Source: a virus | Reading direction: 5' to 3' (one strand) | DNA length: 53,773 nt | IMG/VR virus record: IMGVR_UViG_3300027985_000172 | Coordinates: 1 to 53,773 of that record | Part shown: piece by piece, positions 1 to 53,773 of the stretch | Layout: every line of letters begins with the position of its first letter | Numbering within the stretch: the stretch's first letter is position 1 | Position numbers and translations under genes: made by a program | The notes under the pieces: generated by a model | Told to the model about the DNA's origin: nothing | Database searches by the model: none | What the model saw: only the letters and a program-made list of their open reading frames with translations

Positions 1-144
1 TGGTGAAATTTCTTATGACCATTCTGGCGAGTGGATGAAACCACAGACATTAGAAAAAGCCCTTGCAGAATACATGAAGAAATACCGTGTAGGTAAGACA
101 AATCACGCGGGCGATAAATCTGCTGAGACAGTGTTTGCTTTCCC
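1..144. repeat. terminal direct repeat, left copy (circular overlap)
   Basis: These 144 bases are identical to positions 53630-53773. The repeat lies wholly inside one open reading frame that is continuous across the joined ends. This indicates a circularly closed or circularly permuted assembly rather than physical genome termini. Removing one copy gives a unit of 53,629 bp. Confidence 0.95.
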
Positions 145-316
145 TATTACAAAAGAGATTTCCACAGCACTTGGTATTCAGTCTGGCAGGGAGGGGGCTA
201 TTGTTGGCCAATATATTCCTGATGATAACGACTGGAAAGACGTGAAAAGTGGAAAATACCCTGCTTTCTCTATTGGAGGTAGGGCAGTGGGTGGAAACCC
301 AAGACTGAGAGGATAG
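2..316 (+). CDS. ChaB-XkdF prohead protein (putative protease), C-terminal part
   Basis: This is the 3' part of the gene that starts at 53376; the joined product is 189 aa. This portion carries the XkdF-like domain, with residues such as SGEWMKP, NHAGDKSAETVF and FSIGG. XkdF-like proteins are annotated as putative phage serine proteases of capsid maturation; no catalytic triad can be assigned here by eye. The stop is followed after one base by the start of the scaffold gene, and the major capsid gene is two genes on, which is the usual place for a prohead protease. The true start is not in this copy, so any in-frame ATG here (for example at 35) is internal. Confidence 0.8.
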   Translation, partial: GEISYDHSGEWMKPQTLEKALAEYMKKYRVGKTNHAGDKSAETVFAFPITKEISTALGIQSGREGAIVGQYIPDDNDWKDVKSGKYPAFSIGGRAVGGNPRLRG

Positions 317-317
317 A

Positions 318-1154
318 ATGACCGAAACATATGAGCTAACTGAGCTTGAGCTTCTTGAAATTAGCAGGGTTGGTGCTGGTGATGATCCTCTCGCTAAAGT
401 AGCCCTCCTTAAAAACAAAGAGGAATCAGACGTGACTGAAGAAAATAGTGAAGAGCTAGAAAAGGGGGTAAAGATTGAAATCGAAGTCCACACCCCAGAT
501 GAAGAACTTGCTCTAGAACAACTTGATATGCAGCAAGAAGCACAAGACGGCATGACACAAAAGACTCGTAAAAGCTATAAAGCAGAGGCAGAAGCTCTAG
601 CAGAAGCTAATGAAGCCCTTATGGAAGAGCTAGACACCTTTAAGGCTAAGGTGGAAGTCCTTGAGAAGGCCCTTCAAGATAAAGCTGATGTAGAGAAAGC
701 TAAGCCTGAAGAAATGCTTGAGTTTGATGGTGAGATGATTGCTAAAAGTGCAATTCCTGCACCCATCCTAAAGAAGCTTGAAGAAGACAAAGCTGCTCTA
801 GAGGAAATCAAAAAGGTCCGCGAAAAGGAAGCCCTTGAAAAGCGTGCCGAAGAAATCCTTCCAAATACCATTGGCACTGTAGAGAAGAAAGCAAAAATGC
901 TTAAGGCTCTCGAAGGTGACGAAGAAATGCTGGAAATGCTACGCGCTATTGATGCAGCTTTCGCAAGTCATTTTGAAGAGGTTGGTAAGGGGAAAGCTGT
1001 AGAGTTTGAATCTCCTCAAGACGAACTTGACTCCATGATTAAAGCCTACATGGACGAGCATAACGTTGAAAAGGCTAAAGCAACGGTTGAAGTCACCAAA
1101 TCTGGGGCAGGCCGTGAACTACTTCTAAAAACCCAGAAAAAGGAAACTAAATAA
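318..1154 (+). CDS. capsid scaffolding-like protein
   Basis: The product is 278 aa, very rich in Glu, Lys, Leu and Ala, with long predicted coiled-coil stretches from about residue 50 to 220. It lies between the XkdF-like protein and the decoration and capsid genes, the usual position of a capsid scaffold. The first 45 residues (LLEISRVGAGDDPLAKVALL) resemble the short leader often found at the start of such phage proteins. Its stop overlaps the next ATG by one base (TAATG). The role is assigned from composition and position; no catalytic motif is visible. Moderately sure. Confidence 0.7.
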   Translation: MTETYELTELELLEISRVGAGDDPLAKVALLKNKEESDVTEENSEELEKGVKIEIEVHTPDEELALEQLDMQQEAQDGMTQKTRKSYKAEAEALAEANEALMEELDTFKAKVEVLEKALQDKADVEKAKPEEMLEFDGEMIAKSAIPAPILKKLEEDKAALEEIKKVREKEALEKRAEEILPNTIGTVEKKAKMLKALEGDEEMLEMLRAIDAAFASHFEEVGKGKAVEFESPQDELDSMIKAYMDEHNVEKAKATVEVTKSGAGRELLLKTQKKETK

Positions 1155-1522
1155 TGTATTCTGATATTCAATGCAAAGACTACATCGCCGCTGCTGACCT
1201 TTCAGCCCTGCAATACACTTTTGTTGCTCTTAATGCCACTGGTGGCCTTGTTGCTGCAACTGCCAACGCTGCTGCTATTGGTGTTCTAATCAATGCCCCA
1301 ACTTCGGGTCAAGCCGCCACTGTAGCTGTTGCAGGTCGCCCCCAAGTGTATGCTTCGGCAGCTATCACCGCTGGTGCTGAGATTGCTGTAGCCACTGGTG
1401 GTAAAGCCAAGACCGCCGCAAGCACTAACGTCATTGTTGGTCGTGCAATCACCGCTGCTTCTGCTGCTAACACTTTCGTTACTGTAGAGCTTCTTCCCAT
1501 CGCCCAATCGGTAAAAGCATAA
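1154..1522 (+). CDS. capsid decoration protein (DUF2190-like)
   Basis: The product is 122 aa, dominated by Ala, Gly, Thr and Val and short beta-prone segments, with no charged clusters or membrane segment. Phrases such as GVLINAPTSGQAATVAVAG resemble the DUF2190 family of phage capsid decoration or stabilisation proteins. It sits directly before the major capsid gene, the normal place for a decoration protein. Start and stop are tightly spaced with both neighbours, suggesting co-translation at high level. Confidence 0.7.
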   Translation: MYSDIQCKDYIAAADLSALQYTFVALNATGGLVAATANAAAIGVLINAPTSGQAATVAVAGRPQVYASAAITAGAEIAVATGGKAKTAASTNVIVGRAITAASAANTFVTVELLPIAQSVKA

Positions 1523-1534
1523 GGATAGACTGAC

Positions 1535-2521
1535 ATGGCTTTTAACTCAACTCCTCAGGCTGTTCATGTTGATGAATACCTCACTAACTACGCCATTAAC
1601 TACGCAACGGAACAAAACTTCCTTGCTGATAAGGTATTCCCTGTAGTTAACGTAGAAAAGCAAAGTGACAAATACTACGTCTTCGATGCTGAAAACGAAA
1701 ACCGTGAGTTCAGCAATCTGGTGAAGAAGGCTTCGGCCCGCACTCTCCCCAACATGTTTGAAGTCACCCAATCGAGTGACAGCTACTTTGCTGAACACTA
1801 CTGGGCAGGTTTTGACATTGATGTGTTCACCGCTGCTAACGAAGACATGGCCCTCCGCACTCGTGAGCGTAAGGCTAAACTTCTGATGGACAACCTGATG
1901 AAGTATCGTGACCGCGATTTCATCTCTACTTTCATGACTACAGGTGTTTGGGGCAGTGATCTTGCTGGCACCACCAACTTCACCAAATGGTCGGATAGTG
2001 CTTCAACTCCTCTTGATGATGTTCAAACTTGGAAAGATGCCTTTGAGATTCGTAACTACGGTGAGAAAGTAAACACTGTTGTAATCACCAAAGACATTAA
2101 GCGTCACCTTCTGAAGAACGCTCAAATCCTTGGCCGTATCAATGGTGGGGCTACTGTTGCTTCTCCTGCTCTAGTGAACGACTCGATCATCTCTGCTCTC
2201 TTTGAAGTTGATCGTGTTATCTGGGCTGACGCAGTTAGCAACAAGAAGGAATATGGCGAGACTGCTGCCCCTGCTCGTATGCTCTCGAACCAAATCCTGA
2301 TGTGCTACACCGCACCCAATGCTGGTATGGACACCAAGACTGCTGGTCAAATCTTCGCTTACAACGCTGTTCCCGGCTTCACTTGGGGTATTACCATGGA
2401 GTCGTTCGATACTGACGAACAACGTAAGCGTGGTATTGCTGAAGAAGTTCAAGGCAAGATGGCTTATGACATGAAAGTCACTGGCGCTTCGCTCGGCACT
2501 TACATTTCGGCTGTTGTCTAA
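1535..2521 (+). CDS. major capsid protein
   Basis: The product is 328 aa. It begins with a segment on arrival at and binding to the lattice (VDEYLTNYAINYATEQNFLADKVFP is typical of this capsid type; only its first residues are quoted as key here: YLTNYAI and FLADKVFP). Codon use is the most biased in the window towards C-ending codons, consistent with very high expression. It follows the scaffold and decoration genes and is followed by a stem-loop. Assigned as HK97-fold capsid protein from length, sequence character and gene order. No phage tail or enzyme motif competes with this call. Confidence 0.85.
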   Translation: MAFNSTPQAVHVDEYLTNYAINYATEQNFLADKVFPVVNVEKQSDKYYVFDAENENREFSNLVKKASARTLPNMFEVTQSSDSYFAEHYWAGFDIDVFTAANEDMALRTRERKAKLLMDNLMKYRDRDFISTFMTTGVWGSDLAGTTNFTKWSDSASTPLDDVQTWKDAFEIRNYGEKVNTVVITKDIKRHLLKNAQILGRINGGATVASPALVNDSIISALFEVDRVIWADAVSNKKEYGETAAPARMLSNQILMCYTAPNAGMDTKTAGQIFAYNAVPGFTWGITMESFDTDEQRKRGIAEEVQGKMAYDMKVTGASLGTYISAVV

Positions 2522-2529
2522 CTTCTCTT

Positions 2530-2551
2530 GGGGCTGCTTTCAGGTGGCCCC
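2530..2551 (+). terminator. stem-loop after the major capsid gene
   Basis: GGGGC at 2530-2534 pairs with GCCCC at 2547-2551 around a 12-base loop, nine bases after the capsid stop codon. The following TTCC is a poor T tract, so this is more likely an attenuator or mRNA-stabilising hairpin than a full terminator. It would fit a need for far more capsid than connector protein. Confidence 0.5.
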
Positions 2552-2581
2552 TTCCTCCTACCCGACATAGGAAAACTAAAG

Positions 2582-3010
2582 ATGATTTCATTTGAATTTC
2601 AGAAAGATTGGCCGATTTTCGTCCGTAGTCGCTATGACAAAGTGATCTATAAGGGCAAAGAGTTTGAATACCAAGACCATATCCCTTGGAAAGAGATGAA
2701 TATTCCAGAGGAAGTGGTCAAGGCTTGGTTCCTTGCTGACCTTGTGTATCACGACACTGATCTAGAGAAAGAAACCAAGGTTGGTGATCGACTCAGTGAG
2801 TTTGATGGCAGCGACCTAAAGAAAATTGTTGATAGTCTAAACACTATTCTTAAGCAACGAACTAATTCCACCAACGAGTTTAATTCTAAACGGTGTAGGC
2901 AATCAACCATTGATGATAAGCAACGTGGTCTTATCCGCTCATGGCTTCGGTCTAATCGTTGGGCAGAAGACGACTTCTTTGCAATTCGAGATAAACTTCT
3001 AGGCGAGTAA
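2582..3010 (+). CDS. unknown protein in head module
   Basis: The product is 142 aa from the ATG at 2582, preceded by AGGAAA at a good distance. A longer TTG-started frame from 2528 would run through the capsid stem-loop and is not preferred. It starts MISFEFQKDWPIFVRSRYDK and has a basic C-terminal half (KRCRQSTIDDKQRGLIRSWLRSNRW). It lies between capsid and connector genes, so a head completion role is possible, but no family is recognised. Confidence 0.7.
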   Translation: MISFEFQKDWPIFVRSRYDKVIYKGKEFEYQDHIPWKEMNIPEEVVKAWFLADLVYHDTDLEKETKVGDRLSEFDGSDLKKIVDSLNTILKQRTNSTNEFNSKRCRQSTIDDKQRGLIRSWLRSNRWAEDDFFAIRDKLLGE

Positions 3011-3025
3011 CAAGAGGAAACCCAG

Positions 3026-3484
3026 ATGGCTTTTACCTATGACCCTACAGACCTAGATACAAGCACTACATCTGGGAAACTAAACACTGTTCGCCTTCTT
3101 GTTGGTGATACAGACAGCAATGATCCACAAGTTCAAGACGATGAAATTTCCTTTGCCCTTAGCGAACACACAAACATCTATAGCGCCGCTGCTTTTGTCT
3201 GTAGGTTCATTGCTGCTAAATATGCTAGGTTAGTTACTACACAACTAGATGGTGCCCTACAAGCCGACTATAGCGACTTACAGAAGCAGTATATAACACT
3301 AGAAGCTTCTCTAAAGGCCCTTGCTAAAACTGATGATGGTAACACTCTGGGGGTTGTTGCAGGTGGTATCTCTCTTGCTGATATGGCTCTTGTAGAAATT
3401 AATGCAGACCGTAACCCCCCTGCTTTCAAGGTTGGGCAGTTTGATAACCTAAATGGAACCACTGATGATTATTGGGGGCAATAA
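3026..3484 (+). CDS. head-tail connector (adaptor-like)
   Basis: The product is 152 aa. The region LNTVRLLVGDTDSNDPQVQDDEI followed by helical stretches is typical of short phage head-tail connector (adaptor) proteins, in which a DTD..DPQ..DEEI segment precedes a helical bundle; the key residues seen are VRLLVGDTDSNDPQVQDDEI. It is the first gene of the connector block, followed immediately by a closure-like protein (TAATG overlap at 3484). Assigned from this motif and the gene order. Confidence 0.7.
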   Translation: MAFTYDPTDLDTSTTSGKLNTVRLLVGDTDSNDPQVQDDEISFALSEHTNIYSAAAFVCRFIAAKYARLVTTQLDGALQADYSDLQKQYITLEASLKALAKTDDGNTLGVVAGGISLADMALVEINADRNPPAFKVGQFDNLNGTTDDYWGQ

Positions 3485-3843
3485 TGTTCTCTCCATACTC
3501 ATTAAATATGCTCCTTAATCAGCACGGCAAGACTATTACGCTAACCAAGCAAACCTTTGGTAACTACAACCCTGTAATTGGTTCTGTAGAAACTACCACA
3601 GCTACTTATTCAATTAAGGGCTATTTCTTCGACTATGTAGATAATATGGTTGATGGTGATAGTGTTCAACGTGGTGATCGTAGGGTTGTTCTAAAGAATA
3701 TACAAACAAATGGTAGTGCTACACCACTTCCTGATAGTGATGATTTAGTTACAGATGGAACAACTACAATGAAGGTTGTCAAGGCTTCTGTGATGGAATC
3801 CCAAGGGAATGTTCTGTGCTACCTACTACAAGTGAGAACCTAA
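3484..3843 (+). CDS. head closure / head-tail joining protein
   Basis: The product is 119 aa from the ATG at 3484, which overlaps the previous stop codon. It is small and beta-rich and ends in MESQGNVLCYLLQVRT, like head-closure or stopper proteins of siphophages. It lies between the adaptor-like gene and an HK97 gp10-like gene, the expected position. No catalytic motif is visible. The role comes mainly from gene order. Confidence 0.6.
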   Translation: MFSPYSLNMLLNQHGKTITLTKQTFGNYNPVIGSVETTTATYSIKGYFFDYVDNMVDGDSVQRGDRRVVLKNIQTNGSATPLPDSDDLVTDGTTTMKVVKASVMESQGNVLCYLLQVRT

Positions 3844-3844
3844 C

Positions 3845-4318
3845 ATGGCCTATCAAGGACGGGCTACAGGTGTTGGCTTAAGTAGTATTATCAGGAAGAT
3901 TGAGGATCAACTAGAAGAAGTTCCTAAAGTCTTCTTAAAGAAGGTGGCAGAGCATATTGTCAATGTAAGCCCTGTCTGGTCTGGTGAATATGTAATGGCG
4001 CATACACTGGGGAATAGGTCTGCTGGTGGTCAGTTTACAAAGCTAGAGCAGGGTGGTTGGTCCGTAAAAGAACGAAGACCTGCTGAACCTTATAAGAGTG
4101 CTGCCTTATTAAACTTGACAACAGCTATTGATGCTTTACCTGTTGGATTTACACAAGCAGCCATTTCAAACTATAGCCCTCATGCACAGATTGTTGAGTA
4201 TGGTAGTAGTTCCTTTGATGTAAATCCTGCTAGAGAAGGTCACTTCGTATTTAGTAGTGCAAGAGCAGAAGCAAACAGATTTCTACAAGAAGCAATTTCT
4301 GAGGTAAAAAGCAGATGA
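3845..4318 (+). CDS. HK97 gp10-like tail completion protein
   Basis: The product is 157 aa. An N-terminal helix with LEEVPKVFLKKVAEHIVNVSPVWSG, here best seen in the residues VAEHIVNVSPVWSGEYV, followed by ALPVGF and a C-terminal HAQIVEYGSS, is characteristic of HK97 gp10-like proteins. In these proteins a VDTGxLR-like segment is followed by YAxxVEyG. They act at the head-tail joint or the tail terminator. The gene overlaps the next gene by ATGA. Confidence 0.75.
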   Translation: MAYQGRATGVGLSSIIRKIEDQLEEVPKVFLKKVAEHIVNVSPVWSGEYVMAHTLGNRSAGGQFTKLEQGGWSVKERRPAEPYKSAALLNLTTAIDALPVGFTQAAISNYSPHAQIVEYGSSSFDVNPAREGHFVFSSARAEANRFLQEAISEVKSR

Positions 4319-4725
4319 TTTATGATGATATTCGTGCTGCTTTAGAAAGCCATTTGCAAGGGGTAGTTGGGCTTCCTGCTATTGCTTACCAGAACCTTTC
4401 CTTCACTGAAACTACAAATACTTCCTATATCAAAGCCACCCTTGTCCCTACATCTCGTAGACCCGCTGTAGTAGGGACAAACCCACAACAAAGATACAAT
4501 GGACTCTTCTCCATCTTGATTTGCACACCTGCTGATAGGGGAAGTAGTGCAGGTTATAGATACGCAGACATTGCTTGTAAGGCTTTTGATGCAACTACAG
4601 ACCTATTTCATGGAAGCCTAGTTATCAGCCTTGATTATGCTGAAGTGGGTGCTTCCTACTATGACTCAACTTTCTACTGCACACCAGTCACAGTAGGCTG
4701 GCACACTTACTACAAGGAGACTTAA
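4315..4725 (+). CDS. tail terminator-like protein
   Basis: The product is 136 aa and begins MIYDDIRAALESHLQG. It contains ISY-like beta strands (RYNGLFSILICTPADRG) typical of lambda gpU-type tail terminator or completion proteins. It sits between the gp10-like gene and the tail tube gene, which is the standard place. The start overlaps the preceding stop (ATGA), suggesting coupled translation. Assigned by length, sequence character and position. Confidence 0.65.
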   Translation: MIYDDIRAALESHLQGVVGLPAIAYQNLSFTETTNTSYIKATLVPTSRRPAVVGTNPQQRYNGLFSILICTPADRGSSAGYRYADIACKAFDATTDLFHGSLVISLDYAEVGASYYDSTFYCTPVTVGWHTYYKET

Positions 4726-4726
4726 T

Positions 4727-5647
4727 ATGGCTTTCGCACAAGGTTCGCGTAGCGGACTTTCATATGTAGCAGAGACTACTTTCGGTGTCACTCCCGGAAC
4801 ACCCGCCCTCATTCAACTACCAATCAACACACACTCCCTTAACCTCACTAAAGACAGGCTTGCAGGGAATGAAATTCAACCAGACCGCATGAACCGTGTC
4901 TCTCGTCATGGGAACCGTCAAGTAGGTGGTGATATTGCTGTAGACCTTCGTAAAGGCGACTTTGACGCTTTCCTAGAGGGTGCCTTCTTTAATGACTTCT
5001 CCACCGATGTTCTTAAGGTAGGAACTACACTTAAAAGTTTCTCTATTGAAGATGCTGCACTAGACATTAGCCAATATCGACTGTTTACTGGTTGTGCCGT
5101 TAGCACTGCTGCCTTCAGCATCAAACCAAACCAAATGGTCACTACCACCTTTACTATGGTGGGTAAGGACATGTCGGTTAGTGGCACTTCGGTAGACCCA
5201 ACCAAAACTGCATCAAGCACTAACGCACCTTTTGATGCTTATTCAGGTAGCCTAACCCTTGGTAACGCTGGTGGTTCTCTCTCAAGTGTTGCTACCATTA
5301 CGGGTATTGACTTCACCCTGAACAATAACCTTGCCCCCACATTTGTTGTTGGCTCTAGTTCAACCCCACAACTTGAGTTTGGCCGTGCAACTGTGGAAGG
5401 CACCATCTCTGCCTACTTTGAAGACCTTTCTCTTTACAACCGTTTCCTTAACGAAGTAGAGACTGCTTTTGAAGTGTCTGTAGATGACCCTACTGGTTCT
5501 AACGCTTACACCTTCCTATTCCCACGAGTTAAATTCAATACTGGTGATATTCCTCTTGATGGGGAAACCTCTCGGACAGTAAGCATTTCCTTTGAGGCTC
5601 TTTATGACGCCACCGAAGGAACTAACATCAAACTCACCCGTTCGTAA
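4727..5647 (+). CDS. major tail tube protein
   Basis: The product is 306 aa. The opening AFAQGSRSGLSYVAETTFG followed by PGTPALIQLPINTHSLNL is the typical start of phage tail tube proteins of the Phage_tube_2 type. The remainder is beta-rich with Gly and Thr, as expected of a tube-forming subunit. Codon use resembles the capsid gene, consistent with high expression. It is followed by a stem-loop and then by the tail assembly chaperones. Confidence 0.85.
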   Translation: MAFAQGSRSGLSYVAETTFGVTPGTPALIQLPINTHSLNLTKDRLAGNEIQPDRMNRVSRHGNRQVGGDIAVDLRKGDFDAFLEGAFFNDFSTDVLKVGTTLKSFSIEDAALDISQYRLFTGCAVSTAAFSIKPNQMVTTTFTMVGKDMSVSGTSVDPTKTASSTNAPFDAYSGSLTLGNAGGSLSSVATITGIDFTLNNNLAPTFVVGSSSTPQLEFGRATVEGTISAYFEDLSLYNRFLNEVETAFEVSVDDPTGSNAYTFLFPRVKFNTGDIPLDGETSRTVSISFEALYDATEGTNIKLTRS

Positions 5648-5667
5648 TTCTTAGGGAAACCTGAGAA

Positions 5668-5700
5668 GGGCTGTAGGCTTTGTCGGGGAGTTTGCAGCCC
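5668..5700 (+). terminator. stem-loop between tail tube and chaperone genes
   Basis: GGGCTG at 5668-5673 pairs with CAGCCC at 5695-5700; a T-containing stretch (ATTTATCTTTT) follows. It lies in the 93-base gap after the tail tube gene. A partial terminator here would lower expression of the chaperones relative to the tube protein. The second such hairpin after a highly expressed structural gene. Confidence 0.5.
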
Positions 5701-5740
5701 ATTTATCTTTTCTCCCGACTATACTAAAGGAACCCCGACA

Positions 5741-6160
5741 ATGGCAATCAAGAAAACTCAAGGTTTTGACCTTAACGATCTAAAACCAACCTCTGATACT
5801 ATTGTGGTAGATCTTAAGCATCCAATCACTGACGAACCTCTCCTTATGGATAGTGGTTCACCAATGAATATTACGGTGATGGCCCCCTATTCGGCAGGCT
5901 ATAAAAAGGTCTTTCACGACCAAGCCAATAAACGCATTCAACGTAATGCTAAGAAAGCCAAGGAAATCACTTATGAAGATATTGAGGAAGGTTCGCTAGA
6001 CCTTCTCTCTCGGACTACAGTTGAATGGTCTTTGCAACTTGGTGGTTCTTCTCTTGCATTCTCGCAAGCAAAAGCCAAAGAAATCTATTCTGACTTCTTC
6101 TGGATTAAAGACCAAGTGCTAGAGGCCCAAGGTGATCTAGCAAATTTTATGAAAAGCTAA
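5741..6160 (+). CDS. tail assembly chaperone (gpG-like)
   Basis: The product is 139 aa from ATG 5741. It lies between the tail tube and tape measure genes, where lambda-like phages encode G and GT. The last in-frame codons before its TAA are GCA AAT TTT ATG AAA AGC. The A AAT TTT heptamer within them is a canonical slippery site, and a second open frame continues in -1 to 6486. No sequence family is recognised with certainty, but position, length and slip site together are diagnostic of a tail chaperone. Confidence 0.85.
   Translation: MAIKKTQGFDLNDLKPTSDTIVVDLKHPITDEPLLMDSGSPMNITVMAPYSAGYKKVFHDQANKRIQRNAKKAKEITYEDIEEGSLDLLSRTTVEWSLQLGGSSLAFSQAKAKEIYSDFFWIKDQVLEAQGDLANFMKS
6142..6148 (+). 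promoter_or_regulatory. programmed -1 ribosomal frameshift site
   Basis: The heptamer AAATTTT fits X XXY YYZ in the frame of the upstream gene (zero-frame codons AAT TTT at 6143-6148). It lies four codons before the stop of the chaperone gene. After a -1 slip the ribosome would read TAT GAA AAG and continue to the stop at 6486. This matches the conserved G/GT frameshift of tailed phages. Confidence 0.85.
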
Positions 6161-6486
6161 GTGACCAGTTAAAGAAGTATGCTGAGTGGGACTTCAAATT
6201 AAGTAAACCTGACAAAGATGGTATTCCACAAAGGGATCATTTGAAGCAGGTAGAAAAGCAAATGGGTAAGACCCCTCTTGCTCTTGTCCCACCAGTAGAC
6301 TTCCCAGAAGATATTGGTCATGTGTGGCTTACCTTCCTTGAACTTTCTTCCTGTAGGAGAGATGGTCCTATCACCTACACAGATATTAAAGATTACTTTG
6401 AGGTTACAGGTGACTACTTAAATCCAAGAGAGGTTAGAGTGGTTATGGACCTAGACAAGATTTACATGAGGGTGGCGAATGACTGA
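6142..6486 (+). CDS. tail assembly chaperone, frameshift extension (gpT-like)
   Basis: This frame is open from TGA at 6133 to 6486 and has no good start codon at its beginning; the only internal candidate, TTG at 6241, lacks a clear ribosome binding site. Read from the slip site it adds about 112 residues (YEKLSDQLKKYAEWDFKLSK at the junction) to the upstream chaperone, giving a fusion of about 247 aa. In the lambda model the fusion recruits tail tube subunits to the tape measure. Its stop overlaps the tape measure start (ATGA). Confidence 0.8.
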   Translation, partial: KFYEKLSDQLKKYAEWDFKLSKPDKDGIPQRDHLKQVEKQMGKTPLALVPPVDFPEDIGHVWLTFLELSSCRRDGPITYTDIKDYFEVTGDYLNPREVRVVMDLDKIYMRVAND

Positions 6487-8872
6487 TCTAGCACAAATTG
6501 GTATTGGCGTAGACGCCTCTCAAATTAAAACTGCTAAACAAGAACTACAATCCTTGGGTTCTGCCTTTAATAGTGCAGAGCGTAGTGCTGGTGTCTTCAC
6601 GCAAACATTCGACAGGGCCTTCAAAACTGCACAGCGTGACATTCAATATATGAGGCAGAGTGCTAGGGCCTTTCAAGAGATTGTGGGCAAGGCTACCAGT
6701 CTTCAGCAAGCATACAAGAGTGCAAGTGCTTCTGCTGATGTATTTGTAGAACAACTCCGTAAGCAAGAGGCTCAAGCATCAAGAACTGCGGCTGCTAACC
6801 AAAAGATTATCAACAGCCTTCTTGGTGTTTCTGGGAAATCGGCATCTTCTTCTGGTGCAGGTTTTGGTGCTCTTGATGCTGAGATGACTCGTCTCGAGAC
6901 TAAGTTTAACTCGGTTAAGACAGCTTCAATGCTATATGCTAAAGAGCTTGCTGACCTTAATGCTGCACAAGCAAATGGTATCGCAATCACTGGTGGTTAT
7001 GATACTGCCCTTGAAAAGTTAAACCTAGAGTATCAGCAATTTCAGAATAATCAAGCGGGTTTTGGTAATAGATTTACCCAAAGTATTCAAGCACAGACTA
7101 AAGGTCTGAACCGTATGGGGATGGCCTACCAACAACTAGGCTATCAGGCGGGTGACTTCCTTGTGCAGGTTCAATCTGGCACTAACTGGATGGTTGCCTT
7201 TGGTCAGCAAGCCACTCAGGCTGTTGCTGTTTTGCCTATGTTTGCTGGTGCCCTTGGTATGTCAGCGACCACACTCCTAAGTCTAGCAACTGGACTTGGT
7301 GTTGCTATCCCCCTAGTCACCGCCCTTGGTGCAGCGTGGATGAGGACCAATGAGGAGGGTAAGAAAGGGAAGGAGAAACTTTCTGATTATGAAGAGGCCC
7401 TAAAGGGCCTTATTGAAACTGCCAAGAAAGCTAAGCAAGAGGCCCTTGGGTTAGACTTAAATATTAGTGAACAATCTCTTGTAACAGCAGAATATCAACG
7501 TCAGCAACTTATTCAAGAGAGACTTTCTATAGTTGAGCAAGAGAGGGCTTTGACTGGTAGGGATAGACTCCCACTGATTGAGCAAGAAAAAGAAATTACT
7601 AATAAAATTCTTGACCTAAACCAGAGGATTGTTGAGACTAAAGCTGCCTTACGGGCACAAGAAGAGTCCGAAGTAAGTGCAAAAGAAAGGCAATCCGAGT
7701 TAGAGAATCAGATCACCCTAGCAAAAATTTCTCGTGGTGAAAACTCTAAGTTTGTTCTCGCCTTAGAGCGTAAGCTGTATACTGAACAATTAGAGATTCT
7801 GCAAAAACAACTGGGTCTTAGTGATGATCTTGTCAGACGGAAACTTGATCTATATGACGCTGAAGTGAAGGTTAATGAAGAGGCAAGGGAACTAGAGCAA
7901 GCCCAAGAAAACTACAATAAAATGCTTGGTATTGCTGCTGGTCTGTGGGATTCCATCCTAGGTAAAATTCAATCATCTAAAAGTGCTACACAATATATCG
8001 CAAGCTGGCAGGTTGGTGGGTCAACCACAGGTGGTGGTGCGAGTTATTTAGGCTCTCAGTATGCTCTCTATGGTGCAGGTAGAGAGGGTGTTACAGGCAT
8101 GCTACAACAGATTAACCCTGAGAGTGGTGGAACTGGTAACATCCTCACAACTATTGACCCAAATTTCTATAAACCTAAAGGTGGTGGCGGAGGGGGTAAA
8201 GGTCCTTCTGAAGACACTATTGAAAATCGTCTGCAGAAACTCTATGAATACTTAGGGCAGGTAGAGGAATACCAGATTGCTGCTGAGGAAATTGCCCATC
8301 AGAAGCGTGAGGATACACTAAAGGCTGCTCTTGATAAGAAGCTTATCACCCTTCAAGAATATAATGAGCTTGAGAAAGAGATTACTAAGCAGCATGAATC
8401 TGATATTTTAGCTATCCAAGAACAAAGACAAATGGTTCGTCTCTCTGAGGCCGCTGACTTCTTTGGTTCTCTTGCAAGTATTACTAGTTCTGGTGGTGGT
8501 AAAGTAGCTAAGGCTTATGCAACATTCTCTGCTATTGAGGCAACAGTTGATGCTTATGTGGCAGCTATTAAAGCTGCCCGTGAGGCAACAACCCCTTGGG
8601 GTAGGATTGCTGCGTATGCATCTGTTCTAGGCACTCTCCTTAAAGGTGTCTCTGCTATTAAAGCAGCAGGTGGTTCCTCGGGTGGTTCTTCTGCCTCTCG
8701 TGCTACTTCTACAGTGTCAGCTACAGAGTCCTCTCCATCACCACAAACAGTGTATCTAAGTGGCCTTGATCCTAACTCCCTCTACTCAGGGGAGCAACTA
8801 CAGAACCTCTTTGATGCCTTCTACGACGAAAATGACAAGCGCGGTAAAGTGTTTGTTGTAGCAAGAACATAA
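6479..8872 (+). CDS. tape measure protein
   Basis: The product is 797 aa. It is helical and coiled-coil-rich through most of its length (about residues 20-180 and 290-480), with a hydrophobic segment near residues 245-285 (VLPMFAGALGMSATTLLSLA and after). A Gly/Ser-rich linker lies near 560-580, and another hydrophobic patch near 690-730. This layout and its place directly after the chaperone pair identify the tape measure, which sets tail length and enters the cell with the DNA. At this length the tail would be about 120 nm by the usual 0.15 nm per residue. Confidence 0.9.
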   Translation: MTDLAQIGIGVDASQIKTAKQELQSLGSAFNSAERSAGVFTQTFDRAFKTAQRDIQYMRQSARAFQEIVGKATSLQQAYKSASASADVFVEQLRKQEAQASRTAAANQKIINSLLGVSGKSASSSGAGFGALDAEMTRLETKFNSVKTASMLYAKELADLNAAQANGIAITGGYDTALEKLNLEYQQFQNNQAGFGNRFTQSIQAQTKGLNRMGMAYQQLGYQAGDFLVQVQSGTNWMVAFGQQATQAVAVLPMFAGALGMSATTLLSLATGLGVAIPLVTALGAAWMRTNEEGKKGKEKLSDYEEALKGLIETAKKAKQEALGLDLNISEQSLVTAEYQRQQLIQERLSIVEQERALTGRDRLPLIEQEKEITNKILDLNQRIVETKAALRAQEESEVSAKERQSELENQITLAKISRGENSKFVLALERKLYTEQLEILQKQLGLSDDLVRRKLDLYDAEVKVNEEARELEQAQENYNKMLGIAAGLWDSILGKIQSSKSATQYIASWQVGGSTTGGGASYLGSQYALYGAGREGVTGMLQQINPESGGTGNILTTIDPNFYKPKGGGGGGKGPSEDTIENRLQKLYEYLGQVEEYQIAAEEIAHQKREDTLKAALDKKLITLQEYNELEKEITKQHESDILAIQEQRQMVRLSEAADFFGSLASITSSGGGKVAKAYATFSAIEATVDAYVAAIKAAREATTPWGRIAAYASVLGTLLKGVSAIKAAGGSSGGSSASRATSTVSATESSPSPQTVYLSGLDPNSLYSGEQLQNLFDAFYDENDKRGKVFVVART

Positions 8873-8881
8873 GGAAATAAT

Positions 8882-9679
8882 ATGGCTGTTACCATTGTAA
8901 ATACCCCGACCAATGATGATAGTCTTCCAACTATCTTGTATAAAAACCTAATGGCTACAGGAACAGTAAGTGCTTCCTCTTCGGACACAGACTATCCTGT
9001 AGCCAATATTTCTACTGAGGCTACCACAGAATATTGGAAACCTACAACAACACCATCTTGGGTTAAACTTAGCCTTTCCTCTACTACAGACGTAGATGCT
9101 GTTGCTATTGTAGGGCACACACTAGGAACTACAGAATCAACCCTCACCTTTCAGGGAAGTGATGATGATAGCACTTGGTTAGATATTGCTCAAGTATCCC
9201 CTACGGATGATAGCTGCATCCTCCTCTGCTTCTCTACCAAGTCTTACCAATACTATCGAGTTTACATCTCGGGGTCAACTACCTATCCAATTATTTCCAC
9301 CATCTTTGTTGGTAAGAGATTTAGGTTTCCTGCTGGTGTAATGCCCCCTTATACCCCTGTGTGGGCTTGTCAGACGTATGAACTCCTTACTGCAACTACT
9401 GTAGGTGGTCAGTTTATTGGTAACAGAATCCTTGCTACAGGTGGTCAGACCTCAATCAACCTAGTGGCAGTAGAAACTGACTTTGCTCTAAATACTCTGG
9501 AAGATTTCAGGAAGCATTATAACGAAGGGAAAGCCTTTATCTGGGCTATGTCCCCAAGTGAATATGCCACAGATGTAGGTTATGTGTGGAGAACTGAGAA
9601 GAGCATTATGAACCCAACCTTCTCTGAAACTGGTAGTTGGATGAGTGTTGGTATGGAGGTTTACGTCTATGGCGACTAG
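8882..9679 (+). CDS. distal tail protein with carbohydrate-binding-like fold
   Basis: The product is 265 aa and follows the tape measure. Residues about 50-145 look like a discoidin/F5-8C-type jelly roll: WVKLSLSSTTDVDAVAIVGH, then FQGSDDDSTWLDIAQ and YQYYRVYISG. The C-terminal part (about 150-265) resembles the tail-hub side of distal tail proteins. The next gene starts within its last codons. Inferred to be a distal tail or hub protein at the tail tip, possibly with a sugar-contacting domain. Confidence 0.65.
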   Translation: MAVTIVNTPTNDDSLPTILYKNLMATGTVSASSSDTDYPVANISTEATTEYWKPTTTPSWVKLSLSSTTDVDAVAIVGHTLGTTESTLTFQGSDDDSTWLDIAQVSPTDDSCILLCFSTKSYQYYRVYISGSTTYPIISTIFVGKRFRFPAGVMPPYTPVWACQTYELLTATTVGGQFIGNRILATGGQTSINLVAVETDFALNTLEDFRKHYNEGKAFIWAMSPSEYATDVGYVWRTEKSIMNPTFSETGSWMSVGMEVYVYGD

Positions 9680-11441
9680 AGAGCCAATTCAGATTGTAGA
9701 AATTGATATTGATTATTGCTCTTTAACTTACGCTACTGGTTCTTGTGCTGCTATTCTGGGAACCACTGGTGTAAGGAAATGCTTTAATACTTTTGCTACA
9801 TGCCAAGACAAGACCAACTTCACCAAAGGAACAAAAACCTTACGTTTTGTGAAGAACCAGAGCAACCTACCAAAAGGTCTTATTGCCTACCCATGTCTTG
9901 ATAGTGTATCAGCTTTCTCCTCTACAGTTAATATTGCAGGCAGCAATAGCAAGATGGCAGCCTTTGGCCGTAGGGCTTCCGTTACAGTAAGTTTTTATGA
10001 CTTTCTAGACTCAGACATCTACCTAGACAAATACCAACAAGAACGTATTTCTGGTGCAGCCCAGTCATCTTCGGTAGGATATAACCCCAAGGATAAAGGA
10101 ACCTTCTTTGGTCGTCTCCTTGCTAGATTTCCATACTATTCAGGAAGGGCTTTGCGGGTAATTGATGGCTGGCTTGATGGTGGTGTTCTCACTGTAGACC
10201 AAACCCGTCACTTCATTATTACAGACTTCTCAGGCCCAGATAGTAATGGGAAAGTATCTTTTGATGCTGCTGATGTTCTTACCCTAGCAGATGATGATAA
10301 GGCGGTAGTTCCTAAAGCCTCTCGTGGTAAAATCGACACAGACCTAACAGCCTTAGACAATAACCAAACCTTTAGTCTAACCCCAGATGGTATTGGTAGT
10401 GAGTATGCTGCTAGTGGCTATGCTACAATCGGCTCTGAACTGGTTAGCTACACCAGAGTAGATGATGTTATCACCCTAACTGGTAGGGGCTTAGAGGGCA
10501 CCACAGCATCCACCCATGCTATTGGTGACTCCTTCCAAGAAGCTTACTACGTCAAGGATATGCGGGTTGATGACCTTATCTATGACCTGCTAACTACATA
10601 CGCAAGTATTTCTACAGATTTCTGTCCATTAGTTAGTAAATGGGAACCTGAAATTACACGCTGGATGAGTAGTGTAAGGCTAGATACGGTTATTACTAAA
10701 CCAACTGGTGTTAAGCAGCTAATTGGTGAGCTTGCTGATCTAGGTCTTTCTATCTGGTGGGATGAGGTTAGTCAAGAGATTGGTCTTATGGCCAATCACC
10801 CAGTTCAAGAAGTAGATATTACCAATATCACTGATAGGGATAACATCAAGAGTATTTCTCAAGAAGATAATAATGACGAGAGATACACACAGATTTGGTT
10901 CTACACTAAACAATCTAATCCAACTACAGACTACAAGACTGAAAGCAACTACGATCAAATCAACGTAATCATTGACACTGAAGCTGAAGGTGAAAATGCT
11001 TATGATGACCAAAAGATCAAGAAGGTCTATTGTAGGTGGCTGAATAAGGGTGCTGCCGCTGTGGTAAGGGTGCTTGCGCTACGCTTGCTTAAACGCTTCA
11101 ACACTGCCCCAAAGACAATCATTGCTGCCCTAGATGTAAAAGATAGGGGATTGGGCCTAACAGATGTTGTTCGTATTTCGACATATTTGTTGCAGGATGA
11201 TGTTGGCGAAAGCCTTCCTAGACTTACTCAGGTATATAAAATTGAGGAAACTAAGAAGGGTCACGAGTTAAAGGTGTATTTGCAGGACTACCAATATGAA
11301 GGTAGGTTTGGCTACATTATGCCAAATACCACAACAAGCACCTACGACACAGCAACAGATGTTGAAAAAGCCACAGGCATTTATCTGTCAGATGGTGATA
11401 ATACTTTCTATGATGGGACTACACCATATGTGTTCATTTAA
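9669..11441 (+). CDS. tail tip/baseplate hub-like protein
   Basis: The product is 590 aa from ATG 9669, chosen because GGAGG lies upstream at a suitable distance and the start overlaps the preceding gene's end. The N-terminus MATREPIQIVEIDIDYC and conserved cysteines (CSLTYATGSC, KCFNTFATC) match a group of phage tail proteins found after the distal tail gene. The middle and C-terminal parts are beta-rich and carry VYKIEETKKGHELKVYLQDY. Presumed hub or fibre-attachment protein; the exact role is not known. Confidence 0.65.
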   Translation: MATREPIQIVEIDIDYCSLTYATGSCAAILGTTGVRKCFNTFATCQDKTNFTKGTKTLRFVKNQSNLPKGLIAYPCLDSVSAFSSTVNIAGSNSKMAAFGRRASVTVSFYDFLDSDIYLDKYQQERISGAAQSSSVGYNPKDKGTFFGRLLARFPYYSGRALRVIDGWLDGGVLTVDQTRHFIITDFSGPDSNGKVSFDAADVLTLADDDKAVVPKASRGKIDTDLTALDNNQTFSLTPDGIGSEYAASGYATIGSELVSYTRVDDVITLTGRGLEGTTASTHAIGDSFQEAYYVKDMRVDDLIYDLLTTYASISTDFCPLVSKWEPEITRWMSSVRLDTVITKPTGVKQLIGELADLGLSIWWDEVSQEIGLMANHPVQEVDITNITDRDNIKSISQEDNNDERYTQIWFYTKQSNPTTDYKTESNYDQINVIIDTEAEGENAYDDQKIKKVYCRWLNKGAAAVVRVLALRLLKRFNTAPKTIIAALDVKDRGLGLTDVVRISTYLLQDDVGESLPRLTQVYKIEETKKGHELKVYLQDYQYEGRFGYIMPNTTTSTYDTATDVEKATGIYLSDGDNTFYDGTTPYVFI

Positions 11442-11453
11442 GGAACCCCACTT

Positions 11454-11858
11454 ATGACTTCATATATTGAAATTACTGATGGTGAGACAGACCCCGGCGC
11501 ACCCGCTACATCAGAACTAGCTAAGAAATGGCGAGACAACCCAATTGCTATGGCTGAGGGTGCTGTTGGAGCGCCACGGATTGAGTTCGCAGCGATGGCG
11601 CACGGTGGCGTGTTGGGCGCTGTTGGGACTTACGCGCTTCTTTCCAAGGACACGGGGGCGCAGAGCATCACGGCGGGAACAACTCACGCCGGGTCTTCGC
11701 TGCGGTATCGCGGCGTCAAGGTGGGGACCGCTGACGGCAACGCCGTGGCGACAACGATTGAGGGCGGAACGCCTTCCGGGACTTGGCGTGCAATGGGTGA
11801 TGCACAGAACTCCTCATCCACGCAATTCGCCACAACTCTTTTTCTGAGGATCGCATGA
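11454..11858 (+). CDS. tail fibre / receptor-binding protein (short)
   Basis: The product is 134 aa. The first 30-35 residues (TDGETDPGAPATSELAKKW) are encoded in AT-rich phage-style DNA. From about 11545 the codons become GC-rich and the protein becomes Gly/Ala/Thr-rich, ending in SSSTQFATTLFLRIA, a typical fibre tip. This is a conserved anchor joined to an exchanged tip. It overlaps the next gene by ATGA-like spacing. Receptor binding is inferred from position and mosaic composition. Confidence 0.6.
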   Translation: MTSYIEITDGETDPGAPATSELAKKWRDNPIAMAEGAVGAPRIEFAAMAHGGVLGAVGTYALLSKDTGAQSITAGTTHAGSSLRYRGVKVGTADGNAVATTIEGGTPSGTWRAMGDAQNSSSTQFATTLFLRIA

Positions 11859-12280
11859 TGGAATTTCGCAATGCAGTGAAAACCGCAGATGGCCGTGTGG
11901 ATTGCGAGATCAATCACCCTGTCTATGGCTGGATACCCTTCACCGCTGACCCAAACGACCCAGAATCGCTGGGGCGTGCTGTATTTGATGTGGCAAACCC
12001 GGTCGCGGACGAAGCAGTAGCTAATACCGCACAGGCTGAAACCCCAGTCCCACAATCCGTCAGCCGATTTCAGGCACTGGCGGCGTTGATGGATGCCGGG
12101 TTGCTGGCTGATGTAGACATGGCTCTGGCTGATGCTGGGCCGCTGGCGCAGTTGGCGTGGGCCGAGGCGTCTGAGTTTCGACGTAATTCCCCAATGATCC
12201 TCACAATGGCCAATGGACTCGGGTTGACTTACGACGACGTGGATGCCCTGTTCCGGGCGGCTGCACAAATTGAAGTTTGA
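11855..12280 (+). CDS. tail fibre assembly-like protein
   Basis: The product is 141 aa, GC-rich throughout. The N-terminal MEFRNAVKTADGRVDCEINH with YGWIPFTADPNDPE resembles proteins encoded just after tail fibres, in which a xHPxYGWIPFTA segment is common; such genes often act as fibre chaperones or fibre tips. The C-terminal half is helical (LAALMDAGLLADVDMALADA). It starts at 11855 or 11858 (two ATGs in a row), overlapping the fibre stop. It belongs to the same imported cassette. Confidence 0.55.
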   Translation: MMEFRNAVKTADGRVDCEINHPVYGWIPFTADPNDPESLGRAVFDVANPVADEAVANTAQAETPVPQSVSRFQALAALMDAGLLADVDMALADAGPLAQLAWAEASEFRRNSPMILTMANGLGLTYDDVDALFRAAAQIEV

Positions 12281-12297
12281 AATGGGGGAGACTGAAA

Positions 12298-12360
12298 ATG
12301 ACTGACTACTCCGATAACCCAATTCGCTACGGTGTGGGGACGAAACATGCCAGAGATTGA
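12298..12360 (+). pseudogene. 20-codon gene remnant at cassette edge
   Basis: A strong ribosome binding site (GGGGGAG) precedes an ATG that encodes MTDYSDNPIRYGVGTKHARD and then stops. GC-rich cassette DNA ends near 12345 and AT-rich phage DNA resumes inside this frame. It looks like the start of a donor gene cut by the recombination that brought in the fibre cassette. It could also be a functional micropeptide. Confidence 0.35.
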
Positions 12361-12433
12361 CCAACTCAGTGATCTTCTAGGTCTTTCCCCTGAGCAAATA
12401 GGTTCCTTGTTTACAGAGGCCATGACAAAATGA
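12347..12433 (+). CDS. 28-aa small protein before membrane gene
   Basis: The frame encodes MPEIDQLSDLLGLSPEQIGS and eight more residues, and its stop overlaps the next start by ATGA. The residues have the hallmarks of a small helical phage protein. No ribosome binding site is clear upstream, since the boundary with the imported cassette lies there. Function unknown. Confidence 0.4.
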   Translation: MPEIDQLSDLLGLSPEQIGSLFTEAMTK

Positions 12434-12876
12434 ACCTTCTCAAGAGCATTTTCTCAGAACTTGGAACAAGCGACAACTACCACACCAATTGGTATGGCTA
12501 TGCTACTAATCAACTAAGTCATACGCTTCTTGGTTTCATTACCTCTTGTGTTGTTTCCTACACTACCTTCCTTATTCTAGGGGAGTTCTGGGTTAAGGAA
12601 TACATCTGGGGAACTGCTGCCATACTATACCTCTTTGTAGAACTCATACAACGACAGACAAGAAATATTTGGGATGCTGTTGAAGATTTTATCTTCTTCG
12701 CAGTCTATGGGGCTGGTGCAGGTTATCTTCTGTTCGATGAAGTAAGCCCCGGAAGTCCAGAAGTAAAAAGCAACATCCTCTACACCCTCAAGGTAGTTTC
12801 TATCATTGGTGGTCATTTATCTGTAGGCATTCTTATGAGGGCCTATTTTGCTGCCAAGGAGAAAGAAAATGCCTGA
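12430..12876 (+). CDS. four-TM membrane protein, lysis cassette
   Basis: The product is 148 aa with four predicted membrane segments, near residues 30-50, 57-75, 85-102 and 118-138. It is the first membrane protein of the block leading to the endolysin. It could be a holin or antiholin, but the order and number of segments do not match a holin family that I recognise. It overlaps the next gene, indicating coupled translation. Confidence 0.6.
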   Translation: MNLLKSIFSELGTSDNYHTNWYGYATNQLSHTLLGFITSCVVSYTTFLILGEFWVKEYIWGTAAILYLFVELIQRQTRNIWDAVEDFIFFAVYGAGAGYLLFDEVSPGSPEVKSNILYTLKVVSIIGGHLSVGILMRAYFAAKEKENA

Positions 12877-13102
12877 GAAAACTGTGATGGAAGTTGTTAA
12901 TGATTATTGGGAAATTATTGGTATTTTCATCTCAGGTCTTGCAGCATGGTTCTCTTTGAGGAGCCAAAGTGATAAGAACAAGGAAGACATTGTGGAACTT
13001 AAGGGTAGGATTGGTAAACTTGAAGACAGACTAGACCACAAGCTAGATGACGTTCAAACCACCCTACGAGAAATCCTAATGCTTATTGGTGAGAAGAAAT
13101 GA
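12869..13102 (+). CDS. holin-like protein, one TM plus coiled coil
   Basis: The product is 77 aa from ATG 12869. A single membrane segment (IIGIFISGLAAWFSL, about residues 16-31) is followed by a charged coiled coil (DIVELKGRIGKLEDRLDHKL). This layout resembles XhlA-type haemolysin/holin-accessory proteins found next to endolysins. Its stop overlaps the endolysin start by ATGA. Holin or holin partner is inferred. Confidence 0.6.
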   Translation: MPEKTVMEVVNDYWEIIGIFISGLAAWFSLRSQSDKNKEDIVELKGRIGKLEDRLDHKLDDVQTTLREILMLIGEKK

Positions 13103-13521
13103 AGATTCACAACCTGGGTATTATCAAGAAAAGTGAGGGTCTTCGCCTAGAGGCATACCTGCCAACCCCTAATGATGTTCCTACTATTGGTTATGGTCAC
13201 ACCAAAGGTGTTAAGATGGGGCAGCATATTACAATCAATCAAGCTGAACAATTTCTTCTAGAGGATGTTGCTTGGGCTTCTGATGCTGTTAATCGTCTTG
13301 TGAAGGTGAAATTAACCCAGAATCAGTTTGATGCTTTAGTTTCCTTTGTGTTCAATGTTGGTGCTACCGCCTTTAGTAAATCAACCCTGTTAAGGCTCCT
13401 TAATGCAGGGGACTACAAAGGTGCTGCTGACCAGTTCCTTCGGTGGAACAAGCAGGCAGGGAAAGTCCTTAGAGGACTAGACACCCGTAGGAAAGAGGAG
13501 AGGGCTTTGTTCCTTTCGTGA
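13099..13521 (+). CDS. endolysin, GH24 lysozyme
   Basis: The product is 140 aa, the usual size of a single-domain T4/P22/P1-type lysozyme. The catalytic region is clear: Glu13 in KKSEGLRLEAYL, Asp26 in PTPNDVPT and Thr35 in IGYGHT. The rest follows the family (TQNQFDALVSFVFNVGATAF, then FLRWNKQAGKVLRGLDTRR). It cuts the N-acetylmuramic acid-N-acetylglucosamine bond of peptidoglycan. No signal peptide or SAR segment is seen, so it needs a holin for release. Confidence 0.95.
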   Translation: MKIHNLGIIKKSEGLRLEAYLPTPNDVPTIGYGHTKGVKMGQHITINQAEQFLLEDVAWASDAVNRLVKVKLTQNQFDALVSFVFNVGATAFSKSTLLRLLNAGDYKGAADQFLRWNKQAGKVLRGLDTRRKEERALFLS

Positions 13522-13522
13522 C

Positions 13523-13801
13523 ATGAAAAAGAAAAGCTATAAGCGTGAACTAGCAATAACCCTTCTTATCTGGTTGGGTTATATTGTGGAGACTAAAAGT
13601 GCAGAAATCATCTCAATCCTCGTCTGGCCTGTCTTCACCTTTGCTGGTGCTGCTTTTGGCTTCCACTCTTATGCTACCCAGTTGCAGCAAGCTCAGTCCT
13701 CTGGACCTCCTCTCGGGGGGACCGAACGTAGCGGCGAATACACAAGTGGGGAAAGAGAACGTTCAGGCAGTGTCAAGCCAGACAACCCGGAGCGAGGCTA
13801 A
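13523..13801 (+). CDS. small two-TM membrane protein, holin candidate
   Basis: The product is 92 aa with a basic start (MKKKSYKRE), two membrane segments at about residues 10-24 and 28-48, and a hydrophilic, Gly/Ser/Glu-rich tail. The tail is read from DNA that also encodes the lipoprotein starting at 13599 in another frame. Small multi-TM proteins at this position are often holins. The gene begins just after the endolysin stop. Confidence 0.6.
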   Translation: MKKKSYKRELAITLLIWLGYIVETKSAEIISILVWPVFTFAGAAFGFHSYATQLQQAQSSGPPLGGTERSGEYTSGERERSGSVKPDNPERG

Positions 13802-13985
13802 GGCCGGAGACAATTCAACTATCAAGCAATCTACAGCACAGGTAGCTAGTGAGAAGGTTGACACTATCAACGTGCAACAAACTCCTGTGTGGATGATTGT
13901 TCTGCTAGTCCTTGGTTGGTTACTACCATCACCAAATGAGATAGGGCGTATTATCCGAAATTGGTTTACGAAAGCCCAGAAATAA
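13599..13985 (+). CDS. unimolecular spanin-like lipoprotein
   Basis: The product is 128 aa from GTG 13599, which has GGAG eight bases upstream; a TTG at 13584 is the alternative. A signal with lipobox LLASTLMLPSC places a lipidated Cys near residue 29. A Gln/Ser/Thr-rich periplasmic stretch follows, then a C-terminal membrane segment (VWMIVLLVLGWLL) and a short basic tail. Lipobox plus C-terminal TM is the layout of T1-type unimolecular spanins, which fuse inner and outer membranes at lysis. It overlaps the preceding gene out of frame for about 200 bases. Confidence 0.65.
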   Translation: MQKSSQSSSGLSSPLLVLLLASTLMLPSCSKLSPLDLLSGGPNVAANTQVGKENVQAVSSQTTRSEAKAGDNSTIKQSTAQVASEKVDTINVQQTPVWMIVLLVLGWLLPSPNEIGRIIRNWFTKAQK

Positions 13986-13990
13986 ATAAA

Positions 13991-14030
13991 CCCGTGGAAT
14001 CCTTGAGTGGACTCCACGGGTTTTTCTTTT
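13991..14030. terminator. bidirectional rho-independent terminator
   Basis: CCCGTGGA at 13991-13998 pairs with TCCACGGG at 14013-14020 and is followed by TTTTTCTTTT on the plus strand. On the minus strand the hairpin is followed by TTTATTTATT. It separates the convergent late rightward operon and the early leftward operon, whose last genes end at 13985 and 14032. Confidence 0.9.
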
Positions 14031-14031
14031 A

Positions 14032-14433
14032 TTATTTGTCTGATTTATGTTCTTTTAGGTTGTCAAGTTGAACTTGAATGATTTCCTTTAGGTCAGAGAT
14101 AATTGCCTCACCGTCTTCTGTGGTGGCAGCATACTCGCCAGCTTCACTAGCAAGGATGAGATAAGCAGTTTCTTTAGATGGGACTAGCTGAAGGAAGAAG
14201 AGAACAATAAGTGGATAAGTGATTAGAGGAAGCAACTTCTTCCAACCACCACTAAAAAATACCTTTGCTTCCTCTTCATCCTCATACCCAAAGTGTGGTG
14301 GGGTGTGACGAACAGCACAGACAAATAAATAACATACACCGACGAGGATTGATACTACGCACAAGAAAGTAAAGAAAGATGCTGCGCTGTAGATAACATC
14401 TACAAGGTATAGAGTCCAAGAAAGAGTATTCAT
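14032..14433 (-). CDS. membrane protein, unknown
   Basis: The product is 133 aa, the last gene of the leftward operon. Two membrane segments are evident, at about residues 18-40 (FFTFLCVVSILVGVCYLFVC) and 68-83 (LLPLITYPLIVLFFLQL), separated by an acidic loop. The C-terminal 45 residues are soluble and acidic. No family recognised. Its start overlaps the stop of the 22-aa gene upstream (TAATG). Confidence 0.65.
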   Translation of the reverse strand: MNTLSWTLYLVDVIYSAASFFTFLCVVSILVGVCYLFVCAVRHTPPHFGYEDEEEAKVFFSGGWKKLLPLITYPLIVLFFLQLVPSKETAYLILASEAGEYAATTEDGEAIISDLKEIIQVQLDNLKEHKSDK

Positions 14434-14501
14434 TATTCAACACCTGAAAGAATCAGAATGAAGGTTAGTAGAATCGTAAAGACAACCAATCCGGTCAGCA
14501 T
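14433..14501 (-). CDS. 22-aa single-TM micropeptide
   Basis: The frame encodes MLTGLVVFTILLTFILILSG and two more residues: almost one complete membrane helix. It is linked by TAATG to the next gene and overlaps the upstream stop, so it fits the operon's tight packing. It is too short for homology; whether it is translated is untested. Confidence 0.45.
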   Translation of the reverse strand: MLTGLVVFTILLTFILILSGVE

Positions 14502-14701
14502 TATACAGGTTTTCCCCATTCAATACATTTAAACTCGGCTGTGTGTTTCTCAATAAGCCCTTGGGCTATACGAGCTTTGTTAACTGCCACAAGGGCCTCA
14601 CCTGCCGCAACACATTGCTCTTGTTCTTTGAAGGTGCTTTGGTTAGTGGCTGACATACATTGTCCGTTGTCAAAGCACAGAAGAAATACTAGCGTAATCA
14701 T
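14501..14701 (-). CDS. small protein with hydrophobic N-terminus
   Basis: The product is 66 aa. The first 10 residues (MITLVFLLCF) are hydrophobic, followed by a polar stretch with several Cys (residues 9, 15, 30 and 59), which might form disulfides if exported. The signal is short and lacks a basic N-terminus, so export is uncertain. Its start overlaps the stop of the DUF3310 gene (ATGA). Confidence 0.6.
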   Translation of the reverse strand: MITLVFLLCFDNGQCMSATNQSTFKEQEQCVAAGEALVAVNKARIAQGLIEKHTAEFKCIEWGKPV

Positions 14702-15222
14702 TTCTTTTCTCTCTCAAGTTGTTCAATAAGAAGTTCTGCATAATGGATTACCTTCCGCAAGTCCTCAACACCACCCTTCTGCTTATACCGACAGGTGTAT
14801 TTGATAATAGACCCCTCACAGAACCCAAGCCCATTAGCTAGGATAAACTCTACTGGTTGGATTGGTAGGTCTTTGTAGTGGGAACCACCAACCTGCACAT
14901 CTAGAGCCGACTTAGGCGCAGTGGAATAACATTTAGGTTCAGTATCTTTCCAATCAGCTACAATGCCCATCTGGGAAGTTTCTTCCTCAAGAATGTTCCA
15001 TGCATCTCTGATTGGATCACCTTTGTTTGCTACCAACTCAATTTCGTCTTCACTTAGGGGGACAGTCCAATCATCATCTTCAATATATACAGAGTATTGG
15101 TATCCTTTGTCTGGGGAAATACCATCAATAACCCCATGCTTGCCAATGTAATCGGGACTAAGGCCAGATCCATTGTCCAAGATAACCACGCGATCACCAA
15201 CGTTAAAAATAGAGTAAGTCAA
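14698..15222 (-). CDS. KOW/SH3-like plus DUF3310 protein
   Basis: The product is 174 aa. Residues 1-65 form an SH3/KOW-like domain (IFNVGDRVVILDNG, then GKHGVIDGI). Residues about 112-174 match DUF3310 (VGGSHYKDLPIQPVEFILAN and IIKYTCRYKQKGGVEDLRKV), a small phage domain of unknown function sometimes called nucleotide kinase-like. The same FNVGDRV-type domain is repeated in the 389-aa protein at 37187-38356. It overlaps both neighbours by ATGA. Confidence 0.8.
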   Translation of the reverse strand: MTYSIFNVGDRVVILDNGSGLSPDYIGKHGVIDGISPDKGYQYSVYIEDDDWTVPLSEDEIELVANKGDPIRDAWNILEEETSQMGIVADWKDTEPKCYSTAPKSALDVQVGGSHYKDLPIQPVEFILANGLGFCEGSIIKYTCRYKQKGGVEDLRKVIHYAELLIEQLEREKK

Positions 15223-15917
15223 AGTAATTTTTCCTCATAAAGGGCCTCAACCCATTGCTTACATACATCACTGCGCACAATGTCATCAAGGGTGAACTCA
15301 ACGATTGTAGCGTCGATGTGATACTTCTTACACAAGTGAATCAGCTTTGTCAAGCCTGAAGTTTCTTTCAAGTCACTCTGGCGAGTATCCCCGTTAAGGA
15401 CTAGGGTGCAGTCCTCCCCAATGCGCGTTACAAGCATGATTGCTTGTTCAACAGTGAGGTTCTGGGCCTCGTCCACAAGGGCTATTGCGTTATTATAGGA
15501 GGCCCCCCGCATATATTCTAGTGGTGCGTAGAGGATATTACCTGCCTTAAGGTTTACTTCAACATCGTTAGCCCCCATGACACCCTTCATAGCCTCTAGA
15601 ATAGGCCCAAGCCAAGGTTCAAACTTCTCCTCTAGGGTTCCGGACAAGGCCCCAAGTGATTTACCTACAGATACCGCAGGTCTGGTGATGATAACCTTGT
15701 CAATCTCTTTCAGCAAGAGTTTATTTGCAGCAATGGTTGCAGGAATGTAGCTCTTGCCAGACCCACTAGGGCCTAGACCAATAATCTGCCCACCAGCCTC
15801 AATAGCATCAATGTATAGTTTTTGGTTTTCTGTGAGGGGAACCAGAGGTTTTACCCTCTGGCCCTTATCTGTTGCGGAGTTCTTATAGGCTGTGTTTCTA
15901 CGGGATTGTTTTACCAA
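15219..15917 (-). CDS. phoH: PhoH-like ATPase
   Basis: The product is 232 aa. Walker A GPSGSGKS lies near residues 48-55 and Walker B ALVDEAQN near 144-151, followed by the PhoH-typical TRIGEDCTLVLNGDTRQSD. These features and the KPLVPLTENQKLYIDAI start identify a PhoH-family P-loop ATPase. Phage PhoH is common in marine and soil phages; its substrate is unsettled, with RNA metabolism and phosphate stress proposed. It sits between the DUF3310 gene and a glutaredoxin. Confidence 0.92.
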   Translation of the reverse strand: MVKQSRRNTAYKNSATDKGQRVKPLVPLTENQKLYIDAIEAGGQIIGLGPSGSGKSYIPATIAANKLLLKEIDKVIITRPAVSVGKSLGALSGTLEEKFEPWLGPILEAMKGVMGANDVEVNLKAGNILYAPLEYMRGASYNNAIALVDEAQNLTVEQAIMLVTRIGEDCTLVLNGDTRQSDLKETSGLTKLIHLCKKYHIDATIVEFTLDDIVRSDVCKQWVEALYEEKLL

Positions 15918-15919
15918 CC

Positions 15920-16150
15920 TTAGTTTTCCTTTTCTTTAAGCCAGTTAACTAACTCTTGATACCCGCCAATATACTCGTCATCATACCAAATCTGAGGAAC
16001 AGTTGTTAGCTGAGCTAGCCTAAACAAATTCCAGATGAGTTTGTTTTCGTAAATATTTACCAGACTAAAGTCTTCATCTGTCTCAGCTTCGATAAGGTCA
16101 ATTGCCTTGTCACACCAAGGGCATTCGGGTCTATGAACGATGTAGAACAT
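15920..16150 (-). CDS. glutaredoxin/thioredoxin-like protein
   Basis: The product is 76 aa, the length of a NrdH-type redoxin or phage glutaredoxin. The active site is CPWC at residues 10-13, and the cis-Pro segment TTVPQIWYDDEYIGG is present. It reduces disulfides, most likely those of the ribonucleotide reductase encoded immediately upstream. The pairing of a redoxin with nrdJ is common in phages. Confidence 0.9.
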   Translation of the reverse strand: MFYIVHRPECPWCDKAIDLIEAETDEDFSLVNIYENKLIWNLFRLAQLTTVPQIWYDDEYIGGYQELVNWLKEKEN

Positions 16151-16170
16151 ACTCTTATAGATTCCCTATA

Positions 16171-17922
16171 TTAAATAGAATCACAAGTTCTAAGGCCAGT
16201 ATTAACGTCAATATAGCAGGCCCCACCTTCAACCACAGTCTCGTCTGACTTATGGTCTTCCTCAATAACATCTTCCACAGCGGAGGCGTTTAGAATACCA
16301 AACCGCTTTCCTGAGGCTCGGAATGTCGTGCAGCCTTTAGCGCCGCCATCATAAGCAAGCATATAAACATTCTTAAAGTCATTCCAAGAGACGTTATCGC
16401 CTACGTTACAAGTCTTAGAGCAAGCACTGTCAACCCACTCTTGTGCCGCAGTGAGCATACCCACATGCTCTTCTACAGACACTTGATCCGCCGTCTTACA
16501 TTCAATACCCCATTCGCGGTAAGCATAATCTTGCACTACCTCAATACGAGGGCCATCTGGTGTTTGAATGGTTCGGCTATACTCAAGAGAGAATACAGGC
16601 TCAAGACCAGATGATACATTATTTGCGGTTAGGCTAATAGTCCCTGTAGGAGCAATACTTGTTAGGTGAGAGTTACGGATACCATGCTGCTCAATAAGAG
16701 AGACTACATCAGTGTCAAGTTTCTTAATAAACTTGCCAGACAGATACTTATCTTTCTCGAAGAGTGGGAAAGCCCCTTTTTCCTTAGCCAGTAGTGCGGA
16801 AGCCTTATACACATTGTTGGTAATGAACCTTAGAATATCTCTTGTCCACTTTTGAGCATCTTCACTACCATATTCAATACCAAGGGCACCAAGAGCATTC
16901 CCAAGACCGGTGATACCTAATCCCATACGCCGCTTACTCTTGGCTTCATCCTCTTGTTGTGGCAGAGGGTAGACCGTTTCATCAATCACATTATCCATAG
17001 CGCGGACGATATATGGAAGGTCATCCTCTAGTAGGTCATATTCAAATACTGCACTTCCGTCATGGAAGAAATAGATATATTTAGTTAGGTTGACAGAACC
17101 CAGAAGACAGGCACCATATGGGGGTAGGGGCTGTTCACCACAAGGGTTAGTAGCACTAATATCCTCAATATACCATAGGTTGTTCATCTGGTTAACCCGG
17201 TCAATGAAGATGACACCCGGTTCTGCCCAATCCCATGCAGCACGTAGAATAGAATCCCAAAGAGAACGTGCCCGAACTGTGTCATAGACGCGCCCATCAA
17301 ACACTAGGTCAAAATCTTTATCCTCTTTGACAGCTTGCATGAAAGCATCTGTAGCAAGGACAGAAATGTTGAATTGTGTTAGATTATCTGAGTTTGTCTT
17401 GGCATTGACAAATTCCATAATGTCGGGGTGGTCAACACGAAGACAACCCATCTGAGCACCACGGCGATGACCTGCACTAGCGATAGTCTTGCACAAAGCA
17501 TCCATAATCCCCATAAAGGACACTGGACCGGATGCCTGAGAGCCCAAGGACTTGATGCGGGAACCCTTAGGGCGAATCCCAGAGAAATCATACCCAACAC
17601 CGCCCCCAAGTTGCATAGTCTTGGCTGCCTCTTTAGCTACGTCCATAATGCCCATCAGTGAGTCTGGGACTTTCTGCATAACAAAGCAATTGAATGCTGT
17701 TACACGGCGGTAAGAACCAGAGGCGGATTGCACACGACCACCTGCGAGAAACCGTTGTTCTTTAATAATTTCGTAAAATTTATCATAATGTTCTTGGTCA
17801 TCAGTTAGTGCGCCAGCTACACGACCACATTTCTGGGTATATGACTCCCCGACTTCACGATATTTTTGTTCATCAGCCCAAACTGCGATTGGGATTTGTG
17901 GTCCAACTTTATGGTCTTTCAA
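16171..17922 (-). CDS. nrdJ: class II ribonucleotide reductase
   Basis: The product is 583 aa from TTG 17922, chosen because AAGGAGG lies six bases upstream; in-frame ATGs further upstream have no such site. It shows the conserved Cys near the start (AFNCFVMQ), NPCGEQPLPPYGACLLG with the catalytic Asn, Cys and Glu, and PTGTISLTA. C-terminal cysteines end in LRTCDSI. No small subunit (NrdB) or activase gene is present, so a B12-dependent class II enzyme is inferred. It converts ribonucleotides to deoxyribonucleotides for phage DNA synthesis. The upstream gene of 53 aa overlaps its start. Confidence 0.9.
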   Translation of the reverse strand: MKDHKVGPQIPIAVWADEQKYREVGESYTQKCGRVAGALTDDQEHYDKFYEIIKEQRFLAGGRVQSASGSYRRVTAFNCFVMQKVPDSLMGIMDVAKEAAKTMQLGGGVGYDFSGIRPKGSRIKSLGSQASGPVSFMGIMDALCKTIASAGHRRGAQMGCLRVDHPDIMEFVNAKTNSDNLTQFNISVLATDAFMQAVKEDKDFDLVFDGRVYDTVRARSLWDSILRAAWDWAEPGVIFIDRVNQMNNLWYIEDISATNPCGEQPLPPYGACLLGSVNLTKYIYFFHDGSAVFEYDLLEDDLPYIVRAMDNVIDETVYPLPQQEDEAKSKRRMGLGITGLGNALGALGIEYGSEDAQKWTRDILRFITNNVYKASALLAKEKGAFPLFEKDKYLSGKFIKKLDTDVVSLIEQHGIRNSHLTSIAPTGTISLTANNVSSGLEPVFSLEYSRTIQTPDGPRIEVVQDYAYREWGIECKTADQVSVEEHVGMLTAAQEWVDSACSKTCNVGDNVSWNDFKNVYMLAYDGGAKGCTTFRASGKRFGILNASAVEDVIEEDHKSDETVVEGGACYIDVNTGLRTCDSI

Positions 17923-18070
17923 TTGTTTCCTCCTTATACTCATCTTGCATATCAGACTTAAGCCACCCCATTGCCATCTTAATGTGTTGGAGAACACCTT
18001 TGTTGTTAGTCAACAGGGAAGCTAGGTAGAGGTGGTCGTAGGCTTTCTTTAGGTCATCTTGTTTAATCAT
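17909..18070 (-). CDS. 53-aa unknown protein
   Basis: The frame encodes a small protein starting MIKQDDLKKAYDHLYLASLL and ending EETIERP. It overlaps the RNR start at its 3' end and the zinc-ribbon gene's stop at its 5' end (TGATG). The ribosome binding site used by RNR lies inside it, so the two are probably coupled. Predicted helical. No family recognised. Confidence 0.6.
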   Translation of the reverse strand: MIKQDDLKKAYDHLYLASLLTNNKGVLQHIKMAMGWLKSDMQDEYKEETIERP

Positions 18071-18294
18071 CACACCAGATCAACTTTTTGGCGATCAAGA
18101 CTTTCTCTTTCTACAAAAATCGCCTTGTGTGTTTTTGAGCAATCTGGGCACAATACAATCATGCTTACTACACCACAATCTTCATCATATTCTGAGCTAT
18201 CAAACTGTGCAGTATATCTACAGTCTGTAATGTTAGAATCATAGAATGCTTTATTTCCACACCTATCACATAAGTAGTAATCACACATAGCCAT
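18070..18294 (-). CDS. small zinc-ribbon protein
   Basis: The product is 74 aa with two CxxC pairs, CDRC near residue 9 and CPDC near residue 49, which together could bind one zinc ion. Between them lies a beta-prone acidic stretch. Such proteins are common in phage early operons and their role is unknown. It overlaps the next gene by one base. Confidence 0.65.
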   Translation of the reverse strand: MAMCDYYLCDRCGNKAFYDSNITDCRYTAQFDSSEYDEDCGVVSMIVLCPDCSKTHKAIFVERESLDRQKVDLV

Positions 18295-18743
18295 TAAACC
18301 AAATCACCCAAATTAACTTTCGGGTAGTCTGGGTTGCGGATGATCTTACCGTCTTCACGACGCTTAATGGTTCCTTCAGGTTGGTAGCACCGCCCAAGAT
18401 TATTTTGATGCACACGACGAAGAGCTTCCATCAAGTCCCACCCACGAGCATTAGCATAACCGAAGATAACGTAAGCAAGGTCAGAAAGTTCCTTTAGCTC
18501 ATCTTCTGGTGAATACTTCTTAGAGTAGTGTTTAGAAACTTCGGAACTCTGTAGTTCCTCTTCAAAAGACCACTCCTCATATTCCTCATCAATAAGGGTA
18601 GAATAGAGCATTGGGTCAGGCTCTTGCTTAGTCAGGTGAGAGTATTCCTTCACCATATCCATTGGTGTCATGTCGTGTTGCCGTTCCTTTTCCCATTCAG
18701 GGTCATAGTAGCCAAAGGCTTCAAGATCAAATTTACTTAGCAT
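18294..18743 (-). CDS. MazG-like nucleotide pyrophosphohydrolase
   Basis: The product is 149 aa. The helical core shows LIDEEYEEW near residue 50 and ELKELSDLAYVIFGYANARG near 83-102, matching the ExxE...ExxD pattern of MazG/HisE-type NTP-PPases. The C-terminal part (LGRCYQPEGTIKRREDGKII) resembles phosphoribosyl-ATP pyrophosphatase-like phage proteins. It probably hydrolyses nucleoside triphosphates to monophosphates. A second MazG-like gene lies at 24320-24601. Confidence 0.8.
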   Translation of the reverse strand: MLSKFDLEAFGYYDPEWEKERQHDMTPMDMVKEYSHLTKQEPDPMLYSTLIDEEYEEWSFEEELQSSEVSKHYSKKYSPEDELKELSDLAYVIFGYANARGWDLMEALRRVHQNNLGRCYQPEGTIKRREDGKIIRNPDYPKVNLGDLV

Positions 18744-18903
18744 CTTCTTCCTCCATTTCCATACCTTCTACTTGACTTAGGACAATGTGTTTAATGATAG
18801 GTTCCTTTCCAAGATGTAGGGTATATTCTACCTCTTTAATGAAGAAAGGGTAACCCATTAAATCTACCAAAGTGTGTTCCTCTAGAATTGGATAACCAGA
18901 CAT
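18733..18903 (-). CDS. 56-aa unknown protein
   Basis: The frame encodes a protein starting MSGYPILEEHTLVDLMGYPF and ending EMEEEDAK. It overlaps the MazG-like start. Beta-prone and acidic at the C-terminus. It fills what would otherwise be a gap between the MazG-like gene and the HNH gene. Function unknown. Confidence 0.6.
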   Translation of the reverse strand: MSGYPILEEHTLVDLMGYPFFIKEVEYTLHLGKEPIIKHIVLSQVEGMEMEEEDAK

Positions 18904-18913
18904 TTATATTCCT

Positions 18914-19405
18914 TTAAATATTTGTGAATTCTTTGTGGTATTTCTTGGCTGCTGTATCATACGCAATCTTTGCATCATTAAAATTACTGAAGTATCCAAG
19001 AAAGATAGACTTCCCACCTGACATTATCCTTGCCCTATAGCAATCAGTCTTCTTATAGTAACCAACACCTTTTGTATCAGGATCAAATCTGTTCATACAG
19101 TTTTGTGATCTTGTCGTGCACCTTAGATTAGAGAATCTGTTGTCTAACTTATCACCGTTAATGTGGTCAATATCATTCGGTGGCCAGTATCCATTATATA
19201 GAAACCAAGCAAGCCTGTGTGCTGCCACCTTCTTCCCGACAATATGAACCCTAAGGTAGCCAGATTTTTCTAAACTGCCAGCTTCATAAAGTGCAGTTTT
19301 CCTGTAGTTAGTTTTGAGCCAATATATCTTACCTGAGTCTGGGTCGTATCTTAAAGATTCCCTTATCTTAGCTTCATCTCCCTTTGAAAATTGTTGCCTC
19401 AACAT
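18914..19405 (-). CDS. HNH homing endonuclease with AP2 domain
   Basis: The product is 163 aa. The HNH core is NDIDHINGDKLDNRFSNLRC (residues about 77-96), with Asp-His-Asn as metal-binding and catalytic residues. A C-terminal AP2-like DNA-binding domain follows (ARIMSGGKSIFLGYFSNFND). This is the free-standing homing endonuclease type common in phages. It begins inside the last 32 bases of the methyltransferase gene, so it has probably invaded at that gene's 3' end. Confidence 0.92.
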   Translation of the reverse strand: MLRQQFSKGDEAKIRESLRYDPDSGKIYWLKTNYRKTALYEAGSLEKSGYLRVHIVGKKVAAHRLAWFLYNGYWPPNDIDHINGDKLDNRFSNLRCTTRSQNCMNRFDPDTKGVGYYKKTDCYRARIMSGGKSIFLGYFSNFNDAKIAYDTAAKKYHKEFTNI

Positions 19406-20042
19406 GTTCTCCTACAAAACAGTACCAACAAAAATTATCAACCCCTCTTGTGTAATAACTTTTAGCAGGTTTATCTTTTACCGCATCCCAATAACCTGAA
19501 AAATAGTCCACACCAATCTTAGGATCACTCCTAGTAATGTTCTTCTTAGCCCAATCTGGTGTAAAGCCCCACTTTATCTCCTTATCCTCAACAAGCAGGT
19601 TTGTAAAGAAATAAAGCCTACCTACACTAATCACTTCCTTACATTGTCTCATGTATTTCCCGAAGGACACATTGTGCATATAGTCGGCAGGTAGGAGAAG
19701 CCACACAGGCTTTCCTAGTGTTAGCCAGTGGTCTAATAGAGGATCAAGAACCTTACGGGTGAAAGGGGGATTCTGAATGAGGCAGTCTACATCTTCTAGG
19801 TCTTCTTTAGTTACTTGTAAGGCGTCCACAACAAGGGAACTACCAACAGTTTCCCTAATGTCGCTTCTCCATTTACATGTAGCTACGTCCATAAGACGGT
19901 CTTCTAAGTCTCCATTCCCGTAGCAAGTATCTGCGTAGGATTTACCCCTGATTAGATCAACAAAAGTATATGGAATAGCATTGGGGTCAATAGTCCTATA
20001 AAAATCTCTGTCTGCTTTTACAAAGCTTGATCTTTTACCCAC
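19374..20042 (-). CDS. DNA adenine methyltransferase-like protein
   Basis: The product is 222 aa. A SAM-binding motif I-like ADTCYGNGDLEDRL lies near residues 37-50 and the catalytic NPPF motif IV near 90-93, in the order of N6-adenine methyltransferases. The Cys-rich C-terminus (DNFCWYCFVGEH) is unusual for the family. It could protect phage DNA from restriction. The end overlaps the HNH gene, so its extreme C-terminus may have been changed by the insertion. Confidence 0.75.
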   Translation of the reverse strand: MGKRSSFVKADRDFYRTIDPNAIPYTFVDLIRGKSYADTCYGNGDLEDRLMDVATCKWRSDIRETVGSSLVVDALQVTKEDLEDVDCLIQNPPFTRKVLDPLLDHWLTLGKPVWLLLPADYMHNVSFGKYMRQCKEVISVGRLYFFTNLLVEDKEIKWGFTPDWAKKNITRSDPKIGVDYFSGYWDAVKDKPAKSYYTRGVDNFCWYCFVGEHVEATIFKGR

Positions 20043-20554
20043 TAACGAATCCTCAAATCTTCTATGTTAACCGGAGTATACCTAGTTTGCTCAACACAAA
20101 CACACCTGTAAGGCCCAAACGGGCTCTTGTTTTGGTGAATATGTCCATGAACATTTAGGAGGTCTTTCCTCTGCCCAGTCAAAGCTGATTGGTGCTGTGG
20201 TGTGTGGGTAAGAATAAGCCCAAACTCCTTGAAGACCCTCCACATCATTACCTTCTGGAAGAACCCACCGGAAGACAGGAACTTAATATCATCATGGTTT
20301 CCTACCACAAGTCTTTTTGATCCATTAAGTCTTGGCCATAATTTCTTAAAATCATCTTTTGAACCAAAGAATACGTCTCCTAAGTGATACACTTTATCGC
20401 CGGGCTTAACTACCCGGTTCCAGTTTTCAATCATCACCTCGTTCATGTGATTTACATCCCTGAATTCACGAATACGGTTACCCTTATCATCCTTAAAGTT
20501 AAGTATGTTTTGATGATTAAAGTGTGTATCGGATATAATCCAGATATTACCCAT
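20042..20554 (-). CDS. calcineurin-like metallophosphoesterase
   Basis: The product is 170 aa. All signature motifs are visible: SDTHFNH near residue 8, GDVFFG near 57, GNHDD near 85, THTPQH near 113 and GHIHQN near 137. This is a compact family member with a two-metal centre. Possible substrates are nucleotides or 2',3'-cyclic phosphate ends; the sequence does not decide. Its start overlaps the stop of the next upstream gene. Confidence 0.92.
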   Translation of the reverse strand: MGNIWIISDTHFNHQNILNFKDDKGNRIREFRDVNHMNEVMIENWNRVVKPGDKVYHLGDVFFGSKDDFKKLWPRLNGSKRLVVGNHDDIKFLSSGGFFQKVMMWRVFKEFGLILTHTPQHQSALTGQRKDLLNVHGHIHQNKSPFGPYRCVCVEQTRYTPVNIEDLRIR

Positions 20555-21324
20555 TAGACACTCCTCAATACATTCTGACCAAAGTCCTTCTCAGCCCTCT
20601 TAGCCTTACTCCAAGAGAAGCATTCCTGACACTGAAAGCGTTGGTAGGCAAGCCCTGTCTTGGTGATATACGTCCCTCGCTTCTGAATGTGCTCAGAGCC
20701 ACAGGAAGGACATTGACAGACCTCCTCTCCTTCCATACGCCCTACGTTGGGGTGGTTGCTAATCCAAGGTAGCATACAAAGATAAAGGTCACGAAGGGTG
20801 ATGATGTCACCAATGTTGTAACGCTTATTAACCTCCCAAGCCTTCGGATTTCCTGCCATAACCTCCTTCCATAAAGAGAAACCTACAAACTCGCTGTGGT
20901 CATCTTTCTGTGTTACACCAAGCATCTTACAGAGGGCAGCGAGAGAGTTGCTTGTCAATTTGAACTTCTTACGGGCAATCTTACACGTGTCTACTGTGTG
21001 GAATGGTGAGGGTGGTTTATAGCCATGAACAAAGGCCCTACCAAGAATGAAGGGAATGTCATGCCCATCACCAAAATGTGCTACAACAACATCTGCTTCG
21101 TCAAGAAGCTTTAGCAGTGAGTGGACAAGACCAGAGTCATTGTTGTTTCGGTTTTCTTCGTAGAACACCTCATCAGGGTTATCAAGCCAGAAAGCAGCAT
21201 AAGAGAGGATTTGAGGCTCTTCAATAAGCTGCTTGTGTGGGATGATTGGCTTAATCAGGTTGTAACTGTAAACAATAGCGGGGCTATTTTCAATGTCTAA
21301 AAGCAATACTTTAGCTTTACTCAA
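20554..21324 (-). CDS. DEDD 3'-5' exonuclease-like protein with zinc ribbon
   Basis: The product is 256 aa. Acidic residues of an RNase H/DnaQ fold are present: LLLDIENS near residue 8, VVAHFGDGHDIPF near 80-92 and YNIGDIITLRD near 165-175. A C-terminal zinc ribbon (CQCPSCG and FQCQECF) is appended near residues 205-235. It probably degrades single-stranded DNA or RNA. An HNH gene is inserted immediately upstream and overlaps its start by eight bases. Confidence 0.8.
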   Translation of the reverse strand: MSKAKVLLLDIENSPAIVYSYNLIKPIIPHKQLIEEPQILSYAAFWLDNPDEVFYEENRNNNDSGLVHSLLKLLDEADVVVAHFGDGHDIPFILGRAFVHGYKPPSPFHTVDTCKIARKKFKLTSNSLAALCKMLGVTQKDDHSEFVGFSLWKEVMAGNPKAWEVNKRYNIGDIITLRDLYLCMLPWISNHPNVGRMEGEEVCQCPSCGSEHIQKRGTYITKTGLAYQRFQCQECFSWSKAKRAEKDFGQNVLRSV

Positions 21325-21838
21325 AACTTAGGTTTCCTCTTCCGTGATTTACATGATACCCAAGGTCTAATTCTACTTGTTTTCTTGCATAACAGGCATC
21401 CTTAAGAGTTTCAAAATATCCAATATGAACAGACTTACTATTAACCCCTATTGTAGCTCTCCATAGTTTGCGTTTCTTACAGAAACACACACCAATAAAT
21501 CCTGACTTATTTCGAGTTGATCGGGAGAGGTTTCTATTATTTTCAGTTAGGCCAGCACACCTAAGATTTTCAATTCTGTTGTCTGATCTGTTGCCATTGA
21601 TGTGGTCAATATCATCTGATGGTTCCTCCCCGTGGATAAATAACCAAACAAGTCTGTGCAGCCTGTAGGGCTTATTGTTTAACATCGTGACAACGTAACC
21701 AGAATTTTTTGATTTGCAGCCAACAATATCGCCACGTTTAACCCTGTTTGATGTTGGTTTTAACCAAACGAAATTTCCAGCATCCCTAATGTATACAATT
21801 TCGGGAAATTTTTCATTAGTTACAATATTATCTATCAC
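21317..21838 (-). CDS. HNH homing endonuclease with AP2 domain
   Basis: The product is 173 aa. The HNH core DDIDHINGNRSDNRIENLRC lies near residues 75-94, followed by a TRNKSGFIGV...GYF AP2-like domain (ATIGVNSKSVHIGYF). An N-terminal DUF-like beta region includes GDIVGCKSKNSGYVVTMLNN. It overlaps both neighbours by a few bases, as expected of a homing gene that has settled between two genes without an intron. Confidence 0.92.
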   Translation of the reverse strand: MIDNIVTNEKFPEIVYIRDAGNFVWLKPTSNRVKRGDIVGCKSKNSGYVVTMLNNKPYRLHRLVWLFIHGEEPSDDIDHINGNRSDNRIENLRCAGLTENNRNLSRSTRNKSGFIGVCFCKKRKLWRATIGVNSKSVHIGYFETLKDACYARKQVELDLGYHVNHGRGNLSFE

Positions 21839-22197
21839 AGATTTCCCTTAAAATCTTTCAGCCTAACTGGATCAACACTCTTCTCGAAATGCTCTTGCAG
21901 GGAGTAAGCATGATCGAATGTTGTATACATACTACTCTGGGTGAGAGAACCGTCTACAAGAAGTCTAACCTCAATCAACACCGTTTTATCATCCCAAATG
22001 ACGTATTCAGGAATATCTTCTTCGGGAATGTCCTTCACATGAATTGGGCCACTAATAACATCTGTCACCCAAATATCTGGTTGATTTTCTATTTCCTCCT
22101 CATAAGCAAAGAAGAAAAGGTTTCCTGACATATTTAGTAGCCACTCACTTAGTTTTAGTAGGAAGGACGCTGTATAAAATTTTAGAAGCTCTTTCAC
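21835..22197 (-). CDS. unknown protein, amphipathic N-terminus
   Basis: The product is 120 aa. The first 30 residues are hydrophobic/amphipathic (FYTASFLLKLSEWLLNMSGN), then the protein is acidic and soluble. Possibly membrane-associated. It is translationally linked on both sides by ATGA overlaps. No family recognised. Confidence 0.6.
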   Translation of the reverse strand: MKELLKFYTASFLLKLSEWLLNMSGNLFFFAYEEEIENQPDIWVTDVISGPIHVKDIPEEDIPEYVIWDDKTVLIEVRLLVDGSLTQSSMYTTFDHAYSLQEHFEKSVDPVRLKDFKGNL

Positions 22198-22580
22198 TTT
22201 ACCTCCAAGACTTTTACATCAGCAGCCTTCGCTTGCCTAATCATATCTGCTGTCCCTCTACCACCGGGGAATGCTACTACTAGGTCTGGTTTACCCTCAT
22301 CAAGCATTTGTTTGTTTCGGATACTTCCAGCGGCCTTGCCGTATCTCTTCCAATCAGCAGGAAACTCCTTGTGCTTAATGTAAGAGCAATCACCGTATTC
22401 GTCTAAAGCAAACACTTTGGTTAGTAAGTCTGCACCGGGAGCACCCCCTTGAATAAGAGTGATTTCAGTATCTTCATCATCTAACCAAATGTCATTAAGT
22501 AAGTCTTCTAGGAAGATTTTCAAGGAACTGTATTTATAATAGTCTCTTCCACCACAGACAAGAATTGTTGTTTTCTTCAC
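22194..22580 (-). CDS. SLOG-family protein (DUF2493-like)
   Basis: The product is 128 aa. Motifs typical of DUF2493/SLOG proteins are present: VCGGRDYY near residue 8, LIQGGAPGADLL near 43-54 and VVAFPGGRGTADMI near 100-113. SLOG domains bind or cleave nucleotide-derived ligands and occur in phages and in defence or signalling systems. The ligand is unknown here. Confidence 0.85.
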   Translation of the reverse strand: MKKTTILVCGGRDYYKYSSLKIFLEDLLNDIWLDDEDTEITLIQGGAPGADLLTKVFALDEYGDCSYIKHKEFPADWKRYGKAAGSIRNKQMLDEGKPDLVVAFPGGRGTADMIRQAKAADVKVLEVK

Positions 22581-22789
22581 GAATCGTTCTCCTCATCAGA
22601 GAGCCAACCAATGTCTACCCCATGAGCCAACCCCATAGTATACACTTGATCCATCACCTGCATAATGGTTGCCCACACACGACTACTGATTTTCCCCGGA
22701 AGTGTATCAATCTCCTCTGGTGTATATGGGGCTACAATGTGTGCAGGGTGTAAAATGTCTACGTCTAACCAGTCTGTCTCAAGGGTCAT
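22577..22789 (-). CDS. 70-aa unknown protein
   Basis: The product is 70 aa, acidic, helical in its middle (VWATIMQVMDQVYTMGLAHG). Both ends overlap the neighbours by ATGA. No family recognised. It lies between the SLOG protein and an HNH nuclease. Confidence 0.6.
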   Translation of the reverse strand: MTLETDWLDVDILHPAHIVAPYTPEEIDTLPGKISSRVWATIMQVMDQVYTMGLAHGVDIGWLSDEENDS

Positions 22790-23163
22790 TTCTTCCTACG
22801 TTCATTTGCTATTTGCCTCTCCTCTTGGCTCTTAATATCGTGGCAGGTTTTGCAGATTAACCATAAGTTATCTTCTTCACAGAATAGGTTCTCAACAAAG
22901 GAGTCCCAAGTAGTAAACCCTGTCTTGGGGTCCACGCAGGGCTTCTTATGATCCACAAAGATATTATGCTTTCCCTTTAGCGTAGGAGGAACAATTTCCC
23001 CACAAGAAGCACATTTGTATTGCCCCCTACCCACCCTAGCGTCTTTCTTCACCTTCTGGTTAGGCCCCCATTTACGAGAACCTGCCCTTAAGAGGCTTTT
23101 GACAAAGGAAGTGAATCTAGCTTCTGTCCATTTACCATTATTACGGGTCTTAGTTGGTTTCAT
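22786..23163 (-). CDS. HNH endonuclease (zinc-bound, non-homing type)
   Basis: The product is 125 aa from ATG 23163, which overlaps the exonuclease stop by ATGA; an ATG at 23178 is the alternative. Two zinc-binding pairs (CASC near residue 50 and ICKTCHD near 107) flank an HNH core with FVDHKKPC and N...DNLWLIC. It lacks an AP2 domain and is encoded directly after the 5'-3' exonuclease. In T7-like replication cassettes this slot often holds a junction or DNA-processing endonuclease, so it is more likely a resident phage enzyme than a homing element. Confidence 0.8.
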   Translation of the reverse strand: MKPTKTRNNGKWTEARFTSFVKSLLRAGSRKWGPNQKVKKDARVGRGQYKCASCGEIVPPTLKGKHNIFVDHKKPCVDPKTGFTTWDSFVENLFCEEDNLWLICKTCHDIKSQEERQIANERRKK

Positions 23164-23900
23164 GCGGGAGGTTTCCATAATTGCCCCTTATACCTTTGCA
23201 ACCAAGCCATACGGGCGTTAATCAGCAGATATTCCTCAGTTAGTGAATGCTTCAGGTAGGCTTCCTTTACGGCTTCATACATTTCCTCTTCTGTGGTCTT
23301 TCCTTTTAGGATGTCCGCTGCTTTAGCAGGTCCAACACGAGGAATACCAAAGAAGTTATCTGTCCTATCCCCCATCAACACTTGCATGTAGAAGAACTTG
23401 ATGGCTTCCTCTTCTGTCTGATAATGCCACATGTCCTTGACGAAGTTGTAGAGCCAAGCATTAACTGTCTTGAAGTCTTTATCTAAGCTGACAATCACTG
23501 TTTCTTCGGGAAGACCTAAGAAGGCTGTTTCTATAGCAATTAGATCATCTGCCTCACAACCCTCTGAAACAACTGCCCCATAGTTCTCTACAAGCCATTC
23601 CCGAGCATACTCAATGTGCTTAGGTTTCTCTTGTTCTTTCCTTTGCATCTTGTAGCTATCAAACAGCTTGTGTCTGAAGTTTCCTTGCCCAGTAAGGAAC
23701 ACCTTAAATTGTCCTTCTGTAGGGAAGACTACAGTATTGTCTAGGATTGAAACAAGGAGACGTTCAAGAACTTCCCCACATTCCTCCTCTGGCTTCTCTT
23801 GTGTGGCGAAGGCTGCTCGATAGCACAAAATATCACCATCAACCAATACGAGAGAGATTGCTTTAGGTTTGTTACTCAATTTTATTACCTGATACAACAC
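23160..23900 (-). CDS. 5'-3' exonuclease (T7 gp6 / FEN-like)
   Basis: The product is 246 aa. Acidic motifs of the FEN/5' nuclease superfamily are present: LVDGDILCYRAAF near residue 19, EGCEADDLIA near 115, VSLDKDFKT near 138 and MGDRTDNFFGIPRVGPAKAA near 176-195, the last being the helix-hairpin-helix. It removes RNA primers and resects DNA ends. Position between ThyX/MazG and HNH genes fits a T7-like replication module. Confidence 0.92.
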   Translation of the reverse strand: MLYQVIKLSNKPKAISLVLVDGDILCYRAAFATQEKPEEECGEVLERLLVSILDNTVVFPTEGQFKVFLTGQGNFRHKLFDSYKMQRKEQEKPKHIEYAREWLVENYGAVVSEGCEADDLIAIETAFLGLPEETVIVSLDKDFKTVNAWLYNFVKDMWHYQTEEEAIKFFYMQVLMGDRTDNFFGIPRVGPAKAADILKGKTTEEEMYEAVKEAYLKHSLTEEYLLINARMAWLQRYKGQLWKPPA

Positions 23901-23915
23901 TAAGACTTAAGCAAA

Positions 23916-24137
23916 TCACTTGCGCACCTTCAATTTCTGTTCTACTTCGGAAACTACAGATTCAAGATTAATGATATCAAAAAATACAGTCTCTCGAAAA
24001 TGATCTTCTACAAGATCATACACTAGATTCCGAATATCATCGGGTGACATATCATCCTCAAACTCAGACATGTCGATCTTAAGTGTTTTCTTAGTAGGCC
24101 CCCAAGAATCAATTTTCCACTCACAAACAACAGTCAT
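23916..24137 (-). CDS. 73-aa unknown protein
   Basis: The product is 73 aa, acidic, beginning MTVVCEWKIDSWGPTKKTLK and ending in a charged helix. No family recognised. It lies just upstream of the 5'-3' exonuclease with a 15-base gap. Confidence 0.6.
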   Translation of the reverse strand: MTVVCEWKIDSWGPTKKTLKIDMSEFEDDMSPDDIRNLVYDLVEDHFRETVFFDIINLESVVSEVEQKLKVRK

Positions 24138-24179
24138 TTGTCTTCTCCTAGCAATGTTGGTAGCGTAGGCTTTCTATTG

Positions 24180-24323
24180 TTAATCACAATTATCTCCCCA
24201 AAGAGCCTCATTAACACGTTTAGCAAAGTCTTCACCAAGAAGGTCTTCTAGGTCAATCTGAGCATCAATTTCCTCAAGAAGCTCCCACAGGATTTGTTCT
24301 TGAGTCTTATCTTCTTCGGTCAT
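24180..24323 (-). CDS. 47-aa acidic protein
   Basis: The frame encodes a very acidic helical protein starting MTEEDKTQEQILWELLEEID and ending GDNCD. Its ATG overlaps the stop of the MazG-like gene by ATGA, which supports real coupled translation. Function unknown. Confidence 0.55.
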   Translation of the reverse strand: MTEEDKTQEQILWELLEEIDAQIDLEDLLGEDFAKRVNEALWGDNCD

Positions 24324-24601
24324 TCGGAACCTCTGACTGGCGGTAATCCATGAACCTCATCACCCTCAACCCAAAGTCGATACAGCATCGCAATGAGTTG
24401 CTTCATTTCACCCCGGACTTCCTCAAAGGACTCCCTTCCTTCTGCGCAATGAATAGCTGCCTTAACAACTTCACCAGATTCTTCAGCCACCTTAGAAATT
24501 ACATAGTTCGGCTGAGGAAACTTGAGCATTGCTTTTTGGGCCTCTTCAACAGCAAGACCAACCAAATTTAGGAAGCCTTCATCAGTGCTAATAAAATTCA
24601 T
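24320..24601 (-). CDS. MazG-like pyrophosphohydrolase (short)
   Basis: The product is 93 aa. The core VAEESGEVVKAAIHCAEG near residues 38-55 and EEVRGEMKQLIAMLYRL near 60-76 shows the ExxxE...ExxxQ/D arrangement of MazG-type enzymes. It sits directly after thyX and overlaps it by ATGA, so a role in nucleotide pool control is likely. It is the second such gene in the genome. Confidence 0.8.
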   Translation of the reverse strand: MNFISTDEGFLNLVGLAVEEAQKAMLKFPQPNYVISKVAEESGEVVKAAIHCAEGRESFEEVRGEMKQLIAMLYRLWVEGDEVHGLPPVRGSE

Positions 24602-25266
24602 TTGTTTTCTCCAAGAAGAGTAGGTAGTGCTGGAATTATCTCTTTACGAATAGCACGAGCAAGCATGACGTGTTCACGCTGGGAATGACCCTCATCATCA
24701 CGAATGTCTAGATAGTGTAACCAAGAGCGGATAGTGCCATTAATGTAGAGAGTGGACATTGTGAGTCCTTCTGGGAGGAAAACACGAGCACATTCTTTAG
24801 CTGCACCACCATCAAGCCACTGATTGTAGACTTTTCTACTTAGTTCTGAAAGCCAATCACACTGATCCTTGAAATTTGATTTGGTTGTTTCATCAAAACT
24901 ATCAACACTATTCTGACGATTCTTGGTGTCCTGCATACGAATGTCACGAGTGCAGAAGGTCATATCAGATGAATAACGTTGACTTAACTCTTGAAAACTG
25001 AAACTACGGTGGCGCAGTAGTTGGCGCGAAATGTCGCGGGGGGCTTGCACTTCCACAACAGCATTAGCCATTTCAAATACAGACCAATGTTTGTTCTTCA
25101 TGCAATATTTAAGCAGCCATTCGTGGTCTTTCCCCCGTTCTTCCTCTTTACGTTCAGAAGAGACACGAGCACAATAGGCCATAAGTTCTTCTGGTGAAGC
25201 AGCAGGAACACCAATGACAGGTTGTGTTAGTGCAATTAGTTTAGCTTTTACTGGATAGTTCGTCAT
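24598..25266 (-). CDS. thyX: flavin-dependent thymidylate synthase
   Basis: The product is 222 aa, the normal ThyX length. The ThyX signature RHRSFSFQELSQRY lies near residues 88-101, and the C-terminal substrate region (TIRSWLHYLDIRDDEGHSQR) is intact. It makes dTMP from dUMP using FAD, NADPH and methylene-tetrahydrofolate. With RNR and the dCMP-deaminase-like protein this completes a dTTP supply route. Start ATG 25266 is used; a tiny frame overlaps it from upstream. Confidence 0.95.
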   Translation of the reverse strand: MTNYPVKAKLIALTQPVIGVPAASPEELMAYCARVSSERKEEERGKDHEWLLKYCMKNKHWSVFEMANAVVEVQAPRDISRQLLRHRSFSFQELSQRYSSDMTFCTRDIRMQDTKNRQNSVDSFDETTKSNFKDQCDWLSELSRKVYNQWLDGGAAKECARVFLPEGLTMSTLYINGTIRSWLHYLDIRDDEGHSQREHVMLARAIRKEIIPALPTLLGENK

Positions 25267-25327
25267 AGAAACTCTTTTTTTTCTCAGAATGTGTTAGATA
25301 TTTGTCAAGCAGAATGCCAGTAGCCAT
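25241..25327 (-). CDS. 28-aa possible small protein
   Basis: The frame starts MATGILLDKYLTHSEKKKSF and ends in SSKS, overlapping the thyX start out of frame. It passes through a run of eight A bases (minus strand) near 25276, so a one-base length change would alter it. Ribosome binding site is weak. Listed only as possible. Confidence 0.25.
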   Translation of the reverse strand: MATGILLDKYLTHSEKKKSFYDELSSKS

Positions 25328-25329
25328 AA

Positions 25330-25491
25330 TCACCCGCCCATACTTAGTAATGTCATCTTGGTGGTGTCAACCTTCTTCTTAGAGTCTTCCTTGATAAGCT
25401 GAATAATGGTATCCTGGTAGTATTTTAACTCTACGATAAAGATTTTACTGGTGATTTCACAGTGAGTTTCTACATTAAGTATGTTTTTCTC
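25330..25491 (-). other. open frame lacking a start codon, in frame with upstream gene
   Basis: After the TGA of the 81-aa gene (25492-25494) the same frame stays open for 54 codons to 25330. It encodes protein-like sequence such as SKIFIVELKYYQDTIIQLI with a lysine-rich end. There is no ATG, GTG or TTG near its start. It is either a TGA-readthrough extension, a frame using ATA as start, or the decayed end of a longer gene. Confidence 0.35.
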
Positions 25492-25737
25492 TCAGTTAAT
25501 CTCTAAGATAGATAATTTTTCTGCTTCGTTTAGGAATTGTTTTACTAGCTTAATAGCATTAAGAAGCTCTTCTACCTGAGTTGAATCATCAAGCATAACC
25601 CGAGGCTTAATATAACCACCAACAAAAAGATCGTAGTAAGGATCATCTGTTGAGATGTTAATACCAGTCTTAAACTTAAAATACATGGCGGCCTTTTCCT
25701 TGTTACAGATTGGTGGAATAGTGATGACCATTTTCAA
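25492..25737 (-). CDS. 81-aa unknown protein
   Basis: The product is 81 aa, starting MKMVITIPPICNKEKAAMYF and ending in a helical stretch (LLNAIKLVKQFLNEAEKL). Its 5' end overlaps the next upstream gene by 35 bases in another frame. The TGA stop is followed by an in-frame open stretch. No family recognised. Confidence 0.6.
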   Translation of the reverse strand: MKMVITIPPICNKEKAAMYFKFKTGINISTDDPYYDLFVGGYIKPRVMLDDSTQVEELLNAIKLVKQFLNEAEKLSILEIN

Positions 25738-25909
25738 AGGCTACAGTGAGTTGCTTTACAGGCATCCCAGTAATTACTTCAAGAACCCTTGTTAGAAACC
25801 ACATCTGATCGTAAATATCTCCGTCCTCTACTAGTCGAGAGACACGGGTGATTTCTTCCCGTGCCCCTTCTTCACCAGCAAAGGACTCCTCAAAAGTCCA
25901 TTTAGGCAT
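25703..25909 (-). CDS. 68-aa unknown protein
   Basis: The product is 68 aa, acidic N-terminal half (MPKWTFEESFAGEEGAREEI) and a hydrophobic helix near residues 35-55. No family recognised. It overlaps the following gene by 35 bases, longer than the usual ATGA overlaps in this operon. Confidence 0.55.
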   Translation of the reverse strand: MPKWTFEESFAGEEGAREEITRVSRLVEDGDIYDQMWFLTRVLEVITGMPVKQLTVAFENGHHYSTNL

Positions 25910-25915
25910 ATTTTA

Positions 25916-26176
25916 TCAGTTTCCTTTTAGCTTATACTTCTTTGTAATACTGTCTTCATACATAGGATTAGAAATCCACTCTGGATAGTGATAAGCAGAT
26001 GGGTAACTGGATGCCAATGTATAGACATAAGTGTAACCATTTTCTGTAGATTCGGCTCTAACACTAACAATATAGTGTGTCATAACAACTTTATGATTAA
26101 CACCCTCAAAATTTACTGTTGCGTCCTTCTCAAAGGCTGTCCCAAGCATATATTTTGGTTGCTTGATTATTTGCAT
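25916..26176 (-). CDS. 86-aa unknown protein
   Basis: The product is 86 aa, beta-prone and Tyr-rich (RAESTENGYTYVYTLASSYP). It has no membrane segment or obvious metal site. No family recognised. It follows two tiny membrane-type frames in the operon. Confidence 0.6.
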   Translation of the reverse strand: MQIIKQPKYMLGTAFEKDATVNFEGVNHKVVMTHYIVSVRAESTENGYTYVYTLASSYPSAYHYPEWISNPMYEDSITKKYKLKGN

Positions 26177-26178
26177 GT

Positions 26179-26280
26179 TTACTTACCCGTAATGATAGAA
26201 TAGATTACATAAATCAGAATAATAAATAGGGCAAGTGTTAGTCCGCCGTAGAACGGGAGTAGAACAAGCCACCAAGACAG
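26179..26280 (-). CDS. 33-aa membrane peptide with CTG start (possible)
   Basis: The frame opens right after a TAA at 26281 with CTG, preceded by AGGG eight bases upstream. It encodes LSWWLVLLPFYGGLTLALFI and continues as a membrane helix to ITGK. No ATG, GTG or TTG is available. The hydrophobic, in-frame and uninterrupted character over 33 codons suggests real coding, but start codon and expression are unproven. Confidence 0.3.
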   Translation of the reverse strand: MSWWLVLLPFYGGLTLALFIILIYVIYSIITGK

Positions 26281-26369
26281 TTAATATACCCTGTAAGTTT
26301 AAGCCCAACAAAAAGAATGCCAAGAAACCCAATAATAGGAAAAGAAATTGTTGTGTTTTTATCAGCCAT
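26238..26369 (-). CDS. 43-aa single-TM protein
   Basis: The frame encodes MADKNTTISFPIIGFLGILF followed by VGLKLTGYINCLGGLFYSRS. It has one membrane helix, near residues 9-28. It lies just downstream of the SSB gene. A competing 80-aa frame across the same DNA overlaps the SSB gene more and looks less natural. Confidence 0.5.
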   Translation of the reverse strand: MADKNTTISFPIIGFLGILFVGLKLTGYINCLGGLFYSRSTAD

Positions 26370-26381
26370 AGGCATCCCCAA

Positions 26382-26915
26382 TCAGAAAGCAACGTCATCG
26401 GTGTTGTTACGGACATATTCAACAAGGTTATCTACTCGAATAGCCTCAAGAGTCACCTTACTGTCATTCCACACAGACACCTTTACAGCAATGTCACTAC
26501 CATTGCCAATGTCCCCATGTTCTTCTCGGTTCCAAGGGAAGGTAGCACCACCTTCGATACCTACTACAGAGGGAGGACCACGGAAGACACCAGTTTCACC
26601 AGTGTTCTTGTCTACAAACTTTGGGTTAAACACTTCCCGACGAGTGCGGTAGATGAGGATGTCTTCACCAGTTTCCTTGTCAGTAAATTCCTTGAAGAGT
26701 TGACCTGCCATCCCTTTACCGGGAATACCGTCTGCAATCATCTTCTTCTTAGTCTCTTTGTCAATCTCTACGTCTAGGGTGTAGTAGCCTTTGACAGCTT
26801 CAAATTTAGCCTTCTGATCCCCTTCTGGTAGGTTATTTCCAAGGTCTTGCTGCCCCTCAAACACTTTAGCGTAGCGGGCTTTACCTTTGAAGGTAACATA
26901 AGTAGTCTTTGCCAT
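26382..26915 (-). CDS. single-stranded DNA-binding protein (T7 gp2.5-like)
   Basis: The product is 177 aa from ATG 26915. The start MAKTTYVTFKGKARYAKVFE and segments GYYTLDVEIDKETKKKM and FNPKFVDKNTGE match the OB-fold SSB of T7-like replication systems. The C-terminus ends DDVAF: acidic with a terminal Phe, as in T7 gp2.5, where the tail contacts polymerase and primase-helicase. This supports a T7-like replisome together with the split polymerase and gp4-like protein. Confidence 0.9.
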   Translation of the reverse strand: MAKTTYVTFKGKARYAKVFEGQQDLGNNLPEGDQKAKFEAVKGYYTLDVEIDKETKKKMIADGIPGKGMAGQLFKEFTDKETGEDILIYRTRREVFNPKFVDKNTGETGVFRGPPSVVGIEGGATFPWNREEHGDIGNGSDIAVKVSVWNDSKVTLEAIRVDNLVEYVRNNTDDVAF

Positions 26916-26916
26916 G

Positions 26917-27150
26917 TTATTCTGTTTCCTCTTCATTTAGCTTAGCTACAAATTTCTCAGCAATCTTTCGTTGCTCTGAGATAATCCCAATTAGACTGTA
27001 GAACTCCCAACCAAGTATTTCTGCTGAAGCAACTGCTGCACCAAGCAAATCCACTACAACTTGTGACTCATTCTCTTCGTCTTGGAAGTGTGCTATAATA
27101 TCAGCAATGGCGTCACGCCGCCAAAGTTTAACACTCAATGTTTCATACAT
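26917..27150 (-). CDS. 77-aa helical unknown protein
   Basis: The product is 77 aa, helical, starting MYETLSVKLWRRDAIADIIA. It ends in an acidic tail (NEEETE). It ends one base before the SSB start, so the two are probably co-translated. No family recognised. Confidence 0.6.
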   Translation of the reverse strand: MYETLSVKLWRRDAIADIIAHFQDEENESQVVVDLLGAAVASAEILGWEFYSLIGIISEQRKIAEKFVAKLNEEETE

Positions 27151-27174
27151 ATTATTCTGTTTCTCTTTAGCTAA

Positions 27175-27405
27175 TTAAAACGTAATGGTGATGGAGTCAC
27201 CTTTGTAGAACTTTTTGGTTGCATCTTCAAGCAGGTTTTCCCACATACCATCACCGGGTAGATAAAAGGGTTTACACTGATCATATGACTCGTCGCTTGG
27301 GAATCCAATAGTTCCACCATCATCAGTCTTTACATAAAAGTGTGTCGCAGAAATAATGGCTACCACTTCACGGTTTTCTTTTTCAGTCTTGTAATCAAAC
27401 TTCAT
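27175..27405 (-). CDS. 76-aa unknown protein with YKGDxI end
   Basis: The product is 76 aa. Its end (FYKGDSITITF) and body (VVAIISATHFYVKTDDGGTI) resemble the C-terminal domain of the 389-aa KOW-like protein at 37187-38356 (VVAFKTQGHTYIKVEDNTF and FYKGDTISFVL). The two appear to be paralogous domains. Role unknown. Confidence 0.6.
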   Translation of the reverse strand: MKFDYKTEKENREVVAIISATHFYVKTDDGGTIGFPSDESYDQCKPFYLPGDGMWENLLEDATKKFYKGDSITITF

Positions 27406-27580
27406 TGTTTACCTCATATTCTGTAATTAGGTATGGAACAAATGTGGCGTCCCAACCATTGATTAAATTAATCCCGGCGTCTGATAGGCCCAACTGTCGA
27501 AAGGCTTTATCATAAGCGTAGAAAATTTCTTCGTATTCCTCTGGAATGTCATACACCCCATCAACAGCTTCGACAAGCAT
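27395..27580 (-). CDS. 61-aa unknown protein
   Basis: The product is 61 aa, acidic, starting MLVEAVDGVYDIPEEYEEIF. GGAG-like sequence precedes the ATG. The region between it and the polymerase gene (27581-27696) has no convincing gene and a small TGGGAA/TTCCCA hairpin near 27626-27639. Confidence 0.55.
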   Translation of the reverse strand: MLVEAVDGVYDIPEEYEEIFYAYDKAFRQLGLSDAGINLINGWDATFVPYLITEYEVNNEV

Positions 27581-27696
27581 TTGCTATCTCCCTTGACTCC
27601 TTTAAGCCTTACACTAATAAATATGGGAATTTTCCCACGTTTCATTCCATTGCTTGTAGCAAATACCTGATGTGTTGCAGAAATGATTCACCTGCG

Positions 27697-28266
27697 TTAG
27701 TGAACAGCAGCGTAGTTCTCCCCGAATTTTACCTCTACGGAAATGTCCACATTGAGTCCAAGCGCCCTGTTAACTTCCTGCATGGATTCCTTCAAGTCTT
27801 GCTCAACACGGTCTTTGTCACAATCTTTAGGAACCTGCAACAGAACTTCATCGTGATAGTTTGCAGACAATTTATACCCCTTCTTGCGCAGCATAAGAAC
27901 CCAATAGTTGAAGCAGTAATCCCCCGTAGATTGGTTGCAGGTAGACCACCTGTCTTTATCGTAACGGAGTTGGTGGTAAAAACCTGAAAGTGGGTTCTTA
28001 AGCCACATGCTACCATCTTTTAGAGTCTTCACGTATTGGTTCCCCGCAACTTTCTTGACAGACCAATTTACCTTCCAATAGGCTTCTAGGAGGGCTTTAG
28101 CTTCCTTCTCAGGGATTTGCAACTCTCTGGCTAATTTAGCTGCACCAACGCCATAGACTGCTGAATATGAAACGGTCTTCGCCTTTTGTCGAACTTCTGT
28201 AAGATGGTGGAACAACTCCTCCTGTTTTTCTATGGGGAGGGCTTTTATATCATCCAATGTCCTCAT
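27697..28266 (-). CDS. DNA polymerase A, C-terminal piece (motifs B and C)
   Basis: The product is 189 aa. It carries family A motif B (RQKAKTVSYSAVYGVG, the O helix, with Lys and Tyr conserved) near residues 26-41 and motif C (NYHDEVLLQV, catalytic Asp-Glu) near 136-145. These belong to the palm and fingers of the polymerase whose motif A is on the preceding gene. It starts at an ATG that overlaps the preceding stop by ATGA. The N-terminal 25 residues (LDDIKALPIEKQEELFHHL) form a linker or interface. Confidence 0.9.
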   Translation of the reverse strand: MRTLDDIKALPIEKQEELFHHLTEVRQKAKTVSYSAVYGVGAAKLARELQIPEKEAKALLEAYWKVNWSVKKVAGNQYVKTLKDGSMWLKNPLSGFYHQLRYDKDRWSTCNQSTGDYCFNYWVLMLRKKGYKLSANYHDEVLLQVPKDCDKDRVEQDLKESMQEVNRALGLNVDISVEVKFGENYAAVH

Positions 28267-29234
28267 TTATCTTTGGCCTTAAACCATTTGAAAAACTCAT
28301 ATTCATCTTCTGTCATTTTACCTGCTTCAATAGCAATTTGGCAGTGCGGATCATATCCGGGGGTATTCATACCCTCTACAAACCCACTATCAAGCTCATA
28401 GATCAGGTGACGTTTGGTCATGTCCTCTAGGGAGCTTACATCAGAACCACAGAAGACCATTCCATCTTGGGGGACGATACAACCTCTGATCTCCTCTCCC
28501 CAAGGGACGCTAGAAATTGCCTTTGGCAGGTTAACAATAGGAACCCTATGTTTTAAACGAAGGGTATTGGTAAGTCCACCAGCGGATGCCACAACATTAC
28601 CATCTTCATCGGAGTGTTCAAGGAAAGACTTAAAAATAGCCATCCTGTGTTTAGCTACAGCAAGCCCCTCAAGTGCAGATAACTCAGGGGCTTTCTTAAC
28701 AAGCTTGACTACACTGTCAGTAAGTTCCCCTTTACGCGGGTCATTCTGTCCGTAGTAGTATAGTTGAGGAATCTTCTTTTCTTCCCCAGTTTCCTTATCA
28801 CGAACAAACTTAAATGTGCATGGTTGCCACCCAAGACCAAATAACCAATCTTTTAATTGGATGTTCGAGTTAGGATTCCCATCTTCATAGCCTACAACCT
28901 CACCAACTGGCCCTACAGACCCTTCAGGAAGCCCTAGACGTGACAGGGTGGAGAACCACTTAGCCCCATGACTAGAGAGGCTACCATCTTTCTTATAGCA
29001 CACCTTAGGCTTGTTGTAATAAGCCATCTGTGGAACCTTTGGCATTGCCTGCCTAAGCTCTTCTCGTTTAGTTTCTACAATTAGGGATAGTTCGTCATAG
29101 TGCTTCTTGGCTTTCTCTCGGTCAATCTTTAGTGGATTAGCTTCTTGTTCTTGTAGGCACGACATCTTGAAAGAAAGATAACGAATGAAACGTAAGATTT
29201 CATTACTTAAAGTTTGTTCTTGCATATTCTCCAT
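28263..29234 (-). CDS. DNA polymerase A, middle piece (thumb and motif A)
   Basis: The product is 323 aa from ATG 29234, chosen for GAGG seven bases upstream. It begins with a helical region like the T7 polymerase thumb (EANPLKIDREKAKKHYDEL), continues with HRVPIVNLPK, and contains motif A as FCGSDVSSLEDMTKRH (catalytic Asp) near residue 275. It ends DEYEFFKWFKAKDK just before motif B would follow. Alone it lacks half of the active site, so it must associate with the next gene's product. Confidence 0.9.
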   Translation of the reverse strand: MENMQEQTLSNEILRFIRYLSFKMSCLQEQEANPLKIDREKAKKHYDELSLIVETKREELRQAMPKVPQMAYYNKPKVCYKKDGSLSSHGAKWFSTLSRLGLPEGSVGPVGEVVGYEDGNPNSNIQLKDWLFGLGWQPCTFKFVRDKETGEEKKIPQLYYYGQNDPRKGELTDSVVKLVKKAPELSALEGLAVAKHRMAIFKSFLEHSDEDGNVVASAGGLTNTLRLKHRVPIVNLPKAISSVPWGEEIRGCIVPQDGMVFCGSDVSSLEDMTKRHLIYELDSGFVEGMNTPGYDPHCQIAIEAGKMTEDEYEFFKWFKAKDK

Positions 29235-29712
29235 GTAGTATCCTCGCTGCACAATCATATGCTTTAGCCGCTGCTATTTCGTCAACATACATTCCAAGAT
29301 ATAATTTCTTGCCATCAAGACCGTTTATAGAAACTCTCCATTTAGAGTCCCTCTTAAACCAACAGATACCTTTGTAATGTGAGCTTGTTTTTCTTGGTTT
29401 TCTGTTCCATGTATTTTGCTTATGTGTAACTTCCCTTAGATTAGAGATTCTATTATCTAGTCTATCCCCATTAATATGGTCAATCTGTCCAGTATGCCAA
29501 CGCCCATTCTTAATTGCAAAAGCTACTGCATGAGCTTTAATATGAATACCACCAACAGAACCTTTATAATAACCGTCTCCACTATATGTTTTAAAGCATT
29601 CCCGACCCTTAACAGCGCCCCCACGTAAATTCTTCTTCCAATAAAACTTACCAGTGTTTGGATCGTAGTCTACAACAGATTTAACATAATCTATATCGGG
29701 TTTATCTGCCAT
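29203..29712 (-). CDS. HNH homing endonuclease inside the polymerase gene
   Basis: The product is 169 aa. HNH core GQIDHINGDRLDNRISNLRE near residues 75-94 is followed by an AP2-like domain (SINGLDGKKLYLGMYVDEIA). The gene overlaps the exonuclease piece by 11 bases and the polymerase middle piece by about 30 bases. It separates the 3'-5' exonuclease from the polymerase domain of one ancestral gene. No room for an intron is left, so the split is at the protein level. Confidence 0.92.
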   Translation of the reverse strand: MADKPDIDYVKSVVDYDPNTGKFYWKKNLRGGAVKGRECFKTYSGDGYYKGSVGGIHIKAHAVAFAIKNGRWHTGQIDHINGDRLDNRISNLREVTHKQNTWNRKPRKTSSHYKGICWFKRDSKWRVSINGLDGKKLYLGMYVDEIAAAKAYDCAARILHGEYARTNFK

Positions 29713-30160
29713 AGATTTCCCCCAATCGTTCTTTCTGCTTTTCCCAAAGCAACCAGTTAATCTTCACGTCCCGAAGAACCCGCTCACGCATAAGCTCTAC
29801 GTTACCTTCAGCCCATTCCTCTTTATTCACCTTCACTTTAGGAAAACCAAAAGAAACACCCCAACTCTCTAGACCATGCTCATTACGTTCAGGAAACAAA
29901 TACCAAGACAATGCCAAAGAGTCAACGAATTTGCTGTAAGGTAGGTTTAGACCAAGAATGCGCTCGAAGACAACTTTATCATGGCGAATATTATTGTGGC
30001 ACACAAACAAAGTGTCTTCTTGCGTAAGAACCTTTCGCATCTCATCATAGTCTGTGGTGAACCCGTAGTTCTCCCCGTCTTCTGTCCAACCAAGGTTCCA
30101 CAACTTTGTGCAGGAATAGGCTAGATTGTCACTTTCGGAGTCCAACACTAGGAATTTCAT
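29702..30160 (-). CDS. DNA polymerase A, 3'-5' exonuclease piece
   Basis: The product is 152 aa. Exo I (LVLDSESDNLAY, Asp-x-Glu), Exo II (CHNNIRHDKVVFE) and Exo III-like (RVLRDVKINWLLW) acidic residues are all in place. The segment HGLESWG is like T7 polymerase. It ends GEIYGR at the position where T7 polymerase leaves the exonuclease domain. With the two other pieces the total is about 664 aa, close to T7 polymerase (704). It supplies proofreading. Confidence 0.9.
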   Translation of the reverse strand: MKFLVLDSESDNLAYSCTKLWNLGWTEDGENYGFTTDYDEMRKVLTQEDTLFVCHNNIRHDKVVFERILGLNLPYSKFVDSLALSWYLFPERNEHGLESWGVSFGFPKVKVNKEEWAEGNVELMRERVLRDVKINWLLWEKQKERLGEIYGR

Positions 30161-30161
30161 T

Positions 30162-30347
30162 TTAATTTCCCTTCCAAATATCCTTAATGTATTGGTATAA
30201 ATCTTTTACTGAATGGTAAAAACCTTCAAGACCAAGCATAAGTGCAAGCACGATAATTAGTGGTGTTGCAAGAATAACCCTAACCTTTTGAGGGATATAC
30301 TTACGGAACATCTTCCAATACTTACCATTGTAATTCACCGCAATCAA
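30162..30347 (-). CDS. 61-aa membrane protein
   Basis: The product is 61 aa with one membrane helix (VILATPLIIVLALMLGLEGF, about residues 24-43) flanked by basic residues. Located right before the exonuclease piece. No family recognised. Confidence 0.6.
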   Translation of the reverse strand: MIAVNYNGKYWKMFRKYIPQKVRVILATPLIIVLALMLGLEGFYHSVKDLYQYIKDIWKGN

Positions 30348-30360
30348 TCCTCTTCATCAA

Positions 30361-30561
30361 TTAATCCACAAACTCAGCAGTTGCCTCGGTATTACGGGAA
30401 TCCTCATACCCTTGCCAATAAGCGTTCTTCCACACAAACTGTGCAAATTCTTTTAACTTATACTCTGCAAGGTTATTTTCCCAATCTTCTAGGAAGTCAA
30501 AGGCGTCAAACTTACCTTTAATGTTATTCTCGTAGAAACTATCAAAGTTATTCATCATCAA
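30361..30561 (-). CDS. 66-aa unknown protein
   Basis: The product is 66 aa, acidic and aromatic-rich (FDSFYENNIKGKFDAFDFLE, then VWKNAYWQGYEDSRN). Soluble. No family recognised. It starts just after the end of the primase-helicase gene. Confidence 0.6.
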   Translation of the reverse strand: MMMNNFDSFYENNIKGKFDAFDFLEDWENNLAEYKLKEFAQFVWKNAYWQGYEDSRNTEATAEFVD

Positions 30562-30596
30562 TTTCCTCTACAACCATAAGCCAGGCAACGATGCCA

Positions 30597-33122
30597 TCAA
30601 AAGTCTTGTCTCTCCACCTTAGGCTCCTTCGGACCTTGTTTCTCACTCAAGATAGTTGTCTCTGCATCATAAGTCAAGGCCCCCGCTGCGCCAGTAGAAC
30701 CAAAGGGGCGGTTCTTCGTAATCGTAAGATATGCTGTGTTACGCTCTTCCATATCCTCAGCAAAACGGTCACGCTCAAGCTCAATCAGGACAATTGCCTC
30801 TTCTTCGATACTCTTGGCATATTTTGTATGTCCTTCCTCATTAACGTGACTGATCGCAATAATACCAACATTCTTACGCTTAGCTAGTTCAGTAAGTTTA
30901 ACGCCAAGAGATGTTAGGTTTGATGTAGCTGCATCTGTTCCTGATAGATAAGCAAGTCGTTGAAGGTGGTCAATCCAAATGTAATCTGCACCATATACTG
31001 CAATAGCATGGTTACACTGACGAAGTGTATCTTCAATAGGGTCTTGCGGGTTAATGTCGAAAGACACAAACCTTTCTTCACCAATAACCTCTTTTAGAGC
31101 TTCCTTCACTTCCTCTTCAGAAACACCATTCCACTCAGCATCCTCCTTGGTCATTACGTTCTTCCCAAGTTGGTAGGAAGCCATAGCCCTTCCTGTAATA
31201 CTCTTTACCTCTTCCATCATAAGGCAAGCTACAGTGAGGTTTTCCTTGGTTACAATGTGGTGTTGCAGGCAGCGTAGCAATGAACTTTTACCACTTCCCG
31301 GTGGGGCCTTAATTACCGTGATACCACCTTTCACAAGCCCACGACCAACCTTGTTGAAGTCTGCGAATGGTGTTGGAACATACTCATAAGGGTCTTCTTC
31401 CTCAAGAGCAGTCATCCAGTCATCCACAGAAGCGGTGAAGCCAGCGGGTGAATACTTCTTAGCCTTCCACCAAGCACTCTTGTATGCTGCACCATCACCA
31501 GCTTGCAGGAAATCATTGGCGTCCTTATGCTGCCCATGATCCATGACATAGATTTTACCGGGGAATAGATCAAACATAGTCTCAAGGACTTTTTGACCCG
31601 GTTCATCTTTATCTGCACTAACTACAATCTTCTCAAATGAGTCTAGATAGGTTTTGCATTTCTCCCACAGTTTACCAGAAGGGTTTGCCCCCGGAAGGCC
31701 AACAACAGGATTTAGGTAGCTACTCTTTAGCATCTGATGTGCAGACATTGCGTCACAGTTCCCTGACACTGATACTGATCCGTTTTGCCGGACAAGAATC
31801 ATACCAGAAGGCACTTGGACACACATCACACGACCATTAAACGGGACTTTTTTGTAACCCTTCTGTGTTGATGAAGAAGTCTTACTAAAGAGGATAGAAA
31901 CCTTAAGCCACTCACCATATTGATTACTGCGATTCATAATTGTTGAGACATAGCCACACGAATGAGCTAGTGCCTGAACAACGTCCGCATTATGCTTTCT
32001 ATTTGTTGAGAACTCTGCTTGATTTCGCCCCTTTACATAGTTGCCATCCCAGAAGATAATCTCGTCAAGAATTTCTTTCTTATGCTGTGACCACACCATA
32101 GACCAAGGAAGGTCTTTTTTGGCAAAGTCAAGGTTATGCCCACGGTGGATAAACACAGATGTATAACCATTCTTAACCTTATTAGCAGAGAATCTTACGC
32201 CATAATTGGAAAGAAGTTGTTTTACACGGTCAATTTTACGTTGTTTCTTGAAAGCACCATAAATGTCACCACTCTTCCTAAATGTAAAATCTGCGGATAG
32301 CATAACCCACAGTTGTAGTTGTTCAATAGTATACCCACACCAACCTTGAAGATCAGCAACACGTGGGATGCTGAAGAAAGAATTGACCTCAGCTTTGAAC
32401 TTCTTTAGACCCTCTTTTGGGTGATTTCTTACTAGGTTGTGTTCTGGTGTAGTCAGCGAGTAGTAAGAACCAGACTTATACTCGACAAGATCGCCAGAGA
32501 ATTGCTTATCAATAATAGCATCTGGAACAACCCAACTCCCTGTCCCATCACTATTGACTTGCATCACACGATCTTCTGCGTAAAGTTGGTTAAACTGCTT
32601 CCAACCATTCGGTGTTAGGATTTCTGCCGTTTCTGGAAAACACTCCCCCTCTGTGATAGTTAGAACCTTAGCACAACCAGCAGGGAACAAGTTCATCCCA
32701 AACAGTTCATCTCCCTTAAAGCCATTCCCCGAGTAGAAAGCCTTGTGGGCAGTGTTGCGAGTCTTAGTCCCTCCTGATGGATAGACATACCGTTGCTCAT
32801 CACCATACTGGTAGACACCAAAGAACTCTAGTGTCTCCTTGGTAATCCCCCTCATAGGGACAATATGCCCTTCCTTCGTAGAGCCACTTTCTAGCGTCAT
32901 ACAGGTGTCCTCTTCATCTTCTGCTACCAACCCACCATCATATACTAGGAAGGGCTTCTGTGCCTTGCTGTGGCGTCCCCAGAGGCGTCCTTTGTCGTCT
33001 TCCCATGTGGAGAGGCCACAAGATTTGCATTCCCCAACTCTTTTTACAGTATTAAAGTAGTAAGAATCACTACCGCGAGTAGAACTGTTGTGTGCTGGGC
33101 ATTGACCTTTATGTTCAGTCAT
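30597..33122 (-). CDS. T7 gp4-like primase-helicase containing an intein
   Basis: The precursor is 841 aa from ATG 33122; removing the 295-aa intein leaves 546 aa, close to T7 gp4 (566). Exteins show a zinc motif (CPAH...CKSCG, near residues 8-38), a TOPRIM domain with TITEGE|CDAMSA (catalytic Glu) and SADKDEPG (DxD), and a DnaB-type helicase with Walker A KAPPGSGKSS and Walker B-like YIWIDHLQ. It unwinds DNA and makes primers for the T7-like polymerase. The start overlaps the upstream stop; an in-frame ATG at 33182 is further back and lacks support. Confidence 0.93.
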   Translation of the reverse strand: MTEHKGQCPAHNSSTRGSDSYYFNTVKRVGECKSCGLSTWEDDKGRLWGRHSKAQKPFLVYDGGLVAEDEEDTCMTLESGSTKEGHIVPMRGITKETLEFFGVYQYGDEQRYVYPSGGTKTRNTAHKAFYSGNGFKGDELFGMNLFPAGCAKVLTITEGECFPETAEILTPNGWKQFNQLYAEDRVMQVNSDGTGSWVVPDAIIDKQFSGDLVEYKSGSYYSLTTPEHNLVRNHPKEGLKKFKAEVNSFFSIPRVADLQGWCGYTIEQLQLWVMLSADFTFRKSGDIYGAFKKQRKIDRVKQLLSNYGVRFSANKVKNGYTSVFIHRGHNLDFAKKDLPWSMVWSQHKKEILDEIIFWDGNYVKGRNQAEFSTNRKHNADVVQALAHSCGYVSTIMNRSNQYGEWLKVSILFSKTSSSTQKGYKKVPFNGRVMCVQVPSGMILVRQNGSVSVSGNCDAMSAHQMLKSSYLNPVVGLPGANPSGKLWEKCKTYLDSFEKIVVSADKDEPGQKVLETMFDLFPGKIYVMDHGQHKDANDFLQAGDGAAYKSAWWKAKKYSPAGFTASVDDWMTALEEEDPYEYVPTPFADFNKVGRGLVKGGITVIKAPPGSGKSSLLRCLQHHIVTKENLTVACLMMEEVKSITGRAMASYQLGKNVMTKEDAEWNGVSEEEVKEALKEVIGEERFVSFDINPQDPIEDTLRQCNHAIAVYGADYIWIDHLQRLAYLSGTDAATSNLTSLGVKLTELAKRKNVGIIAISHVNEEGHTKYAKSIEEEAIVLIELERDRFAEDMEERNTAYLTITKNRPFGSTGAAGALTYDAETTILSEKQGPKEPKVERQDF
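31758..32642 (-). other. intein in TOPRIM motif of primase-helicase
   Basis: The insert is 295 codons. It begins Cys1 in CFPETAEILTPNGW (block A), contains TTPEHNLV (block B, His), and ends VPSGMILVRQNG (block F-like) and SVSVSGN followed by Cys+1. The penultimate residue is Gly rather than the usual His. The middle part (LWVMLSADFTFRKSGDIYGA, then IIFWDGNYVKGRNQAEFST) resembles a degenerate LAGLIDADG endonuclease. It splits the EGE/DA metal-binding motif, so primase needs protein splicing to be active. Confidence 0.93.
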
Positions 33123-33426
33123 TATAAGTAATCTCTTTGTGGGTAAACCCGTATTTGGAAAGTGTGGAGCTAATTCGCTCACTTACAACACCCGGAGGGG
33201 ATTCGCAATACCAATCCAGATAACAACCTTCACCACGAAGGCCAGCAATAAATCTGCCAGCCGACCTGAAAGTGAACTCAAAGATACCAATAGCAGGCTT
33301 ACCATCCGCATCAAACCAATCGGTATTTGTGAGTGCTGACCAAAGTTCCTTACAGAAATACCTGTCTGTCTTAATTAAGTCTAGAAACTCAATCTTAATA
33401 GCATCTTTAAAATAAATTTCACTCAT
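33115..33426 (-). CDS. 103-aa unknown protein
   Basis: The product is 103 aa. It includes WFDADGKPAIGIFEFTFRSA and GEGCYLDWYCESPPGVVSER, a soluble mixed fold. It overlaps the primase-helicase start by eight bases. No family recognised. Confidence 0.65.
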   Translation of the reverse strand: MSEIYFKDAIKIEFLDLIKTDRYFCKELWSALTNTDWFDADGKPAIGIFEFTFRSAGRFIAGLRGEGCYLDWYCESPPGVVSERISSTLSKYGFTHKEITYND

Positions 33427-33769
33427 TTACCGTGCCATACTTTCGGATTAGATTGTCAATATATCCAAGTTTCTTCTTATAGTAAGGCTCAAAGAACCCA
33501 TAAACTTTGCATCGAACACCCTCTGGTTGACCAACCCAACACTCGTCATTCCAAGTGTTATAAAGCTCACAGAAATCCTGCACAACTTCCTCACGAGTGA
33601 CAAGATCACCTGACACTACAGCATTAAGAATAGTGGCAATACAATGGTCAATATAGTCCACTGTCTCTGATTCCTCATATACTGACATATCACTACCAAC
33701 CCAAGGGTCATCTTCTGGTGTTACTTTCTTGATGTATTCTGCAGCTTCTTCTAGTGTAATTTCACTCAT
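33419..33769 (-). CDS. 116-aa acidic unknown protein
   Basis: The product is 116 aa, acidic, with a start rich in Glu (MSEITLEEAAEYIKKVTPED) and a C-terminal helix near KKKLGYIDNLIRKYG. Both ends overlap neighbours. No family recognised. Confidence 0.6.
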   Translation of the reverse strand: MSEITLEEAAEYIKKVTPEDDPWVGSDMSVYEESETVDYIDHCIATILNAVVSGDLVTREEVVQDFCELYNTWNDECWVGQPEGVRCKVYGFFEPYYKKKLGYIDNLIRKYGTVNE

Positions 33770-33933
33770 TCTTCCTCGCTCAGATCAACAGCTTCAATGA
33801 AAGCTCTAGGGAAAATCTCATTCACCCATTCATTGTAAGTATCCATTAGTTCTTTAGCTACAGCACCACTCTCTGCAACACCATTATGGTAAAGAACAGT
33901 CTCGAACATTTCTTCTAGTGTTTTATCCCTCAT
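33766..33933 (-). CDS. 55-aa acidic protein
   Basis: The frame encodes MRDKTLEEMFETVLYHNGVA and ends AVDLSEEE. ATGA overlaps on both sides (33767-33770 and 33930-33933) strongly suggest a translated gene. Helical; no family recognised. Confidence 0.6.
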   Translation of the reverse strand: MRDKTLEEMFETVLYHNGVAESGAVAKELMDTYNEWVNEIFPRAFIEAVDLSEEE

Positions 33934-34196
33934 TTAATCTCTCCGTGGTATTCATCATCATGACAACTAACAAAAGGTTGCTCACCATCAACAAGCACTT
34001 CTACACCAATCTTCTTTAGTGCCATGAATAGAAGGTCTGTATCGCTGTAGCTAGTCCCATTATAGCAGTGTGCATAAGGTTCACGCTCTAAAATGAGAGC
34101 ACCATCAATGAACACCTGCCCACCTTCAGAATAGGAAGTGCCACAAGTCTCACACTCATGCGTGTCGTAGCAAGTCTTAATCTCGACCTTTTTCAC
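33930..34196 (-). CDS. 88-aa protein with a CxxC pair
   Basis: The product is 88 aa. A CYDTHECETCGTSY segment at residues 9-22 could bind zinc with later Cys/His residues (AHCYNG, SCHDDEYH). It overlaps both neighbours by ATGA. No family recognised. Confidence 0.6.
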   Translation of the reverse strand: MKKVEIKTCYDTHECETCGTSYSEGGQVFIDGALILEREPYAHCYNGTSYSDTDLLFMALKKIGVEVLVDGEQPFVSCHDDEYHGEIK

Positions 34197-34375
34197 TTCT
34201 TCTTTCCTTTAGCCCAAGGTTTCCTGAATTTATCTCTCTTACATAAAGAGTAGTATCTATTTTCTTCCAATCTGCTACCAAGTCTCATATGCTTCTTGAA
34301 ACTGTAAAGTCTTGTTTGACCTGCAAACCAGAACAAATAGTCATTATAAGCATTTCTAAGTTTCATTCCTGCCAC
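34193..34375 (-). CDS. 60-aa basic protein
   Basis: The product is 60 aa, strongly basic at its end (RDKFRKPWAKGKKK) and aromatic-rich, hence a possible nucleic-acid binder. It is the first gene downstream (leftward) of the CTTAAG-rich region and so may be the first gene of a transcription unit. No family recognised. Confidence 0.55.
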   Translation of the reverse strand: MAGMKLRNAYNDYLFWFAGQTRLYSFKKHMRLGSRLEENRYYSLCKRDKFRKPWAKGKKK

Positions 34376-34383
34376 CTATATAT

Positions 34384-34527
34384 CTTAAGAAGGTATATCT
34401 CCATGAGAACCTAATAAGATACTAATGACTACATTCTAATGTTATACTCATTAGTTACTCTTAAGTAATATTATACATACTAGTATATTAAATCTCTTAA
34501 GAATGTTTCTTAAGGAGGATTCTTAAG
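34384..34527 (-). promoter_or_regulatory. CTTAAG-rich regulatory module A
   Basis: Five CTTAAG hexamers lie in 144 bases (34384, 34460, 34496, 34509, 34522). Between them are ACTAATG/CATTAGT inverted elements and ACTAGTATATTA. On the minus strand the stretch CTTAAGAGTAACTAATGAGT (34446-34465) matches module B at 46414-46434. The flanking gap (34376-34643) has no convincing gene. It precedes the leftward gene at 34375 in the direction of transcription. Confidence 0.6.
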
Positions 34528-34643
34528 AGGGTTACATAAGTATACTATGGGAGGATTTCGGATTCTTATTCCACACCACATGCAGAAAGTTGCTAAGTGT
34601 TGCAGGTATGATACAGGAATCTGCTATAGGGGTAGTATGATAC

Positions 34644-34826
34644 CTATTCTCCCCGTTGCTTGAGTTCATCAATGAGGGCTTCAGCGTAGTCACAAGCAGC
34701 CATAGCTGCAAACTTAGTTGCAGGATAACCAGCATCTCGTGCTGCCTTAGTCACAAGGGCCATGTTCTCTGGGGAAGATATTAGAACAGCCATGAAACGT
34801 GCTGCATATTCAGATTTGTTGTCCAT
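34644..34826 (-). CDS. 60-aa helical unknown protein
   Basis: The product is 60 aa, Ala-rich and helical (SPENMALVTKAARDAGYPAT). It lies between the non-coding module A and a zinc-binding protein gene. No family recognised. Confidence 0.6.
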   Translation of the reverse strand: MDNKSEYAARFMAVLISSPENMALVTKAARDAGYPATKFAAMAACDYAEALIDELKQRGE

Positions 34827-34847
34827 ACTAGAAGTGATCCTGTTGAA

Positions 34848-35084
34848 TTAGTCTTGCCCCTCTAGTGGAACACGAGTGTTCCAAGATACAATAGTATTAT
34901 ACATAGACACCAGTTCAGCATCTGTGTTATCCGCCCAGTGTAGGTATTCACCACGGGTTGATGCACTACAGTTTTGACAGGACACTTGCCCATACCGCTC
35001 GTGGTCATCCTCTCGGCATACCGTAGCTGTTGCTTTACTGCTGCAGAAAGGGCAAGGCTTTAGGTAGTCACCGAAGTCAGTCAC
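34848..35084 (-). CDS. Lar-like zinc-ribbon protein
   Basis: The product is 78 aa from GTG 35084, chosen because GGGAGAG lies at a good distance upstream and longer starts would run far into the next gene. The LKPCPFCSSKATATVC start and VSCQNCSASTRGEY with a C-terminal WN segment (IVSWNTRVP) match Lar-like restriction-alleviation zinc ribbons found in many phages. The role in restriction evasion is inferred from family resemblance. Confidence 0.65.
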   Translation of the reverse strand: MTDFGDYLKPCPFCSSKATATVCREDDHERYGQVSCQNCSASTRGEYLHWADNTDAELVSMYNTIVSWNTRVPLEGQD

Positions 35085-35142
35085 TTTAGTCTCTCCCACT
35101 TTGTGTAGCAGGTGTGGATGAGCGGAGGCATGACACGCACTT

Positions 35143-35445
35143 TCAATAGTTATGGAGGCCACTATCGCCCCATTTATCATCATCAGTTTCCCCAAGGTCA
35201 TCCATGATCGCATCATGTTCATCCAACTGGTCCCAGAATTCTTGGTCCTTGCGGGCGCGCTCGTATCTATTGAAGTCTCGCCACACGGCACGGGTTTCCT
35301 TTGATGCAGGCAACCTTCCCTGATGCTTCGCTTTACATGACTTCGAGCAAAACTTGCCCCACCCACGCTTTACATCTGCGGTTCTGGCTTGGAACTCCTT
35401 GTGGCATTTTTTGTTTGCGCAAATTACTGTGGTCATACTTGCCAT
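35143..35445 (-). CDS. zinc-finger protein
   Basis: The product is 100 aa from ATG 35445, which has GGAGG seven bases upstream. CANKKCHKEF and KFCSKSCKAKHQGR form a Cys4 zinc finger in the first 45 residues, and the rest is acidic and helical (DQLDEHDAIMDDLGETDDDK). Similar fingers occur in small DNA- or RNA-binding phage proteins. Confidence 0.7.
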   Translation of the reverse strand: MASMTTVICANKKCHKEFQARTADVKRGWGKFCSKSCKAKHQGRLPASKETRAVWRDFNRYERARKDQEFWDQLDEHDAIMDDLGETDDDKWGDSGLHNY

Positions 35446-35510
35446 AAATTTCCTCCAATCGTGTATAGGCATGTTATAAAGTCTTTTAGGTCTTCGCTAT
35501 AGTTAGTCAT
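35433..35510 (-). CDS. 25-aa possible small protein
   Basis: The frame encodes MTNYSEDLKDFITCLYTIGG and NLWQV. It starts within the stop region of the upstream gene (TGATG) and ends inside the zinc-finger gene's start, so its translation could feed that gene. Possible leader or coupling peptide. Confidence 0.35.
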   Translation of the reverse strand: MTNYSEDLKDFITCLYTIGGNLWQV

Positions 35511-35704
35511 CAGAAGTGTTCCTCATGCTTGTTCCACCAGTCAAAAGATTCCTTACAATGCTGCTTACCGAAGATAACTACCCAAAATGACCAGAACAAG
35601 GACTTCCCTTGCAGTCTGTAGGCCCTTGAGCAGAGAGATTCATGTAGGTCATTCTTGTAGAGAATCTTGTGTATCATTGATAATATACGCCATGTTTCAC
35701 TCAT
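35510..35704 (-). CDS. 64-aa unknown protein
   Basis: The product is 64 aa, aromatic-rich (SLFWSFWVVIFGKQHCKESF), with a weakly hydrophobic middle that is probably not a full membrane segment. It ends HEEHF. No family recognised. Confidence 0.55.
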   Translation of the reverse strand: MSETWRILSMIHKILYKNDLHESLCSRAYRLQGKSLFWSFWVVIFGKQHCKESFDWWNKHEEHF

Positions 35705-36019
35705 CTAGTCACCAACAGAAATGTTACGATATTGCCAATGTTGTGGCCTGATGGTATATAGTTTATCCTTCACCTCAAGTAATTTCCTATCCGGTGATTT
35801 AGTAAGTTCTTTAAATAGAAATGTATGGTAGTAAGCCCCAACATACTCATGTAGACCACAAGATGGGCATAGGCGTTCATAACCATATTCGTCATTACAG
35901 TAGATAACACTGTGGTTACAAGCAGCGATTCTTGCCAGTTTTGTCTCCTCTAGTTCTACCTCAAGAAGGTCAATTTTGGTTTGAATTTCTGTTAGCTTGT
36001 CTGTAAAAGATAGACTCAT
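35705..36019 (-). CDS. 104-aa coiled-coil plus zinc-binding protein
   Basis: The product is 104 aa from ATG 36019, whose ATGA overlaps the upstream gene. An N-terminal coiled coil (IQTKIDLLEVELEETKLARI) is followed by possible zinc ligands (CNHSVIYC and LCPSCGLHEY). No family recognised. Confidence 0.6.
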   Translation of the reverse strand: MSLSFTDKLTEIQTKIDLLEVELEETKLARIAACNHSVIYCNDEYGYERLCPSCGLHEYVGAYYHTFLFKELTKSPDRKLLEVKDKLYTIRPQHWQYRNISVGD

Positions 36020-36180
36020 GTGAAGAAAACCACCCAAAAGTAGATAACCCCAAACAAAGAGGCCAACAAAACAGTTGATCCTTTGGTATTAATCCCCCCC
36101 TTAACCTCTACACCTACAACAAGCATAAGGGTAAGAACGATGTGACAGAAAATTCCGATAGTGATTACAATAGGTGTCAT
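36016..36180 (-). CDS. 54-aa two-TM membrane protein
   Basis: The frame encodes MTPIVITIGIFCHIVLTLML and then VKGGINTKGS and LLASLFGVIYFWVVFF: two membrane helices with a short basic loop. It overlaps the genes on both sides by ATGA or one base. It passes through a run of seven G bases. No family recognised. Confidence 0.6.
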   Translation of the reverse strand: MTPIVITIGIFCHIVLTLMLVVGVEVKGGINTKGSTVLLASLFGVIYFWVVFFT

Positions 36181-36527
36181 TATTTATTTCCAAATGCTTT
36201 ATTGTGAGAACCCATAAGTTTTTCATAAATAAAGTTCTCAACAGCCTCACGAAGACGCTTGCGTGTTTTCACCTTTGGCAAGCCACTACCACCACCATAC
36301 AGAGAGCCATATGCGTAAGGCCAGTTCTCAATCCACACTTCAACATCACCAATCTTGCAGGTAAAATAACCAACTGACGTAACACCTACAGTGTCAAGTA
36401 GATGGTTTAGGTGTTTGTCCCACACATCACTAGTTTTAGTGTTCTGAGTCCAATAAATAGGAAGAAGTCTGTAGAAGTCCACTGTTAGTTTCCTTTTTAT
36501 TCCTAGGAGGCTTTCATGCTTTCTCAA
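36180..36527 (-). CDS. 115-aa unknown protein
   Basis: The product is 115 aa, basic at both ends, with PYAYGSLYGGGSGLPKVKT near residue 72. Soluble. Its 5' end overlaps the next upstream gene by 14 bases. No family recognised. Confidence 0.6.
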   Translation of the reverse strand: MRKHESLLGIKRKLTVDFYRLLPIYWTQNTKTSDVWDKHLNHLLDTVGVTSVGYFTCKIGDVEVWIENWPYAYGSLYGGGSGLPKVKTRKRLREAVENFIYEKLMGSHNKAFGNK

Positions 36528-36798
36528 GGTAATCTATAATGTCTTGCTTGTTGTGTGTTTCAATCACTGTAGTATATACCTTACGAACCCTAAACATTCC
36601 GTAATCAAAATTACCTTTAATACCCCAACTGGTATACTTAATTTTACCAGACTTAAGCCATTCAGCAGTTAGCGTCTTAGCCTCTTCATCTGAATAAACC
36701 TCGATACTTTCTTTCGTCCCATCCCAATATCCCATACCACCACCATCACACCAACCCGTTTCTACGTAGATATGTTCTTCCATAAGTTTCATTTTCAT
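36514..36798 (-). CDS. 94-aa unknown protein
   Basis: The product is 94 aa, acidic in its middle (GTKESIEVYSDEEAKTL) and ending in a helix (HNKQDIIDYLEKA). It overlaps the deaminase-like gene by ATGA. No family recognised. Confidence 0.6.
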   Translation of the reverse strand: MKMKLMEEHIYVETGWCDGGGMGYWDGTKESIEVYSDEEAKTLTAEWLKSGKIKYTSWGIKGNFDYGMFRVRKVYTTVIETHNKQDIIDYLEKA

Positions 36799-37190
36799 TT
36801 AATCACCCAACCTTCTGTTTCACAATAATAGATAGTCTCTTTCAAGGAGAACTCACTAATAGCCCTTGCACAACCAATACAGGGGCAGCTATTCCCATAA
36901 GAACCATCCTTCTTCACCCTTACTACATAAAGAGAACTACGAGAAAGCTCCTTTAGTGTAAGCACCTTCAGAGCACTCTTGATAGCATCCGTTTCAGCAT
37001 GAAGAAAGATGGCTTCTGGGTTCTTACTAAATCTAGCAGCAAAAGGGGAAGACTTATAGGAGTTGACACCAGTGGCTACAAGGTTTCCCTTGTGAATAAC
37101 CCCTGCTGCCAACTTCCATTTCCCTCTAGTCCCTTCGTTGTTCTCTGCCAGTCTAGCAAGATACTTTATAATGGTTTGATTGATATTCAC
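36795..37190 (-). CDS. cytidine/dCMP deaminase-like protein
   Basis: The product is 131 aa. The zinc-binding pair of the deaminase fold is present: HAETDAI (residues about 63-69, with catalytic Glu) and SCPCIGCARAISEF (PCxxC, about 100-113). Length and layout resemble phage dCMP deaminases, though no regulatory domain is visible. With ThyX and RNR it would feed dUMP into dTMP synthesis. A role in base modification or RNA editing is a weaker alternative. Confidence 0.8.
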   Translation of the reverse strand: MNINQTIIKYLARLAENNEGTRGKWKLAAGVIHKGNLVATGVNSYKSSPFAARFSKNPEAIFLHAETDAIKSALKVLTLKELSRSSLYVVRVKKDGSYGNSCPCIGCARAISEFSLKETIYYCETEGWVIK

Positions 37191-38356
37191 AGCACAAATG
37201 AGATGGTATCACCTTTGTAGAACACTTCGTCTGCGTATGGTAGGTTTTCTTCGAAGACTGCGAGACCATCATACATGACAACCCCGCCGCCACAAGAGTA
37301 GTTTGCAAAAGTGTTGTCCTCAACTTTGATGTAAGTGTGGCCCTGCGTCTTGAAAGCTACCACTTCCCGCTCAGGTTCCTTCGGAGTTTCTTCAGGTTTA
37401 ACCCGATAGTATACATAAGAGCCCCAAGTAGGAACGCCGAGAGTGTCTAGCCAACCAAGACTCGGATCACCAGAGTATTCAATAGTCTTTACTTCGTGAT
37501 GTGCAAGAAGGAGGGCACCTTTTTCTTCAGGAGACATTTCTCCCCACGTTTTGTAAGTCATTTGATCTTCCTCCACAAGCTCTAGTTCACTTTCGTAGTG
37601 TGAATATGCCCAGGTATTTTCATTGTTATCATCAATAACTACCCCGTAAAGGATTGGTTCAGGATAAAAAACCTCAGTGATTGTCCCTTCTTTACCACAA
37701 AAGGGGTAAGAGTTGTTTACAGAAACAACACGATCACCAACCTTAAATTTAGTCATTTTAATTTTCTCTTCAGCAGGTTCCACAAGACGATAGTCAGTTT
37801 CCTCATGATCCCACAAGAGAATATAGCCACCATCATTATGACAAGCCTTAGTCATTTCTTCATTGATGGTGTAAGCACGCTCTTGCCACTCTGGCTTGTC
37901 ACCCCACTTATCTTTCTTCCACTTCCAGTTAATTTTATCACCGGGTTTGAAGGTAGTAATTATTTCGTCATCAACGTAGGGGTCCAACCAAGAAATCTCC
38001 GCTCCCAATGGGGTATCTTCATTAGACCAAAGAACTAGCGCCTCATTGTTATAAATCCCCGTAATCACACCAATACTTCCCTTACGGTGACTATACCCAT
38101 GAAGGTTACCAACCACTTTATCACCAACTTTGAATTTACTCATATTAGTTTCCTTTTCATTAAGGTTTACCAAAGAGATTTCACTTGACCAACAAGAGTA
38201 TGACCTCTTACAGTTATCCCATAGCACCCTACAAGAAACTTCATTAATTTCTTCTGTAATATTTCCAAGTTCTACTGGGCAACCTTTAAATTGTCCTTCC
38301 TCTTGTTCATACCCACTACTAATATTCTTTACCCGGTCCCCAACTTTAAACATCAT
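37187..38356 (-). CDS. protein of repeated KOW/SH3-like domains
   Basis: The product is 389 aa. The opening of a KOW/SH3-like barrel is repeated four times: MFKVGDRVKN (about 2), KFKVGDKVVG (about 73), TFKPGDKINW (about 135) and KFKVGDRVVS (about 202). A different C-terminal domain (WGEMSPEEKGALLLAHHE, then VFYKGDTISF) follows and is shared with the 76-aa protein at 27175. Tandem barrels of this kind usually bind nucleic acid or protein. No enzyme motif. It is the largest unknown gene of the leftward block. Confidence 0.75.
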   Translation of the reverse strand: MMFKVGDRVKNISSGYEQEEGQFKGCPVELGNITEEINEVSCRVLWDNCKRSYSCWSSEISLVNLNEKETNMSKFKVGDKVVGNLHGYSHRKGSIGVITGIYNNEALVLWSNEDTPLGAEISWLDPYVDDEIITTFKPGDKINWKWKKDKWGDKPEWQERAYTINEEMTKACHNDGGYILLWDHEETDYRLVEPAEEKIKMTKFKVGDRVVSVNNSYPFCGKEGTITEVFYPEPILYGVVIDDNNENTWAYSHYESELELVEEDQMTYKTWGEMSPEEKGALLLAHHEVKTIEYSGDPSLGWLDTLGVPTWGSYVYYRVKPEETPKEPEREVVAFKTQGHTYIKVEDNTFANYSCGGGVVMYDGLAVFEENLPYADEVFYKGDTISFVL

Positions 38357-38537
38357 CTTTTCCTTTCATATAAGAATCACAATCTTCAGAGAAGTCAGAA
38401 AAAGCAATAGGAGGTTCACCAGAGCAACCTTCCCACCAACGTTTAGCCCCTTCTCGTTGTTCCCCACCGAAATAGCGCCAGCATTCCTTGTTGATACAAT
38501 TGCTATTGCAGAAGGTTCTATCTTTGTAGCAAATCAT
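38346..38537 (-). CDS. 63-aa cysteine-rich protein
   Basis: The product is 63 aa from ATG 38537. MICYKDRTFCNSNCINKECW gives four Cys in a short stretch, followed by WWEGCSGEPPIAF and DCDSY. Such spacing suggests a zinc site; related tiny phage proteins with NxNCINxxC motifs are common. It overlaps the KOW-like gene. Confidence 0.6.
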   Translation of the reverse strand: MICYKDRTFCNSNCINKECWRYFGGEQREGAKRWWEGCSGEPPIAFSDFSEDCDSYMKGKDDV

Positions 38538-38592
38538 TTCTGTTCTCCCATTTGGCGAGGGCTTTCCGGGCAATTTGCTTGTCGAAAACGCA

Positions 38593-39075
38593 TCATTGGC
38601 ATTGTTGTGCTCCGAGGTTGACTGCGTCTACGCCAGTAATCCACGTCATGGTGCTATTGTGTGCTGGCCCAGCAAGATACCAGTCGGCCATGCGCTGCGG
38701 GTAGTAATTTGCGATGGCTTGCGACCACCATTCTACGGTGTAAGGCCCGCGGTGAATAGTCGGTGCGTGGAAGCCGAGTCTGGCTCCAGGATAGACGCAG
38801 CCGACCGCGAGAAGCATCGTGCAGGCGCTTGCGCACACACCTCTAATTTCGACACGCTCGCCTGTCAGGATCATGCGATTGATCTTGTTCCCGCGCACCC
38901 CGACATCTCCGCCAAGATCTATGTGGACGGTGTGAGATTGTGCGTAGGCGGAGATCGGCAGGATCGCGAGCGCAGCGGCGATGATGATGGATTTCATTCC
39001 GCGCATCGTTTCTGTGATAAACTGAGGTGTAGTTTTCTCAATCACCGCTATGCTAGTGTTGATCTTGTCAGTCAT
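38593..39075 (-). CDS. imported ClpP-like periplasmic protein (COG3904-like)
   Basis: The product is 160 aa from ATG 39075 (ATGA overlap with the sigma-like gene), but a signal peptide begins only at Met27 (MKSIIIAAALAILPISAYA, cleavage before QS), so ATG 38997 may be the functional start. After it come HIDLGGDVGVRGNK and GVCASACTMLLAVGC with FHAPT, as in ClpP-like periplasmic proteins with Ser and His of the active site. The DNA from about 38590 to 39000 is GC-rich, unlike both neighbours. It looks like a host-derived insertion. Protease activity is inferred and the acidic residue is not assigned. Confidence 0.7.
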   Translation of the reverse strand: MTDKINTSIAVIEKTTPQFITETMRGMKSIIIAAALAILPISAYAQSHTVHIDLGGDVGVRGNKINRMILTGERVEIRGVCASACTMLLAVGCVYPGARLGFHAPTIHRGPYTVEWWSQAIANYYPQRMADWYLAGPAHNSTMTWITGVDAVNLGAQQCQ

Positions 39076-39596
39076 TTCTGTTCCCATTCATACAGAATAC
39101 TTTTCATTTTACCAGTAGCTTTGGTTAGAAGTTTACTAGCCTTGCTTTGTGTGATTCCCAACACCTTCGCTACCTCCCCTACCTTATAGCCACCCTTTAC
39201 AGTCATTGTCAAGAGGGTTGCTTCCTCGTAAGGGAATGTTTTCTCAATATAGGACCATAGTTGTTCATCCCCTGTAAGCCCCTCTGAGGGCCTTTCCTCT
39301 GCTAGGCCGTAGGGGTCCACCCACAAGCCCTCTTCGGCCTCTAGCCCCTCTTGTATGGCCTCCTGAAGGGCCTTCCTATTCTCTAGGGTTGGGGGAACCT
39401 GCACAAGCTTGTTACGGAAGTTAACCCATTCATACATGTGGCGTCTAGCCTTACCAAAAAGGGCCTCCTTGTTTGTTCCTTTCTTTAGTTCTTCTAGGAG
39501 GTAACAGAAGCATTCCTGTTGAATATCTTCATAGTCAGGATTCTTTCGGTATTTCTTGCTGATACCTTTTGCCAAGATTAATAGGTCTTTAGGCAT
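39072..39596 (-). CDS. sigma factor-like protein
   Basis: The product is 174 aa from ATG 39596. A region-2-like helix with DYEDIQQECFCYLLEELKK lies at residues about 20-40 and a C-terminal helix-turn-helix (KVGEVAKVLGITQSKASKLL) at about 140-160, as in sigma-70 family region 4. It is short for a sigma factor (usual 160-200 aa for ECF-like proteins). It could redirect host RNA polymerase to phage promoters, perhaps those in the CTTAAG modules. Confidence 0.7.
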   Translation of the reverse strand: MPKDLLILAKGISKKYRKNPDYEDIQQECFCYLLEELKKGTNKEALFGKARRHMYEWVNFRNKLVQVPPTLENRKALQEAIQEGLEAEEGLWVDPYGLAEERPSEGLTGDEQLWSYIEKTFPYEEATLLTMTVKGGYKVGEVAKVLGITQSKASKLLTKATGKMKSILYEWEQK

Positions 39597-39870
39597 AAGT
39601 GGTATTCCAATACACGTTCTCAAGAATTTCAATAGCCCGATTAATCATTTCTTTAGTAGGCTCTACCTCAAGCCAATCATCTACAATGTCGTCCCAATAG
39701 GTAAATTCCATGTCACAGAAGGTAGGTTGGGTGTCTTCTTGCATGTAATCAGGGAGGTCTGACCAATATTCATTATCAACGATTCCATGTTCTGCAAGCA
39801 TAGCTACACAACCATAGTCTACACCATTGATGTTAAACTCAATATCATATTGATACATGTCTTTTTCCAT
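39589..39870 (-). CDS. 93-aa acidic unknown protein
   Basis: The product is 93 aa from ATG 39870; a GGAG eight bases upstream supports this over the ATG at 39876. It is very acidic (SDLPDYMQEDTQPTFCDMEF, then DDIVDDWLEVEP). A DNA-mimic or inhibitor role is possible but unsupported. It overlaps the sigma-like gene start. Confidence 0.6.
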   Translation of the reverse strand: MEKDMYQYDIEFNINGVDYGCVAMLAEHGIVDNEYWSDLPDYMQEDTQPTFCDMEFTYWDDIVDDWLEVEPTKEMINRAIEILENVYWNTTYA

Positions 39871-39872
39871 TT

Positions 39873-40055
39873 TCATTTCTCCTTCTTCACAATGTAAAGC
39901 CCCATTCGTGCATAGCGTAGCACACTGTAACCTGCTGAACAAGCCCCAACTCCCTCATATTGTTGGTATTCCAAGAGGGCTTTTTCTGCTTGTTCCATGA
40001 TATGTTCTTGACGCTCTTTTGGCAGTTTTGCTAAATATTCATTAATCGTTACCAT
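39873..40055 (-). CDS. 60-aa helical protein
   Basis: The product is 60 aa from ATG 40055. MVTINEYLAKLPKERQEHIM and a QQYEGVGACSAGYSVLR end. Helical with a Lys/Arg-Glu-rich start. No family recognised. Confidence 0.55.
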   Translation of the reverse strand: MVTINEYLAKLPKERQEHIMEQAEKALLEYQQYEGVGACSAGYSVLRYARMGLYIVKKEK

Positions 40056-40203
40056 AAGAATTCCCATCAGCTTTATTCAATTGTTGCACCAAGTAGTCTG
40101 CCACCTGCTTCTCTACCACCTGACACATGACTAGCTCTTGTCCATCTGGTGTTTTATATGAGACAAACCAATTCCCAAAGGCGTCTTGAAAAGAGCTATA
40201 CAT
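40042..40203 (-). CDS. 53-aa unknown protein
   Basis: The frame encodes MYSSFQDAFGNWFVSYKTPD and ends SYGND. It overlaps the start of the next gene, as usual in this operon. No family recognised. Confidence 0.55.
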   Translation of the reverse strand: MYSSFQDAFGNWFVSYKTPDGQELVMCQVVEKQVADYLVQQLNKADGNSYGND

Positions 40204-40208
40204 CTTAA

Positions 40209-40628
40209 TTACCCCCAGTTCCGACTTACTTCACGAACTGTTTCAATCCCGTCATATTCATCAATTTCCCATTGAACATCATCAGGAATTTCCACAACCT
40301 TAATTTTTGCACAGCTTCCATTAGCTTTCTCACCAAGATTTTCTACTACTGCAATCCAGTCTGCATCAGCCCGATCATCTGGACGAGTATCAATAGTGTT
40401 TTCTTTATATAATTTATTCGATTTGCGACGGTCTTCAATACTAGCAGCATACCAAGCAGCACCGCGAAGATAACCGTCGCGCTTATCTTCTGGAATTGTC
40501 CAATATGTTTTCATAGTAAACTCATGGTTTTCTGGATAGATAGACAACCCCTTACGTTTAGCATAAGCATATACAGCTTCCTCTGAAATAGAGAAACCAC
40601 CATAGCAAGTGTTAATCATCACCTTCAT
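40209..40628 (-). CDS. 139-aa unknown protein
   Basis: The product is 139 aa. The start MKVMINTCYGGFSISEEAVY and AYAKRKGLSIYPEN is found in a group of conserved unknown phage proteins. Soluble, with no membrane segment. It precedes several very small genes. Confidence 0.65.
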   Translation of the reverse strand: MKVMINTCYGGFSISEEAVYAYAKRKGLSIYPENHEFTMKTYWTIPEDKRDGYLRGAAWYAASIEDRRKSNKLYKENTIDTRPDDRADADWIAVVENLGEKANGSCAKIKVVEIPDDVQWEIDEYDGIETVREVSRNWG

Positions 40629-40637
40629 TGTTCTTCC

Positions 40638-40862
40638 TCACACAATAGAAATTACAGAATCAAGACGAAAAGCTTTCCAGTCTCCGGTGTTCACTTCCCT
40701 TACAGCACAAGCACTTTCCACTTTAGCCTGCCCTGCCACGGGAGGTTCCATCCACCCATGAAGAACACGTTCGGTTCCGTCTTTCTTGAGGAAGACAACA
40801 GTGAAGCTACGGTTGTAGCCAATGGTGTTTAGCTTCTTCTGCACTTCTTGTTTAGTTAGCAT
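40638..40862 (-). CDS. 74-aa DUF2693-like protein
   Basis: The product is 74 aa. A compact beta fold is suggested by SFTVVFLKKDGTERVLHG and VREVNTGDWKAFRLDSVISI, resembling small WYL- or SH3-like phage proteins such as DUF2693. Function unknown. Confidence 0.6.
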   Translation of the reverse strand: MLTKQEVQKKLNTIGYNRSFTVVFLKKDGTERVLHGWMEPPVAGQAKVESACAVREVNTGDWKAFRLDSVISIV

Positions 40863-40951
40863 TTGTCATACCCCTCAATGAAGCAAGCAATATCTGTGGT
40901 GATTTCTGTCTTTTGGAATACTTCAACTGGGTAGTCATAAGATTTCTTCAT
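40856..40951 (-). CDS. 31-aa small protein
   Basis: The frame encodes MKKSYDYPVEVFQKTEITTD and ends EGYDKC. It overlaps the next gene by ATGCTAA. Short but with sensible spacing; no family recognised. Confidence 0.45.
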   Translation of the reverse strand: MKKSYDYPVEVFQKTEITTDIACFIEGYDKC

Positions 40952-40957
40952 AATTTG

Positions 40958-41260
40958 TTACCCATTCCATTCTGTATCAATGTTACCAAGTATGTCAATT
41001 ACATCTTTCATTACAGTTTCAGGTCTAGTATCACCGTAACCACTTACGTATATCTGCAACACATCAGTAGCATCTGCAATTTTATTACAAATTTCTCCTA
41101 GGTGTTTTTCCAGTGCATCGTTGTTTTCTTTGTCGAACACATAGTCTTCCATGTCATATAGAATCTCTGCAATATCTGGAAACAAGTTACGCAAGGTGTC
41201 CCAATCATGTTTGGTGTAATTAGTGATGGGACCACTAAGTTTTACTGATTGTAGGTTCAT
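40958..41260 (-). CDS. 100-aa unknown protein
   Basis: The product is 100 aa from ATG 41260. The start LQSVKLSGPITNYTKHDWD recalls the opening of deoxyribosyltransferase-like (DUF4406) proteins, where SGPIT is typical, but the rest is too acidic and short to be sure. Function uncertain. Confidence 0.55.
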   Translation of the reverse strand: MNLQSVKLSGPITNYTKHDWDTLRNLFPDIAEILYDMEDYVFDKENNDALEKHLGEICNKIADATDVLQIYVSGYGDTRPETVMKDVIDILGNIDTEWNG

Positions 41261-41274
41261 TTTAGGTTTTCCTT

Positions 41275-41424
41275 TCAAAATGGTGGCTCTTCCCAACGAT
41301 CTTTAGGGGTCCACGGGGTGTATTCACTGGTTCCCCTCAGTTCATCTTCTACAATGATTCGTTGCCGCTTGCAAGCGTTTTCTGGTAGGAAATCTCGGAG
41401 GAAGGTAGTTAAGTCATGATTCAT
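41275..41424 (-). CDS. 49-aa unknown protein
   Basis: The product is 49 aa from ATG 41424, starting MNHDLTTFLRDFLPENACKR and ending DRWEEPPF. The start overlaps the upstream stop. No family recognised. Confidence 0.55.
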   Translation of the reverse strand: MNHDLTTFLRDFLPENACKRQRIIVEDELRGTSEYTPWTPKDRWEEPPF

Positions 41425-41425
41425 C

Positions 41426-41830
41426 TCAACCCCACTTTCTCTTAATTTCCTGCTTAATCTGTGCAAGATGTTTCACATTAGTGTATGGATAGTAACAATG
41501 GTTCTTCACTTCTTCCTCATTAACCATAATCAATGTAGGACCAATGTAGCAATCCCGCCACAGCCTGTCCTGACAAGCCCAACCGTGTTCCATGTCTGCA
41601 TGAGTGAGAGAAGCAGCACCAACAACCCCTTTCCTCACCCATAGGACAACCCAAGGACGACGCTTTCCACCAACTACAGTGTGCCAGAAAGTATCTCCTA
41701 CACGAAGTTTTTCCACTCTAATCAAATCACGTTCCGGGTCAATAGTGCGCAACCAAGCAAGAACCTCTCGTTTAGCTACATTTGCGTCTTTCCAATCTTC
41801 CAGACGAGTAATGATGTCTGAAATCTTCAT
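41426..41830 (-). CDS. 134-aa unknown protein
   Basis: The product is 134 aa. The sequence RVEKLRVGDTFWHTVVGGKR with RPWVVLWVRKGVVGAASLTH suggests a small beta barrel. It is the first gene after the hairpin at 41885 and the promoter at 42120. No family recognised. Confidence 0.65.
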   Translation of the reverse strand: MKISDIITRLEDWKDANVAKREVLAWLRTIDPERDLIRVEKLRVGDTFWHTVVGGKRRPWVVLWVRKGVVGAASLTHADMEHGWACQDRLWRDCYIGPTLIMVNEEEVKNHCYYPYTNVKHLAQIKQEIKRKWG

Positions 41831-41884
41831 GGCGATTCCCCTTTCATATCAAGCAGTTATCTATGATTCCTATAAATAGGAAAA

Positions 41885-41907
41885 GGCCCACAGTTTCCCG
41901 CAGGGCC
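41885..41907 (-). terminator. hairpin with T tract, leftward
   Basis: On the minus strand GGCCC (41907-41903) pairs with GGGCC (41889-41885) and is followed by TTTTCC. It lies between the 30-aa gene and the 41830 gene, so it would stop or attenuate leftward transcripts from the promoter at 42120. The loop is long (13 bases), so the strength is uncertain. Confidence 0.5.
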
Positions 41908-41999
41908 AATCCGAGAGACTGTCAAACAATCACACTATTAGAGATTGCAACAGCGCAGTATTTCACGACCACCCTGTCATAGTCATAGATTTCTCGCCC

Positions 42000-42092
42000 T
42001 TAGCAATCCTCGAAATATGTCTTGACAGTTTTAGGCTCTCGTTCAGTGGTAGTCACAATCACTTCTTGACCATCCGTGTAGTAAATCAGCAT
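42000..42092 (-). CDS. 30-aa small protein
   Basis: The frame encodes MLIYYTDGQEVIVTTTEREP and ends YFEDC. It follows the TTGACA/TATATA promoter at 42120-42148, so it may be the first gene of that transcript. No family recognised. Confidence 0.45.
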   Translation of the reverse strand: MLIYYTDGQEVIVTTTEREPKTVKTYFEDC

Positions 42093-42119
42093 GTGTTTAT
42101 CCTTCGTTGCTGTTCGTCT

Positions 42120-42148
42120 TATATAGTTGATTCGTCTTGTGGTGTCAA
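42120..42148 (-). promoter_or_regulatory. sigma-70-type leftward promoter
   Basis: On the minus strand TTGACA (42148-42143) is separated by 17 bases from TATATA (42125-42120), a near-consensus vegetative promoter. It is directly upstream of the 30-aa gene and reads leftward into the main early operon. It sits just downstream of the broken HNH gene's end. Confidence 0.8.
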
Positions 42149-42157
42149 CAGGAATTT

Positions 42158-42717
42158 TCAAGGCTCGTCAGGGAAGTTTAGGGTGGCGGAATCACCAAGC
42201 AAGTCCTTGGCTTTCTTGTCATAAGCCCTTGCCGCTTCCTCTGGTGTGTCATGGTAGCCAAGACAATAGGTGACACCATCAAGAGAGATTCTTGCCAAAT
42301 ATTTTCCAGCCATCTTTGAGGCACCACGGAAGCCTGTTGTGCTACACTTATAAGCACCTTTATTTGAGTTGTTTTCTTTTGTGTCACATCCCTTAAATTT
42401 TCAATCCTATGGTCTAGCGAGTTCTTATTAATGTGGTCAATTGTGTGTTTAGGCCAATCCCCATAGTAAAGAAACCAAGCAAGTCTACCACCCATGATTG
42501 ATACAGGGCGACCAAACAGTGTTGGTTTAGTTACAGACATTTTGTAGCCATCCTTGCACACCCATGTTTGTAGGCAACTTTTACCTGCATAATTATCATC
42601 AAAGAAAATACTACCTCTTTGCTTCCAAATAAGTTCTCCTGTTACTGGGTTGTAAGAAATCCTTCTTTTGATTTCATTTTTAATTTCTTCCTGATCAAGA
42701 AAATCTTTAACTTTCAT
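42158..42717 (-). pseudogene. HNH-AP2 homing endonuclease, frameshifted
   Basis: The first 118 codons give an intact N-terminal part and HNH core (HTIDHINKNSLDHRIENLRD). After DVTQKK the frame is lost near 42373-42382; in the next frame an AP2 domain continues (NSNKGAYKCSTTGFRGASKM, ARISLDGVTYCLGYHDT) to TGA at 42158. One A missing from an A-run (ACACAAAAG) explains it. It is either an inactivated homing gene or a sequencing error. Confidence 0.85.
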
Positions 42718-42744
42718 TTTATCCTCTGTAGTTTATGTTTTTAC

Positions 42745-42868
42745 GAGCTATTTTTACGGTGGGTGAGCAATTTTCTCGGTGTATCTCCTTAATTTTACGA
42801 ACAATTTCCACTGTAGGGGGTGCTCGTTATACTCGCTGTGGGTGCTCATTTCCCATTGTAGGGGGTAT
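42745..42868. repeat. five imperfect tandem repeats of about 20-34 bp
   Basis: Units start near 42745, 42765, 42799, 42822 and 42844. Each has the pattern GAGC/GCTC, an AT-rich centre, and ends in a G-rich tract (GGTGGGTG, TCGGTGTATC, TAGGGGGTG, TGTGGGTG, TAGGGGGTAT). They lie just upstream of the HNH pseudogene, in the leftward control region. Iteron-like binding sites or operator copies are likely. Confidence 0.65.
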
Positions 42869-42903
42869 CTTATGCAAGACTAAGCCCGTCAAAAACATAT
42901 TCC

Positions 42904-42972
42904 AATATCTGTGTATAAACATATATTGATATACAGATATTTAGATATTCCCATATATTGATATACAGATAT
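42904..42972. repeat. AT-rich iterons, two direct copies plus an inverted one
   Basis: CATATATTGATATACAGATAT occurs at 42920-42940 and again at 42952-42972 exactly, 32 bases apart (about three helical turns). An inverted, slightly divergent copy AATATCTGTGTATA lies at 42904-42917. Such spacing is typical of repeated protein-binding sites at origins or operators. Confidence 0.75.
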
Positions 42973-43146
42973 CTTCCCCTTTGAATGTAAACCGAATCGT
43001 TCATTTTAAACCCAAGCGAAAAGAAGGCTTGACAGGATCAAACCTGTTTTGTGTGACCTTTATGTCACTGATTCTTATTTGTCCATGTTCGGTGTTTTTT
43101 GCGACAACAGGATGTTGCCCAGCCCGACGAATCGGGGAATGCTTCA

Positions 43147-43175
43147 TAGATACGCGATTCGCTTGCTAGTGTCAA
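43147..43175 (-). promoter_or_regulatory. leftward promoter candidate
   Basis: On the minus strand TTGACA (43175-43170), 17-base spacer, TATCTA (43152-43147). It reads leftward through the iterons and repeats towards the HNH pseudogene and early operon. Another TTGACA at 43278-43273 has no good -10. No gene of more than about 60 codons is evident in 42720-43569. Confidence 0.55.
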
Positions 43176-43312
43176 CCTGTCTTTGGCAATCCGCAATCTG
43201 GCATTGCCGCGTAATGTCCTACACATTACACAAAGGAATCGTGGGCGCGCGATTAGCATAGGCACAAGGAAGTGTCAAGAGAAACAATTTTCGGATTCTA
43301 TCCTCTTTTCTG

Positions 43313-43342
43313 TTTACACACCTGGATTCGATCTGCTATCTA
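43313..43342 (+). promoter_or_regulatory. rightward early promoter candidate
   Basis: TTTACA (43313-43318), 18-base spacer, TATCTA (43337-43342) preceded by TGC (extended -10 type). It lies about 230 bases upstream of the first rightward early gene at 43570. Weaker than the leftward promoters by eye. Confidence 0.4.
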
Positions 43343-43569
43343 TTAGCCATGCCGCGACGGGATATATCCGAAGGGGAGTGGGGCTGGCGGCCCTGCCTAG
43401 GACCAAGACTCACTGAGAGTCACTAACAGGTCAGATATGCACCCTTTACCTTTACCGCTAGAAGCAAGGCCGCGCAGATTGCCCCGCATGCTAACACTAG
43501 CGAAAGGTTTTCTCGGAAAGCTTTAGCAAAGGCTTTCTCAGTAAACCTAACATAAGAAAGGGAAATAAA

Positions 43570-43974
43570 ATGACTGACGAAATCACTTATAGTGCTGTTT
43601 TGCGGCGGATTGAATACAGCGCTAAAGAAATCATCGAGGAGCTTGCACCTTTTCCCAAGGAAAACACGGTTGAAGCTTGGGAGGCTTATCAAGAAGCTCT
43701 TGAATCTTTCTTTGATGATTCCCGTGATATGGCATGGGGGGAAGTCGGAAATTGGGATTGGATGATTTATACGTATCAAGGATTCCTTGTTTACGATTGC
43801 CTCCCTTCTGACCTGCAAACCCAATGCGAGGAGGAATATTGGGAATGTAACGGTGCTGTGAAAGGTGAAAGCCCCTATGAACTCGGCGCTTCAATGGCTT
43901 TTTTTGCTCTTGTGTCCTTGCTGGCTCAAGAGATTGAACGGCAATCTCAGAACCAAATGGAGAATCTTAGCTAA
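43570..43974 (+). CDS. 134-aa acidic early protein
   Basis: The product is 134 aa with many Glu and Asp and few basic residues (DSRDMAWGEVGNWDWMIYTY, CEEEYWECNGAVKGESPYEL). A good AAAGGG site precedes the ATG. It is the first gene of the rightward early block, where host takeover proteins are often encoded. A DNA-mimic anti-restriction or host-inhibitor role is possible but not shown. No family recognised. Confidence 0.65.
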   Translation: MTDEITYSAVLRRIEYSAKEIIEELAPFPKENTVEAWEAYQEALESFFDDSRDMAWGEVGNWDWMIYTYQGFLVYDCLPSDLQTQCEEEYWECNGAVKGESPYELGASMAFFALVSLLAQEIERQSQNQMENLS

Positions 43975-44120
43975 TGTGGGTTGTCAAATTTAGCCCTATT
44001 TTCTCTTTTGGGGATAAAGACAGGCGAGAGTTTGAGACAGAAGAAAAAGCAAAGCAATGGGCGCAAATGTGCGGCTATAGCAAAACCTGCAAAATCGAGG
44101 AAAAGGAAAAGACAGAATGA
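43974..44120 (+). CDS. 48-aa early protein
   Basis: The frame encodes MWVVKFSPIFSFGDKDRREF and ends EEKEKTE. Start and end are coupled to neighbours by TAATG and ATGA. Beta-then-helix, with basic and acidic clusters. No family recognised. Confidence 0.6.
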   Translation: MWVVKFSPIFSFGDKDRREFETEEKAKQWAQMCGYSKTCKIEEKEKTE

Positions 44121-44281
44121 AACTTGCTACCGACTCTAAATGCTACTCCCTCGCAAAAGAAGGACTCGTCTCCATGATCCCCTTTGGCCCGCTTATGTCT
44201 TTGCAAGAAGCCCAACAAATGCGGCAATTCTATGCGGAAATCGGCGAGGAATATTTCGTCGTGAATCTGCAAAGCTTGTGA
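44117..44281 (+). CDS. 54-aa early protein
   Basis: The frame encodes MKLATDSKCYSLAKEGLVSM and ends VVNLQSL. It overlaps the preceding gene by ATGA. It shares the MKLA start with the gene at 45112 by chance or ancestry. No family recognised. Confidence 0.6.
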   Translation: MKLATDSKCYSLAKEGLVSMIPFGPLMSLQEAQQMRQFYAEIGEEYFVVNLQSL

Positions 44282-44316
44282 AACAAGCGCCCCTCCACAG
44301 CCTGTAAGGAAACAAG

Positions 44317-44523
44317 ATGAAAACATATCCCGAAGACAAGGCGGATTTTGTGATCGAAAACAAACCCACCATTACTTTCGTCAGGGCTAAATCACACAAA
44401 GCCAAAAAGGCAATGCCTATTTGGGCGCCAAGTTATGAAAGGGCTATTGCTGCACAAGACACACAAGCCTTAATCGCTTGGCTTTGTGAAAAAGGCTTTA
44501 AGCCTTGCATTAAACTTACCTGA
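44317..44523 (+). CDS. 68-aa basic early protein
   Basis: The product is 68 aa, basic in its middle (VRAKSHKAKKAMPIWAPSYE). A GGAAA site precedes the ATG. No family recognised. Confidence 0.6.
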   Translation: MKTYPEDKADFVIENKPTITFVRAKSHKAKKAMPIWAPSYERAIAAQDTQALIAWLCEKGFKPCIKLT

Positions 44524-44552
44524 ATCAATCAAACATGAGAGGAAACTGATAA

Positions 44553-44798
44553 ATGACGAATCTGGAAACAATCAAAAAGCAATTGGCTCAAGCTGAAAAG
44601 GCGAAGGCCGAAATGGAAAAGCTGACGCAAGAGGCTGACCAGAAGGTTATCCAAGCGCAAGAGGCTCTGGAACAAGCCAAGCAAGAACGCAGGGGGCTTT
44701 ACGAAAGCCTTGGGCTTAGTGTCCATAAAGGCCGCCCCAAAGGTTCCAAGAACAAGCCGAAACAGGACGTTGAAACGCCCCCTAGCGAAGAGGCTTAA
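44553..44798 (+). CDS. coiled-coil AT-hook protein
   Basis: The product is 81 aa. Residues 1-52 form a continuous coiled coil (KKQLAQAEKAKAEMEKLTQE). The basic segment HKGRPKGSKNKPK near residues 57-69 contains an AT-hook (GRPKGSKNKP), and the C-terminus is acidic. This layout, an oligomerising coil plus minor-groove hook, recalls H-NS-type nucleoid proteins. Likely a DNA-binding regulator or silencer or antisilencer; H-NS relation is inferred, not shown. Confidence 0.7.
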   Translation: MTNLETIKKQLAQAEKAKAEMEKLTQEADQKVIQAQEALEQAKQERRGLYESLGLSVHKGRPKGSKNKPKQDVETPPSEEA

Positions 44799-44876
44799 TG
44801 TGTCTTTATTGGTTAGCCTTTAGGGGATTCCTTTAGGCTAACTAGACAAATGCACATACAAGAAAAGGGAAAGAAG

Positions 44877-45098
44877 ATGAAACCGACTCCTAGCCTTTGT
44901 CAGCTTATCAAGCCTTGTGAATATGTATTTCAGCGTGGAATCAAGGCATATGAAAGGGCGGAAACTCTTATTGATGAATACATCAGCGAAAGCGAAATTA
45001 GCTTTTGTGAGAATCCTAGGGTGCAAGGATATGGAAAGGGCAAGGAACGGCGTTATGCAATTGTTCTAACAGATACCAACCTGATTCAATATCTGTGA
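44877..45098 (+). CDS. 73-aa early protein
   Basis: The product is 73 aa from ATG 44877, with GGGAAAG seven bases upstream; an ATG at 44850 is less likely. Contains QLIKPCEYVFQRGIKAYERA and a C-terminal beta stretch. No family recognised. Confidence 0.6.
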   Translation: MKPTPSLCQLIKPCEYVFQRGIKAYERAETLIDEYISESEISFCENPRVQGYGKGKERRYAIVLTDTNLIQYL

Positions 45099-45111
45099 AA
45101 GGAAAGACAGA

Positions 45112-45339
45112 ATGAAATTAGCAGTTTGTGATAATGTGGAAAGCCTTGTTGAATACCTCACAAGGGAAGGTTGGTTTTTCGAGGGTTCCGACGATGCAGG
45201 GCAGTTCTGGAATCACCCTATTAGCGGGGCTGAAGTTGTCTTGGACTATGGCCCGGATGGTGAGGGACGGCTTAGGCTTGATGGGGTATCCCACTGTGAG
45301 GTTGCCCAGATGGGGGCGTATGTTGTGGGGTATGCCTAA
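45112..45339 (+). CDS. 75-aa early protein
   Basis: The product is 75 aa, acidic, starting MKLAVCDNVESLVEYLTREG and containing YGPDGEGRLRLDGVS. It is the last gene of the early rightward block. The region after it (45340-46708) is non-coding. Confidence 0.6.
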   Translation: MKLAVCDNVESLVEYLTREGWFFEGSDDAGQFWNHPISGAEVVLDYGPDGEGRLRLDGVSHCEVAQMGAYVVGYA

Positions 45340-45443
45340 GAGGGCCTGTGGTGGTTCTATAGCCCTCCCCATACACTCGGCTAGGATAATAGCCAAAGCA
45401 TGACAATGCGATCTAGAACCCCTCCTATAGGCTCTGTGCTATA

Positions 45444-45659
45444 TGTTACATTATAACACTAGATCAACATGTTAGGGTAGTATTTAAGGGAGCATATTTG
45501 ACTCTTTGGTAAATGTTTTATCGTTTGGTAAAATACTGTGGTTGCTGCACCCTTCCCTCTCTATGTCAACAATTACTTTCACATCCTCTTGTAACTCATT
45601 GTCATTGTTACATTTATACAACACTCACCATTGCTTGCCCTATGTGTTACATTATAACA
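45444..45659. repeat. pair of TGTTACATTATAACA inverted-repeat sites
   Basis: The 15-bp sequence TGTTACATTATAACA, itself an inverted repeat (TGTTA/TAACA), occurs exactly at 45444-45458 and 45645-45659, each preceded by TAT. A related TGTTACA...TGTAACA pair lies near 46173-46191. Single TGTTACA or TGTAACA motifs occur between. Likely operator sites for a dimeric regulator. Confidence 0.7.
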
Positions 45660-45695
45660 TGACGTAACGTAAACTAGTATGTGCTACCTTCCCTG

Positions 45696-45761
45696 GTGCA
45701 GGTAGTTCAACCATTGAACCATCTATAAGATGCATTGTGCAGGAATGTTTAACCATTGAAC
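45696..45761. repeat. pair of GTTCAACCATTGAAC palindromes
   Basis: GTTCAA-CCA-TTGAAC at 45705-45719 is a perfect inverted repeat. GTTTAACCATTGAAC at 45747-45761 has one change. Each is preceded by GTGCAGG within about ten bases, making a longer direct repeat (45696-45719 and 45737-45761). A second class of binding site in the same gap. Confidence 0.7.
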
Positions 45762-45902
45762 TATTCTTTTGTTTCACCCATTGTAACAATTCGTGATGTC
45801 TCTTGTGTAACAATCTCTTGACGAATCATGTGAGGTATGCATGGGACCCTTGGAATTATTCCAAAGTGAAATGGGGGTGGGTGGTTTACCCTCCATAAGC
45901 CT

Positions 45903-46087
45903 AAAGAAAAATTTCAAAATGGCCTATTTACTTAGTAAATCCCCCGTAACTACAAAGAAAGATTTCAAAAGGGTCTTATCATTAGGTCTAACCAGACACA
46001 AATACAAAGAAAATTCCTAACCTGCTCCCATGGAAAATCATCTAACCAAAACCTGCCAAAATACAAAAAAGAAAATTTCTAAAGGGC
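45903..46087. repeat. four AAAGAAA-ATTTC-AAAGGG iterons
   Basis: Copies at 45903-45924, 45954-45975, 46006-46020 (shorter) and 46065-46087 follow the pattern AAAGAAA(A/G)ATTTC(A/T)AAAGGG. Spacing is 50-60 bases, and the strand is A-rich. A 76-codon ATG frame (46030-46260) crosses part of this array but looks like chance. Candidate origin or packaging-recognition repeats. Confidence 0.65.
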
Positions 46088-46356
46088 TTTTGACCAGATT
46101 CTACCAGTTCAGACCAAAAAGACACAATTCAAAAGCTGTTTCTGAAAATATTCCACACAATCTGATCACTTTTTGTTACAATCTCTGTAACATTGTGATG
46201 TTTGTTGCAAACTTTCTTTCGTTCAGAATCAACCAGTTAGCAATTATCACGCTTTTGTGATGTAATTTCCTGCACCCAGATGGAATAAAAACCCCAAAAT
46301 TTCCCATATATATTAGTAGGGGTAGGGGTTACTAAGGTATCCTACCAATGAAGGTG

Positions 46357-46532
46357 CTTAAGAGAGTATCTTAAGAAAGTAGTATATCTGTTAAGTAAAT
46401 ATTACATAAGGTTCTTAAGAAGTAACTAATGTGTAATCATTAGTATACACCTTATGAACTAGTTATTACTAACTAGTATATTATATATTAATAAGAATAT
46501 AACTAATGTATAATCATTAGTATAGTCTTAAG
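46357..46532 (+). promoter_or_regulatory. CTTAAG-rich regulatory module B
   Basis: CTTAAG occurs at 46357, 46370, 46414 and 46527. A 24-bp direct repeat AACTAATG(T)GTAATCATTAG lies at 46424-46447 and 46501-46524 with one mismatch; each copy is an ACTAATG/CATTAGT inverted repeat. CTTAAGAAGTAACTAATG matches module A on the opposite strand. It lies upstream of the terminase genes, so late control is likely. Confidence 0.65.
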
Positions 46533-46567
46533 AAGGTTTCCAATACGAACTACCTTCTATAGTTGCG

Positions 46568-46595
46568 GCAGGTTTAAGAGGCTACGCCTCCCTGC
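46568..46595 (+). other. nested hairpin before terminase genes
   Basis: GCAGG (46568-46572) pairs with CCTGC (46591-46595) and GAGGC (46578-46582) with GCCTC (46586-46590) across a TAC loop; TTTAA is bulged. A second stem GAATAG/CTATTC lies near 46633-46649. Located between module B and the small terminase, it could be part of a packaging site or an mRNA leader structure. Confidence 0.45.
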
Positions 46596-46708
46596 ATTAC
46601 GGACTACCATCCTTAAGATAGTGTCCATTAAAGAATAGCTCTCCTATTCACCATACACATCAAGACATGATGGACTTTAGGTAGAGCTTCCTATTTAGGC
46701 AGGTTGAT

Positions 46709-47130
46709 ATGAGAACTACAGACCCAACTCCATACAGCAAAGATATTGAGAACTTTGTTAAGAAGTATGCTCTGTCAAGAATATTACCAACATCTTTGAA
46801 CTTGCTAAAGAGCAAGGCTTTCAGAATATGCCTTCCTCAAGAACTACCTTCTCTAAGCTTTACAAACATATTGTTGATAAGATTAAAGCTGACAAGATTG
46901 TGCAGGTAGCAGATAAAGTCTATGCTAACGCTGTTGGCAGGGATGAGAATGATCCGGGCTGCTTCAAGTCTCAAGAACTGATTCTAACAACCCAATCTGG
47001 GTGGGTGAAAACGAACGTCAATGTGGATGTTGTGGTTGATGAAGAAGATACATCAGCACGTATTGCTCTCCTAGAAGCCCTGGGAATTTCGCCTGACGAC
47101 ATTAGTAAAGAATCTGGACAGGAAGACTAA
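46709..47130 (+). pseudogene. small terminase subunit, reading frame broken
   Basis: From ATG 46709 (AGG seven bases upstream) the frame gives TPYSKDIENFVKKYALS and then runs into nonsense. The -1 frame continues the helix-turn-helix-like sense: VKNITNIFELAKEQGFQNMP and SSRTTFSKLYKHIVDKIKAD to 47130. The shift is near 46769-46780. A single missing base (GCTCTnGTC) would restore one protein of about 140 aa. It is a deletion, a sequencing error, or a translational frameshift; no classical slippery heptamer is seen. An ATG at 46828 could make a 100-aa C-terminal form. Confidence 0.7.
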
Positions 47131-47260
47131 GGTTTATTATTGTTGTGGAAAAGAGTTTATTACAGTCACCGGACACTATTGCAGCCAACGATGCGTTAAC
47201 CTAGCAACCAATGGCGGTAATGTAGTCACAAAGCACAGCAGACGTAAAAATGAACAATAA
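47114..47260 (+). CDS. zinc-finger-like frame without a standard start
   Basis: The frame reads KVYYCCGKEFITVTGHYCSQ, RCVNLATNGG to a basic end, with CC...C..C spacing of a zinc finger. It overlaps the terL start by ATGAACAATAA, as real genes here do. It has no ATG, GTG or TTG; CTG at 47114 is the only candidate, or a +1 slip at the small terminase stop (GAC TAA G). Coding status is uncertain. Confidence 0.4.
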   Translation: MDRKTKVYYCCGKEFITVTGHYCSQRCVNLATNGGNVVTKHSRRKNEQ

Positions 47261-48623
47261 ATCGGTCGCCGAATACTTAAAAGGACTACCCAAAGAAAAA
47301 CTGATTGAAGCTGTAAAAAGTCTCTCTCCTACCCAAGCAGATGAAATCCTCCATGATTGGGATATTTGGGCTAGACCTAAGCAGCTTCCGCCAGAAGGAA
47401 AAGATTGGTTTATCTGGTGGGTTAACGCAGGTCGATTTTTTGGGAAAACCAGATGTGGTGCTGAGTGGGTTCGGTCAGAGGTAAAGAAGGGTGCTAAGGA
47501 CATTGCTATCGTAGGACGGACTGCTGCTGAAACTGCTGACGTTTGTCTTTATGGTAGATCAGGGCTTCTTAATGTTTGTTGGGATAAAGACAAAGACAAC
47601 AAAGGGAAGCACATGGGCCTCCCTGTATATAACAAGACCTCTAAGAAGCTCACTTGGGCTAATGGGGCTGTTGCTAAACTATTCTCATCAGAAGAACCAG
47701 AGGCCCCTCGTGGAAGTCAGTTTGAACTCCTTTGGGCAGACGAACTGGGTAGTTGGACCTATCAACAAGAGATGTGGGACCAACTTATGTTCTGTATGCG
47801 CCTTGGTAGACCTAGGGTGGCTATTACAACCACACCACAATCAACAGCCTTCCTACGCAAGCTTTCTAAACGTGAAGACGTTGTTGTAACAACAGGTTCC
47901 TCATATGAGAACACACAAGCTCCTGAGAAGTTCTTAAACGAACTTAAAGAACGCTATGAGGGAACGCGGCTTGGCAGACAAGAGATTTATGCTGAAATCC
48001 TAACAGAGAACGAGGGTGCTCTCTGGACAATGGATATGATTGACCAGTGTCAAATCGACCTTGATGAAGTTCCTGATCTAGTTCGCATTGTAGTTGCTGT
48101 AGACCCCGCCACTACGAACAACGTAGAAAGTGACTCTACTGGTATCATTGTTGCAGGTGTTGATATTAACGGGGTTGGTTATGTTCTTGGTGACTACACC
48201 ATGAAAGACCTTCCTGAGAAATGGGCAACTAAAGCTGTAGACCTCTACCACGAATTTGAAGCCTCCCGTTTGGTCTATGAGAAGAACCAAGGGGGCGACA
48301 TGATTCCCACCCTGTTTAGGCAGGTAGACGAGAATGTTCCGCTAAGGGGGGTTCATGCGTCTGTAGCCAAGATTGCTCGTGCTGAGCCTGTTTCGGCCCT
48401 CTATGAGCGTGGTAAAGTGAAGCATGTGCGTAACCCCAAGAATGGTGCCTCCCTCACTGAGCTAGAGACTCAGATGACCACATACGAGCCTATGGGGAAG
48501 CATAAATCTCCAGATAGATATGATGCTCTTGTGTGGGCTTTAACTGACTTGATGCTTAAAGGTCGTGCAAGACCTGAACTTTCTTTCTCTTATGCCTCTG
48601 CGGCAGAACTACAACGTAATTAG
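47250..48623 (+). CDS. terL: terminase large subunit
   Basis: The product is 457 aa. The ATPase Walker A is NAGRFFGKT (residues about 59-67), Walker B is LLWADELG near 165, and the nuclease acidic start is VVAVDPATT near 282, followed by the RNase H-like fold (YEKNQGGDM). It packages DNA into the prohead with the small subunit. It starts inside the end of the zinc-finger-like frame. Confidence 0.95.
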   Translation: MNNKSVAEYLKGLPKEKLIEAVKSLSPTQADEILHDWDIWARPKQLPPEGKDWFIWWVNAGRFFGKTRCGAEWVRSEVKKGAKDIAIVGRTAAETADVCLYGRSGLLNVCWDKDKDNKGKHMGLPVYNKTSKKLTWANGAVAKLFSSEEPEAPRGSQFELLWADELGSWTYQQEMWDQLMFCMRLGRPRVAITTTPQSTAFLRKLSKREDVVVTTGSSYENTQAPEKFLNELKERYEGTRLGRQEIYAEILTENEGALWTMDMIDQCQIDLDEVPDLVRIVVAVDPATTNNVESDSTGIIVAGVDINGVGYVLGDYTMKDLPEKWATKAVDLYHEFEASRLVYEKNQGGDMIPTLFRQVDENVPLRGVHASVAKIARAEPVSALYERGKVKHVRNPKNGASLTELETQMTTYEPMGKHKSPDRYDALVWALTDLMLKGRARPELSFSYASAAELQRN

Positions 48624-48642
48624 AGGTGAATCGGGGGATAAA

Positions 48643-48693
48643 ATGGCTGCCGTAGGAACAATAAAACTTAAAATTACTTTAGAGGATCAGTGA
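48643..48693 (+). CDS. 16-aa micropeptide before BppU-like gene
   Basis: GGGGGATAAA precedes an ATG encoding MAAVGTIKLKITLEDQ; its stop overlaps the following GTG start (GTGA). A good ribosome binding site and coupling make translation plausible, perhaps to help start the next gene. Confidence 0.35.
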   Translation: MAAVGTIKLKITLEDQ

Positions 48694-49019
48694 AAGTGCC
48701 ACAGATTTACCATAAGAGAGGGGACACACTCTCACTAACTTGCACTTGGGCAGATTCTACAGGCACCCCAATTGATATTACTAGTTACACTGTAGAGAGC
48801 AAAGTAAAGGCCACCAATTTCACTGATACACTTACCGTAACTAAGACGGACCCAACTAACGGTGAGTTTGTGTTGTCAGCTACAGCAACAGCTACAGAAA
48901 GTTGGCCTATATCAGAAGGTAAAGCATCTTACCTTTTCTGTGATGTTCAGTTTACCCTCTCTGGTGTAGTTACATCTACAGAGACCTTCCAGATTGTTGT
49001 GCTAGAGGATATTACCTAA
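48690..49019 (+). CDS. BppU-like tail fibre domain protein
   Basis: The product is 109 aa from GTG 48690. The sequence YHKRGDTLSLTCTWADSTGT, then DITSYTVESKVK, is characteristic of the N-terminal domain of BppU-type baseplate or fibre proteins (RGDTxxx..xxxDGTPxDLTGxT). It overlaps the tail spike gene by ATGC-like spacing, so the two probably form one receptor-binding unit. Confidence 0.7.
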   Translation: MKVPQIYHKRGDTLSLTCTWADSTGTPIDITSYTVESKVKATNFTDTLTVTKTDPTNGEFVLSATATATESWPISEGKASYLFCDVQFTLSGVVTSTETFQIVVLEDIT

Positions 49020-50977
49020 TGCCTATTACAGTGGTAAACAACAACTCTCTAGTTTCTACACTTCAGCAAACCAATCCGATCACCATCAATCTACCCTCTG
49101 CTGTAGATATGTCTTCCGTGGCTCTACAAGCAGTAGAGGCCGCAGAAGCCGCGCAGGCTGGTGCTGAGGCTGCTGTTGCGGAACTTCCTAGCGTGCCAAG
49201 CGTCACATCGCTAGGAGCGACTGATTCTGCTGACCCGTCTGGTCGGGAGGTCTACGCGGCGGCGCTGGTGACCTCCATGCAGTCGTATAAGCGCTATGGC
49301 GTCACCTTGAGAGCGCTTCTCGGCGGTCTTTATGACCCAGCAAATGATGCGGCTGCTACACTGAGTGGCTTTATCGCAGAGCTTGCGCCAGCAGGAATTA
49401 CGATCACCGATCCTGACCGGCTGACTGTTCTGTGCGAAGAACCTGTCCGGCTTGTCGATGGCCTCAAGATGCATCTTGGCGGGACGTATTTCAGGAAGGG
49501 GTATTCCGCGACAAGTGCGGCTGGTGATGCCCTTTTCGGGCGCGCGACATGGGGCACCATGACTAACGATTTCGACCTGCGAGGGTTCTCCGTCGGCGCG
49601 GCATCCGCGACGCAGACTGGGAAACTGTTTGCGCTGCTGGGTGACCGATGGAACGTCTCTGACATCCACATTGACGGATATTGGGGCGGACAGGCGTTTG
49701 TCTTTGGCGGGAACGACTTCTCGATCCGCGATGTTTCCGGCGGCACGGAAAGCACAACGTTCGGGACTGGTTTCATGCGCTGCCTGGGTGGTAGCAACGG
49801 CCTGATCCAGAACGTCAAGGACGCAAAATCTGGAGATGACCTGTTCCAATTCGTTCCGATTGGCGCAGCCGCAGATCCATATTACGGGGCCGACATCGAC
49901 AATATCTGGTATATCGGATGCACCGGCCAGTCGCACTCCGGGCGGGTCATGATCGCCGCACTGGAAAGCGACGAAGCCGGGGTAATCACCAGCAAGATTC
50001 GAAACAGCGGATGGATCGCATGCGGCGGGAAGAGTGGAAACCGTGCGCTGTGCATTCTGAATACGGATGGCAACCAAGGCGCGCGCCAGATCGACAATAT
50101 TTCCGCAATTGGGTGTCGTGTGGATGGGTCGGAGGACGCTGGCGCCGCAACTTACCTGGCAGAGATTTCGACAAACGTATCTGGCGGTGTTGGTCGTGTG
50201 AATATTGACAAGTGTGTCATCGAGAAAAACCCGAAGGCCACAGGGTTCTATGTCGGATTCTCGGCGCACGAGGGCGGGATGCTGTCGCTGCGCGATAGCG
50301 TCGTTGAGGGAGAAGTTTCCGCGATCGCTACCGGAACGTCAGGATATGGCGAAATTGTCATCGACGGAGGGCGCCTTTCGGTTATCAACCAGGGCGGCGG
50401 TCATGGAGCGGGCATGGTTGTTGCCGACAACGGAGCTGCGCGTATCACGGCCAGAAATGTCGAGGCGACAGGGGTTGCCAGCACGAAATCTGCATTCCGC
50501 ACCAATCATGCTGCGGCGCGACATGACCTGCGCGGCGTCACTGTGCGCAAAGCGGCTGGCGCGACAAGCACTCGCGTTTCGTCCAACATCGCTGGCGCGA
50601 CGGTCTACATCGAAGACCCGCGAGGGGACTATGACGAGCTGGAAAACGGCGGATATGCGCGCCTGAATCCGATGCCTGGGAAAATCAGCTATAACGTCCT
50701 GCGCGCCGGAACTGCACAGACTCTCAGCGCGGCATACATCGGAAAGCTGAACAAATTGCAGTCGGCATCACCGATCACACTGACAATCCCTGCGAACGCA
50801 ACAGATCCGATTCAGGCCGGGGTTTGGATTGATTTTGTTGTTCCTGGCGCCGGTGCAGTCACCATCAGCCCAGCGGGTGGCGTCACCATTCAGGGGGCAA
50901 CGTCAATCGCATCTGGCGGTTGGTTTAGCATGATGAAACTCGGCGACGGCGGGGATGCGTGGACGGTGCGGTCGTGA
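49019..50977 (+). CDS. tail spike, beta-helix, imported
   Basis: The product is 652 aa. The first about 45 residues are phage-like (VVNNNSLVSTLQQTNPITIN) with a short coiled coil (ALQAVEAAEAAQAGAEAAVA). From about 49190 the DNA becomes GC-rich to 50977. Repeated short strands with NGLIQNV, DIHIDGY and IDNISAIGCRVDG suggest a right-handed beta-helix as in pectate lyase-like tailspikes. A C-terminal domain (VPGAGAVTISPAGGVTIQ) follows. Probably a depolymerase or receptor-binding spike; the catalytic residues are not assigned. It lies between terL and the portal, which is unusual. Confidence 0.75.
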   Translation: MPITVVNNNSLVSTLQQTNPITINLPSAVDMSSVALQAVEAAEAAQAGAEAAVAELPSVPSVTSLGATDSADPSGREVYAAALVTSMQSYKRYGVTLRALLGGLYDPANDAAATLSGFIAELAPAGITITDPDRLTVLCEEPVRLVDGLKMHLGGTYFRKGYSATSAAGDALFGRATWGTMTNDFDLRGFSVGAASATQTGKLFALLGDRWNVSDIHIDGYWGGQAFVFGGNDFSIRDVSGGTESTTFGTGFMRCLGGSNGLIQNVKDAKSGDDLFQFVPIGAAADPYYGADIDNIWYIGCTGQSHSGRVMIAALESDEAGVITSKIRNSGWIACGGKSGNRALCILNTDGNQGARQIDNISAIGCRVDGSEDAGAATYLAEISTNVSGGVGRVNIDKCVIEKNPKATGFYVGFSAHEGGMLSLRDSVVEGEVSAIATGTSGYGEIVIDGGRLSVINQGGGHGAGMVVADNGAARITARNVEATGVASTKSAFRTNHAAARHDLRGVTVRKAAGATSTRVSSNIAGATVYIEDPRGDYDELENGGYARLNPMPGKISYNVLRAGTAQTLSAAYIGKLNKLQSASPITLTIPANATDPIQAGVWIDFVVPGAGAVTISPAGGVTIQGATSIASGGWFSMMKLGDGGDAWTVRS

Positions 50978-51048
50978 CCCACCTCTGGCCCATCTAACTG
51001 ACGTGCTTCTCACCAGATATTCAAACAATAGACTAAAGGGTGTTCTTA

Positions 51049-52470
51049 ATGAAAGAACTTCAAGACAGACTCTCACGAGTAGAGCTAGGGGTTTACGGTA
51101 AGAACACCCTTACTGGCAATATCCGTGCGGATGAATACCTACCAGATTTACGTGGTAGGAAGGCTGTTCAAAAGTATCGTGAAATGCGGGACGGAGATGC
51201 TACCATTGGTGCGGTTTGTTATGCAACTGAACAAATCCTTCGTGACGTTCCAATCAAAGTTGTTCCTTCTGATAAGGTAGATGAAGCAACAGCTAAAAAA
51301 GAAGCAGACTTCTTGCAAGAAGTGCTTGATGATATGGAGCACAGCCTAGATGACCACATTTCAGAGGCCCTAAGTTTCCTTCCTTATGGTTTCTCTGCTT
51401 TTGAGGTTGTCTATAAAGTAAGGTCAGGCCGTAAGAGCAAATATTCAGATGGTCAGGTTGGTGTAAAGAAACTAGCTTCCCGTGCTCAATGGACTATCAA
51501 CAAGTTTGACGTAGACCAACAGACAGGTGCCATTCTAGGTTTCTGGCAAGACGGTGGCGGGGTTAAGTGGAATCCTTACATCCCGATTAATAAAGCCCTA
51601 TTCTACCGGACTACCACCCTAAACAATGATCCGTCAGGTCGCTCTATTCTTCGTAATGCTTATAAAGCCTACACCTACCTAAATCGTTTGCAGGACTACG
51701 AGGCCATTGCTATTGAGCGTGAACTTCATGGTATTCCTGTAGGGCGTATGCCTGCTGATTGGCTTGCAGCAGATGCTTCTGATTCGCATAAATCTATGCG
51801 GGCAACATTTGAAAACGTCCTTCGTGATGTAAAATTCAATGAGCAAGGTTTCATCCTTCTACCTTCAGATGTTTATGAAGATAGTGATGGTAAACCAACA
51901 AATCTACGCCTAATGGATGTAGAACTAATGTCTTCTTCAGGGACACGTTCTATTGACATTAGTGCAGTAATTAACCGCTACCAACATGAGATTGCCCGCT
52001 CTGTTATGTCAGAGTTTATGATGTTGGGTAGTTCTTCATCAGGTAGCTATGCCCTCTCCAAGAGCAAGACAGACATTTTCCTTCGTAGTATGGAAAGTTA
52101 TATCAACACTATCGTTGATTGCCTAAATCGTCAACTTGTAGAACCTCTCTGGAAACTAAACGGCAAGCCTTTTGAGACTATGCCTAAACTAGTTGCAGGA
52201 GATGTTGCCCCACATGATCTGCGCGAGATGGCTGCTTACCTACGTAACTTGAACGGTGCTTCCATTGACGTTGCAGATCAACCTGATCTTGTTGAAGCCC
52301 TCTTGAGAGATATTGCAGAACTTCCTTTCGATAAGGAAAAATATGCAAGTGATCTACAGGAAAAGAAAGTCCAAGAGGAACAAACTCGCCAAGCAGAGAT
52401 AGTTGCTTCGCAACAAGCAGCACAACAACCAACAGAACAGCCTGTAGTTAAACCTGACGGAGGGGTTTAA
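51049..52470 (+). CDS. portal protein
   Basis: The product is 473 aa from ATG 51049, with GGG nine bases upstream; a GTG at 51040 is too close to it. The sequence YREMRDGDATIGAVCYATEQ, then PIKVVP and LPYGFSAFEVVYK, matches phage portal proteins of the DUF935-like type. It forms the dodecameric DNA gate at the capsid vertex. It follows the tail spike and precedes the structural gene at 52470. Confidence 0.9.
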   Translation: MKELQDRLSRVELGVYGKNTLTGNIRADEYLPDLRGRKAVQKYREMRDGDATIGAVCYATEQILRDVPIKVVPSDKVDEATAKKEADFLQEVLDDMEHSLDDHISEALSFLPYGFSAFEVVYKVRSGRKSKYSDGQVGVKKLASRAQWTINKFDVDQQTGAILGFWQDGGGVKWNPYIPINKALFYRTTTLNNDPSGRSILRNAYKAYTYLNRLQDYEAIAIERELHGIPVGRMPADWLAADASDSHKSMRATFENVLRDVKFNEQGFILLPSDVYEDSDGKPTNLRLMDVELMSSSGTRSIDISAVINRYQHEIARSVMSEFMMLGSSSSGSYALSKSKTDIFLRSMESYINTIVDCLNRQLVEPLWKLNGKPFETMPKLVAGDVAPHDLREMAAYLRNLNGASIDVADQPDLVEALLRDIAELPFDKEKYASDLQEKKVQEEQTRQAEIVASQQAAQQPTEQPVVKPDGGV

Positions 52471-53276
52471 TGTCTACCAATGAGAGATACCTGGGCTCCC
52501 CTAGGATTACACAAGCAATCAGAGAAATTAAGTCAACCTATGGTGATGACGTAAGTGTTGCTGCAAAAGGGAAAAGTCTCCTTAAGTTTGGTAAATCTGC
52601 CTCCCTTGTAGCAGATACTAAAGAGACGGTTTGGACAGTTGGTGGGGATGAAACCTACCTTGATGATAACCTAATCACCCATGTAGTGTCTTCTAGTGTT
52701 TCTGACACACAAAGTGTTATTTTAGAGGGGCACACAGTATCAGGAACAGGGACTGACCAAAAGTTTACCTTCGTTGTTCAGGAGGTAACACTAAATGGGC
52801 AGACGCCAGTTGCTCTAGCTACACCACTAGCAAGAAACTCTAGGGCCTATAATCAAAGCTCAACAAACCTTCTTGGTAGGGTGTCTTTCTACGAGGGAAC
52901 CTCTGCGGTATCTGGTGGTGTTCCTTCTAGCGCAGAGAAGATTCATTTAGACATTGTTGCAGGTGACCAAGGGACGCACAAGGCAGCTACAACCTTTAGT
53001 GACTCTGACTATGGTATACTATCTCTAGCTTTTGGTTCTCTTTCTAAGAAACAGATTACAACAGCGGACTTCTTCTTTGAGGTGAAAAGGCCGGGCGGTG
53101 TCTTTAGGGAATTGTATTCTGTTGGTTGTTCTAATGGCTTCTGGTCCACAGAGTTTGATCCATATGCCATTATACCCAGAAATTGTGATGTTAGAATTAG
53201 GGTTGAAGCCGCTGACACTGGCTCTGTAGTTTTTGCTAACATGGGGTTTTATCTAGCAAAGGTAGTTAGCACATAA
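52470..53276 (+). CDS. structural protein, unknown
   Basis: The product is 268 aa, beta-rich with many Ser, Thr and Gly (TYLDDNLITHVVSSSVSDTQ, RVSFYEGTSAVSGG). The start overlaps the portal stop (TAATG). The pattern suggests a virion protein between portal and prohead genes; its role is not known. A jelly-roll or fibre-like fold is possible. Confidence 0.65.
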   Translation: MSTNERYLGSPRITQAIREIKSTYGDDVSVAAKGKSLLKFGKSASLVADTKETVWTVGGDETYLDDNLITHVVSSSVSDTQSVILEGHTVSGTGTDQKFTFVVQEVTLNGQTPVALATPLARNSRAYNQSSTNLLGRVSFYEGTSAVSGGVPSSAEKIHLDIVAGDQGTHKAATTFSDSDYGILSLAFGSLSKKQITTADFFFEVKRPGGVFRELYSVGCSNGFWSTEFDPYAIIPRNCDVRIRVEAADTGSVVFANMGFYLAKVVST

Positions 53277-53365
53277 TGCTAACATTTGGGGTTGGCCTAC
53301 ATGAACAGGAGTTTAAGTAAGTGGCAGAAAATGACTTAGATTTAGCCCTTAGTGGCCTACTTTAG
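53276..53365 (+). other. two possible 14-aa micro-ORFs
   Basis: MLTFGVGLHEQEFK (53276-53320, linked to the upstream stop by TAATG) and a GTG-started frame encoding 14 residues (53321-53365, AGGAG nine bases upstream) lie end to end. They fill the 100-base gap before the ChaB-XkdF gene. Whether they are translated or only leader sequence is unknown. Confidence 0.25.
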
Positions 53366-53375
53366 GAATTAAAAT

Positions 53376-53773
53376 ATGCCATATGCAACAAATGATTCTT
53401 TACCAAAGGCTGTAAGGGATAAACTTTCTGCACACCAACAAGATGTATTTCGTAATGTGTTCAACTCAATGATGAACCAAGACGGAATAGACGAGAGCAG
53501 GGCTTTTGCAGGGGCATGGGCACAAGCTAAGAAAGCCCCTAAAGTTAAGAAAAACCTTAGGGTAGATATTCTTAAGATCAATGAAGAACAAAGAATTATC
53601 TACGGATGGGCCTATGTTTGCACAGAAGATGGTGAAATTTCTTATGACCATTCTGGCGAGTGGATGAAACCACAGACATTAGAAAAAGCCCTTGCAGAAT
53701 ACATGAAGAAATACCGTGTAGGTAAGACAAATCACGCGGGCGATAAATCTGCTGAGACAGTGTTTGCTTTCCC
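53376..53773 (+). CDS. ChaB-XkdF prohead protein, N-terminal part
   Basis: This is the 5' part of the 189-aa gene that continues at positions 145-316 after the circular overlap. Residues 1-52 are ChaB-like (DSLPKAVRDKLSAHQQDVFR, then ESRAFAGAWAQAKK), and residues from about 60 are XkdF-like (VDILKINEEQRIIYGWAYV). ChaB-XkdF fusions occur in some phages next to the capsid genes, where XkdF is a putative protease. Start ATG 53376 is preceded by AGGAA. Confidence 0.85.
   Translation, partial: MPYATNDSLPKAVRDKLSAHQQDVFRNVFNSMMNQDGIDESRAFAGAWAQAKKAPKVKKNLRVDILKINEEQRIIYGWAYVCTEDGEISYDHSGEWMKPQTLEKALAEYMKKYRVGKTNHAGDKSAETVFAF
53630..53773. repeat. terminal direct repeat, right copy
   Basis: Identical to positions 1-144 over all 144 bases. 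It marks where the circular molecule was cut open in the assembly. Counting it twice would duplicate part of the ChaB-XkdF gene. Confidence 0.95.

Follow-up and report, generated by a model that had tools for sequence, protein, structure and literature searches.

The single-chain family A DNA polymerase is a textbook unit, and a palm domain divided between motif A on one side and motifs B and C on the other would show that its active site can be assembled from separate chains. Does the locus analyzed here encode such an enzyme? The window—i.e., the whole stretch of DNA analyzed, 53,773 bases in length—is record IMGVR_UViG_3300027985_000172, a metagenome-derived viral contig from an uncultured phage. 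Since it carries exact 144-bp direct terminal repeats (positions 1–144 and 53630–53773), it probably represents a whole genome.

Three genes carry the parts of one T7-like polymerase

The genes of the replication module lie on the minus strand in the order primase-helicase (30597–33182), a short ORF (30347–30162), exonuclease, an HNH_3+AP2 gene, thumb plus motif A, and motifs B plus C, such that the primase-helicase is the next large gene upstream of the polymerase pieces. A preliminary description had recognized three polymerase ORFs here; their positions were borne out, but the HNH_3+AP2 gene between pieces 1 and 2 (29712–29203) had been missed.

Piece 1 (29702–30160, minus strand; 152 amino acids) is a 3'-5' proofreading exonuclease that corresponds to the N-terminal domain of related polymerases, to which it is 45–56% identical, and it retains the acidic residues of all three exonuclease motifs (LDSES in exo I, HNNIRHD in exo II, and the Asp of exo III); AAGG lies 9 nt before its ATG. 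Piece 2 (28263–29234, minus strand; 323 amino acids from the ATG at 29234) was assigned by homology, with up to 59% identity to relatives, and by motif A (GSDVSSLE, 28448–28425), and comprises the thumb region and palm motif A. Its ORF could open at 29258, but the start that bears a Shine-Dalgarno sequence (GAGG, with 7-nt spacing) is the ATG at 29234. Piece 3 (27697–28266, minus strand; 189 amino acids) contains the fingers O helix, motif B (RQKAKTVSYSAVYG), and motif C (HDE), and it is on this piece that the Pfam DNA_pol_A match falls (E = 3.6e-17).

When the three ORFs were joined, they aligned end to end and without gaps with the single-ORF polymerases of the Zobellviridae phages CW02 (Salinivibrio), KZY1, and T2S2 and of one Rhizobium phage. 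Motifs A, B, and C and exo I–III are all kept, spread over three ORFs, and the earlier proposal that the pieces sum to one T7-like polymerase thus holds. Phage T7 gp5 has the same fold and domain order as the joined pieces; in contrast, it is a single chain of about 700 amino acids, and identity to it is 17–19%. The placement of the second split within the palm was likewise correct: the catalytic Asp of motif A is on one polypeptide (piece 2), while motifs B and C are on another (piece 3).

The exonuclease boundary and its homing endonuclease gene

Between pieces 1 and 2 lies an intact homing endonuclease gene (HEG) of 169 amino acids (29203–29712, minus strand), with Pfam matches to HNH_3 (E = 1.6e-15) and AP2 (E = 1.1e-4). 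The gene overlaps both of its neighbors. Its ATG falls within the last exonuclease codons, over the exonuclease stop (ATGGCAGATAA), and its 3' end supplies GAGG-7nt-ATG, i.e., the Shine-Dalgarno-like sequence (GAGGA, 29241–29245, minus strand) and the start codon of piece 2.

Separation of the exonuclease is the usual state in the window's clade (18 rows; SH-aLRT 96), where it has its own gene in 15 of the 17 scorable rows and is joined to the polymerase in two members, L009 and L011. In some relatives, the gap between exonuclease and polymerase is empty; in others, it contains small ORFs, an HNH gene, or a C5 methyltransferase. The separation of the exonuclease is therefore stable, whereas its cargo changes. 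Genes resembling DNA methyltransferases were seen in this gap in L031 (3365–4171), L065 (2454–3032), and L021 (3188–3715), the first of which is a C5 cytosine methylase according to Pfam. In bacterial Pol III (alpha-epsilon), which is likewise replicative, the proofreading exonuclease is also a subunit distinct from the polymerase chain, although that enzyme belongs to an unrelated polymerase family and its exonuclease subunit is not HEG-derived.

A HEG within a polymerase gene raises the question of splicing, by which self-splicing introns or split inteins would restore a single polymerase chain. Phage DNA polymerase genes often contain group I introns that carry HNH genes (PMC10580990 and references therein), fractured genes in which split inteins occur have been described (PMC6892783), and the neighboring primase-helicase has an intein-like insertion. 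However, the HEG at this boundary sits in the break without an intron or intein: no Rfam intron was detected in 29000–29950, even at E ≤ 5, or, with gathering thresholds, in any of 12 split loci, and the catalytic intron RNA that marks the group I intron type (SPO1, Bastille) had no Rfam match in the window. In addition, the gaps of 0–95 nt at the motif A/motif B break in the window, L129, L102, and L100 are too short for a group I intron. As for inteins, the pieces lack intein-sized extensions, their ends lie within about 3–25 residues of polymerase homology, and alignment to relatives revealed no N- or C-intein half where one piece faces the next. Splicing of either kind is extremely improbable.

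A recurrent break between motifs A and B

Pieces 2 and 3 meet in an ATGA stop-start overlap (28263–28266, minus strand), which had been noted earlier and is real; the window sequence over this junction, in 28240–28290, reads TAAATGAGG. Since the two genes overlap in this way and the only ribosome-binding sequence ahead of piece 3 is a weak AAGG (10 nt from the ATG), translational coupling with piece 2 is probably needed for piece 3 to be made.

Relatives were gathered by alignment-based scans, which yielded ~150 scorable related polymerases; single-protein scans of viral contigs with piece 2 or piece 3 and a megablast of the replication module against phages returned no matches. Full-length homologues, which the preliminary description had suggested looking for, were found, with all three parts in one frame in 106 cases. 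The exonuclease is apart in 25, the palm is apart in 11, both are apart in three, and six were undecided. The three polymerases with both splits are those of the window, L127, and L129. The three-part arrangement, which had been called rare, is therefore found in only one other species (L127/L129), but within this family, two-part enzymes cannot be called rare. One further locus, L056 (2516–4241), first looked split, with the motif B region missing and a change of frame; this seems to be a deletion or an assembly fault, and L056 was left out of the split counts. The polymerases of phi38:1, phiM6, and RHph_N3_19 are split by annotation, but each proved to be one ORF.

The break between motifs A and B occurs in 13 other distinct polymerases (L009, L027, L054, L081, L099, L100, L101, L102, L127/L129, L132, L174, L175, and L177), and 10 changes on the tree are needed to account for it. 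Its position is closely similar throughout, with the upstream piece ending 5–9 residues past a conserved F[YF] (eight in the window). An endonuclease gene is present at most of these breaks, and only remnants are left at some. The intact genes are of the HNH_3, HNH_3+AP2, or endonuclease VII-like type, and two are without a Pfam match. Remnants only were found in L100 (95 nt, the 3' end of an L081-like endonuclease), L102 (75 nt, a fused remnant resembling that of L009), and L129 (43 nt).

The last of these has a near twin. L127 and L129 belong to one species (98.6–100% nucleotide identity over two stretches and 95% over a third), and L129 lacks 438 bp of the endonuclease gene that L127 keeps, while its polymerase is still split. 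Loss of the HEG with retention of the split is thus observed in relatives. Both members are also split at the exonuclease, giving three-part polymerases. At the exonuclease split, the two additionally differ in a 255-bp insertion that contains a small ORF.

At its N terminus, piece 3 carries a linker (residues 1–22) that is typical of split alleles and aligns with those of L009, L027, L054, L081, and others. In this set, the window's linker sequence, TLDDIKALPIEKQEELF, was seen only in split polymerases, whereas the unsplit close relatives L010 and L018 have a different, unrelated, and shorter linker. The linker motif MT[LI][ED]EMKALP was matched at eight loci, and all seven scorable ones are split. 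The window carries this split-allele linker, yet it has no endonuclease and no remnant at the second split. Given the recurrent site and the linker without an endonuclease, this split is best read as a split allele from which the HEG has been lost. The allele may have arrived by homing, along with its flanks.

These observations bear on two other accounts of the ATGA junction. The first holds that it is a sequencing or assembly frameshift and that the true enzyme is a two-part one (exonuclease plus polymerase), like that of most relatives. The reading frame moves by only one base, the window is a metagenome-derived contig, and a search of viral contigs for the exact junction pattern gave no match, nor any near-identical contig at the junction that could serve as a second copy. 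However, an error would have had to fall exactly at a site where HEGs recur, and in a gene bearing the linker otherwise limited, in this set, to split polymerases and different in L010 and L018; we consider an error unlikely. The second account is that pieces 2 and 3 are made as one protein by programmed −1 (or +2) frameshifting at ATGA. There is direct overlap between the two frames, and frameshifting would yield an ordinary two-part enzyme. However, there is no X_XXY_YYZ heptamer at AAAGATAAATGAGG, and since the same break spans 43–482 nt in relatives, often a whole gene, frameshifting cannot be the common rule; it is highly improbable as the explanation here. Loss of the HEG from an already split gene remains our preferred reading of the junction.

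Selection, structure models, and proposed origin

Pairs of split relatives gave dN/dS values of about 0.07–0.10 on both sides of the splits, indicating purifying selection; these are simple Nei-Gojobori estimates, made on relatives rather than on the window's pieces and with high dS in some pairs. For L081 versus L100, which share the palm split, dN/dS was 0.08–0.09 for exonuclease, thumb, and palm, on both sides of the motif A/motif B break, and for L015 versus L020, which are split at the exonuclease, it was 0.07–0.08 for the same three parts. For the exonuclease of L127 and L129, which differ there by few changes, the estimate was 0.75.

Genes found in pieces are frequently in decay, and this replication module is crowded with mobile elements, so the pieces might be degenerating in a phage that uses another polymerase, from the host or acquired horizontally. 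The data speak otherwise: all motifs are intact, the pieces contain no further stops or frameshifts, dN/dS is well below 1 in split relatives, and the splits have been kept across many lineages. Nor was a second polymerase found among the large ORFs of the window, a genome with exact terminal repeats. Decay is therefore very unlikely, and purifying selection in relatives instead suggests that the pieces assemble into an active enzyme.

We mapped the breaks on a model of the unsplit relative L011 (pLDDT 90.4), whose top PDB matches were T7 DNA polymerase (TM 0.70–0.74). On this model, both splits are predicted to sit in loops, one (151–153) between two long helices and the other (459–464) just before the O helix. 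In an AF2 model of the window's piece 3 alone (pLDDT 90), the N-terminal extension forms a helix continuous with the O helix.

Together, these results make it very probable that one replicative T7-like family A polymerase was split twice by HEGs and that the splits were retained, yielding a non-covalent heterotrimer. Each HEG would have inserted into a surface loop of the polymerase, where its start would bring in a stop codon that ends the upstream piece, and the downstream piece would receive a ribosome-binding site and start codon from the 3' end of the HEG, turning the host gene into two cistrons instead of destroying it. At the exonuclease/thumb boundary, the HNH-AP2 HEG would still be in place, while at the motif A/motif B boundary, it would later have been lost down to the ATGA overlap, the gene never being rejoined. 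A single operon would then give rise to three polypeptides, of which at least pieces 2 and 3 would be translationally coupled. In the putative heterotrimer, piece 2 would contribute motif A, piece 3 would complete the active site with motifs B and C, and piece 1 would act as the proofreading subunit. As judged from the genes, the pieces likely reassemble into a functional polymerase. We further think it reasonably likely that this is an obligate three-subunit family A polymerase with an active site shared by two chains, that it has stayed functional after loss of the palm HEG, and that, in this phage lineage, the fission cannot in effect be undone.

Two-part phage polymerases have already been published for both family A and family B. 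In the OM43 phages MEP401 and MEP402 (Zobellviridae; OP830906), as in most of that phage group, the family A polymerase is encoded by two genes with a small ORF between them, and the authors leave the possibility of an intron open (PMC10580990); by our own alignment, the split falls just before motif A. The likeness to the window is a split family A polymerase in a related phage family. However, MEP401/MEP402 have one split, with the exonuclease joined to the N-terminal part and an inserted ORF of unknown kind, whereas the window has two splits elsewhere, one with a recognizable HEG. In the Aeromonas phages 25 and 44RR, gp43A and gp43B (PolB) form a HEG-associated, two-polypeptide replicative polymerase whose parts co-purify and polymerize (PMC2988022); that enzyme is of family B and has two parts, while the window's is of family A and has three. 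A further parallel is ribonucleotide reductase of Aeh1, which insertion of the HNH HEG mobE split into two functional polypeptides, NrdA-a and NrdA-b (Friedrich et al. 2007, cited in PMC2988022). As proposed for the window, an HNH HEG left an essential enzyme in pieces, but NrdA has one split with its HEG still there, whereas the window polymerase has two. In the open-access literature, we found no three-part family A polymerase and no recurrent endonuclease site between motifs A and B.

The motif A/motif B boundary may serve as a natural break point for split polymerases. Relatives with the HEG present, as a remnant, or gone can be read as successive stages in the splitting of a gene by selfish DNA, and one species (L127/L129) has been caught with and without most of its HEG. 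With this system, it can be tested whether fission of this kind is neutral, costly, or beneficial, and whether a detachable proofreading subunit alters fidelity.

The intein-like insertion of the primase-helicase (~295 amino acids; 31758–32642, minus strand) lies exactly in the Toprim motif (TEGE/C...SGN/CDAMSA) and is missing from relatives; Pfam and NCBIfam returned no intein match for it. Nucleotide-metabolism genes also occur near the replication genes, all on the minus strand, and encode a B12-dependent ribonucleotide reductase (NrdJ, 16171–17997), ThyX (24598–25266), and a PhoH-like protein (15219–15917).

Follow-up and report, generated by a model that had tools for sequence, protein, structure and literature searches.

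The window analyzed here comprises 53,773 nucleotides of viral DNA (IMG/VR record IMGVR_UViG_3300027985_000172, positions 1 to 53,773) and carries on its minus strand, at positions 30597-33182, an open reading frame (ORF) with a GTG start that encodes 861 aa; the 841 aa given in the initial annotation correspond to the same ORF counted from an in-frame ATG. Profile searches detected Toprim_2 in residues 474-559 of the ORF (E 3.7e-6) and DnaB_C in residues 602-840 (E 1.9e-14), PHROGs returned phrog_239, 'DNA primase/helicase', at E 9e-87, and structures of T7 gp4 aligned with the ORF at E about 1e-13. The gap left in the middle of the ORF by the Toprim_2, DnaB_C, PHROG 239, and T7 gp4 matches corresponds to the 295 residues of an insert whose codons are all open and in frame with the primase-helicase, and whose junctions could be placed exactly to the base, reading TITEGE/CFPETA on the N side and SVSGN/CDAMSA on the C side (here and below, slashes mark the borders of the insert). 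The host protein is a T7 gp4-type primase-helicase, composed of a TOPRIM and a DnaB-like helicase domain, in which the conserved acidic residues are present. The respective features are listed in Table 1.

Table 1. Anatomy of the interrupted primase-helicase gene, in positions of the window
Feature	Position	Strand	Landmarks and basis
N-extein, 180 aa	32643..33182	-	Zinc-finger-like Cys/His motif and N part of primase, ends TITEGE
Intein, 295 aa, class-1-type start (Cys1), Asn295, Cys+1	31758..32642	-	Open frame, junctions, homologues over residues 1-295, fold match
Hint N-terminal part, residues 1-100	32343..32642	-	Cys1 32640-32642; block B T65xxH68 32439-32450
LAGLIDADG homing endonuclease domain, about residues 101-260	31863..32342	-	Catalytic Asp118 32289-32291, Asp199 32046-32048
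Hint C-terminal part, residues 261-295	31758..31862	-	Block F Cys274 31821-31823; block G S293-G294-N295
C-extein, 386 aa and stop	30597..31757	-	Rest of TOPRIM (CDAMSA, SADKDEPG, KDAND) and DnaB/gp4-type helicase domain

In T7 primase, the metals are bound by a set of acids, namely E157 and D161 along with the later acids of the DKD and KDAND motifs. The insert lies between the equivalents of E157 (N side) and D161 (C side), and both Cys1 of the intein and Cys+1 align with T7 gp4 residue 160. The extein alignment with T7 gp4 was consistent on both sides of the insert, every TOPRIM acidic residue was retained in the extein, and the initial proposal that the insert splits the TOPRIM metal-binding motif was borne out. 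By analogy with T7 gp4, the protein would be unable to assemble the TOPRIM metal site before splicing, and it can soundly be expected that the unspliced form would not prime.

Comparison with phage records revealed homologues along the entire insert. The 295 residues produced full-length tblastn matches (1-295) at E about 1e-54, the best of which were primases of Mycobacterium phage cluster A1 (38-39% identity, E 4e-54), and members of the same intein family were also found by tblastn in genes for ribonucleotide reductase, nicotinamide phosphoribosyltransferase, PhoH, and RNA ligase. An AlphaFold model built with an alignment of 24 relatives reached a mean pLDDT of 95 and matched solved inteins over the full length (TliVMA, Z 23.8; PI-PfuI, 21.1; PI-SceI, about 20). 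The Hint fold was recovered from the model, at Z 15-24 to many solved inteins. Curated Pfam and NCBIfam profiles gave weak hits below their cut-offs (intein_Nterm, E 0.034; LAGLIDADG_3, E 0.006); for TIGR01445 the score was 15.1 bits, 24.5 being required. The PHROGs matches to this region were indirect, hitting genes that host inteins.

In the alignment of 45 family inteins, Cys1, His68, Thr/Ser65, and Asn295 were each conserved in 45/45. Judged from its sequence, the insert is an intein bearing a Hint splicing domain, given that C1, T65xxH68, N295, and C+1 are present and conserved. This identification, already made in the initial annotation, goes far past what chance would produce, as shown by the full-length homologues, by a 72.5%-identical intein at the same site in another IMG/VR record (L011), and by the matches of the model to solved inteins. 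Blocks A, B, and F (the last reading VMCVQVPSG) and the penultimate Gly were found as previously described, and block G could be recognized as well. We favor, with a probability of roughly 0.9, the reading that this is a mobile and most likely actively splicing intein with a LAGLIDADG homing endonuclease, belonging to a large phage family and within it to a sub-lineage for which the conserved TOPRIM EGE/xD site of phage primases would be the homing target. Splicing of the window intein itself is predicted from its residues and from its relatives.

The initial annotation had pointed out a penultimate Gly in place of His. The Gly is indeed present, but it is no oddity of the window intein, as the GN end was observed in 44/45 family inteins. 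The residue has been tested experimentally in relatives: the Bethlehem RDF intein splices completely with its native Gly316, while the G316H variant is slow and accumulates precursor (Kelley et al. 2016, PMC5050341), and in the AceL NrdHF intein G145H abolishes splicing (PMC7891396). In the sequence comparison, the Bethlehem intein was represented by the RDF intein of phage Turj99 (locus L004, 4718-5668; 317 aa), which agrees with the Bethlehem intein in the placement of R157 and G316 and aligns with that of the window at E 1e-10; on these grounds the tested Bethlehem RDF intein was taken as a member of the family. The conservation of Gly in 44/45 sequences, combined with the slowing or abolition of splicing by Gly-to-His exchange in two relatives, rules out that the residue represents damage.

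The central domain was previously described as a degenerate LAGLIDADG-like region. The letters of the two motifs do diverge, reading LWVMLSADF and LDEIIFWDG, but the terminal catalytic Asp residues are both kept: D118 was conserved in 38/45 family inteins, with Glu in 6/7 of the exceptions, and D199 in 43/45. In the model, both residues lie at predicted helix ends, and the fold of this domain matches those of I-DmoI, PI-SceI, PI-PfuI, and TliVMA. A catalytic acidic residue thus closes each of the two LAGLIDADG-type helices. The endonuclease is also the best-conserved segment in comparison with the L011 intein, exhibiting 78% identity against 64% in the N-terminal and 69% in the C-terminal splicing parts, and the last 30 N-extein residues of the two proteins are 60% identical. 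Saturation of the synonymous sites in this comparison precludes a dN/dS estimate. Conservation of D118 and D199, along with the highest segment identity, rules out a degenerate endonuclease, and by analogy with its relatives the domain would be expected to cleave DNA. Elsewhere in the family, a TOPRIM-site intein (L033, 3001-3897) has both catalytic Asp residues replaced (by Asn and Thr) and an otherwise intact splicing domain, so that its endonuclease has apparently decayed. Additionally, in a tight group of inteins inserted in another phage protein (G/C...GN/SGFPKS; L048 and L052-L055), Glu replaces the first endonuclease Asp in all members.

The distribution of the intein was examined along with that of its host genes. 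Although the L011 intein occupies the same site and shares 72.5% of its residues with that of the window, identity falls to 35% in the N-extein and 37% in the C-extein, and the primases sharing 70-72% of the window C-extein (L070-L072) are free of inteins. Among the nearest relatives by C-extein whose junction could be read, 79/79 lacked the intein. Taken together, these sequence comparisons indicate that the window intein moved recently between distant phage primases. In intein-free primases, the residue at the Cys+1 site is usually Leu/Phe/Val, and Cys was found there in 0/79 of these intein-free C-extein relatives; hence, in the lineage of the window, the intein probably brought the Cys codon along. 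Intein-free EGECDAM sites were nevertheless found in at least 120 stretches from other phages. In the family tree, all 12 inteins of the EGE/C..GN/CD site fell into one group of 13 rows (support 100/99), the thirteenth being an intein of Proteus/Pseudomonas phages in the context GDE/CDG. The hosts of these 12 inteins span T7-like fused enzymes as well as stand-alone primases, a pattern that seems best fitted by a single lineage that homes to the same site in primases of very different kinds. No relatives were found in two scans of bacterial/archaeal genomes, each of which used a single narrow family pattern. One further primase-helicase (L068, 2518-6066; IMGVR_UViG_3300007960_000002) harbors two inteins of this family: one occupies the TOPRIM site, the other lies in the Walker A loop (TAG/C...TGN/SGLGKS).

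TOPRIM inteins of mycobacteriophages have already been reported, with an insertion point that 'localizes to the active site' (Kelley et al. 2016, PMC5050341). Those of cluster A1 resemble the window intein in the site (EGE/C..GN/CD), the penultimate Gly, the Cys at F:4, and the endonuclease motifs, with the 38-39% identity given above; the primase of Turj99 (gp53), annotated as 'intein-containing topoisomerase primase', has the junction EGE/C...TGN/CD. Their host, however, is a stand-alone primase/TOPRIM protein, whereas that of the window is a fused T7 gp4-type primase-helicase. The Bethlehem-type RDF intein is likewise of the same family and has the penultimate Gly, but it resides in a recombination directionality factor of the metallophosphoesterase type, shares 23% identity, and is followed by Ser+1. 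More distantly, TliVMA and PI-SceI combine Hint and LAGLIDADG domains in the same way (Z 19-24 across 268-289 residues), although they are larger, only about 12-16% identical, and hosted by V-ATPase subunits. Phage inteins of the same kind and at the same site were thus known before, and the window intein is a well-supported yet mostly expected instance of a mobile, selfish element, with an unusual active site that is common to a large phage family. The window intein adds one more well-documented case of a recent intein move between distant phage primases at one TOPRIM site.

A second conserved Cys bears on the class of splicing. Cys274 occupies F:4, the position of the class 3 nucleophile, where Cys was found in 43/45 family inteins; G:5 is Thr/Ser in 43/45, and Trp appears at B:12 in 1/45. 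Out of the features that define class 3 (no N-terminal Cys/Ser, Trp at B:12, Cys at F:4, and Thr at G:5), the window intein exhibits only the Cys at F:4, bearing Leu70 at B:12 and Ser293 at G:5. The class 3 definition of Tori and Perler in 2011 reportedly also covers a TOPRIM intein from Nocardioides in which class 1 and class 3 motifs are mixed. Among solved relatives, AceL NrdHF is nearest in sequence (E 2.6e-7); this intein has been proven to belong to class 3, starts with Ala1, and bears the Met-Cys-Thr triplet (PMC7891396). Its known N-terminal half scored 41.8 bits against the family profile (200 shuffles, at most 7.6) and was nearest to family member L037, and its structure (PDB 6zgq) superimposed on the splicing domain of our model with 1.8 A rmsd over 141 residues (Z 20.2), compared with Z 15.3 for the canonical class 3 intein Msm DnaB. 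Like the window intein, it has the F:4 Cys and lacks both a penultimate His and Trp at B:12, and it shares the TGN end and the block-F Pro four residues past the Cys with the family; unlike the contiguous window intein with its Cys1, it is split and devoid of an endonuclease. This kinship, in combination with the conservation of F:4 and G:5, speaks for a route in which Cys274 would attack the N-terminal junction directly, leaving Cys1 dispensable as in AceL NrdHF. We consider this route unlikely, since a dispensable residue would not be kept in 45/45 sequences, the Trp that usually marks class 3 is confined to one of them, and Cys at F:4 is also known from class 1 inteins (PMC3196547), for which reason this Cys does not make the window intein a new class. 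Class 1 appears to be the likelier route, because Cys1 is invariant throughout the family.

AceL NrdHF itself appears to be a split member of the family of the window intein that lost Cys1. That the phage family, in which Cys1 and Cys F:4 are both conserved as nucleophiles, was the stock from which this class 3 intein arose through Cys1 loss, independently of the Trp-Cys-Thr group of class 3, is a suggestion that we make tentatively and regard as doubtful; beside it, the verdict of 'implausible' on an origin of AceL via Cys1 loss has to be cited (PMC7664689, 2020). The oddities of AceL NrdHF (no penultimate His, no Trp, F:4 Cys, TGN end) are the norm in a widespread phage family that keeps Cys1, which makes the transition from class 1 to class 3 testable by point mutants.

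Under the class 1 route, His68 together with Thr65 would strain the N-terminal peptide bond and Cys1 would form the thioester, Cys274 providing the active site with a further conserved thiol; the chain would then be passed to Cys+1, and Asn295 would cyclize without a penultimate His. TITEGE would thereby be joined to CDAMSA in a primase-helicase of 546-566 aa, with Cys replacing the usual Leu/Phe/Val. That such a product is never formed, the intein being decayed and the primase dead, is scarcely credible: inactive inteins exist (PMC3196547), and the noncanonical penultimate Gly and the weak scores to curated intein models could be taken as signs of decay, but the catalytic residues are all intact and typical of the family, the frame is open, the model reaches pLDDT 95, the extein keeps its TOPRIM acidic residues, and Gly is the working residue in the tested relatives. 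The excised intein would presumably cut intein-free primase genes at the TOPRIM site and be copied in with the Cys+1 codon, so that its persistence would reflect selfish spread into a stretch of codons that cannot be deleted rather than regulation. The initial annotation had raised the possibility that splicing could gate DNA replication. Since it separates two metal-binding residues, the insert would prevent priming, and conditional splicing has been reported elsewhere, such as in the mycobacterial DnaB intein (PMC6195587); splicing under given conditions might accordingly hold the primase back and time phage DNA replication. Such a switch is very unlikely here, as the sporadic occurrence, with 79/79 close primase relatives doing without the intein, weakens it, relatives splice fast and completely, and horizontal movement accounts for the presence of the intein without a function. 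The selfish explanation would be sufficient for this presence, because the occurrence is sporadic and there are signs of transfer.

Other elements of the homing type were observed in the window. The gene for DNA polymerase A is broken (27697-30160, minus strand) into ORFs at 29705-30160, 28266-29258, and 27700-28266, which match consecutive parts of PHROG 17 (670-828, 834-1056, and 1058-1231, respectively). Between the first two pieces lies an HNH endonuclease ORF (29206-29712) that takes up the gap, and the second and third meet at overlapping stop/start codons; no group I intron was found at the broken gene with Rfam. Two further HNH endonuclease ORFs are located at 18917-19405 and 22789-23178, both on the minus strand, so that the phage carries several endonucleases of the homing type besides that of the intein.

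Follow-up and report, generated by a model that had tools for sequence, protein, structure and literature searches.

The window analysed here is the whole 53,773-nt IMG/VR record IMGVR_UViG_3300027985_000172, which comes from a marine-type phage. It carries two regions with palindrome arrays, modules A and B, each lying upstream of co-directional genes as had been predicted (Table 1). The operon that follows module A has as its first recognisable gene one for a T7-type helicase-primase with an intein-like insert, and the genes downstream of module B encode the terminase. The small terminase family adjoins terL and is present in 10 of 13 genomes. The SSB-like gene gave no profile match.

Table 1. 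Features of the window around modules A and B
Feature	Position	Strand	Basis or remark
SSB-like gene	26382..26936	-	Name inferred; family in 13/13 genomes
Helicase-primase, T7-type	30597..33182	-	phrog_239, E 9e-87; DnaB_C and Toprim
Module A array	34384..34527	-	Five CTTAAG; ACTAATG/CATTAGT dyads interspersed; clusters at equivalent place in relatives
Module A promoter (predicted), extended -10 block	34542..34557	-	AATCCTCC then CATAGTAT; hand-aligned to module B
Module A promoter (predicted), -35-like block	34561..34574	-	TGGAATAAGAATCC; common to module B; matches -25..-16 agreement peak across 14 genomes
Phage sigma70-family factor, 174 aa	39072..39596	-	phrog_1740, E 2.6e-5; family profile and PDB matches; structure model
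Module B promoter (predicted), -35-like block	46281..46294	+	TGGAATAAAAACCC; sequence agreement with module A
Module B promoter (predicted), extended -10 block	46297..46312	+	AAATTTCC then CATATATA; sequence agreement with module A
Module B array	46357..46532	+	Four CTTAAG; two copies of the TAACTAATGTRTAATCATTAGTATA dyad at a distance of 77 bp
Small terminase region (terS)	46709..47130	+	Two overlapping reading frames; downstream of module B
Large terminase (terL)	47250..48623	+	phrog_979, E 7e-38; late operon start, downstream of module B

The palindrome arrays

Both modules are rich in CTTAAG, in line with the original prediction. Module A has sites at 34384, 34460, 34496, 34509 and 34522, the last three in 13-bp steps, and module B has them at 46357, 46370, 46414 and 46527, with an additional copy at 46612. 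The accompanying motifs were also recovered, CTTAAGAGTAACTAATGAGTA on the minus strand of module A and CTTAAGAAGTAACTAATGTGTA on the plus strand of module B, and ACTAATG..CATTAGT inverted repeats were found in A and B alike, in module B as two 25-bp copies (46423-46447 and 46500-46524). The proposal that the modules share sequence and orientation relative to transcription holds overall, except that ACTAGTATATTA lies on the plus strand in module A, that is, against transcription. The ACTAATG dyad (ACTAATGTNTAATCATTAGT) had no exact match in viral_contigs and, within the reach of that search, belongs to this phage only, and megablast of positions 34000-46800 against phage records gave no match.

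Genome-wide totals are unremarkable, with 27 CTTAAG where 19.6 are expected (a total equalled or exceeded in 9 of 100 shuffles) and 13 ACTAATG where 8.4 are expected. As for the possibility that such clusters arise by chance, only 1 of 1000 local dinucleotide shuffles contained a 180-bp window with at least four CTTAAG and none contained two, so that modules A and B are real, beyond chance clustering. Indeed, a scan of all palindromic hexamers over the whole window returned A and B as the sole clusters.

Relatives have palindrome clusters at matching positions, one ahead of terS/terL and the other ahead of the helicase-primase gene. The counts cover 93 terL loci out of 98 and 49 primase loci out of 101; repeated loci, those with short upstream flanks and a distant group (L165-L204), in which only L168 has a CTTAAG cluster, were removed by hand. 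At least three CTTAAG lie within 250 bp upstream at 46 of the 93 terL loci and 19 of the 49 primase loci, and CTTAAG density reaches 7.7/kb at -750..-500 of terL, as against about 0.1-0.6/kb over most flanks. Scanning whole contigs placed the clusters at A and B, both of which have switched to CTATAG in one genome (G007). Most relatives with a module B have it ahead of terS and terL, so that it could be a terminase recognition (pac/cos) site, of which module A would be a by-product. This is highly improbable: A has the same array and evolves in step with B while lying far from the terminase, and in another genome (G005) the B-type array is about 7 kb from terL.

The array units are 12-bp dyads, with symmetry extending to ±3 around CTTAAG, and they are regularly spaced. 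A spacing of 11-14 bp was found in 36 of 142 cases, against 11.9 expected for 10-14 bp, whereas spacings of 6-9 bp (0 against 10.1 expected) and 15-20 bp (1 against 13.5 expected) are nearly missing. Repeated dyads at a fixed spacing, the mark of an operator array, are therefore present, and the arrays are probably sites of a dimeric DNA-binding protein. The palindromes might instead act in the RNA, as hairpins that serve antitermination or stabilise the message in the leaders of two long operons. They do lie where a 5′ leader is expected, inverted repeats that are long and almost perfect occur in some relatives, and predicted folding energy is far below that of shuffles (mean z -3.5 for the 47 modules left from 66 once near-copies were removed). 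However, folding is just as stable on the antisense strand (z -3.39, the sense strand having the lower value in 23 of 47 modules; p = 0.66), as for sites that work at the DNA level, a search of Rfam gave no match, and the spacing is regular without a fixed hairpin plan, all of which makes action in a leader quite unlikely.

To return to a DNA-binding protein, a search among the families shared by 13 genomes yielded no candidate beyond the sigma factor and the small terminase. Near module A some relatives have putative ParB/DUF3102-like genes; these are not widely shared among relatives.

Sequence blocks upstream of the arrays

The original prediction proposed that the encoded sigma-like factor might use a promoter type specific to the phage. 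The proposal is well supported in its substance, but CTTAAG and ACTAATG are not the sigma site. The promoter proper is instead well supported, from sequence agreement, as a predicted bipartite element immediately upstream of each array, with a -35 block followed by an extended -10 block. It spans 34542-34574 at module A and 46281-46312 at module B, in both cases outside the modules as first delimited. The annotated large genes include no T7/SP6-like RNA polymerase, for which reason a promoter of that kind was set aside.

When every A was compared with every B in nine genomes, the own partner was the best match in 8/9 cases for the promoter and 9/9 for the array (p = 5e-5). For an 8-bp block in 14 genomes, own A/B pairs agreed at 7.43 of 8 letters and other pairs at 2.87 of 8 (p = 2e-5), in a test that is flattered by the register of the pairs, which was set by eye; the genomes were hand-picked where a promoter was visible. 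The window itself has the lowest agreement of the 14, with 5/8 letters common by hand alignment in the upstream part of the extended -10 block. The letters of the predicted promoter vary between phages, yet they agree between A and B within one phage.

A third site was found 37-109 bp before the SSB-like gene in six of the nine scanned genomes in which this gene is mapped, each genome being scanned with its own block. Overall, the SSB promoter was seen in 8/13 genomes and not in the window, G001, G002, G008 or G013. The 8/13 figure is the estimate of frequency; the 17 A-SSB pairs that we compared were chosen by eye where the promoter was visible, which flatters that test. In two genomes (G007 and G010) the SSB and B blocks are identical in letters. 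The agreement profile of A, B and SSB in 14 genomes has two peaks, at -25..-16 and -10..-1.

The SSB promoter copies in relatives carry no palindrome array, so array and promoter are separable. This absence would also suit T7-like replication origins primed by transcription at the two modules, with promoter RNA priming in the AT-rich array and the arrays being duplicated origins, the other suggestion of the original prediction. The phage encodes a PolA-family polymerase beside its T7-type helicase-primase, and the arrays lie downstream of the promoters and average 69% AT. On the other hand, 11-14 bp spacing and exact dyads suggest packed protein over simple AT-rich melting, and the minimum of cumulative GC skew falls near 42.5-43 kb, at neither module, although gene orientation confounds this measure. 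We regard origins as doubtful.

The blocks could also be ordinary host sigma70 promoters, with the likeness of A, B and SSB owed to recent duplication or gene conversion. Several relatives do have near-consensus promoters (TTGACG-N17-TATATA, for example in G008 and G013) that host sigma70 might read, and in G007 and G013 the likeness of A and B spans the entire -35 to -10 stretch. Against this, agreement is limited to two blocks across the 14 genomes, with a weaker spacer and values near zero upstream of -26 for both A-B and A-SSB, and a phage-specific block would be needless for host sigma70. Standard scans for sigma70 promoters and terminators over 42700-47300 gave about as many matches as shuffles did, and the B promoter is not among the sigma70-like sites in this range, outside which A lies. 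Together with the swap pair described below, these observations make host promoters unlikely.

The phage sigma factor and the swap pair

The protein encoded at 39072-39596 is a true sigma70-family member, unannotated and conserved in these phages. Its structure model has a mean pLDDT of 86.6, and nearly all of the 50 structural matches listed are sigma factors, with region-4 structures aligning at Z ~10 over 57-72 residues, as for a genuine region 4. Against Pfam Sigma70_r4 the window's own protein scores 15.5 bits, under the curated cut-off of 24.1, and Sigma70_r2 is not detected in it. Among family members, Sigma70_r4, for the helix-turn-helix that binds the -35, is found in 27/32 and Sigma70_r2, for the part that binds core and recognises the -10, in 11/32 (E down to 3e-6), and the DLxQEG motif of region 2 is conserved. 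The family is present at 38/49 primase loci and in 11/13 genomes (none was detected in G002 or in the fragment G001), and in most relatives the gene lies directly upstream of module A and the primase. The closest sigmas by sequence profile and fold are of the FliA/sigma28 type and ECF sigmas (FliA, SigF, WhiG, SigH, SigW and others). In contrast to these, the phage sigma is a phage gene product of only about 190 aa with a short or absent region 3, and no anti-sigma was found.

A natural swap between two relatives (L035 and L038) appears to link this sigma to the promoters. Their primases are 95% identical, and over aligned columns their sigmas are 88% identical in region 4 and 47% in region 2. 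Their SSB promoters are identical over 170 bp except for 10 bases, all confined to a single 18-bp patch at the -10 block, a restricted change accompanying that in region 2 which counts against host sigma70. In all, two separate promoters show an altered -10 block where the surrounding DNA is almost the same. The module A array differs by one base and so stayed constant across the change in sigma region 2 and the -10 block; the array is a layer separate from the promoter.

Tests over more genomes differ in outcome. With 25 promoters, hand-picked where the promoter was visible, a partial Mantel test associated the block with the sigma N-terminus (r = 0.44, p = 0.0002) and showed no association with region 4 or primase. 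A sparser partial test on 14 genomes favours region 4 over region 2 (N given C, -0.04/-0.03; C given N, 0.36/0.33, p 0.001-0.003). Furthermore, in one pair (G006 and G012) 72% of region 2 is common and yet the blocks differ, which likewise counts against the region-2 reading.

Proposed regulatory unit and known phage systems

The reading that we prefer, with a probability of about 0.72, is that A and B represent one regulatory unit present twice, made of a phage-sigma promoter and an array for a dimeric protein. It draws on conservation, position, the agreement of A with B (and with SSB in relatives), the sigma family and the swap pair, from which we infer where transcription actually starts, that the sigma binds, when the promoters fire, and what the array protein is and in which direction it acts. 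The phage sigma would be produced early in infection, and host RNA polymerase carrying it would read the bipartite promoter heading each module, firing A leftward into the helicase-primase/replication operon and B rightward into the terminase/structural operon. Just downstream of each -10, the ~12-bp palindromes with their CTTAAG core would most likely be occupied side by side by the dimeric protein, which would tune or time A and B and leave the relatives' array-free SSB promoter aside.

A wider reading, to which we give even odds, is that this widespread marine-type siphovirus group has a private transcription channel in which a fast-changing, domain-swapping sigma serves a few dispersed promoters (replication, SSB and late) whose -10 and -35 are rewritten in step. 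Phages would swap region 2, re-code the -10 at several promoters and keep region 4, and an independently evolving array layer, read by a protein whose own specificity switches between CTTAAG, CTATAG and CATATG, would mark only the two operon-head promoters. Dozens of relatives would then form a natural mutagenesis series, in which changes in sigma region 2 go along with changes in the -10 block on near-identical DNA, so that the residue-to-base code for -10/extended -10 recognition becomes directly testable. They would also offer sigma/promoter pairs that may not cross-react, and the arrays point to a further, putative DNA-binding regulator.

Sigma factors encoded by phages and serving dedicated promoters are already known. 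In phiEco32, the phage-made sigma gp36 directs host RNA polymerase to middle/late promoters (tAATGTAtA), and early/middle and late genes are read oppositely, as here (PMC8948821). However, gp36 is without region 4 and uses a one-element promoter, of which there are six, whereas here region 4 is recognisable, the promoter is predicted to be bipartite, three are seen and the phage lineage is different. Passages and term counts from PMC8948821 and PMC4331800 contain no palindrome arrays at phiEco32 promoters. Because tblastn with two sigma relatives against 50,697 phage records found only CRP-6 and one 4-kb fragment, and no homology of the phiEco32 type, the window phage would resemble that system in its working without being a member of that phage group. 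Salmonella phage 7-11 is similar in that its sigma SaPh711_gp47 has region 4 and a bipartite late promoter (GTAAtg-16-aCTA), and in that promoter places are kept from one related phage to another although the letters differ (PMC8948821). That comparison concerns independently acquired sigmas of ~15% identity (PMC8948821), whereas the present exchange of region 2 together with the -10 block is between close relatives. In the available text of the same paper, 'palindrom' and 'repeat' have no uses (PMC8948821).

The sole named relative of this sigma that the two searched sigmas found among the 50,697 records is gp14 of Roseobacter phage CRP-6, annotated as hypothetical. The host of CRP-6 is Rhodobacteraceae FZCC0042. 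CRP-6 was published as a novel group that is reported to be widespread in the ocean, in a paper whose available text has no uses of sigma, promoter, palindrom or repeat (PMC6918029). The proposed system would explain gene timing in this ocean-widespread group. CRP-6 has all three promoters, with their extended -10 blocks at ~4116 (+), ~8055 (+) and ~42187 (-), and few CTTAAG palindromes.

Palindrome clusters in the window and its relatives

The window covers an entire virus record from IMG/VR (53,773 bases) and has a siphovirus-like gene content (T7-type helicase-primase, PolA-type polymerase, PhoH, ribonucleotide reductase, ThyX, terminase and portal), with genes read leftward from ~42.7 kb to 14 kb and rightward from ~44 kb past the end to 13.8 kb. 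A recount confirmed the CTTAAG and ACTAATG sites of two distant modules, A and B, at the positions of the original prediction. CTTAAG is not enriched genome-wide (27 sites against 19.6 expected), and its two clusters far exceed chance: among 1000 local shuffles one held a single comparable window and none held two, so that the chance origin that the prediction had proposed to check by shuffling finds no support. In a scan of palindromic hexamers, these modules were the sole clusters in the window. A methyltransferase-like protein is common to 11 of 13 genomes; that it methylates CTTAAG is a thought.

Coordinates of features in the window
Feature	Position	Strand	Setting
Module A	34384-34527	-	Within the leftward gene set, immediately ahead of the helicase-primase block
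Promoter of module A	34542-34574
Module B	46357-46532	+	Immediately ahead of small and large terminase
Promoter of module B	46281-46312
Phage sigma	39072-39596	-
SSB-like gene	26382-26936	-
Methyltransferase-like gene	19374-20042	-
Helicase-primase	30597-33182	-
DNA polymerase gene	27697-30160	-	Three reading frames
HNH endonuclease gene	29203-29712		Among the polymerase frames
Small terminase	46709-47130	+	Apparently split across two frames
652-aa gene	49019-50977	+	Between terminase and portal

Relatives were gathered by large terminase (terL, 98 loci) and helicase-primase (101 loci), of which 93 and 49 entered the count. At least three CTTAAG sites were found within 250 bp upstream at 46/93 terL loci and 19/49 primase loci, with density maxima of 7.7 per kb at 500-750 bp upstream of terL and 3.6 per kb upstream of the primase match. 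When all palindromic hexamers were scanned blindly, CTTAAG ranked first in 62 of 205 records, counting the window and two pieces of it, followed by TATATA (14) and CTATAG (12). Distant primase relatives (L165-L204) mostly have no CTTAAG cluster. On contigs spanning both places, palindrome clusters are located at A and B; both are CTATAG instead of CTTAAG in the relative genome G007, one is CTATAG and the other CTTAAG in G012, and those of G005 are displaced from terL and primase. Sequence comparison thus indicates that the two modules are conserved among related phages. The arrays of G005, at 24.8-25.5 kb and 30.5 kb, mix CTTAAG and CTATAG and retain opposite orientations several kb from either gene.

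The bases flanking CTTAAG are self-complementary to three positions (p 0.0005, 0.02 and 0.001 at ±1, 2 and 3), which gives an array unit of ~12 bp. Of 142 distances between neighbours, 36 are 11-14 bp (11.9 expected for 10-14 bp), none is 6-9 bp (10.1 expected) and one is 15-20 bp (13.5 expected), as a dimeric protein occupying sites side by side would produce. Folding is more favourable for modules than for shuffles, to the same degree on both strands, which speaks for symmetry at the DNA level. The array could alternatively belong to an origin. As for a protein bound to the array, no candidate was found among the protein families shared across the genomes compared, and whether it would repress or activate is a guess. 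The terminase-side array region of locus L095 (T_L095, near 46) has a very low folding energy on both strands (z ~ -15), which suggests a very long inverted repeat. Terminase-side modules of L004, L007, L012, L019, L011, L016 and L020 contain repeated GCTACC words and paired hairpin-like stretches between array and small terminase, possibly a leader or packaging element; none were seen at module A.

A predicted bipartite promoter upstream of each array

An unsupervised search upstream of the first palindrome returned a block terminating in a TATA-like core. When module starts at A and B were compared all-against-all in nine genomes, the own partner was best in 8/9 cases for the promoter and 9/9 for the array (permutation p = 5e-5). 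Across 14 genomes, the 8 bp directly upstream of TATA, in a register that we set by hand, agreed at 7.43/8 within a genome versus 2.87 between genomes (p = 2e-5). The window promoters consist of TGGAATAARAAYCC and AATCCTCC/AAATTTCC, upstream of CATAGTAT/CATATATA; their block agreement (5/8) is the weakest of all pairs, yet each was the other's best partner in the nine-genome comparison.

Scanning genomes with their own block revealed a third copy 37-109 bp upstream of an SSB-like gene in Roseobacter phage CRP-6, G006, G007, G010, G011 and G012, or 6 of the 9 scanned genomes with this gene mapped. It was additionally seen by eye in G005 and G009, hence in 8 of 13 genomes, being absent from the window, G001, G002, G008 and G013; further loci carry it too (L035, L038, L138, L145, L146, G016, G033 and others). 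None of the copies inspected has a CTTAAG array, so promoter and array are separate. Own-minus-other agreement among the three promoters peaks at -25..-16 and -10..-1 with a trough between, and is about zero upstream of -26, except for B versus SSB (0.27 at -30..-26). Such a profile is what a sigma promoter in two parts would show, and the copying of long tracts hardly accounts for it.

A box like TGTAACAATTTGTGATG recurs directly before module A in L038, L136, L138, L139, L154, L159 and CRP-6, some 25-40 bp ahead of the TATA core and frequently overlapping the sigma stop codon. In the window it occurs near 46195, farther from the core.

The phage sigma factor and its covariation with the promoter

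The protein encoded at 39072-39596 is a member of the phage sigma family (~190 residues), which is present at 38/49 primase loci and in 11/13 genomes, its gene directly ahead of module A and primase in most relatives. Searched singly against Pfam, members matched sigma70 region 4 in 27/32 cases and region 2 in 11/32, and the best solved-structure relatives of the family profile are sigma factors, FliA-like ones among the first. The structure model (mean pLDDT 86.6, pTM 0.45) shows a helical protein of two domains, whose relative placement is unreliable; nearly all the structural matches listed are sigma or sigma-like chains. With two members as queries, the phage records searched yielded no match beyond CRP-6 gp14 (annotated 'hypothetical protein') and a fecal fragment.

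Between loci L035 and L038, identity is 95% in the primase stretches, 88% in sigma region 4 (aligned columns) and only 47% in region 2; there, L035 is 99% identical to L139 and L038 78% to L138. Over 170 aligned bp, their SSB promoters differ at 10 bases, all within one 18-bp patch (TGAACT-TATATATTAGT versus GGTTGC-TATAGTATTAT). The -10 change recurs at module A, whose array differs by one base; the -35 part of A and the DNA farther upstream differ too. The block is of the L035 type in L139 and of the L038 type in L138. The -10 block therefore tracks region 2 at each of the two promoters. Across 25 genomes, Mantel tests, which are rough on related sequences, associated the block with the sigma N-terminal part (r 0.44, p 0.0002, with primase and region 4 controlled for; r 0.32, p 0.0006 when thinned to 19 genomes) and not with region 4 or primase, the signal being sharp at -8..-1. 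Against the region-2 reading, a partial test on 14 more distant genomes favours region 4; only 8/91 of its pairs exceed 50% region-2 identity, and the result remains a caution.

Proposed regulation and further genes

Most likely, host polymerase would transcribe early messages, including that of the sigma. The sigma would next switch on the replication (A) and late (B) operons, as well as SSB in genomes that have its promoter, and the predicted array protein would adjust how strongly or when A and B fire. The closest known parallels are phages phiEco32 and 7-11 with their sigma factors, where the promoters that depend on the sigma likewise keep their places with changed letters (PMC8948821, PMC4331800). 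The present system would work alike in a different lineage, distinguished by region 4, bipartite promoter, domain-wise swapping and arrays. A literature search of limited coverage returned nothing on this phage sigma or these palindrome arrays.

The helicase-primase has a ~300-residue insert between its zinc and Toprim parts that matches intein-bearing profiles (PhoH, ribonucleotide reductase, thymidylate synthase) and is probably an intein. The split polymerase gene likely reflects a homing-endonuclease insertion or intron. The small terminase is a single frame in relatives (up to 146 aa), and its split could be either an assembly slip or a real shift. The 652-aa gene (57-59% GC in a 43% GC genome) had no PHROG match and is likely a recent arrival; a tail spike-like function is a guess. 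In CRP-6 (L053), the primase seemingly begins near 4200, upstream of the annotated 4327, with a zinc-finger-like start directly 3' of module A.

Follow-up and report, generated by a model that had tools for sequence, protein, structure and literature searches.

A repeat-rich region upstream of terS as a candidate control region for a phage late operon

The longest part of a 53.8-kb phage record without a plausible gene (45340–46708) lies directly upstream of terS and terL, on the same strand, as does its counterpart in relatives, and raises the question of what such a stretch is for. The record analysed here, called the window below (53,773 bases, taken at full length), looks like a complete phage genome. 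No stop interrupts the join of its last and first ORFs across the record ends, where a stretch of 48 residues (144 nt) appears twice (window 1–316 and 53376–53773). Because this stretch occurs twice across the joined ends, the record ends overlap by about 144 bases, which is probably an untrimmed overlap of a molecule that appears to have been assembled as a circle. Genes run rightward from about 43 kb through the record ends to 14 kb, and leftward from 14 to 43 kb. We favour, with moderate confidence, the reading that the region controls the late (packaging and structural) operon by means of two promoters and a structured leader, and is not primarily an origin. The features that frame it are:

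45340–46708, + strand: the whole putative control region, flanked by the last small rightward ORF and by terS; the largest ORF-poor part of the record
46709–47130, + strand: terS, split over two frames (46709–46909 and 46828–47130); TerS proteins of relatives match 46708–47133 with internal stops (E down to 1e-12)
47250–48623, + strand: terL, matching phrog_979 (E 7e-38)

Gene content, relatives and repeats

An initial annotation had called 45340–46708 non-coding, and this is borne out: there is no ORF of at least 80 aa within 45404–46827, and the 76-aa ATG ORF at 46030–46260, which overlaps the A-rich copies and element D described below, is probably spurious. Inspection of sequences from nine relatives and from Roseobacter phage CRP-6 revealed an equivalent non-coding stretch upstream of terS. 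Relatives mostly carry a single terS ORF of about 130–150 aa; the two-frame split in our record may be an assembly error or may be real. A search for relatives of the upstream ORF 44850–45098 found none. Elsewhere in the window, positions 49001–51000 form a GC island (57–59% against about 43%) that covers an ORF of 652 aa (49019–50977) with no PHROG match.

TerL relatives were collected by a first scan (20 loci, 53–61% identity), an alignment-based scan (80 rows, partly overlapping the first) and a species-genome scan (39, mostly far), and 99 loci with distinct sequence near TerL were retained for comparison; no relative with a TerL more than 61% identical turned up. CRP-6 (MK613348; tested as L281) is the sole named TerL relative at 50% identity or more, and a DNA search of 45100–47300 against named phages gave no match. 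Identical and near-identical leaders were removed before C promoters, leader motifs and leader folding were counted, and L162 was left out of alignment A3. Comparative alignment, which the initial annotation had suggested, revealed an ordered architecture upstream of terS in about 100 TerL relatives, phages that are for the most part uncultured: element C is followed by TGTWACA boxes, a strand-fixed element D, a promoter, P2, with a G-rich start, and finally a palindrome-rich leader.

The repeats of the window that bear on this order are:

45444–45458, + strand: first copy of TGTTACATTATAACA, a TGTWACA box (exact match)
45645–45659, + strand: second copy of TGTTACATTATAACA (exact match)
45705–45722, no strand assigned: operator-like inverted repeat, copy 1, GTTCAACCATTGAACCAT (direct-repeat family D10)
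45747–45764, no strand assigned: operator-like inverted repeat, copy 2, GTTTAACCATTGAACTAT (direct-repeat family D10, 89%)
45949–45971, 46006–46020, 46068–46082 and 46113–46135, + strand: further A-rich copies (families D1, D3 and D15)
46412–46534, + strand: nested inverted repeat I1, enclosing a 25-nt repeat pair (D4, a 96% direct repeat at 46423/46500)
45444, 45606, 45645, 45782, 45806, 46174 and 46186: TGTWACA boxes (pattern matches)

The initial annotation had counted at least four classes of repeats, and those that it named are present. The TGTTACATTATAACA pair is exact (45444 and 45645); the GTTCAACCATTGAAC pair is exact at 45705, its second copy at 45747 being GTTTAACCATTGAAC, one base different. 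The four A-rich iterons correspond to copies at 45898, 45949, 46006/46068 and 46113 (direct-repeat families D1, D3 and D15), and the nested hairpin before terS to a 33-nt, 76% inverted repeat with arms at 46412–46444 and 46502–46534; 'module B', for which no definition was given, may be the 25-nt repeat at 46423/46500. Only the direct repeats exceed chance. Seven exact direct 12-mer pairs occur in the region, against a mean of 0.16 in shuffles (0 of 200 reach seven), and elsewhere in the record 5 of 199 comparison segments hold at least as many. Counts of hairpins with arms of at least 8 (reached in 72 of 200 shuffles of the region) and of inverted 10-mer pairs (129 of 200) are not above chance, and single repeat patterns allowing mismatches gave a marginal five matches against 2.33 and 2.83 by chance.

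The TGTWACA boxes are concentrated here, with seven of the 13 in the record falling inside the region (0.33 expected), and in relatives their density is 1.40 per kb upstream of TerL against 0.19 per kb downstream. When TGTTACATTATAACA was used as an IMG/VR search probe it proved too common to discriminate, among the matches listed. GTTTAA..TTAAAC repeats like the 45705 pair occupy the same place in relatives L001 and L003, and L009 carries GTTTCACGTGAAAC (L009:280–300) in that slot; this resembles a chromosomal parS site, a reading drawn from L009 alone. Extra partial A-rich copies were seen in L010, L012 and L207 (E 0.11–0.14).

Iteron-like repeats and a kilobase of 35.5% GC would suit a replication origin, at which an initiator would bind the TGTWACA boxes and A-rich iterons beside an AT-rich palindromic unwinding region. 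The cumulative GC skew is also lowest near 43 kb, some 2.5 kb from the region; however, the skew turns with gene direction and not at the region, and no initiator gene was found among the part of the ORFs searched. We consider an origin here improbable, for these reasons and for others given with element D. At the skew minimum itself, a divergent intergenic stretch (42914–42972) holds an AT-rich tandem repeat (16-nt unit, 3.7 copies) and is an alternative origin candidate.

Element C and the packaging-site alternative

45815–45923, + strand: element C, with GGGACCC (45843–45849), ATTAT (about 45856–45860), a G-rich stretch and an A-rich tail that includes the first A-rich copy

The first A-rich 'iteron' of the region is the tail of element C, a block of about 110 bp laid out as TGGGACCCT, ATTATACG, a G-rich stretch and then GAATCCAAAACAAAGAAATT-like A-rich sequence. 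Applied to 72 untrained upstream regions, a model of C built from 21 loci gave E<0.01 in 46, the window among them and every match on the + strand; some of the untrained loci are near-copies of trained ones. In the window, which did not contribute to the model, C is found with a nhmmer E of 9.2e-10 in the upstream region and of 7.2e-10 in the whole record, where it is the single match up to E 10. The 3-kb downstream controls gave one weak match (E 0.9). In CRP-6, C falls at one place (E 7e-11), three more matches appearing only at E 0.73–4. An exact 23-mer from the A-rich tail gave 0 matches. When IMG/VR was scanned with the 17-base core TGGGACCCTNNNNATTATACG, TerL was found in 35 of the 44 contigs recovered and began 705–1074 nt downstream of the core, on the same strand, in 34 of them; the remaining nine contigs end within 930 nt. 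In the one exception, L307, C is inverted, so that it faces a long inverted repeat (GGCGATAGGATAGG..CCTATCGCC) of the other strand and not terS (L307:6040–6300).

We suggest that C is an upstream block with regulated promoter/operator function, characterized by GGGWCCC and, in many relatives, by a TTGACA box that can belong to a TGTCAA-N4-TTGACA inverted repeat; the TGTWACA boxes and short inverted repeats near C would then be regulator sites. A strict test for a sigma70-type promoter (−35 of at least 5/6, spacing 16–18, −10 of at least 4/6) was passed by 13 of 58 distinct copies of C, against a null mean of 0.72 and maximum of 4, and failed by the other 45. The window's own C lacks a −35 at the normal distance (best 3/6, at spacing 20), and a simple promoter scan of 43500–47500 showed no excess (6 against 8.4).

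The strongest of the rival explanations places a cos/pac site within C: terminase would cut at GGGWCCC and TerS would bind the A-rich repeats, giving the order cut site, binding sites, terS of lambda-type cos. C is indeed single-copy per genome and, with few exceptions among relatives, immediately precedes terS, it offers a 7-bp near-palindrome followed by A-rich repeats, and two contigs (L186 and L227) begin inside its A-rich tail. The remaining contig starts, a weak indicator, show no cluster at C, however, and both the inversion in L307 (the other 34 of 35 being on the TerL strand) and the promoter hexamers overlapping those 13 of 58 distinct copies speak against a packaging site, which we think unlikely. 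Distant TerL relatives were considered as precedents. R5C (42%) is mentioned in a paper in whose accessible sections the RcGTA-like TerL group falls among headful phages (PMC7947584), it being this group's placement, and not R5C's own, that enters the comparison; for Tank and Wilde (37% TerL), the accessible part of PMC5513430 gives direct terminal repeats of 589 bp. Because these relatives divide between a headful-type group and direct terminal repeats, as far as those sources extend, the cos precedent is not consistent.

Element D, promoter P2 and the leader

46213–46243, + strand: element D, a degenerate copy (TTTCTTTCGTTCAGAATCAACC) and putative activator site; the best match in the record yet weak (E 0.96), strong in relatives
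46289–46350, + strand: P2, with CATATATATTAG (−10-like) and GGGGTAGGGG at 46319–46328 (presumed start region)

Element D is best defined in relatives. A model built from 10 loci found it in 13 more at E<0.05, all on the + strand and none downstream. An iterated model reached 47 of 92 regions (E≤0.05); because this version was rebuilt from, and so retrained on, its own matches, our conclusions on D use the 10-locus model. An 18-mer of D from relatives was found in 23 IMG/VR stretches, 14 with TerL (12 of 21 tested, plus L011 and L012, which had entered via TerL) and nine without TerL in the fetched DNA, most of which look like unrelated coding sequence. A 36-nt D consensus and a 601-base stretch of L142, each compared with named phages, gave chance-like matches only.

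P2 is a conserved block with GGGGTA(A/G)GGGG. A model from 11 sites in relatives, with the window excluded, finds it in the window with a nhmmer E of 0.0012, the best in the record; thus for P2, as for C, the best match in the whole record falls in the region, upstream of terS as in relatives. P2-like sites elsewhere in the window numbered 10, against 1–6 in ten shuffles, and were mostly poor. One of the sequences seen there, TTCCCATATTTATTAGT on the − strand (27613–27633), is one mismatch from the P2 box and lies about 35 nt before ORF 27395–27580.

In relatives, D and the −10-like box are mostly 73–75 nt apart and otherwise often 82–85 nt, about one helical turn more. D, which keeps a single orientation just upstream of P2 and a spacing that varies by helical turns, would be an activator site, and P2, which is sigma70-like, would initiate late transcription at a G-rich sequence or at AGAGAG. 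The conserved D–P2 spacing fits a promoter and, like the fixed strand of C, D and the M1 hairpin described below towards terS, argues against an origin.

46318–46708, + strand: palindrome-rich leader of the terS–terL operon, presumably transcribed (RNA fold z −4.06)
46547–46557, + strand: M2 copy 1, GAACTACCTTC (pattern match)
46601–46611, + strand: M2 copy 2, GGACTACCATC, followed by CTTAAG (pattern match)

From P2, the late transcript would open with a palindrome-rich leader of 0.3–0.6 kb, which contains one of two hairpins (M1 or M3) in relatives, and then enter terS. The window leader folds with z −4.06 on the + strand and −5.73 on the − strand (control 45900–46300, −0.60); because folding is stronger on the opposite strand, its palindromes could also act as DNA. 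Over 28 loci (the window and 27 distinct loci drawn at random) the mean leader z is −2.70 sense and −2.26 antisense, against −0.22 for terL. ACTTAAGT/ACTATAGT palindromes number 119 in leaders (4.0 expected) and are present in 40 of 59 distinct ones; the window leader has CTTAAG and lacks ACTTAAGT. The M2 motif, GNNCTACCN[ACT]C, occurs 23 times sense and three times antisense (null 1.6), in 16 of the 59 leaders, that of the window included.

M1 is an RNA hairpin predicted in relatives, in which an AAC/CCGAU internal loop separates the outer stem from a CAAGAC/GUCUUG stem. In an alignment of 25 sequences, 87.7% of cells pair and all seven outer pairs show two-sided changes; the rows were chosen by a sequence pattern that fixes most inner-stem pairs (17–61 free, 18–60 half free) and leaves the outer stem unfixed. 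The alignment scores 0.458 for covariation; shuffles give 0.170 ± 0.022, and slid versions do not exceed 0.185. A model (R1) matched 43 of 100 sources tested at E≤0.041, always sense, 23 of the 43 being untrained and some of these near-copies of trained loci. Of 43 IMG/VR matches to the M1 pattern, 42 are followed by a TerL of this family 519–939 nt downstream; the exception, L346, has only 693 nt of downstream DNA, with no TerL in it. A second hairpin, M3, occurs in nearer TerL relatives, where 12 of 52 sources tested match its model (R2) at E<1e-6. It is paired and variable (covariation 0.528 against 0.133, in rows partly selected for pairing); because six of the nine rows had passed a pairing filter, this count leans toward structure. 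Neither hairpin is found in the window, where R1 reaches at best 6.1 bits (E 1.3) and R2 5.3 bits.

Rfam gave 0 matches in the window and, at the gathering threshold in 13 relatives, one tRNA only, a tRNA gene within the terS leader region of L018 (L018:3986–4057; RF00005). In this sense M1 is a new candidate RNA motif of the relatives, belonging to no Rfam family at gathering score.

In the early region of the window, 34364–34573 on the − strand is a leader-like stretch with five CTTAAG sites (three of them 13 nt apart) and a fold z of −2.66. It also holds an inverted repeat of the TAACTAATG...CATTAGTAT type, resembling the one at 46423, and a P2-like TGGAATAAGAATCC..CCCATAGTATA stretch. A second leader copy at 34.4 kb is suggested by this, but was set aside since its single matches are not above shuffles.

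A compact hairpin that covaries and goes with terS, as M1 does, would also suit an RNA that is processed from the leader and acts in trans, either on the host or in packaging, the role of phi29 pRNA. Fewer than half of the loci searched have M1, however, and the window is not among them; to our knowledge pRNA phages lack terS. A precedent exists in staphylococcal phages, whose structured terS–terL RNAs activate CBASS (accessible part of PMC10686824). We regard a free RNA of this kind as a poor prospect.

Late-operon control and known systems

We return to control of the late operon. The initial annotation had proposed an origin, a packaging site or a regulatory RNA. Regulation is supported, in that C and P2 are conserved and M1 covaries in relatives; a regulatory RNA of the window itself is less well served, as its leader has neither M1 nor M3 and folds on both strands, and the origin gained no specific support. 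Against control in the window stand its weak D (E 0.96), a C without a −35 at the normal distance, the absence of M1 and M3, and an antisense leader that folds better. If control does operate, the leader might tune expression of the terminase and structural genes, whether by TerS feedback, by governing ribosome access or by antitermination. Among the ORFs examined, none proved to be a single-subunit RNA polymerase, and no large one is left that could be; host polymerase with a phage regulator is therefore a plausible machinery.

A bolder proposal, which we hold only tentatively and rate as rather doubtful, is that this marine-type group of phages has, in its terS leaders, a new class of phage RNA, in which alternative modules share the slot between promoter and terS: M1, M3 or, in the window, one unrelated to either. 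Such RNAs might aid read-through of the late operon by the polymerase or link the making of terminase to DNA packaging, the AAC/CCGAU loop serving as a binding site for TerS or the motor. The window would indicate that the leader slot tolerates different folds, and an RNA acting in packaging or antitermination would, if real, be a new RNA function for a very common phage group. CRP-6-type phages are described as ubiquitous in the ocean in the accessible part of PMC6918029, which makes no mention of the region; nor did the literature covered, itself partial, yield a description of the region, of M1 or of late control in CRP-6-type phages. The terS leader of CRP-6 resembles the window in having C, D and a P2-like promoter at the same place, and differs in carrying M1, which is absent from the window. 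CRP-6 is culturable, and the strand-fixed promoter architecture and terS-linked covarying RNA are testable targets in it.

Late-operon promoters with activator sites are known from the Mu C and phage P2 Ogr type. The likeness lies in a conserved site upstream of a packaging/structural promoter with helical-phase spacing, whereas the present region combines two blocks of promoter sequence with the separate site D and a long structured leader, and no gene for the putative activator was found. In lambda-type cos regions the order is cosN–cosB–terS. The region shares with them a near-palindrome and repeats immediately upstream of terS, and differs in the promoter hexamers inside C and the inversion of C in L307. 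The HK022 put RNA and antiterminated late leaders are structured RNAs that open a long phage operon. Here too structured RNA stands at the start of an operon, a comparison of structure type and not of sequence; unlike put, M1 has the fold outer stem–AAC/CCGAU internal loop–CAAGAC stem, and falls below the Rfam gathering score (13 loci). Finally, the cabRNA of staphylococcal phages is likewise a structured RNA from the terminase region, but is located, in the accessible part of PMC10686824, inside the terS–terL coding sequence, whereas the RNA proposed here would lie in a non-coding leader, with helices that covary in relatives.
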